A stretch of DNA of 20,555 nt, from assembly GCA_022722495.1 (NCBI GenBank), contig JAIJLI010000014.1, positions 1 through 20,555 on the forward strand, in the 5' to 3' direction. This stretch comes from Dialister sp. GTDB taxonomy: Bacteria > Bacillota > Negativicutes > Veillonellales > Dialisteraceae. Made by a program: the position numbers and the translations under genes. Shown in pieces: positions 1-20,555 of this stretch. Each line of letters begins with the position of its first letter. The stretch's first letter is position 1. The notes under the pieces are model-generated. The model made no database searches and was not told the origin of the DNA. It saw only the letters and a program-made list of their open reading frames with translations.

Positions 1-1349
1 ACTATAGCTTTGATAAACTCCTCATTTTCGATTACTCTAAAGCACTCTTTTACTTCATCATCAATGAGAGACTTTCCTTCCTCTTTGTCAACCTTGCTTT
101 CCTGCAAAGCAGCAATGCTTGCAGACAACTCTTTTTTGGCAGCATTAATAGCTTCAAGAACATCTGTCTTATCCAGCTGGCACTGATTGATAATCTCCTG
201 CAACTTTGCTTTTATTGGTGCAGGAATACCCTTGCCCCACTCAATGGAACCATCAAGCTGGATTCCAAACAAGAAGTGGTCATCTGCATCTACTATAGCC
301 TTGATGAACTCTGGAGACTCAATTTCCCTGAAAGGAAGGGCAAACTGGGAGACTACTTTATCCTTTGAATCACCGAACTCTTGGGCAATGTTCTCCTTGT
401 TGAACTTCTTGTTTGCAAGTTCATCTATGGCTCCCTGTGCAGTTACAGAATCAAGACCGCTCTCTGTGTTCTCGTATGTTACTGCTGTGGCTTGGCTTGC
501 ACCACCACTTGCGGAAATGTTCTTGATGGCTTTCTCCATCTGAGTGCTGCGAGTCTGTAACAATGAAATATCACCATCGTTGGCGGTGATTTGCTGCTGC
601 TTATCGTCAATCTGAGACTGGAGGTCTGTGTCCTTCTCTTTCAGTTGCTTGACAGACTTATCTACATCTTGGATCATCTGACTTAAATCCTCAGGGAGAC
701 CAGTGGCGGCTTGGATTGTTTTGCGAAACTCTGGGTCAAACTTCTCGATGCCAAGCGTATCGTCTGCTACCTTTTCGTTTGTAACTGAGCTATCCTTGAT
801 TTTCTCTGTAGTTACAGAATCAGGAGACAACTTGGAGTTGCCTATGCTTCCATCTACTACCTGAGAAGCATCGACTGCGTTGTCGGCAAGTTTGTCCTTG
901 GTGATAGACTTTCTTGCTACCTTTTCTGTAGTTACAGATTCTTTGGCGAAATGCTTTGTCTCCAAGGATGCCTCACGAACTACTCTGCCATCCACAGACT
1001 GGTCACCCAACTTTGTATTGGTGATAGCCTTCTCCTCTACCTTATCAGTGGTTACAGCATTGTCTTGAATCTTTTCCGTGATAACAGCATCGTTCTGAAT
1101 CTTGTCGTAAGAAACTGAATCAGGAGATAGTTTGGAATTGTCAACAGAGTGTTCTGCCAACTTCTCGTTGGTTACGGCTTTGTCGGCAATCTGCGTAGTT
1201 CCGAGTTGGTCAGTCTTGTTGACCTTCTCGTCAAGAAGCTCCTTGGTGGATTTGCCCGAACTCTCATCCTTCACATACTTAGTGTATGTCAAGGTCTCAT
1301 CGGCTCTTCCACTTACGAGCGTGTTGTTGTATTTTACTTCTTCTGCCAT
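1..1349 (-). CDS. Tail fibre protein with decapeptide repeats (3' end beyond window)
   Basis: Reading from ATG at 1349 (MAEEVKYNNT) the frame stays open for 449 codons and leaves the window at position 1, so the C-terminus is missing. Residues 50-203 are a regular array of ten-residue repeats of the type TTEKIxDxSV. Residues 215-275 are a heptad-like coiled-coil segment rich in Q, D and K. Next comes a module at residues 346-380 with the motif EFIKAIVDADDHFLFG, then GSIEWGKGIPAPIK. A second copy of that module begins at residues 443-449 (ENEEFIKAI), just at the edge. This order of repetitive shaft, coiled coil and repeated globular modules is typical of trimeric phage fibres that contact the host surface. 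The start lies 1 nt after the stop of the upstream 304-residue gene, so the two are probably translationally coupled. Host-binding specificity would be expected in the unseen C-terminus. Confidence 0.85.
   Translation of the reverse strand, partial: MAEEVKYNNTLVSGRADETLTYTKYVKDESSGKSTKELLDEKVNKTDQLGTTQIADKAVTNEKLAEHSVDNSKLSPDSVSYDKIQNDAVITEKIQDNAVTTDKVEEKAITNTKLGDQSVDGRVVREASLETKHFAKESVTTEKVARKSITKDKLADNAVDASQVVDGSIGNSKLSPDSVTTEKIKDSSVTNEKVADDTLGIEKFDPEFRKTIQAATGLPEDLSQMIQDVDKSVKQLKEKDTDLQSQIDDKQQQITANDGDISLLQTRSTQMEKAIKNISASGGASQATAVTYENTESGLDSVTAQGAIDELANKKFNKENIAQEFGDSKDKVVSQFALPFREIESPEFIKAIVDADDHFLFGIQLDGSIEWGKGIPAPIKAKLQEIINQCQLDKTDVLEAINAAKKELSASIAALQESKVDKEEGKSLIDDEVKECFRVIENEEFIKAI
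741..1202 (-). repeat. 30-bp/10-residue tandem repeat array within the fibre gene
   Basis: About 15 consecutive ten-residue units run without a break, each ending in a small or polar residue followed by V, I or L, with a K at the fourth position in most units (TNEKLAEHSV, ITEKIQDNAV, TTEKIKDSSV). Two stretches at 811-840 and 1111-1140 are near-identical at DNA level and exactly 300 bp apart; both encode NSKLSPDSV. The array therefore seems to carry a ten-unit higher-order duplication on top of the 30-bp unit. Confidence 0.85.
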
Positions 1350-1350
1350 A

Positions 1351-2265
1351 TCATTTTAATTTAGCGTTATATGTATATTCTCCTGCTTTCAACTCATCTG
1401 ACCAATAATAGTATATATCTCCTACCTTAGTAGAGTTGAGATTTGCCGTGAACCCTGACTGAGTGAAGATAACAGGAACACGACTGGCAAACCAAATATA
1501 TGGCTTGTCCTTGGTGGTGGTGATGGTGATAGACTTATCAACCATGTCACCCACAACCTTGGTGAGGTCTTCTATGTTGAACTGGCACATGTTCTTGGCA
1601 GCGGTTGCTCCGTAATAGTAGATATTATCATCGCCATTCGCCATGATGCTTACGTAGCCTGATACGGCTGGAATCTCAATCTTGCCATCCTTGTAAGCAT
1701 CTCTTGTGATGTCGGCTCCATCCATGATTACTTTCACCAAACCGATATTGAATCCTTCGGCAGGAGTAAGAGTTGCCTCAAATTTCTCACCTAACTTCAA
1801 TGTGGCAGGAGTAGAGGAGAGGGTAACATCATCCATAGAATAGACGAATGTACAATCAGACTGATTCTTAGTGACCATATAATATCGAAGGTCGAACATT
1901 CCAACCGTCTCACCTTGGAAGACTCCTACTGGAACTTTCACCCTTTGATTGGTCTCTATGATCTGCAAGATGTTTCGCTCCACACTCTTCATCGCATAAC
2001 CCTCATAAGTCCACGAAACGGCTACATTGTAGTTTCCAATTTCCAAGGTGGATGGAATATTGCATACCAGCACATTATGCTCGATGCCACCGATAGAAGT
2101 AGGAACGATGATTGAATCATCAAAGCAGCATTGCAGTTCCACCTTGATATCGGATGCTTGTGTCATATCGAAGTCAACCAAACGATTGAACTCCTTAGAC
2201 ATTTCCATCTTCCGTACCAAGATATGAAGCTTGAAAGCATTTCCTTGTACTATTTTATAAATCAT
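1351..2265 (-). CDS. Probable tail/adhesin structural protein (304 aa)
   Basis: This is a beta-rich 304-residue protein with no signal peptide or membrane segment. The N-terminal ~110 residues look like an Ig-like or jelly-roll domain (SKEFNRLVDFDMTQASDIKVEL, then GNYNVAVSWTYEG), and the middle contains a LTPAEGFNIGLVKVIMDG segment followed by EIPAVSGYVSI. That segment resembles Ig-like repeats in Bacteroidota surface and phage tail proteins. It is the first gene after the promoter at 2294-2338 and stops 1 nt before the fibre gene, so it probably forms the fibre's attachment partner or a co-assembled tail protein. I do not recognise a named family; the tail role is inferred from context. Confidence 0.65.
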   Translation of the reverse strand: MIYKIVQGNAFKLHILVRKMEMSKEFNRLVDFDMTQASDIKVELQCCFDDSIIVPTSIGGIEHNVLVCNIPSTLEIGNYNVAVSWTYEGYAMKSVERNILQIIETNQRVKVPVGVFQGETVGMFDLRYYMVTKNQSDCTFVYSMDDVTLSSTPATLKLGEKFEATLTPAEGFNIGLVKVIMDGADITRDAYKDGKIEIPAVSGYVSIMANGDDNIYYYGATAAKNMCQFNIEDLTKVVGDMVDKSITITTTKDKPYIWFASRVPVIFTQSGFTANLNSTKVGDIYYYWSDELKAGEYTYNAKLK

Positions 2266-2293
2266 ATTTTGATATACATTATTAATAATAGCG

Positions 2294-2338
2294 CAAAGAT
2301 AGGCAGAATTTTCTCTACCTATCTCTTATCCATTAACT
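2294..2338 (-). promoter_or_regulatory. Phage-type promoter: AGTTAATGGATAA - 24 bp - TATCTTTG
   Basis: On the minus strand the upstream element AGTTAATGGATAA (2338 down to 2326) is followed by exactly 24 bp and then TATCTTTG (2301 down to 2294), a match to the Bacteroidota -7 box TAnnTTTG. The 304-residue gene starts about 29 nt downstream. The same arrangement and spacing occurs at 5761, 12313 and 18134. No conventional -33 TTTG is present at 19-21 bp. Confidence 0.8.
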
Positions 2339-2346
2339 TTTGGGCA

Positions 2347-2652
2347 TTAAATCAAGCCCTTCCATCTGAGGAACTTGCGCTTGCGGCTGCGCTTTCCTCT
2401 CTCGCTCCTGCAGTTGGTATGATAGACACAATCACGGAAGAGGTCTCTCGACTTCATATCCTTATCTACCAGTTTTGTCTTCTTGAAAGCCTCGAAGAGG
2501 GGGCGGTTCATAATCATCAGGTTGCCCTTCTCCGTAGGTAGAACAAAGTAGATTTCACCCTTGTTCTTCTTGGCTGCATAGTCTGCCTTAGCCGTAGCTT
2601 GGCGGTACATAATCTCGCATTTGATGCGCTTGAAAATCTTAGTAATCTTCAT
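2347..2652 (-). CDS. Small basic protein of unknown function (101 aa)
   Basis: A lysine/arginine-rich 101-residue protein. The central segment KGEIYFVLPTEKGNLMIMNR followed by FEAFKKTKLVDK suggests a small alpha/beta fold, and the C-terminus is very basic (RSERGKRSRKRKF), consistent with nucleic-acid contact. It starts 23 nt after the terminase stop and belongs to the same leftward unit; the next gene downstream has its own promoter. I do not recognise the family. Its position suggests a packaging or head-related accessory role, which is inference only. Confidence 0.65.
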   Translation of the reverse strand: MKITKIFKRIKCEIMYRQATAKADYAAKKNKGEIYFVLPTEKGNLMIMNRPLFEAFKKTKLVDKDMKSRDLFRDCVYHTNCRSERGKRSRKRKFLRWKGLI

Positions 2653-2675
2653 AATCGTAATTATTAAAATTGAAA

Positions 2676-4826
2676 CTATATGATGGTTGCTGCCGAAACA
2701 GAAACCTTTTTTCTCATTACCCTAGTCTGATACAGTACCATCTTAGGCATTTCCATTTCATTGAAGCAGATATGGAGTCCAATAGCTCTTGTCATGAGCA
2801 AATCATCGTGCTTTCCGTCTGCTGCTTCATATACGGTTCCGTTCTTCTCGTAGGTGAGATACTCATATAGGCATCTATCGTCTCGTTCTACATAAAGATG
2901 TTCACGGATCACTTGAACCAGTACAGAGATAACCATCGGCTTGGTTGCCACATTGGTGTGGAATCCATACTTCACTGGAACCTTATTCTTAATGTCTGAC
3001 TCACTCTGCTTGCGTGCATATAGATTGTCATAAACGTCCTTGATTTGATTCAGGATGAACTCAGACTGATCACCGCCTTCCAAGATATGCTCCTTGTCTT
3101 TCGTCTCCAAGGTATTGGATTCAATTACCAAGAGGGCATTATCATAGAACTTGGCTATCTGTGCTGCTTTCCAAGCCAGCAAGTCCATATCAATATGCCC
3201 ATACCATTGGGCTACCACATACGGCTTTCCACCTTCCATCATCCAGTATCGGTCGAAGACACAGATAACAGACCAGTCGGCATTCTTGCTTCGTCCACCA
3301 ATATCCACGACCACCAGATAGCGGTTGGTCACCCTGCAATCGTCAAAGTACTCCGGCTTGCTCCATATCCATAGCTGCCCCTGCTTGTCTTCACAGAAGC
3401 GGACATTCTGCATACACTTCTTGCCCTTGTAGCCGTCACCATATACATCACCGATAAACTTAGGTGCTCGGCATCCTTTTCTGAACTTGTCAACCTTATC
3501 CTCTGCGAATACCTTGGCACCTGAGTGTTTGAAGGCTTCAATATCATCGGTAGGGTAGCCAGCAGCCATATCAGCGTGGTCGGTGAACTTCTTTCGCTCA
3601 GCCATATACCAGTTGATGGCTTCCAGCGGAGCACCCAGTGTCCACAACTTCCAAAGGTATGTGCACGGCTCCTCTCGGTCGGACATCGTATTGCTGTTGT
3701 TCCTGTTCTCGTATAACCATTTGGCAAACTCCACCTTCTGCTTCTTGGTTTCAAAATCAAGATGATACATATCGTATATCTCGAACCAAGGAACAAAGAA
3801 CGGCTCAAACTGGGATTCACCATTTTTGGCTGCAATCCATTCCTTGTGGAAGAAATTTCCAGTACCATTGGCGGTGGATTCATAGGCAATCATCGTATAT
3901 GGTCGATATAAGATACCATTGGTTGCATTCTGTACCACTTCCTCAGGAGATTTGCCATCTGTCTTTTTCCACAGACCCACCTCGGAAAGATGAACCAAGT
4001 TGTAGTCTTCACCATTGGCTGATAATGGTCGCTCCATAGAACCCACCTTGATCTTGCAGAAACGCTGAGGAACCTTCTTCACGTTGCCGGATGTACCCAC
4101 ACCCACAAACTTAGGTTCGTTCTCAGAGTAGGCTTCACCCATTTCATAGAGGAATTTGGTAGGGTAGTTTTTCAAGGCTTCCTCAAACATTCCTCGGATG
4201 GTTTCTGCGGTGTCCTTCACCTGAGCAACAATCAGCGAGTTGAGACCCTTTTCCCACATTAATTGCATCCAGAGCATATACATCTGAATAACCGTTGAGC
4301 CTCCCCATTGTCGAGCCTTCAAGAGGATGAGTCGGATAGGGCGGTTCTTTTTTCTTCTCTCCTCCAGCCACCTGAGCAGTCTGCGCTGCGGTCTTCTGAG
4401 CACAAAGCGGAAGGGGAGACCTCCACCTTTCGGTTTGATATAGATGAACATGGCGAAGAAGAAAAATGGGTCGTGCTTCATCCTGATTCGTGTGAACTGC
4501 TCCACCAGTTGCTCCATTTCCTCTTCAAGGTTGTATGGCTCATCCATATCCGCATGCAGTTCTTCAATCACCGCCTTGCAGCTACCCAGTTCCAGCAGCA
4601 TCTTGATGAGCGGAATCTTCTTCATACTCATCGGGAGGTGCTGCTTCTGAATCGGGAAGTCAGGCAGAAAGAGCAGGAATCGCTTATCTCCACAACCTTC
4701 ACCCTTGATCGGGCTGAAAGGAGTGTTGATTTCCTTGATGCGCTTCTCATTCTCAGTCAGGATGCTCAATACATGTTTGTCTAGTGCATCAGTCAGCTTG
4801 GTTCTTATGGCTACTTGTCTTGGCAT
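2676..4826 (-). CDS. terL: Terminase large subunit (packaging ATPase/nuclease)
   Basis: This 716-residue protein has the full TerL layout. The ATPase part has an atypical Walker A, KARQWGGST (residues 170-178). Its Walker B region is NLVHLSEVG with acidic E282, and its coupling motif is AYESTANG (residues 314-321). The C-terminal RNase H-like nuclease shows VVVDIGG with D508, LVIES with E569, and ADGKHDD with D674/D675. TerL docks on the portal, cuts concatemeric DNA and pumps it into the prohead using ATP. The gene overlaps the stop of the rhomboid-like gene by 16 nt, so translation is probably coupled. About 160 residues precede Walker A, which is long for the family; this N-terminal part may bind the small terminase, which is not recognised by sequence here. 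Confidence 0.96.
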   Translation of the reverse strand: MPRQVAIRTKLTDALDKHVLSILTENEKRIKEINTPFSPIKGEGCGDKRFLLFLPDFPIQKQHLPMSMKKIPLIKMLLELGSCKAVIEELHADMDEPYNLEEEMEQLVEQFTRIRMKHDPFFFFAMFIYIKPKGGGLPFRFVLRRPQRRLLRWLEERRKKNRPIRLILLKARQWGGSTVIQMYMLWMQLMWEKGLNSLIVAQVKDTAETIRGMFEEALKNYPTKFLYEMGEAYSENEPKFVGVGTSGNVKKVPQRFCKIKVGSMERPLSANGEDYNLVHLSEVGLWKKTDGKSPEEVVQNATNGILYRPYTMIAYESTANGTGNFFHKEWIAAKNGESQFEPFFVPWFEIYDMYHLDFETKKQKVEFAKWLYENRNNSNTMSDREEPCTYLWKLWTLGAPLEAINWYMAERKKFTDHADMAAGYPTDDIEAFKHSGAKVFAEDKVDKFRKGCRAPKFIGDVYGDGYKGKKCMQNVRFCEDKQGQLWIWSKPEYFDDCRVTNRYLVVVDIGGRSKNADWSVICVFDRYWMMEGGKPYVVAQWYGHIDMDLLAWKAAQIAKFYDNALLVIESNTLETKDKEHILEGGDQSEFILNQIKDVYDNLYARKQSESDIKNKVPVKYGFHTNVATKPMVISVLVQVIREHLYVERDDRCLYEYLTYEKNGTVYEAADGKHDDLLMTRAIGLHICFNEMEMPKMVLYQTRVMRKKVSVSAATII

Positions 4827-5290
4827 ATCGGAGAATTAAGATACCCCCACAACAGACCGACTACATAGCAATAGATGTGGATGCCCACTGCCATGCAAGG
4901 AATGAAAAATCCTACACATATATACGAGAGAATGATGATGTTGTATTTCACCTTCTTCTCTACGAATGGGGCGATATATCCCATATAGGCATATACGATA
5001 CCGCTGAGACCGATAATGGGTACGCTAGAACTGGGGTAATAGCTTACGGCTATGAGATAGAACACCACCATATCTACGATGCCGCAAGGTCTGGATTTCA
5101 GGCATTGGTGCAGCACCCAAAGGTTGATGGCAGCATGGAAGACGTTCTGATGGAAGAACGGATAGGTAAGTCGGTTCAGCATAGAGCAACCTTCATAGAG
5201 ACCCATCCCATCATATCCAAGGAATGTGATACACATTATTATAATGTACCCAGCATAAAGCGCAATCTTTTCTTTCTTAGTTCGTAACAT
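4811..5290 (-). CDS. Rhomboid-like intramembrane serine protease (159 aa)
   Basis: A very hydrophobic protein with about six predicted membrane helices, the size of a minimal rhomboid core. All core rhomboid signatures can be read: H47-x4-H52-x3-N56 in FHQNVFHAAIN (as in GlpG helix 2), the catalytic GxSG at 94-97 (GLSG, Ser96), and a late-helix histidine, H138, followed by a G-rich stretch (VGLLWG). Rhomboids cleave membrane helices within the bilayer. The start at 5290 has an AGGAGG site at 5306-5301 and lies inside the preceding gene (52-nt overlap); the stop overlaps terL by 16 nt. Placement in the packaging unit is odd for a membrane protease. Possible roles are superinfection exclusion, receptor processing or processing of a membrane-anchored phage protein. 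Catalytic competence is inferred from motifs. Confidence 0.75.
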   Translation of the reverse strand: MLRTKKEKIALYAGYIIIMCITFLGYDGMGLYEGCSMLNRLTYPFFHQNVFHAAINLWVLHQCLKSRPCGIVDMVVFYLIAVSYYPSSSVPIIGLSGIVYAYMGYIAPFVEKKVKYNIIILSYICVGFFIPCMAVGIHIYCYVVGLLWGYLNSPICQDK

Positions 5291-5694
5291 CTTTCCTTCT
5301 CCTCCTTTCTCACCTTATGAAGAATCACGTGTATGGATTTCGGAGAAAGATAGAAACTGGGAGCCTCCTGATTGCACACGTAACTAATGGCATCCAACTT
5401 GGTGACAGAAGGATGCTGCTTGGTATAATCAATAAATCTGCGGTATATTTCATGAAACATTTCTCTCTTGGTAGGGTTCATGTTATTCAAGGATTTCCCT
5501 TTGATCATCGTCAGAATAACATTGTAAGCCCTGATATCCGAGACCCAAAAACGCTTGCTTGAAGATTGCAGTAATCTCTGCTCAATCTCCAAGAGGCTGA
5601 TATTGTCTCTTACTGATATGATTTCCTTGTAAGCCCTCAATATGTCAGCGTTTCGCTCTTGTGTAAAGTCACATCGTGATCCTTTATGTTTCAT
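5239..5694 (-). CDS. Unknown protein at head of terminase unit; small-terminase candidate (151 aa)
   Basis: A helical, basic protein without membrane segments. Recognisable stretches are FTQERNADILRAYKEII near the N-terminus, SSKRFWVSDIRAYNVI in the middle and FYLSPKSIHVILHKVRKEEK towards the end. The ATG at 5694 is preferred over an upstream in-frame ATG at 5733 because the promoter's -7 box lies at 5714-5707, so the upstream codon would not be transcribed. It is the first gene of the leftward unit that leads to terL, the usual place for a small terminase, and its helical DNA-binding look fits. No diagnostic motif proves this. It overlaps the rhomboid-like gene by 52 nt. Confidence 0.65.
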   Translation of the reverse strand: MKHKGSRCDFTQERNADILRAYKEIISVRDNISLLEIEQRLLQSSSKRFWVSDIRAYNVILTMIKGKSLNNMNPTKREMFHEIYRRFIDYTKQHPSVTKLDAISYVCNQEAPSFYLSPKSIHVILHKVRKEEKERCYELRKKRLRFMLGTL

Positions 5695-5706
5695 TCTCTT
5701 ATGATG

Positions 5707-5751
5707 CAAAGTTACAAAAAAGTATTGAAACAACCAAATTATTCATATACG
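5707..5751 (-). promoter_or_regulatory. Promoter for the terminase unit; host-type -33/-7 with weak phage element
   Basis: On the minus strand, TTTG at 5738-5735 is followed by 20 bp and TAACTTTG at 5714-5707. This is a good match to the Bacteroidota primary-sigma promoter (TTTG, 19-21 bp, TAnnTTTG). GAATAA also lies exactly 24 bp upstream of the -7 box (5744-5739), one base from the GGATAA core found at the other promoters; over 13 bases 8 match the consensus. It may serve as a dual or early promoter. The start codon at 5694 is only about a dozen bases past the box. Confidence 0.75.
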
Positions 5752-5760
5752 ATTAATTAA

Positions 5761-5805
5761 AGTTAACGGATAAGATTAATTATAGGCGGAAAAGCATTAC
5801 TTTTG
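5761..5805 (+). promoter_or_regulatory. Phage-type promoter: AGTTAACGGATAA - 24 bp - TACTTTTG
   Basis: AGTTAACGGATAA at 5761-5773 is followed by exactly 24 bp and the -7 box TACTTTTG at 5798-5805, about 31 nt before the scaffold start at 5837. There is no clear -33 TTTG. It is divergent from, and adjacent to, the leftward terminase promoter. Confidence 0.8.
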
Positions 5806-5836
5806 GGCATTGATTTATAAATTAATACATATATAT

Positions 5837-6652
5837 ATGCCTGATAATACAAATACGGAACAGAATGCTGGTGCTGCTGCACAGCAAGCTACGAAGACCA
5901 AGAGAGATTTGGCTTTGGAGCGTTTGAAGACTCGTCACCCCGATACCGAGTATGCGGATGATGAAGCTATCTATGGTGCTATCAATGATGATTATGATGC
6001 CGACCAGAAGTCTTTGCAAGGTTACAAGGATAACGAGAAGGCGATGGCAGACTGGATGGGAAGTGATCCTGCAGCGGCTACCTTCCTGCAAGCGATGAAG
6101 GCTGGCAGGAGTCCTTATGCAGAATTGATTCGTACCCACGGAGAGGATGCTATCGACTACTACTCTGATCCTGATAATGCTGACGAGATTGCCAATGCTC
6201 AGTCTGAGTTCTTGAAGAATGCGTCTGATGGCAAGAAATTGCAGGAGGAGTACGACAAGAATATGCCAGCCAGCTATGCGGTCTTCGACAAGCTGGAGGA
6301 GAAGTATGGCGAGGAAGCGGTGAACGAAGCTATCGACCAGTGCTTTCAGACGATGAACAATGTGGTGAAAGGTATCTTCACAGAGGATATGATTACCGCT
6401 TTCATCAAGGCAAAGAATCACGATACCGATGTAGCTGATGCTGCTCACGAAGGTGAGGTGCGTGGCAAGAACACCAAGCACATGAAGAACTTGGAGCTGC
6501 GCAAGAAGGGCGATGGTACTGCCGACCTTGACTCAGCGAATGCCGAGACCAAGAAGACCGACAACCAGCCGGAACTGGGTGCGCTTGGCAGGGCTACCCG
6601 AAGAGGAAACATCTGGGAACGTGGAAACGAGAAGCGAACACGCATCCGATAA
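5837..6652 (+). CDS. Capsid scaffolding protein
   Basis: A 271-residue, strongly acidic, highly helical protein with an A/Q-rich start (NTEQNAGAAAQQATK), no membrane segment, and a switch to a basic C-terminal tail (ATRRGNIWERGNEKRTRIR). Acidic helical body plus basic C-terminal capsid-binding tail is typical of phage scaffolds, which template prohead assembly and then leave or are cleaved. It sits directly upstream of the major capsid gene. The ATG at 5837 is chosen over an in-frame ATG at 5810 because the promoter box ends at 5805, leaving the AT-rich leader expected in Bacteroidota. The C-terminal motif IWxRGxEKRT recurs in the 73-residue protein at 11485. Confidence 0.8.
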   Translation: MPDNTNTEQNAGAAAQQATKTKRDLALERLKTRHPDTEYADDEAIYGAINDDYDADQKSLQGYKDNEKAMADWMGSDPAAATFLQAMKAGRSPYAELIRTHGEDAIDYYSDPDNADEIANAQSEFLKNASDGKKLQEEYDKNMPASYAVFDKLEEKYGEEAVNEAIDQCFQTMNNVVKGIFTEDMITAFIKAKNHDTDVADAAHEGEVRGKNTKHMKNLELRKKGDGTADLDSANAETKKTDNQPELGALGRATRRGNIWERGNEKRTRIR

Positions 6653-6695
6653 GATAGAGTTAGATTTATATAATGTTTAATTAATATTTAGGATA

Positions 6696-8240
6696 ATGAA
6701 AGTAACAAAAAGTACATTTAATCGACTGTTCTCCATTTTCATTATGGTGATGGCAGTTATTTTTGGTGTAAACGGTCAGGTGCTGATGGCTGAGGCTACT
6801 CTTCCTGATGGTGGTACTTCTGAGAGTGGTCACCCTGCGGAGGCTGGCGGTGCTCCTGCTGCTGGTGAAGCTGGCAATGGTGGTGCGGCTCGTCAGGATG
6901 ATGGTATCAAGACTGAGACCAAGGGTCGTGAGCACTTTAACGAGAAGGGCATTGAGTATTACAACAATGACATCAACGAGAAGATTACCAAGATTCGCCC
7001 GATGGCAACACCAGTGGATCAGATTTCCCGTTATGCCACAACCAAGTCTGCAAGCTCTTTTGTAGTTGAGTATTGGAGTATCGGTACTCGTTCTATCAAA
7101 ACTACCGTGACAGAGAATACAGAGGAGAGTACTGGAACATCTATGGTGTTAAAGGTAGAAGACCCTGAAATGTTCACGCTTGATGATACAATCCGAGTAG
7201 TTGGTGTAAAGGCGATTACCAATTATCAGGGTAAGGCTTATGCAGACATTACCGATGCTCCTACTCCTGATTTGCAACTTTGTGTGTGCGGTAAGGATAC
7301 ACAGGGCTTTCCTATTGTTTTCGCCACCAATGGTAAACTAGTCAGTAAGCAGGCTATCGGTATTCCTGCCTTGAAGCAGGGTCAGAAGTTAATTCGTATG
7401 GCGAAGAGCTGCGGTGAGTTGGACGTACAGACAGGTCGTTTCAACAACCTTCCTGCTGCTGATATTCAGTACTGCCAGAACTTCATGATTCAGGTGGAGC
7501 AGAGTACTTTCGACAAGATTGCTGATAAGCGAGTGGATTGGGATTTCTCCGACATCGAGGAGGATAGCATTTACGATATGAAACTTGCCATGGAGGGTAC
7601 TTATCTCTTCGGTGATATGGCTTGCATCAAGCATACTACAAAGAACAATTCGGCTCAGTGGTTTACTAAGGGTATCTGGTGGATGGCTGGCAAGGATATT
7701 GAGGTAGGTCATGTTGCTACTGCCGATGAGATCAAGAAGGGCTACACCAAGAATGAGCGAGTTATCACAGACTTGGAGCTGGTAGATATTTCCAAGGATA
7801 TGTTTGTCGGTACTGGTATCGGCAACAAGCGCAAGGTGGTTATCGCTGGTTCTGACTTCGTGAGTGCATTCAGTAAGATTGATTCTGACAAGTTCCGCTT
7901 GAAGGACACCGTTGAGGTATGGAATTTGAAGTTCAAGAGTTGGGAGACAGACTTCGGTGAGGTATTGATGATTCATTCAGAGTTGTTCGACCTCTTCGGT
8001 ATGAGTGACTGCGGCTTCGCTCTTGATCCTGAGTTCTTGGTGAAGAGAGTACACTTGTCTTGGACTCGTAACGTTCTCGACTTGAAGAAGGCTGGAATCC
8101 GTAACACCGATGCAGTAGTTATTCAGGAGGTTGCTTGTCTGTACTTGAAGTACCCTAAGGCACATGCTCGTATGCGACTTGCCAAGGTTCCTGATACAGA
8201 GGGCGCATCTGAGGCAGAAGAGACCAAGGCTGCTGCTTAA
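6696..8240 (+). CDS. Major capsid protein (HK97-fold expected)
   Basis: A 514-residue protein immediately after the scaffold and before a strong terminator, consistent with a highly expressed capsid gene. The body from about residue 65 shows a capsid-like pattern: an N-arm (GIKTETKGRE, then KIRPMATPVDQISRY), a long mixed alpha/beta body, and no enzymatic motif. The identity is inferred from size, position and the N-arm style. Residues 1-34 are unusual: basic start, a hydrophobic run (LFSIFIMVMAVIFGV) and an AEA site, resembling a signal peptide, followed by a G/A/E-rich linker. An internal ATG at 6786 (MAEATLP) would remove the hydrophobic part, but the AT-rich leader favours 6696. The mature form may be trimmed. 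Confidence 0.85.
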   Translation: MKVTKSTFNRLFSIFIMVMAVIFGVNGQVLMAEATLPDGGTSESGHPAEAGGAPAAGEAGNGGAARQDDGIKTETKGREHFNEKGIEYYNNDINEKITKIRPMATPVDQISRYATTKSASSFVVEYWSIGTRSIKTTVTENTEESTGTSMVLKVEDPEMFTLDDTIRVVGVKAITNYQGKAYADITDAPTPDLQLCVCGKDTQGFPIVFATNGKLVSKQAIGIPALKQGQKLIRMAKSCGELDVQTGRFNNLPAADIQYCQNFMIQVEQSTFDKIADKRVDWDFSDIEEDSIYDMKLAMEGTYLFGDMACIKHTTKNNSAQWFTKGIWWMAGKDIEVGHVATADEIKKGYTKNERVITDLELVDISKDMFVGTGIGNKRKVVIAGSDFVSAFSKIDSDKFRLKDTVEVWNLKFKSWETDFGEVLMIHSELFDLFGMSDCGFALDPEFLVKRVHLSWTRNVLDLKKAGIRNTDAVVIQEVACLYLKYPKAHARMRLAKVPDTEGASEAEETKAAA

Positions 8241-8278
8241 TGCAGGGCACATTCGGCAAATTATTCATTAAATAGAGA

Positions 8279-8308
8279 GGGGTGTGGGCACTAGCCCCAT
8301 CCCTTTTT
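8279..8308 (+). terminator. Rho-independent terminator after the capsid gene
   Basis: A G-rich arm at 8279-8289 (GGGGTGTGGGC) pairs with GCCCCATCCC at 8294-8303 around an ACTA loop, with one bulged T and one G-U pair, followed by five T residues. It sits 38 nt after the capsid stop. It probably limits read-through from scaffold/capsid into connector and portal genes, setting a high capsid-to-portal ratio. Confidence 0.88.
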
Positions 8309-8336
8309 CATAACACATATATAATAAGGTATAATC

Positions 8337-8744
8337 ATGTATAAGAAATATCAAGCTGGTACGGATTTGTCGTTCAGCGTTATGGTTGGTAACGAACGAG
8401 TGAGAGTTGTCTTCGAGGGTAAAACTATGGGTTGCAGTATCTATGGCACAAGAGACGAGAAGTTGCAGAAGGCTATCGAGTCTCATTATTGGTTCAATGA
8501 CAAGTTCTTCTTGGTGGAAGCCGTTGACGAGAAGAAGGAAGCTGCCGAAGCCAAGAAGAGAGCGGCTGCCAAGACCAAGAAGAAGGCGGCTGAGGAGAAG
8601 AAGACCCATATCGTGACAGACTTTGAGGATGCCAGAGACTATCTGGCTGAGACCTTCGGTGTGAGCCGCTCGAAGTTGAAGACCAAGGAGGACATCTTGT
8701 CTATTGCCAAGGAAAAGGGTGTTGAACTAGAAGGACTTGAATAA
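8337..8744 (+). CDS. HeH/LEM-like domain protein, head-associated (135 aa)
   Basis: There are three parts. Residues 1-60 form a small beta-rich domain (DLSFSVMVGNERVRVVFEG). Residues 65-88 are a K/A/E-rich helical linker. Residues 90-135 match the short helix-extended-helix (HeH/LEM/SAP-like) pattern: FEDARDYLAETFGVSRSKLK followed by KEDILSIAKEKG. HeH folds often bind DNA or protein partners in phage head proteins. It lies between capsid and connector genes; its stop overlaps the next start by one base (TAATG). A head decoration or minor head protein is likely; the exact role is not known. Confidence 0.7.
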   Translation: MYKKYQAGTDLSFSVMVGNERVRVVFEGKTMGCSIYGTRDEKLQKAIESHYWFNDKFFLVEAVDEKKEAAEAKKRAAAKTKKKAAEEKKTHIVTDFEDARDYLAETFGVSRSKLKTKEDILSIAKEKGVELEGLE

Positions 8745-9415
8745 TGAAGAAGTATGCTGTATCTGATTTGGTGAAAGAAGTGAAGGTGCTCTTGGACAGA
8801 AACCAAGAGTCTTCCGGCTTGCTGACTCCCGATGATACTGATACGCTCTCTCAGGCAGAACTTATCAAGAGTAAAATCGTAGATGCAGCAAGTATCATTC
8901 TTTCCGATGCGCCAGTAGATATGGTGGATGGAATCAAGCTAGACAACATCAGCGTATCTTGGGCATCGAAGAACAATGCTTATGTCGGTACGGTCTATAT
9001 GCCAGCCGATATGATCAGGCTGCTCAGTGTAAGAGCCAGCGACTGGAACCGCAATGCCGAAATCATCACCGAGAATGATGAAGCCTACAAGTATCAGGGC
9101 TGCAAATATGGAGTGAGGGGCAATCCTGACCGACCTATTGCGGCTATCATCCATACCAAGGGCGGTAGATACCTAGAGCTATATACGAGCAAATCGGATA
9201 GCGTGACGGTTGATTTCACCTATGTGGCTCAGCCGGAAATCATCACGGAAAGCAGTGGTGCAGGGTATATCAATCTACAGAGCAACCTGAAAGATGCTAT
9301 CCTCTATATGGCTGGCTATCTCACTTGCGTGAGTATGGGAGATACCGATACTGCGGCTGGGTTATTGGGTGTAGCCAGAAAACTGGCACATATTGTTGAA
9401 CCAACAACATCGTAA
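8744..9415 (+). CDS. Head-tail connector (adaptor) protein
   Basis: A 223-residue soluble protein just upstream of the portal. It has an N-terminal helical segment, a beta-rich centre (NAYVGTVYMPADMIRLLSV; GGRYLELYTSK; VDFTYVAQPEI) and a closing helical segment (NLKDAILYMAGYLTCVSMGD). The sequence order 'polar beta core, YVAQPEI, then a long helix of aromatic and alanine residues' is common in ring-forming adaptor proteins of the gp6/gp4 type that extend the portal and seal packaged DNA. Assignment rests on this pattern and on position beside portal and capsid genes. Confidence 0.65.
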   Translation: MKKYAVSDLVKEVKVLLDRNQESSGLLTPDDTDTLSQAELIKSKIVDAASIILSDAPVDMVDGIKLDNISVSWASKNNAYVGTVYMPADMIRLLSVRASDWNRNAEIITENDEAYKYQGCKYGVRGNPDRPIAAIIHTKGGRYLELYTSKSDSVTVDFTYVAQPEIITESSGAGYINLQSNLKDAILYMAGYLTCVSMGDTDTAAGLLGVARKLAHIVEPTTS

Positions 9416-9417
9416 TC

Positions 9418-11454
9418 ATGGCAAAGAAGAAAGAAAAAGCAAAGTTGTTGTCGCTGAGCAAGGTGGTGGACAGAGAGGAACTGGATAGCGTAAAAGCTTC
9501 CAAGAACCGATTCGACAAGCCATACGAGCGTGCCTTCTCCATCCTGCTGGAAGCACAACGATACTATAACAACATGGATAACTTACGAAAGCGTAGGGAG
9601 AGAAACAAGCGGTACTGCTATGGAGACCAGTGGGGAGACCTCATTGAAATCGAGAATCGGTGCGGCTTTACCAAGCGTATCAAAGAGGAAGACTATATCC
9701 GTGAGCAGGGTAGTGAGCCGCTCAAGAACAACCTGATCCGAAGGCTGGTGAAGAATGTGCTGGGTGTGTACCGCTCCCAGAGCAAGGAACCTACCTGCAA
9801 TGCGAGGGATAAGGATGAAAAGCGGTATGGCGAAACGATGAGTGTTGTGCTGCAATGCAACCGACAACTGAACCGAGAGACGGAAATGGATGCCCGAACG
9901 ATGGAGGAGTTCCTGATCAGTGGTGCGGCTATCTACAAGAAGAAGTATGGATGGCGAAGAGGTAGGTTGGATTGCTGGACGGACTACGTGAACCCGAACA
10001 ATTTCTTCATAGACAACAATATGAGGGATTTCCGTGGTTGGGACGTGAGTTGCTTGGGTGAGGTGCATGACATCACCATCGGCAACGTGCTTCGGGAATT
10101 TGCCAAGACTCCTGCCGAAGCAAGGAAGTTGAAGGAGATTTACCGACTGGCTGCTGACCGAGACTTCGTGATAGCCGACTGTACCCAGCGTTTCGGAGAG
10201 TTTGATCCGAAGACCATCGACTTCATGAATCCTGCCAATCCTTCACTCTGCCGAGTGATTGAGGTATGGCGCAAGGAGAGTAAGCCACGCTATCGCTGCC
10301 ACGACTATAACAATGGAGATGATTTCAAGATTGATATTGAGGATAAGGCTGATATTGTAGATGCTGAGAACAGAGACAGAATCAGGCGAGGTATGGCTGC
10401 TGGTATGCTGGAAGAGGATATTCCGCTGATTGAAGCCGAGTGGTTTATGGATGATTACTGGCATTTCTACTATCTTTCTCCTTTCGGTGACATATTGAGA
10501 GAGGGTGAGACTCCTTATGCCCACGGAGAGCATCCATATTGCTTCAAGTTCTATCCGTTCATTGATGGCGAGATTCATAGCTTCGTGGAAGATGTGATTG
10601 ACCAGCAGAGATATGTGAACAGACTGATCACGATGTACGACTTCATTATGAGGGCGAGTGCCAAGGGTGTGCTGCTCTGTCCTGAGGATTGTCTGCCGGA
10701 TGATATGAGCTGGGATGATTTCTGTGACGAGTGGAGTAGATTCAACGGAGTGGTAAGATACAAGTCGAACAAGAGTGGTCAGGTTCCTCAGCAAGTAGCC
10801 AACAACTCAACGAACATCGGTATCGGTGACTTGCTCAACTATCAGTTGAAGTTCTTCGAGGATATTTCGGGTGTAAATGGTGCGCTGCAGGGTAAACCAG
10901 GAGTATCGGGTACGAGTGGTTCGCTCTATGCCCAGCAGACACAGAATGCTACCATGTCGCTGCTTGACATCTTGGAGAGTTTCAGCCAGTTTATCATTGA
11001 TGGTGCTTACAAGACGGTGAAGAATATGCAGCAGTTCTATGATGTGGCACGCAACTTCAACATCGTGGGCAGGGCAGGACAGATTGTGCGCTATGATCCG
11101 AAGAAGATTCGTGATGTGGAGTTTGACATTAATATAACCGAGAGTACGGCTACTCCTGTATATCGTCAGATGGCAAACGACTTCCTGATGCAGTTGTGGC
11201 AAGCTCAGGCTATCACCTTAGAGCAGTTGTTGCAGGTAGGTGATTTCCCATTCGGTGACGAACTTCTGCAGTCGATATCATCCCAGCAGGAGGCTATCAA
11301 GAATGGTGAGACTCCACAAGGATTCTCTCCTCAGCTTCAAGCCCAAGTTGCTCAGGCATCACAGAGCAATCCGAAGGCTCAGGCGATGTTGCAGCAGATG
11401 ATGAGCGGTCAGGGAGTGAGTCCTGATGGACAGAATCCACCGCTGGCGGCATAA
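9418..11454 (+). CDS. Portal protein
   Basis: A 678-residue protein within the size range of P22/crAss-type portals. The N-terminal region has the typical opening helix and aromatic motif (ERAFSILLEAQRYYNNMDN; RYCYGDQWGDLIE), then PLKNNLIRRLVKNVLGVYRS. The clip/stem part is around residues 400-500 (VIDQQRYVNRLITMYDFIMR; QLKFFEDISGVNGALQGKPG), and a Q/A-rich C-terminal crown segment follows. The dodecameric portal forms the DNA channel at one capsid vertex, docks the terminase and later the tail. It starts 2 nt after the connector gene stop. Portal downstream of the capsid gene reverses the common portal-scaffold-capsid order. Confidence 0.9.
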   Translation: MAKKKEKAKLLSLSKVVDREELDSVKASKNRFDKPYERAFSILLEAQRYYNNMDNLRKRRERNKRYCYGDQWGDLIEIENRCGFTKRIKEEDYIREQGSEPLKNNLIRRLVKNVLGVYRSQSKEPTCNARDKDEKRYGETMSVVLQCNRQLNRETEMDARTMEEFLISGAAIYKKKYGWRRGRLDCWTDYVNPNNFFIDNNMRDFRGWDVSCLGEVHDITIGNVLREFAKTPAEARKLKEIYRLAADRDFVIADCTQRFGEFDPKTIDFMNPANPSLCRVIEVWRKESKPRYRCHDYNNGDDFKIDIEDKADIVDAENRDRIRRGMAAGMLEEDIPLIEAEWFMDDYWHFYYLSPFGDILREGETPYAHGEHPYCFKFYPFIDGEIHSFVEDVIDQQRYVNRLITMYDFIMRASAKGVLLCPEDCLPDDMSWDDFCDEWSRFNGVVRYKSNKSGQVPQQVANNSTNIGIGDLLNYQLKFFEDISGVNGALQGKPGVSGTSGSLYAQQTQNATMSLLDILESFSQFIIDGAYKTVKNMQQFYDVARNFNIVGRAGQIVRYDPKKIRDVEFDINITESTATPVYRQMANDFLMQLWQAQAITLEQLLQVGDFPFGDELLQSISSQQEAIKNGETPQGFSPQLQAQVAQASQSNPKAQAMLQQMMSGQGVSPDGQNPPLAA

Positions 11455-11484
11455 TGTTTAGTGATTATTGATTAATTTATAGTT

Positions 11485-11706
11485 ATGATAGCAGACAAGG
11501 AGAATAATCAGAAATGGTATGGCAATGGCAAGGACAATGCCGACCAAGGCAGCAATGCCAACAATGGTATTGCTACGGAGACCCAAGGCAGGGAAGACAA
11601 TCCCGACCTATACGAGAATGACGTACTCGGCAAGGTGGCGAAGCGCAAGAAGAACGACATCTGGTCGAGGGGTGGTGAGAAGAGAACTAAATTCAAGGAC
11701 GAATAA
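11485..11706 (+). CDS. Small protein with capsid N-arm and scaffold C-tail motifs (73 aa)
   Basis: A short, hydrophilic protein. Residues 28-37 (GIATETQGRE) match the capsid N-arm GIKTETKGRE at eight of ten positions. The C-terminus DIWSRGGEKRTKFK matches the scaffold C-terminus NIWERGNEKRTRIR, with IW, RG and EKRT conserved. Upstream is a low-complexity N/D/G-rich stretch. The ORF follows the portal by 30 nt. I recognise no named family. The shared motifs make it likely that it binds the capsid shell or competes with scaffold, for example as a minor capsid, portal-vertex or scaffold-displacing factor. This is inference from motif sharing. Confidence 0.7.
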   Translation: MIADKENNQKWYGNGKDNADQGSNANNGIATETQGREDNPDLYENDVLGKVAKRKKNDIWSRGGEKRTKFKDE

Positions 11707-11800
11707 AGAAAGGAGGTGTTTTATCGTAACTGTATTCTTCTGATATTCAGATGGCTACAGAAATCTTTGGGAGTTTATGGTGCTCAGCGCAAGATATATG

Positions 11801-11808
11801 TATCTTTG
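11801..11808 (+). promoter_or_regulatory. Possible promoter -7 box (TATCTTTG)
   Basis: TATCTTTG lies 32 nt before the start at 11840, the same leader length as at the other promoters. The GGATAA element is absent at the expected 24-bp spacing, and no clean TTTG lies 19-21 bp upstream, so this is a weaker or differently regulated promoter candidate. The 133-bp gap 11707-11839 otherwise holds nothing recognised. Confidence 0.45.
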
Positions 11809-11839
11809 CAGCATCATAAACTCTTAATTTTTATATATT

Positions 11840-12325
11840 ATGGATTTTGTAGATTTCGTTGATAAGTATCAGCAGGATATGACTCCTGAACAGATGTTGA
11901 GTATAGCCAAGGCTATGGGTAAGTATCTCTCATATAAGTTGAGCGATGTAGAGGTACATCACCTTTGTGCGATGGTGTATGGTGTATTAAGCGAAGAGCA
12001 TTTTGACAAGCACTTTGCTGATTATGCTATCAAGAAGATGTGGTACGAGGATGAGGATGGAACCAAGCACATGGCTCCTTTCTTTACGGACGAGGAGATA
12101 AAGAAAGCCTTTGACCAGCATAAGGATGATATTTCCGACTACAACATCTTTGACTTGGTGGTTACGATGAATCTGCTCAGAAGCGACCATCATAAGCTGC
12201 TGAAACAATATAGCAAGGATGAGGAGGAATTGAAGGAAATGGTGGTTATGATGGCTATCGAATACCTCCAAGACCCTGACTGCTTGCATCCTACAAGCAA
12301 GATATGGCACAACATTAACGGATAA
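11840..12325 (+). CDS. Conserved phage-type protein of unknown function (161 aa)
   Basis: An all-helical acidic protein. It contains the pattern HFDKHFADYAIKKMW, then EDGTKHMAPFFTDEEI, then YNIFDLVVTMNLLRSDHHKL, ending PTSKIWHNING. This resembles a family of helical unknown-function proteins in Gram-positive and Bacteroidota phages (DGTKH followed by a YN-x-W/F-D-x-x-V-T-x-N block). No catalytic function is known to me. It sits between the 73-residue protein and the lysis cassette, and its own stop codon GGA-TAA forms part of the promoter element for the lysis genes. A head-completion or DNA-handling role is possible but not supported by sequence. Confidence 0.7.
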   Translation: MDFVDFVDKYQQDMTPEQMLSIAKAMGKYLSYKLSDVEVHHLCAMVYGVLSEEHFDKHFADYAIKKMWYEDEDGTKHMAPFFTDEEIKKAFDQHKDDISDYNIFDLVVTMNLLRSDHHKLLKQYSKDEEELKEMVVMMAIEYLQDPDCLHPTSKIWHNING

Positions 12326-12357
12326 GATAATAGTTACGGGAACATATCTTATCTTTG
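12313..12357 (+). promoter_or_regulatory. Phage-type promoter: CATTAACGGATAA - 24 bp - TATCTTTG (lysis unit)
   Basis: CATTAACGGATAA at 12313-12325 is followed by exactly 24 bp and TATCTTTG at 12350-12357, 30 nt before the holin start. It matches 11 of 13 bases of the shared element. The final TAA is also the stop codon of the upstream gene. It drives holin, endolysin, spanin and the two following genes. Confidence 0.8.
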
Positions 12358-12387
12358 CATATTATTAATAATATATAAAGATAAGAT

Positions 12388-12651
12388 ATGACTCCAAACG
12401 TGCGTGAAGGATTGCAATATGGTGCAGCTATTGGAATGTTAGTGAGTGGTGTTGTTCTCACCTTCCTATCATTCTTTCTAAATAATTATGTAGTTTCGGA
12501 TGGTGTACTCTGGTACGTCAGCCAGACTTTGGTTTACTCTGGAGCAATCTTCGGAGTGAACATTTATTTCAAGACCAAACTGGGCAACTTTGAGAGTAAG
12601 GTAAAGGACGAACTCGCAAATATGCTGAAACAAGTAAAGGAGGGCAAGTAA
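12388..12651 (+). CDS. Holin (two transmembrane segments)
   Basis: An 87-residue membrane protein. Helix 1 is at about residues 13-33 (IGMLVSGVVLTFLSFFL), helix 2 at about 42-61 (WYVSQTLVYSGAIFGVNIYF), and a charged C-terminal tail follows (ESKVKDELANMLKQVKEGK). Size, topology and position directly before a muramidase-type lysis enzyme identify a class II-type holin, which opens the inner membrane at lysis time. It ends 2 nt before the endolysin start. The segment LNNYVVSDGVLWYVSQTLVY is in the style of Bacteroidota phage holins. Confidence 0.85.
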   Translation: MTPNVREGLQYGAAIGMLVSGVVLTFLSFFLNNYVVSDGVLWYVSQTLVYSGAIFGVNIYFKTKLGNFESKVKDELANMLKQVKEGK

Positions 12652-12653
12652 CT

Positions 12654-13202
12654 ATGAAGGTAACAAGAGAACAGATTTTAGAGATTATGCCGAATGCCAA
12701 GGATAAGGTGGATGCTTTCCTGCCTTACATCAACGGCTATGCCGAGGTTTTCCATATTGATACACCGAAGCGAATGGCGCATTTCTTGGCTCAGATAGCC
12801 CACGAAACCAGCGAGCTGAGATATACCAAGGAGGTGGGCAACAAGGCTTACTTCCACAAGTATGATGAGGGCAAGTTGAAGAATATGCTAGGCAACCTGA
12901 AAGATGGCGATGGCTACAAGTATAGGGGCAGGGGATTGATTCAGATTACGGGTAGAGCCAACTATCAGGCTTACCAGAAGAGCAAGTACTGCCGAGGTGA
13001 CATCATGGAGCATCCCGAACTGCTGGAGCAGCCATTGGGCGCAACCAAGAGTGCGATGTGGTGGTGGTGGAAGCACGGCTTGAATGAGCTGGCTGATAGT
13101 GATAGCTTCCTAGCAATCACCAAGACCATCAATGGCGGCACATACGGCTTGGAGCACAGACGAACATTCTTGAAGAGAGCTAAGGCTGCATTAAAGGTAT
13201 AG
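12654..13202 (+). CDS. GH19-family endolysin (chitinase-like lysozyme)
   Basis: A 182-residue single-domain enzyme. It has the glycoside hydrolase 19 signatures AQIAHETSEL (catalytic Glu51, with E60 a likely second acid) and YKYRGRGLIQITGRANY (residues 88-104), and a C-terminal KTINGGTYGLEHR motif. Phage GH19 enzymes cut peptidoglycan glycan strands. There is no signal peptide, so export to the periplasm needs the holin encoded just upstream. The spanin gene follows after 4 nt, completing a Gram-negative lysis cassette. Length is normal for phage GH19 endolysins. Confidence 0.93.
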   Translation: MKVTREQILEIMPNAKDKVDAFLPYINGYAEVFHIDTPKRMAHFLAQIAHETSELRYTKEVGNKAYFHKYDEGKLKNMLGNLKDGDGYKYRGRGLIQITGRANYQAYQKSKYCRGDIMEHPELLEQPLGATKSAMWWWWKHGLNELADSDSFLAITKTINGGTYGLEHRRTFLKRAKAALKV

Positions 13203-13206
13203 GCTT

Positions 13207-13671
13207 ATGAAGAAGTGGTATGATTCAGATGTATGGCAGTTGCTGATCTACATTTTAGCTATGCTGCTGGTAGCATTTCTTATGTCGGGATGCAAGACTT
13301 CCTACGTCCCGATGGAGAAATTCGTATATCGTGACGTAGTAAAATGCGATACCCTGCATACTTCTGACAGCATTTTCGTGCATGATTCGGTATCAAGTTC
13401 ATATAAGGGAGATACCCTTTTCGTTGACCGATGGCACAAGAAGGTGGTTGTGAAGACCCAGTATAAGGCAAGGGTGGATTCCTTCATCCGAAGAGACTCC
13501 ATCCCAGTACCCTATCCAGTAGAGAAGCAGCTCTCCAAGTGGGAGCAGTTTCAGTTGAAGTATGCGATGTGGTCGATGGGAGCGATGTGCGCCCTGCTCA
13601 TCATTTTAGGTTTAATCATCTATAGGAAACATAAGAATGGCAAATTTATCAATTTCAATTACAAAAAGTAG
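13207..13671 (+). CDS. Unimolecular spanin (lipoprotein with C-terminal membrane anchor)
   Basis: A 154-residue protein with a hydrophobic signal segment (LLIYILAMLLVAF) and lipobox LMSGC (Cys29), so the N-terminus should be lipidated and outer-membrane bound. A periplasmic beta-rich/charged region follows (IFVHDSVSSSYKGDTLFVDR), then a C-terminal transmembrane helix at about 119-139 (MWSMGAMCALLIILGLIIY) and a basic cytoplasmic tail. One polypeptide linked to both membranes is the u-spanin design (as in phage T1 gp11), which fuses inner and outer membranes as the last lysis step. Position after holin and endolysin supports this. Its last 35 nt overlap the next gene. Confidence 0.82.
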   Translation: MKKWYDSDVWQLLIYILAMLLVAFLMSGCKTSYVPMEKFVYRDVVKCDTLHTSDSIFVHDSVSSSYKGDTLFVDRWHKKVVVKTQYKARVDSFIRRDSIPVPYPVEKQLSKWEQFQLKYAMWSMGAMCALLIILGLIIYRKHKNGKFINFNYKK

Positions 13672-14086
13672 CATCTATGAGGAGGTGGCGAAGACTACCG
13701 CCTACATCGGTGGCAAGAGCTTGGATGCAAACGGCAAGAGTCTGTATGATCAAGTGTTTGTGACGGATGCAGATAGGGAAATGCTGGAAGGCTTTTGGAA
13801 TGATGCCATCAATGACGTTTCCGTAGCCTTGGAGAGTGTGCTTGCTACAGAGAAGAGTGATTCGGGAGAAGATGAAATCTTCGGACTGAGAGTAAGCTCT
13901 CTTTTTAAGGAGTCATTGGTGAAGACTTTGGAAACTACAGCTTTCAGCTATGTAGTAAATAAGATTGTAGCAGATTGGTGCTTAGTAGTTTCTAGGGATA
14001 AGTCAGAAGACTATCTCAGCAAGGCAAACGCTTTGCTGGTGAAGATGGATGCCATACTCTATATGCGTAAAAGACCAACAAGATAG
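13637..14086 (+). CDS. Structural-type phage protein, paralogue of next gene (149 aa)
   Basis: A soluble helical protein starting MANLSISITKSSIYEEVAKT, with TDADREMLEGFWNDAIND in the first half and AFSYVVNKIVADWCLVVSRD near the end. The start lies inside the spanin gene (35-nt overlap in another frame). The pattern of helix 'IYEEVAKTTAYIG', acidic 'DREMLE.FW..A', and C-terminal 'Y.V....ADW' is repeated more loosely in the following gene, suggesting tandem duplication. I recall similar pairs among structural genes of Bacteroidota phages but cannot name a function; tail or head completion is a guess. Confidence 0.7.
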   Translation: MANLSISITKSSIYEEVAKTTAYIGGKSLDANGKSLYDQVFVTDADREMLEGFWNDAINDVSVALESVLATEKSDSGEDEIFGLRVSSLFKESLVKTLETTAFSYVVNKIVADWCLVVSRDKSEDYLSKANALLVKMDAILYMRKRPTR

Positions 14087-14097
14087 GAGGGTAGGAT

Positions 14098-14646
14098 ATG
14101 AAACATTGCAATAAGGGATATAAAGTGATGATAGAGTTGGAAAAGAAGGAGTTGATATACGACATCAAGAATACGGCTTTTTCTTTTGCAGACTCTTATG
14201 CTAGTCAGAAAGATATGGATGCCAAGCAGTTGAAGAATGTGTTTGACGTATCTGAGGAAGGCAACCGTGATAAACTGGCTAGAATATTGGATTCAGCCGT
14301 AGAGGATTGCAGGGAAATGCTTTTCCGCTTTACCAAGGTAGAAATGCTAGGTGGCGGCTTTGACTCGAACGAGTGGGCAGAGTGTATCGGTTCGCCTACC
14401 AATGAGGAGGAAGCCTACTATTTGGCTCTGAGAATGCCAAACGGCTTCTCGAAGACCAGCGTGCATACCATGATGGTATATATTCACGATTATATTGTGA
14501 ATCAATGTCTATATGAATGGCTGATGATTGTTTTTCCTGATGGTGCCGATAGGTTCTGGGCACTGGCTGAGGATAAGAAGCAGAAGATTAAGGATGCCAG
14601 CAACCGCTCTGCGGTAAGAGCAAGGATCAGGCTTCATTCTTTCTAG
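14098..14646 (+). CDS. Structural-type phage protein, paralogue of previous gene (182 aa)
   Basis: A soluble helical protein whose order of features matches its neighbour: ELIYDIKNTAFSF at the front, NRDKLARILDSAVEDCREML in the middle, and HDYIVNQCLYEWLMIVFPDGADRFW-type helix at the end. A perfect AGGAGG site at 14085-14090, 7 nt before ATG 14098, supports this start over a second ATG at 14128. Such a site is unusual here, since most genes in the window lack one. It is the last gene of the rightward unit, before the terminator hairpin. Function unknown. Confidence 0.7.
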   Translation: MKHCNKGYKVMIELEKKELIYDIKNTAFSFADSYASQKDMDAKQLKNVFDVSEEGNRDKLARILDSAVEDCREMLFRFTKVEMLGGGFDSNEWAECIGSPTNEEEAYYLALRMPNGFSKTSVHTMMVYIHDYIVNQCLYEWLMIVFPDGADRFWALAEDKKQKIKDASNRSAVRARIRLHSF

Positions 14647-14667
14647 ACTTATGGTTAACGAAAAAGC

Positions 14668-14699
14668 AAGGGCAGCTATCTTCACAGACGGCTGCCCTT
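14668..14699. terminator. Bidirectional terminator between convergent units
   Basis: A perfect 9-bp stem AAGGGCAGC (14668-14676) / GCTGCCCTT (14691-14699) with a 14-nt loop lies between the stops of the rightward and leftward units. On the minus strand it is followed by GCTTTTTCG, a good U-tract; on the plus strand by ATTGATTTTAAA, a weaker one. It should stop transcription from both sides, best from the right. Confidence 0.85.
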
Positions 14700-14736
14700 A
14701 TTGATTTTAAAATTATGAATGTATATGAAGAAAAAC

Positions 14737-17652
14737 TTATCTAAGATTATTTTGCAGTCGGGCAACAAACTCAGTTCCTACGCTATGAATGGATTCATCG
14801 TAGCTGAGACTGCCCATTACTGCAAAGCGGAAATACTTGTAAGGTGATCCTGCCATACCAGCCAGAAGCTGGTTGACGGAAGAATGGATGTAGAACCAGT
14901 TGAAAAGGTCGTTGCTTCCATAGAGCACCACACCCACCTTACCTTTTGCAGCGTTGCGGAAATAACCACGGATGATGCTCTTGAACATCGTCTTATGGAT
15001 ATTCTCCTGACCGAGAGTCAACGGACGTGTACAGAAGAAATAGGAAACGCTTCCCGATGGCTCCTTGACATATACATCAACAATCTTTCCGCTCTGATTG
15101 ATGGCATAAGACTCAGGGTAGGAGTTGACGGTGGAACGGAATACGTTGTGCATCGTTCCCCACATCCTGCTCTTCAAGGAATACACATACGCATAGGTGT
15201 AGTCGGGTCTGAACACGATGATGCGGTTATCGTAATAATCATAGATCAGGCTCGCCTTCTGCAGGAATGTTCTGAATCGGATATATTGGGTATCAGATTC
15301 TGGAATGCCTCCAAGGGCAAGCAGCTTCTTCTGATAGTCGTTTTTGAATATCTGGGTGAAGACAAACGGATAACCATCAAGAACATCTGTGATACACTCG
15401 GAATCCCTGCCTCGCTGCATCATGATACCTCGTTCCGTAGGGAACAGAACGGCATCATCAATCTGCAAGATACCCTTAGGGTTGGAGCAAATATCTCTGT
15501 TGGCTGGCTGTCGGGCATCGTAGGTTCCTTCCTGATTGGTCATTAACACCCATACTCCTTCATCGGTGAAAGCATAGAGTGGAGCTTCGCCAAACTGACC
15601 CTCGCTGATTGGTCGGGTATTGGCTGCAAGCGCATTGATAATGGATGATCCAACCTGAACCGAGTTCTTGGCAGGGAACACCATCGGATTCTCGGCTTCG
15701 CTGACCTTGACTACATTAGGATGCTGAGAGACATACTTCTGATTGTCGGTCTTGCTTAATGCTGCATTATACTCGGCTTCCGTAATCTCGGTGAAGTCTC
15801 CCGTATCAATCGGTGTAGAATCCCAAGTATATCCAGAAGGGATAATGACTCCACTTCCGCTACCAAAGTTTCCTCCACTGGTTTCGTTTGCTTTAGTGCT
15901 GCCACCTCCAAAGTCTCCACCAGAAGAACTGCTCTTGATGAGCTTATGGCGATATACTTGCATAAAGGCTGGAAGTCCGGCATCATCGTGATAACGATAC
16001 ATATAATCAGACAACTCTGAACTTTCTGTTTCTGTTGGTGCATCTGTTCTTCCTCCAAATCCCTCGTTGTTCAAAGTATTTGAAGTCTGTCTATCTGCTG
16101 CAACTGGTGTCGAGCGGTTCTTACTGATGTTGATATAGTAAGACATTCCGAACGTCTCGGAAGGTTTCAGCTTAACTTTCTTTGAGTAGTATTTATTGTA
16201 TTTAGGGAGATAGAAGTAAATGGTCATAGCCGTAGCAAGAGTGCTAGGATATGCCAATATAGGGCTGAGAGGGTATTGCAGCTTACCCTTGTAGTAAATA
16301 TCTCTCTTGATACTATTCTCGCTGATGCTGACCTGATATACTGCATCACAGATGTAATCGGTAGAGAGTGCATTATTGGTGGCAAGATCAGTGTACTCAT
16401 TCAGGTACATCTGATTATTCGAGACTTTCCGGCTGGAGAAAATATTGGTATCGAAAGCATTGAAGATAGTCTTCTTCACGTTTCCGATATGCAAGCGGTT
16501 GTTGTATGCAATGGAACATTGACCGCCAAATGAGCTTCTCTGAAAGTCTGCAAGAGAAATACTTTCCTCGGTCTCCAATACTCGTTTGAGAGGAATACTT
16601 GTGCCGAATTTATCCTTGCTGATACTTGTGCTCAGATAGAAAGATTTCTTCTCGAAAGACTGATATACATCTTCCTCTGACAGATATTGAAAAGCATCGC
16701 AATTAACTCCTGATTCCATTTTGTCGTTCCAAAGGTAGCACTTATATCGTGATATACCTTTGGTTTGTTTCTCAGTATCAACAAATGATTCCGGCTGGGA
16801 AAGATAAACATCTACACCGCTGATGAGGTCTTCAAGACCTTCGGGTATATCCATATTGATAACGATGGAGTGAGTATGAAGGCTTGTGCTAGTACCAACA
16901 GCCTTTTTCTCCTGATACCAGATAAACTTGTTGAAAGTCGTTTCTGGTGCAAGAATGAATGGATTTGATATATTGATGTATGATACACCATCATATAGAC
17001 GGATGGCGATTACACCAAAAACGGTATATTTGAAATACTCCGTGCCATTCTCCTCCAACTGCTTATTGATCAGCGCATCCAAAGCATTGAAAATGATGGA
17101 TGCACCTTTAAGAGAAGTATCTGTTCTATTGGAATAATACTTGTTTGATACAAAAGCGGAATCCCAATCATCACCAAGATTAATGGAAGCATTGCATACC
17201 ACCGACTTTGTGTTTGAGATAACTGCACTATAGCTAATGGCTGATAAGTCAAAACTAGTGTAATCGCTTCCGTTCCAATAGGCATACTTGGTGTTTTCCT
17301 CTCCCACAAAGCACAAGATGTTTCCGATGGCACTCACGGCATTGACTTGGAAGCCATTAAGACTGATGGTGTTCTCACTTCCGTTTCCACCTTTCTCTGT
17401 CCAATACCAATTGTTTCCATTACGGATGATGTAGTGGGAGTGAATGGTATTATCGTGAGTAACCTTGTGAATCAGTTCGATGCTGGCTTCATCAGGTATG
17501 GTGATGACAGAATCAACCAACACTGGCTGGTGGATAGGGTGGAGTGCTTCATCCTCGTTGATGAGGTTCAGGCAGGTTCCCAACTCACCCTCCTGACTTT
17601 CGTGGTCGGAAGGTGAGTGGGAAAGACCTTGAAATAATACTTCTTTAATCAT
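14737..17652 (-). CDS. Large tail protein, probable tail stabilisation/muzzle-type protein (971 aa)
   Basis: A very large beta-rich protein starting MIKEVLFQGLSHSPSDHESQ, then EGELGTCLNLINEDEALHPI. An opening of this kind (GLSxSPSDHxSxxGEL, NLIxExxAL) is one I associate with large tail-hub or stabilisation proteins of crAss-like and related Bacteroidota podoviruses; that is recall, not a search. The body shows repeated beta-strand blades, e.g. NILCFVGEENTKYAYWNGSD and APLYAFTDEGVWVLMTN, which could form a propeller. A G/S-rich insert lies near 15838-15934. The start at 17652 is preferred to an in-frame start at 17703 that would run 41 nt into the upstream gene. It likely forms part of the tail tip that channels DNA. 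Confidence 0.72.
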   Translation of the reverse strand: MIKEVLFQGLSHSPSDHESQEGELGTCLNLINEDEALHPIHQPVLVDSVITIPDEASIELIHKVTHDNTIHSHYIIRNGNNWYWTEKGGNGSENTISLNGFQVNAVSAIGNILCFVGEENTKYAYWNGSDYTSFDLSAISYSAVISNTKSVVCNASINLGDDWDSAFVSNKYYSNRTDTSLKGASIIFNALDALINKQLEENGTEYFKYTVFGVIAIRLYDGVSYINISNPFILAPETTFNKFIWYQEKKAVGTSTSLHTHSIVINMDIPEGLEDLISGVDVYLSQPESFVDTEKQTKGISRYKCYLWNDKMESGVNCDAFQYLSEEDVYQSFEKKSFYLSTSISKDKFGTSIPLKRVLETEESISLADFQRSSFGGQCSIAYNNRLHIGNVKKTIFNAFDTNIFSSRKVSNNQMYLNEYTDLATNNALSTDYICDAVYQVSISENSIKRDIYYKGKLQYPLSPILAYPSTLATAMTIYFYLPKYNKYYSKKVKLKPSETFGMSYYINISKNRSTPVAADRQTSNTLNNEGFGGRTDAPTETESSELSDYMYRYHDDAGLPAFMQVYRHKLIKSSSSGGDFGGGSTKANETSGGNFGSGSGVIIPSGYTWDSTPIDTGDFTEITEAEYNAALSKTDNQKYVSQHPNVVKVSEAENPMVFPAKNSVQVGSSIINALAANTRPISEGQFGEAPLYAFTDEGVWVLMTNQEGTYDARQPANRDICSNPKGILQIDDAVLFPTERGIMMQRGRDSECITDVLDGYPFVFTQIFKNDYQKKLLALGGIPESDTQYIRFRTFLQKASLIYDYYDNRIIVFRPDYTYAYVYSLKSRMWGTMHNVFRSTVNSYPESYAINQSGKIVDVYVKEPSGSVSYFFCTRPLTLGQENIHKTMFKSIIRGYFRNAAKGKVGVVLYGSNDLFNWFYIHSSVNQLLAGMAGSPYKYFRFAVMGSLSYDESIHSVGTEFVARLQNNLR

Positions 17653-17662
17653 ATCTGTATTG

Positions 17663-18085
17663 TTATGGGTTTGGACGGATGATCTCGTAGTACGGCTCGC
17701 CATTTTTGTTCTTGCGAGGAATGCAGGTCAGGCGCACCATCTTGTTGAGTGGGAGATTGTAATCATCAAGGATGGCAGTAACCGATGGACGTTCGCTGCG
17801 GAAACCAATCTTCTTGTGCTCCTGATTATACTGGAGCGGACAGAAGTAAGTCTGAGCCTTGCGGAGTTCCTCCCAGTCCTCTCTCAGGCAGAATCCGTAT
17901 GTTCCTCTGCTGGAGATACGGAAGACGAAGATGGAACTATCTGTGCGCTCTATCTGCATAATATGGTTGTAGATGCCCTGCGAGAGAGTGACAGAGTTGG
18001 CTCTACCATCAAGCACTACGAAGTTTTTTCGATGCAGGAAACCTTGAATGTTCCGGCACTTGTCTTTAATATAACTGAATATCAT
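17663..18085 (-). CDS. Conserved phage-type protein preceding the large tail gene (140 aa)
   Basis: A basic, beta-rich 140-residue protein. Distinctive stretches are LHRKNFVVLDGRANSVTLSQ, SSIFVFRISSRGTYGF, CPLQYNQEHKKIGFRSERPS and LTCIPRKNKNGEPYYEIIRP. No membrane segment, no enzymatic motif that I can name. It stops 10 nt before the large tail gene and shares its promoter, so it probably helps assemble or forms a small part of the tail. The ATG is only 4 nt after the -7 box of its promoter, implying a leaderless mRNA or an alternative non-ATG start further in; the next ATG is at codon 43. Confidence 0.68.
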   Translation of the reverse strand: MIFSYIKDKCRNIQGFLHRKNFVVLDGRANSVTLSQGIYNHIMQIERTDSSIFVFRISSRGTYGFCLREDWEELRKAQTYFCPLQYNQEHKKIGFRSERPSVTAILDDYNLPLNKMVRLTCIPRKNKNGEPYYEIIRPNP

Positions 18086-18089
18086 TTTG

Positions 18090-18134
18090 CAAATATACGA
18101 AGTTTTGGTTAGAAAAGATTATTATCCGTTTACT
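18090..18134 (-). promoter_or_regulatory. Phage-type promoter: AGTAAACGGATAA - 24 bp - TATATTTG (tail unit)
   Basis: On the minus strand AGTAAACGGATAA (18134 down to 18122) is followed by exactly 24 bp and TATATTTG (18097 down to 18090). It matches 12 of 13 bases of the shared element. The final TAA is the stop codon of the upstream 80-residue gene. It should drive the 140-residue and 971-residue tail genes. Confidence 0.8.
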
Positions 18135-18364
18135 TTTGCCTTCTTCTTTTTGTACTGGCGAAGGCGAAGCTTGGCATTCTCTGATCTGAGACAACCGCAA
18201 GACTGGGTCACTCCTCGGAGCAAATTGCAGGATAGAACAGAAACACCTCTACCACAATCACACTTGCATATCCAATAAACACCATTCTTACTGGATTTGC
18301 CGGAGCGGCAGCAGACATAGAGTCTGCCAAACTGCTTTCCTTTCAGGTCTATCAACTTTCCCAT
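18122..18364 (-). CDS. Small zinc-ribbon protein, AP2/HNH-accessory-like (80 aa)
   Basis: A short protein starting GKLIDLKGKQFGRLYV, with cysteines C33, C35, C37, C46 and SCGC at 55-58 (WICKCDCGRG; TQSCGCL). 'GxxFGRLxV ... CxCDCG ... SCGCL' is a familiar zinc-binding unit found alone in phages and at the N-terminus of some AP2 or HNH homing-endonuclease proteins. No HNH or AP2 part follows; only a basic tail (RLRQYKKKKAKVNG). It may bind nucleic acid. The stop codon is embedded in the downstream promoter element. Confidence 0.72.
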   Translation of the reverse strand: MGKLIDLKGKQFGRLYVCCRSGKSSKNGVYWICKCDCGRGVSVLSCNLLRGVTQSCGCLRSENAKLRLRQYKKKKAKVNG

Positions 18365-18367
18365 ACC

Positions 18368-18664
18368 TTATTTCTTGCTAAGTTCCTTTGCCTCTTCAAG
18401 AGATAATGGCTTGCCGCCAAGAGGAATGCGGAAGTCGAACTTGGAACGGAAGGAGTAGTAGCATACGAAATCGAAGCTCTCCTTCATTCTCTCGTCAGTG
18501 GTGATGTATTTCTGATAAGCGATAACATCCTCTTCTGAGCGATAGATGGTAGAGTTAACGAAGTAGTTGCTGGTTCCCTTGTTGGCAATGACTGCGATAT
18601 AGAACTTCTTGCCAAGGATGCGCTCTGTGATGCGCTGAATAATTGAAATCTTCTTTGTTGCCAT
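18368..18664 (-). CDS. Hypothetical small protein (98 aa)
   Basis: A basic N-terminal helix (ISIIQRITERILGKKFYIAV) followed by a mixed alpha/beta region (NSTIYRSEEDVIAYQKYITT; FRIPLGGKPLSLEEAKELSKK). No signal, membrane segment or recognised motif. It is 3 nt upstream of the zinc-ribbon gene in the leftward accessory run. I do not recognise the family. Confidence 0.6.
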   Translation of the reverse strand: MATKKISIIQRITERILGKKFYIAVIANKGTSNYFVNSTIYRSEEDVIAYQKYITTDERMKESFDFVCYYSFRSKFDFRIPLGGKPLSLEEAKELSKK

Positions 18665-18698
18665 GTGTAATATATTATAATGAATAAGTAATATAGTT

Positions 18699-18890
18699 TC
18701 ATTGGATGCCGCAAGATACTATGCAATCTTCCTTATTGATACCTCGGAAGTATTTGCATCGCTGGCAAGCGAGACTTCCAACCATCAGGATTTCCAGCGT
18801 GTACTTGTCTTGGATTCCGAAGGGGCAGGGAGTTGTGTATTCGGTATGACCTCCTACAAACTCGTTGACGTTATAATTGTTGTATTTCAT
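18699..18890 (-). CDS. Small cysteine-rich protein (63 aa)
   Basis: Contains C22 in TPCPFGI, the pair C42/C45 in ACQRCKYFRG, and C56/C60 in EDCIVSC, a spacing that could hold a metal ion. ATG at 18890 is chosen; a GTG at 18911 in frame would overlap the ThyX-like gene stop. The ATG is preceded by an A-rich leader (AAAAAAACGAAT), as usual in Bacteroidota. A small zinc-binding accessory protein is the best description; the function is unknown. Confidence 0.6.
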   Translation of the reverse strand: MKYNNYNVNEFVGGHTEYTTPCPFGIQDKYTLEILMVGSLACQRCKYFRGINKEDCIVSCGIQ

Positions 18891-18900
18891 ATTCGTTTTT

Positions 18901-19470
18901 TTAATGTTCACCGATTAAAAACAAATGTTTGTAGTTTTCTCTATAAACAGGAAAGACATGTGTATCTACCTTTCCACATGATTTTGATTCAGGACAGAAT
19001 CCTCTGTAAATACATTGTGGAACACAAGCAGCAGCAAGATGAGGCTCGATTTTTCTCAACTCTTCAACCACTTGCATCCATATCTTTCTTGTCTCATAGG
19101 ATGCCTTATAGCAGAGTCTCAGCTTGGAGATATTGATGATCTCCTGAGCGTTGAGGGATAGCTGCAAGTTGACCAAATCATCCTGACGCATATCGTGGCG
19201 AGATACTTTGGAGCCAGTAATATCCGGTCGGGAGGTTGAGACGAATGGCTGAGCGTGAACGTGGCGAACAAAATGGTTGCTCACCCAGTATGGTATGCCA
19301 TACATCTTAATATCAAATTCCAGCAATCTCAGTGGCGAGTGCTCGCTGAGAATCATCTGTTTCTTGAACTCATCGCTAGGCTCCTTACCCAGCGGTTCTT
19401 TTCGTTGTGTGAAGCGAGCAGCATCCACCACTCGCTCCCAATCTGTAACTTTTGTAATTTCTATTTTCAT
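18901..19470 (-). CDS. Divergent ThyX-like (FAD-dependent thymidylate synthase) protein
   Basis: A 189-residue protein with the ThyX backbone. SEHSPLRLLEFDIKMYGIPY (residues 42-61) matches the family's ehsp...f.i.gi block, followed by NHFVRHVHAQPFVSTSRPD (residues 65-83), where canonical ThyX has RHRx7S. Here the second arginine is V71 and the downstream serines are slightly offset. The usual ARxxLP motif is AAACVP, and four cysteines (C149, C153, C159, C165) follow closely, which is atypical. ThyX makes dTMP from dUMP using FAD and folate. The altered motif could mean lower activity, another pyrimidine substrate, or a different role. Length is slightly short for ThyX. Confidence 0.68.
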   Translation of the reverse strand: MKIEITKVTDWERVVDAARFTQRKEPLGKEPSDEFKKQMILSEHSPLRLLEFDIKMYGIPYWVSNHFVRHVHAQPFVSTSRPDITGSKVSRHDMRQDDLVNLQLSLNAQEIINISKLRLCYKASYETRKIWMQVVEELRKIEPHLAAACVPQCIYRGFCPESKSCGKVDTHVFPVYRENYKHLFLIGEH

Positions 19471-19483
19471 AACTATTTTTATT

Positions 19484-19588
19484 TTAGTTTCTGACCTTTC
19501 TTCTACCTGATCCTGCAGCTTTCTCCTTATCCCATTCAGCGATAGCTTCAGACAAATACTTATCCATAGCCTTAGTTAATCTTTCCAT
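19484..19588 (-). CDS. Small ORF, 34 aa
   Basis: MERLTKAMDKYLSEAIAEWD and a basic end (GSGRRKVRN). It starts 2 nt after the stop of the 119-residue gene and ends 13 nt before the ThyX-like start, filling the gap with no slack. An amphipathic helix is likely. The tight spacing is the main support; function unknown. Confidence 0.5.
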   Translation of the reverse strand: MERLTKAMDKYLSEAIAEWDKEKAAGSGRRKVRN

Positions 19589-19590
19589 GA

Positions 19591-19950
19591 CTATTCTTCT
19601 TTACTCGCCTGATTGCCAAGAATATCCTTGATTTTCTTTTCGATGAACTCATTAGAAGTGAGTTTCTTAATAAGTTCATCTATATCAGGTAACTCTGCAT
19701 CAACTCCGACTTCCTGATTTTTGGAGGAAACATATTCCTTTAGTGCTTTCATCCAAGAACTATTAGCCATGTCTGCCAACGAATCTTTTTTGCTCTCGTA
19801 GGCTTTCTTCAATTCTCTATTATTACGGAAATATCTGAGGACTTCCGTTAATGCAACAATGAAGTTCTTGTCTATCATCGGGTTGCTCTTTGCCTCTTCC
19901 AGTTTAAGCATCAGGAAGAGTAATGATGAATGTAAATCTGTTTTGTTCAT
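19591..19950 (-). CDS. Hypothetical helical protein (119 aa)
   Basis: An all-helical, charged protein without membrane segment (LLFLMLKLEEAKSNP; FIVALTEVLRYFRNNRELKK; DIDELIKKLTSNEFIEKKIK). No recognised motif. It starts 2 nt after the stop of a 27-residue membrane ORF and is followed after 2 nt by the 34-residue ORF, so it belongs to a tightly packed accessory run. Confidence 0.6.
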   Translation of the reverse strand: MNKTDLHSSLLFLMLKLEEAKSNPMIDKNFIVALTEVLRYFRNNRELKKAYESKKDSLADMANSSWMKALKEYVSSKNQEVGVDAELPDIDELIKKLTSNEFIEKKIKDILGNQASKEE

Positions 19951-19952
19951 AA

Positions 19953-20036
19953 TTAATCCTTTCTTCTACGATTCTTGATATGTAATGCTAAAGCGCAAAA
20001 CGACAACAATAGCACTAATAATTGTCCTGCTTCCAT
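19953..20036 (-). CDS. Small membrane ORF, 27 aa
   Basis: MEAGQLLVLLLSFCALALHI followed by KNRRRKD: one hydrophobic helix and a basic cytoplasmic tail, the shape of a single-pass inner-membrane micropeptide. It starts 1 nt after the 13-codon ORF and ends 2 nt before the next gene. An upstream GGAGG-like stretch is present inside the preceding micro-ORF. Function unknown; membrane micropeptides in phages may modulate host proteins. Confidence 0.5.
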   Translation of the reverse strand: MEAGQLLVLLLSFCALALHIKNRRRKD

Positions 20037-20037
20037 A

Positions 20038-20079
20038 TTACTTTTCCTCCATTATTTTCTTTGCCAATCTAATCTTCAT
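20038..20079 (-). CDS. Micro-ORF, 13 aa (possibly leader or remnant)
   Basis: ATG at 20079 overlaps the YopX-like stop (ATGA) and the frame MKIRLAKKIMEEK ends 1 nt before the 27-residue ORF. The start MKIRLAKKIM resembles the N-terminus of longer small proteins I have seen in Bacteroidota mobile elements, so it may be a truncated remnant or simply a translational coupler. Low confidence that it makes a functional peptide. Confidence 0.3.
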   Translation of the reverse strand: MKIRLAKKIMEEK

Positions 20080-20462
20080 ACACTACTTTTCCTATCGAAT
20101 TTATTTCCAACAACTTTGAATCTATTTAATGAATCTTTCTCACTCAGAAGGTATGTTAGTGCAATGCAAAAATCACGACCATTCTTAGCGAGCAAAGAAA
20201 ATGCGCCATATTTAAACACTACTATTCCGTCAGGACTATCATTTGTGACATTTGAAAGCATGTCACCTTCCCAAACCTCATTACCTTTGCAGTCTTTCAG
20301 TCCTGTAAACTGGCAGATTGTATCTGAATCAACAGAATATGCACCGCCACCTTCTATGGGAACTATGATAGCACCATTCTCGTAGGAATGCAGCAAATCT
20401 CCGATTGCCCATCCTTTACCATCAAGACGTTTAGCCTTGAACTTGATATTTTCTATTTTCAT
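20076..20462 (-). CDS. YopX-family protein (128 aa)
   Basis: Matches the phage YopX pattern: IKFKAKRLDGKGWAIGDLLH near the start, then SVDSDTICQFTGLKDCKGNE (the 'T..QFTGLKD.nG..I.EGD' signature), then VWEGDML and VVFKYGAFSL. YopX proteins are common beside replication and accessory genes in Firmicutes and Bacteroidota phages; their biochemical function is not known. It is preceded by the partial gene at the right edge and followed by micro-ORFs, in a leftward accessory operon. Confidence 0.85.
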   Translation of the reverse strand: MKIENIKFKAKRLDGKGWAIGDLLHSYENGAIIVPIEGGGAYSVDSDTICQFTGLKDCKGNEVWEGDMLSNVTNDSPDGIVVFKYGAFSLLAKNGRDFCIALTYLLSEKDSLNRFKVVGNKFDRKSSV

Positions 20463-20468
20463 AAGCTA

Positions 20469-20555
20469 TTATTTTAAATCACTTGCACCATCAGCAATGC
20501 CAACACTATATCTCTCGACAAACTCAGCAGAGCGTGCTGCCATTCCTTTAATCAT
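20469..20555 (-). CDS. C-terminal end of a small accessory gene (runs to window edge)
   Basis: A frame ending at TAA (20471-20469) is open to the right edge; visible residues end VERYSVGIADGASDLK. The last three bases of the window read ATG on the minus strand, so it could start there (28 residues) or continue outside. It lies 6 nt before the YopX-like start. The family is not recognised. Confidence 0.45.
   Translation of the reverse strand: MIKGMAARSAEFVERYSVGIADGASDLK

Follow-up and report, generated by a model that had tools for sequence, protein, structure and literature searches.

The window, a stretch of 20,555 nucleotides, carries phage genes on both strands. On the plus strand, a gene for a scaffold-like protein (5810–6652; identified by position only and matching phrog_22323, which has no assigned function) opens the capsid operon; its start is probably the ATG at 5837, and its family occurs in 23 of the 23 genomes compared. 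The genes for the major capsid protein (6696–8240, plus; phrog_26635, of unknown function, and weakly phrog_1328, major head protein) and the portal protein (9418–11454, plus; phrog_156) follow. Further on lie a small ORF that is holin-like by inspection only (12388–12651, plus) and an endolysin gene (12654–13202; phrog_181). On the minus strand, ORF151 (5239–5694), a gene encoding two tandem helical repeats, shares its strand and apparently its operon with the gene for the terminase large subunit (2676–4826, minus; phrog_2). A gene at 1351–2265 precedes a fibre gene (3–1349, matching fibre families), and the small protein LE98 is encoded at 18368–18664 (minus), near the putative tail-region promoter described below, with an ORF at 18122–18364 in between.

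Four sites in the window pair a 13-bp element with a TAnnTTTG box. Site A has its element, AGTTAATGGATAA, at 2326–2338 (minus) and its box, TATCTTTG, at 2294–2301 (minus), 28 bp before the gene at 1351–2265; its equivalent in the nearest related record, G001, lies at 27748. Site B, the putative scaffold/major-capsid promoter, consists of AGTTAACGGATAA at 5761–5773 (plus) and TACTTTTG at 5798–5805 (plus). Site C, the putative lysis promoter, has its element, CATTAACGGATAA, at 12313–12325 (plus), overlapping the 3' end of the ORF at 11840–12325, and its box, again TATCTTTG, at 12350–12357 (plus), 30 bp before the holin-like ORF and upstream of the endolysin gene. Site D, the putative tail-region promoter, has its element, AGTAAACGGATAA, at 18122–18134 (minus), overlapping the 3' end of the ORF at 18122–18364, and its box, TATATTTG, at 18090–18097 (minus), 4 bp before the ATG of the ORF at 17663–18085. 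An earlier note on this DNA had reported these four sites, and all lie where it placed them, each with 24 bp between element and box, with GGATAA constant at four of four and with spacers that appear unrelated. The 13-mer that it gave as the shared word is exact at one site and carries one or two mismatches at the others. GGATAA-N22..26-TAnnTTTG had four matches in the window, every one at N24, compared with a mean of 0.01 in 100 shuffles, none of which reached four. Each of the four window sites has the TAnnTTTG box, as do nearly all of the listed family sites, and TTTG was absent from the 24-bp spacer of all four strong window sites.

This pattern is real and extends well beyond the window. 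Across the window plus 80 loci, a set of 81 sequences in which near-duplicates were kept, GATAA-N24-TAnnTTTG had 70 matches, compared with 0–5 for each other spacing from 0 to 59. In a set of 26 records, GATAA-N23..25-TAnnTTTG had 68 matches versus 3 for the reversed pattern, and 25 of the 26 were positive. Scanning 13 whole genomes with a position weight matrix (PWM), whose training loci overlap some of these genomes, returned 65 sites of at least 12 bits, versus a mean of 1.2 over five shuffles. The sites are far above chance frequency in the relatives. Of 89 sites at this threshold in the 23 genomes, 10 were internal to ORFs of 60 residues or more. At 60 of the 89 the box ended no more than 60 bp before the next ORF start, at 2 the distance was 61–150 bp and at 27 it was greater, some of these distances being wrong because ORF starts were called mechanically. 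The 27 distant boxes and the 10 internal sites count against the activator model proposed below. G001 contains all four window sites, a fifth GGATAA site and a sixth spelled AGATAA. Upstream of the scaffold/capsid genes of relatives, a site above 12 bits was found in 56 of 64 distinct regions (80 loci minus 16 with identical cores). Of the eight others, read by eye, three have a degenerate N24 form (L058, L072 and L074), two an N23 form (L024 and L025) and two neither form (L045 and L019); the last, L063, starts at the capsid gene and is an invalid test. The outgroup phage BF1-TP2 has ORF151 (33% identity) but lacks the N24 class, a further point against that model. When viral contigs were scanned, with 114 matched loci examined, matches outside the family lay mostly within genes or far from starts, as expected by chance; among the matches listed from genome contigs, many unrelated phyla were represented.

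The spelling of the element varies among phage lineages, and the promoters of one phage tend to agree. In 20 of the 23 genomes (W03, G007 and G025 were left out), the scaffold element matched its own phage's other sites better (0.850) than those of other phages (0.706), its own phage ranking first in 11 of 20. Rather than GGATAA as such, proposed earlier as the recognised word, the conserved unit is a two-part GTWAA-NN-NWTAW whose spelling depends on the lineage. In the 23 genomes, 58 copies of GTWAANN[ACG]WTAW stood before TAnnTT[TC]G at N24, and the remaining spacings between 10 and 44 bp had 5 in total. Identity within the element was 0.60 at lag 7 and 0.55 at lag 8, compared with 0.24–0.46 at the other lags from 1 to 9, which is suggestive of a direct repeat; we did not take this signal as evidence because the element is an A/T-rich word.

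To describe the genes that the sites lead, we assigned 112 sites of at least 15 bits in the 23 genomes to gene families. They led scaffold-like genes (21), p221 (19), portal (15), a DUF5681-like family (14), T140 of the tail region (14), p149 (6), ORF151 (1) and other families (3), and at 19 of the 112 the gene belonged to no family. The protein p221 is weakly T7-gp14-like. None of the 112 sites, 19 of them without a family, was assigned to the replication, VRR-nuclease or methylase families that were tracked. The earlier observation that the sites head the main structural blocks was borne out and now includes lysis, the genes led being those for capsid, portal, internal-virion-like and tail proteins and for lysis. 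The same note had left middle and late expression both open; the gene content of these operons points to a late class. The phages of the family are probably podovirus-like.

The TAnnTTTG box of Bacteroidota promoters is centred at -7 (PMC7366714). If the boxes here share that centre, the element would span about -46 to -34, with its own centre at about -40. The sites would then differ from promoters of the Bacteroidota primary sigma factor (sigma-ABfr; -33 TTTG and -7 TAnnTTTG) in that the -7 box is common to both and a phage element, held at fixed spacing 4–5 bp further upstream, replaces the -33 TTTG. In agreement with the earlier statement that the host -7 box is kept and the -33 box is missing, TTG occurred at N19–20 before 3 of 89 late boxes versus 22 of 91 other boxes, and TTTG before 1 of 89 versus 9 of 91.

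From these features we infer that the sites are promoters, and we consider it likely that they are the late promoters of a temperate phage family of Bacteroidota, switched on by a phage-encoded activator. Host RNA polymerase carrying its primary sigma factor would read TAnnTTTG at -7, and a phage protein would bind the 12–13 bp element, roughly from -46 to -34, in place of the absent -33 box and contact the polymerase from there; such a contact would account for the nearly constant 24-bp spacing. Once made, a single protein per phage could turn on the operons for capsid, portal, internal-virion, tail and lysis functions at the same time. The use of one promoter type, with a phage-specific 12-letter word at an exact distance where a host box would stand, suggests that each phage encodes its own switch protein. 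The phage-encoded DNA-binding factor of the earlier note therefore gains support from the lineage-dependent spelling, a variation that a host factor would leave unexplained, although GGATAA as such is not the conserved word.

Two other readings of the element bear on this model. A host protein, either a regulator or an alternative sigma factor, could read it, as the host type of the -7 box would allow. However, 99 Bacteroides genomes had no clear N24 excess (20 matches at N20–28 versus 14 for the reversed pattern), and the spelling is lineage-dependent though all named relatives infect Bacteroides; we regard a host reader as very improbable. N24 itself had three matches in the 99 genomes, one of them letter-identical to the scaffold site of BKO1-TP3. 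Alternatively, the element could be the site of a repressor, for example a phage XRE repressor, that silences late promoters in the lysogen, host polymerase sufficing after release. Annotations of named relatives include repressors and integrases, polymerase can also be blocked from a site near -40, and the element sits between the scaffold and ORF151 boxes. Against this, the late boxes look weak without help because the -33 TTG is mostly missing (3 of 89), a repressor has no need for base-pair-exact spacing, and the XRE family is uncorrelated with element spelling (rho -0.01, 16 genomes), so that repression is an improbable account of the element.

Two known promoter types resemble the proposed arrangement in part. 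T4 middle promoters, controlled by MotA and AsiA, likewise use a phage element for the host upstream box and retain the -10/-7 box; the genes they serve are middle genes, whereas those here are late by content. The likeness in position drawn by the earlier note is an analogy only, since the element is centred at about -40 and the MotA box at -30 (PMC6024815). The MotA and AsiA families (PF09114 and PF09010) each had no match in 21 records, and control genomes gave no match either; sigma70 region 4 (PF04545) gave short matches in 4 of 21 records, all below cut-off. In class II activator-dependent promoters, such as lambda cI at PRM and those of CRP type, the activator site lies near -41, abuts the -35 region and is rigidly spaced. 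Both the position near -41, if transcription starts where the box implies, and the fixed spacing (58 of 63 pairs at N24 among spacings 10–44) are matched here, and the differences are the two-part word, its lineage-dependent spelling and a candidate activator without a significant fold match. The DnaA box, TTATCCACA, contains TTATC, which reads GATAA on the opposite strand; a DnaA-like reader was discarded, because no more than 2 of 27 records had the DnaA C-terminal domain (PF08299), one with a match under cut-off.

The earlier note had found no obvious factor in the window, but we identified a candidate, ORF151 (5239–5694, minus). It is divergent from the scaffold-like gene and present in 23 of 23 genomes, in a tally restricted to families that occurred in 4 or more of the first 13 genomes, clustering having covered families of up to 400 residues. 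Its predicted structure has a pLDDT of 92.5, and its N- and C-terminal halves are homologous in 65 of 65 columns, scoring 31.9 where 60 column shuffles gave 8.5 or less. ORF151 matches PHROG 27246 over residues 1–145 of 151 (E 5.3e-38), as do 84 of 84 aligned relatives, and this family is without assigned function. No recognised DNA-binding domain was found in ORF151, and Foldseek returned nothing at E ≤ 0.001.

Element spelling correlates with ORF151, with partial correlations of 0.36 given capsid, 0.37 given scaffold-like protein and 0.43 given terminase (0 of 500 permutations each); the converse values, for these three proteins given ORF151, were 0.01–0.08. This co-variation is suggestive and is no proof. 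The rhomboid gene, which overlaps ORF151, correlates with the element almost equally (0.49 versus 0.515 for ORF151), and linkage may account for some of the signal; with promoters away from ORF151 rho was 0.38 for ORF151, 0.41 for rhomboid and 0.38 for p223. Nearest-neighbour sign tests leaned to ORF151 or tied, none significantly: capsid 13:6 (p 0.17), scaffold-like 14:6 (p 0.12), p135 9:4, p101 12:8, rhomboid 11:8, terminase 10:9 and portal 7:7. In one comparison of loci, all four proteins were present in 43 of 56. The XRE repressor, the DUF5681-like protein and a methylase were rejected as readers, being uncorrelated with element spelling. Attempts to predict half-site spacing classes (6 or 7 bp period) from ORF151 were also set aside, as class 6 was poorly recovered by all eight proteins. 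Per-column protein-to-base associations involved many scattered residues, which we left uninterpreted.

Taken on these data, ORF151 is a plausible but tentative choice for the activator, somewhat short of an even chance. We give about the same weight to a different phage factor as the reader, namely a tail-region AbrB-like protein, LE98 or an early protein so diverged that its family would go unrecognised. The AbrB-like protein, which 13 of the 20 genomes encode, reached a rho of 0.62 with promoters away from ORF151. LE98 has weak structural likeness to T7 Gp2 and to RNA polymerase epsilon (YkzG), and to other folds too, with no Foldseek match at E ≤ 0.001. ORF151 could instead be the small terminase subunit, with no role in transcription: it is the first gene of an apparent large-terminase operon, and small terminases are, to our knowledge, universal and DNA-binding. 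However, the DUF5681-like family, which we take to resemble small terminases, is an alternative candidate for that role in 21 of 23 genomes (its name comes from one BF1-TP2 annotation, and two members tested had no Pfam match). Moreover, element spelling co-varies with ORF151 and not with the DUF5681-like protein (rho -0.01), and no terminase family was among the best 25 of 34 PHROG families for 84 ORF151 relatives. A Pfam scan likewise gave no terminase among the best 25 of 28 families, in a search that a divergent TerS may escape. We consider the small-terminase assignment rather unlikely. About equally doubtful is the fullest version of the activator model, a previously undescribed transcription switch in which ORF151, with two repeats and a new fold, would read DNA by binding the element at -40 and turn on the whole late regulon, spelling and activator drifting together in each lineage, while LE98, as a protein of the T7 Gp2/epsilon type, may retune host polymerase.

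Bacteroides are abundant gut bacteria, and the literature searched (a PubMed Central subset, no preprints) yielded no description of late-gene control in their temperate phages. The motif provides a sequence rule to flag putative late operons across many unannotated gut phages and points to one testable candidate activator gene per genome. The family also offers a natural set of diverged protein–DNA pairs, with reader and promoter spelling perhaps altered in step, in which the rewiring of an entire phage regulon could be studied.

Finally, the weak fifth copy described in the earlier note exists. Its element, CGTATATGAATAA, lies before ORF151 at 5739–5751 (minus), and the box of the putative ORF151/terminase promoter, TAACTTTG, lies at 5707–5714 (minus), giving GTATATGAATAA-N24-TAACTTTG at 5750–5707 (minus); the same site occurs in G001 (19.6 bits). 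Through this shared intergenic element ORF151 could also control its own transcription. A host-type TTTG additionally stands 20 bp ahead of the box of the ORF151/terminase promoter, and among the 23 genomes G001 is the sole case with TTG at N20 in the ORF151 promoter.

The earlier note on this DNA had described four strong sites, each a GGATAA element followed at 24 bp by a TAnnTTTG box, and a weak fifth copy spelled GAATAA. All five lie in the window sequence where it had placed them, and 0.01 pairs of the GGATAA kind would be expected in the window by chance. A search baited with the major capsid protein yielded 80 related viral loci. Together with the window they contain 70 cases of GATAA exactly 24 bp before TAnnTTTG, and each other spacing between 0 and 59 bp accounts for 0 to 5. 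Sixty distinct sites, including those of two added named phages, gave the consensus GTWAA[AC][AG]GATAAA-N23-TAnnTTTGY. The pattern GATAA-N23..25-TAnnTTTG has 68 matches across 26 whole records, 25 of them positive, versus 3 for the reversed control. The shuffled-sequence comparison suggested in the earlier note, run on 13 whole genomes of relatives, returned 65 sites versus 1.2 with a position matrix partly trained on stretches from phages it was then run on. Because of that overlap, a spacing test with the looser word GTWAANN[ACG]WTAW is cleaner: in 23 genomes, 58 pairs have the 24-bp spacing and 5 fall elsewhere in the range of 10 to 44 bp, counts that are not all independent because some genomes are closely related (G024/G025, W01/W02/G020 and G001/G003 have common spelling or sequence).

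G001, a 61,985-base virus contig that shares 38% of sampled words with the window and is its nearest relative among the records compared, carries the window's four sites. A fifth GGATAA site there precedes a gene whose weak similarity to T7 gp14 falls below the Pfam cut-off; the sixth site, on the opposite strand, reads AGATAA. Between the DUF5681-like and gp14-like genes of G001 (480-580, locus L342), a pair of divergent late promoters overlaps, both carrying an element of their own; several other relatives are arranged similarly. The portal promoters of G005 (15565) and G018 (8804) have two tandem element copies 18 bp apart, then a degenerate box.

Host promoter elements are centred at -7 and -33, as given in passages of PMC7366714. 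A host -33 TTG accompanies 3 of 89 boxes with the element, versus 22 of 91 other boxes directly upstream of genes. On this scale, with positions inferred from the box, the phage element lies between about -46 and -34, centred near -40. Class II activators bind sites adjoining the position of a -35-type box; the phage element likewise lies directly against the -33 box position. The earlier note had drawn an analogy to T4 MotA/AsiA with altered spacing; the MotA box differs in being centred at -30 (passages of PMC6024815). A scan of 99 Bacteroides genomes for the word at N20-28 returned 20 matches, of which 3 were at N24 (one being the same 44 bases as the scaffold site of the Bacteroides phage BKO1-TP3), versus 14 for the reversed control, and thus no sign that the host uses this class. 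Taken together, the results confirm the earlier observation and strongly support the proposed phage-specific promoter class, a late one; an activator mechanism is likely. The PubMed Central subset searched described no late promoter or late activator of Bacteroides phages of this type. The crAss001 middle and late genes likely rely on host polymerase, according to passages of PMC8375218, and those passages give no motif.

The genes led by the sites are late, judged by gene content. In the window, the sites with -7 boxes at 2294, 5805, 12357 and 18090 lead the fibre genes, capsid operon, lysis genes and tail region, respectively. The 23 genomes contain 112 sites with a score of 15 bits or more, and what these lead is the scaffold-like/capsid operon (21 sites), the gp14-like gene (19), the portal (15), a small DUF5681-like gene (14), T140 in the tail region (14), the p149 family (6), other families (3) or ORF151 (1, the weak window-type copy); the remaining 19 lead genes without a family, several of them fibre or lysis genes by position. 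None of the 112 was assigned to replication, VRR-nuclease or methylase families. The earlier note had held that hits mostly inside genes would speak against the class; among the 89 of these sites that have a TAnnTTTG box, 10 boxes lie within an ORF. With ORF starts set mechanically, 60 of the 89 end at most 60 bp from the next start and 27 lie more than 150 bp off, some of the latter probably reflecting mis-set starts. At the tail-region promoter (window 18085-18097, minus strand), the -7 box ends 4 bp before the ATG. This distance recurs at the equivalent gene in G001, G008, G020, BKO1-TP3 and BS-TP4, and the mRNAs may therefore be leaderless.

Promoters of one phage tend toward a common spelling, each case with exceptions: GTTAACGGATAA-like in G001, GTAAAAAG[AT]TAA in BKO1-TP3 and BS-TP4, GTAAGAA[GC][AT]TAA in G011, GTTAATA[GC][AT]TAA in G024 and GTTAAAA[GCT]ATAA in G019. 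The scaffold element fits its own phage's other sites better (0.850) than those of other phages (0.706), and in 11 of 20 cases the own-phage profile is the best match, its rank in the others being 2 to 10. This shared spelling and better own-profile fit suggest that the phage encodes the reader. The N24 class is absent from the outgroup BF1-TP2 (PQ571263, L338, L363; capsid 41.5% identical). By reading, a different repeated CATAACGATAAA word lies near several of its late genes, and GATAA stands 26 bp before its ORF151 box; the CATAACGATAAA word is perhaps the same switch re-spaced.

ORF151 (window 5239-5694, minus strand) is our named candidate for the activator role. Over 43 loci, spelling distance correlated with ORF151 at 0.50, with capsid and scaffold-like proteins at 0.38 each and with terminase at 0.29. 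The ORF151 partial correlation given any of these three was 0.36-0.43 (0 of 500 permutations each), and the converse partials were 0.01-0.08. Linkage may contribute, because the overlapping rhomboid-like gene does nearly as well (0.49). At promoters other than the scaffold promoter (20 genomes), rho was 0.41 for the rhomboid, 0.38 for ORF151 and the p223 family, 0.32 for scaffold-like, 0.30 for terminase, 0.14 for capsid and about 0 for repressors. An AbrB-like protein, present in 13 of the 20, reached 0.62 and is kept as a rival reader, as are an unseen early protein and LE98 (a small protein, window 18368-18664, minus strand; rho 0.27). Nearest-neighbour sign tests of ORF151 against seven proteins gave no significant result. 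Given the rhomboid linkage, the AbrB-like value and these sign tests, we put ORF151 as late activator at somewhat under an even chance, with small terminase kept as a rival role.

The rhomboid-like membrane protein (window 4811-5290, minus strand), annotated as such in relatives, lies between ORF151 and terminase, and its family occurs in 21 of 23 relatives, an odd case of a conserved intramembrane-protease-like gene within a packaging operon. Integrase and repressor genes are annotated in BKO1-TP3, BS-TP4 and BF1-TP2, making these named relatives temperate by annotation. In BKO1-TP3 and BS-TP4 (L086, L087), an annotated reverse transcriptase gene immediately precedes the lysis-region promoter and may be a diversity-generating element close to a very long gene. 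A ThyX-like protein (window 18901-19470, minus strand), which matches Pfam Thy1 above the cut-off at 34.9 bits, is encoded in the region ahead of the tail genes.
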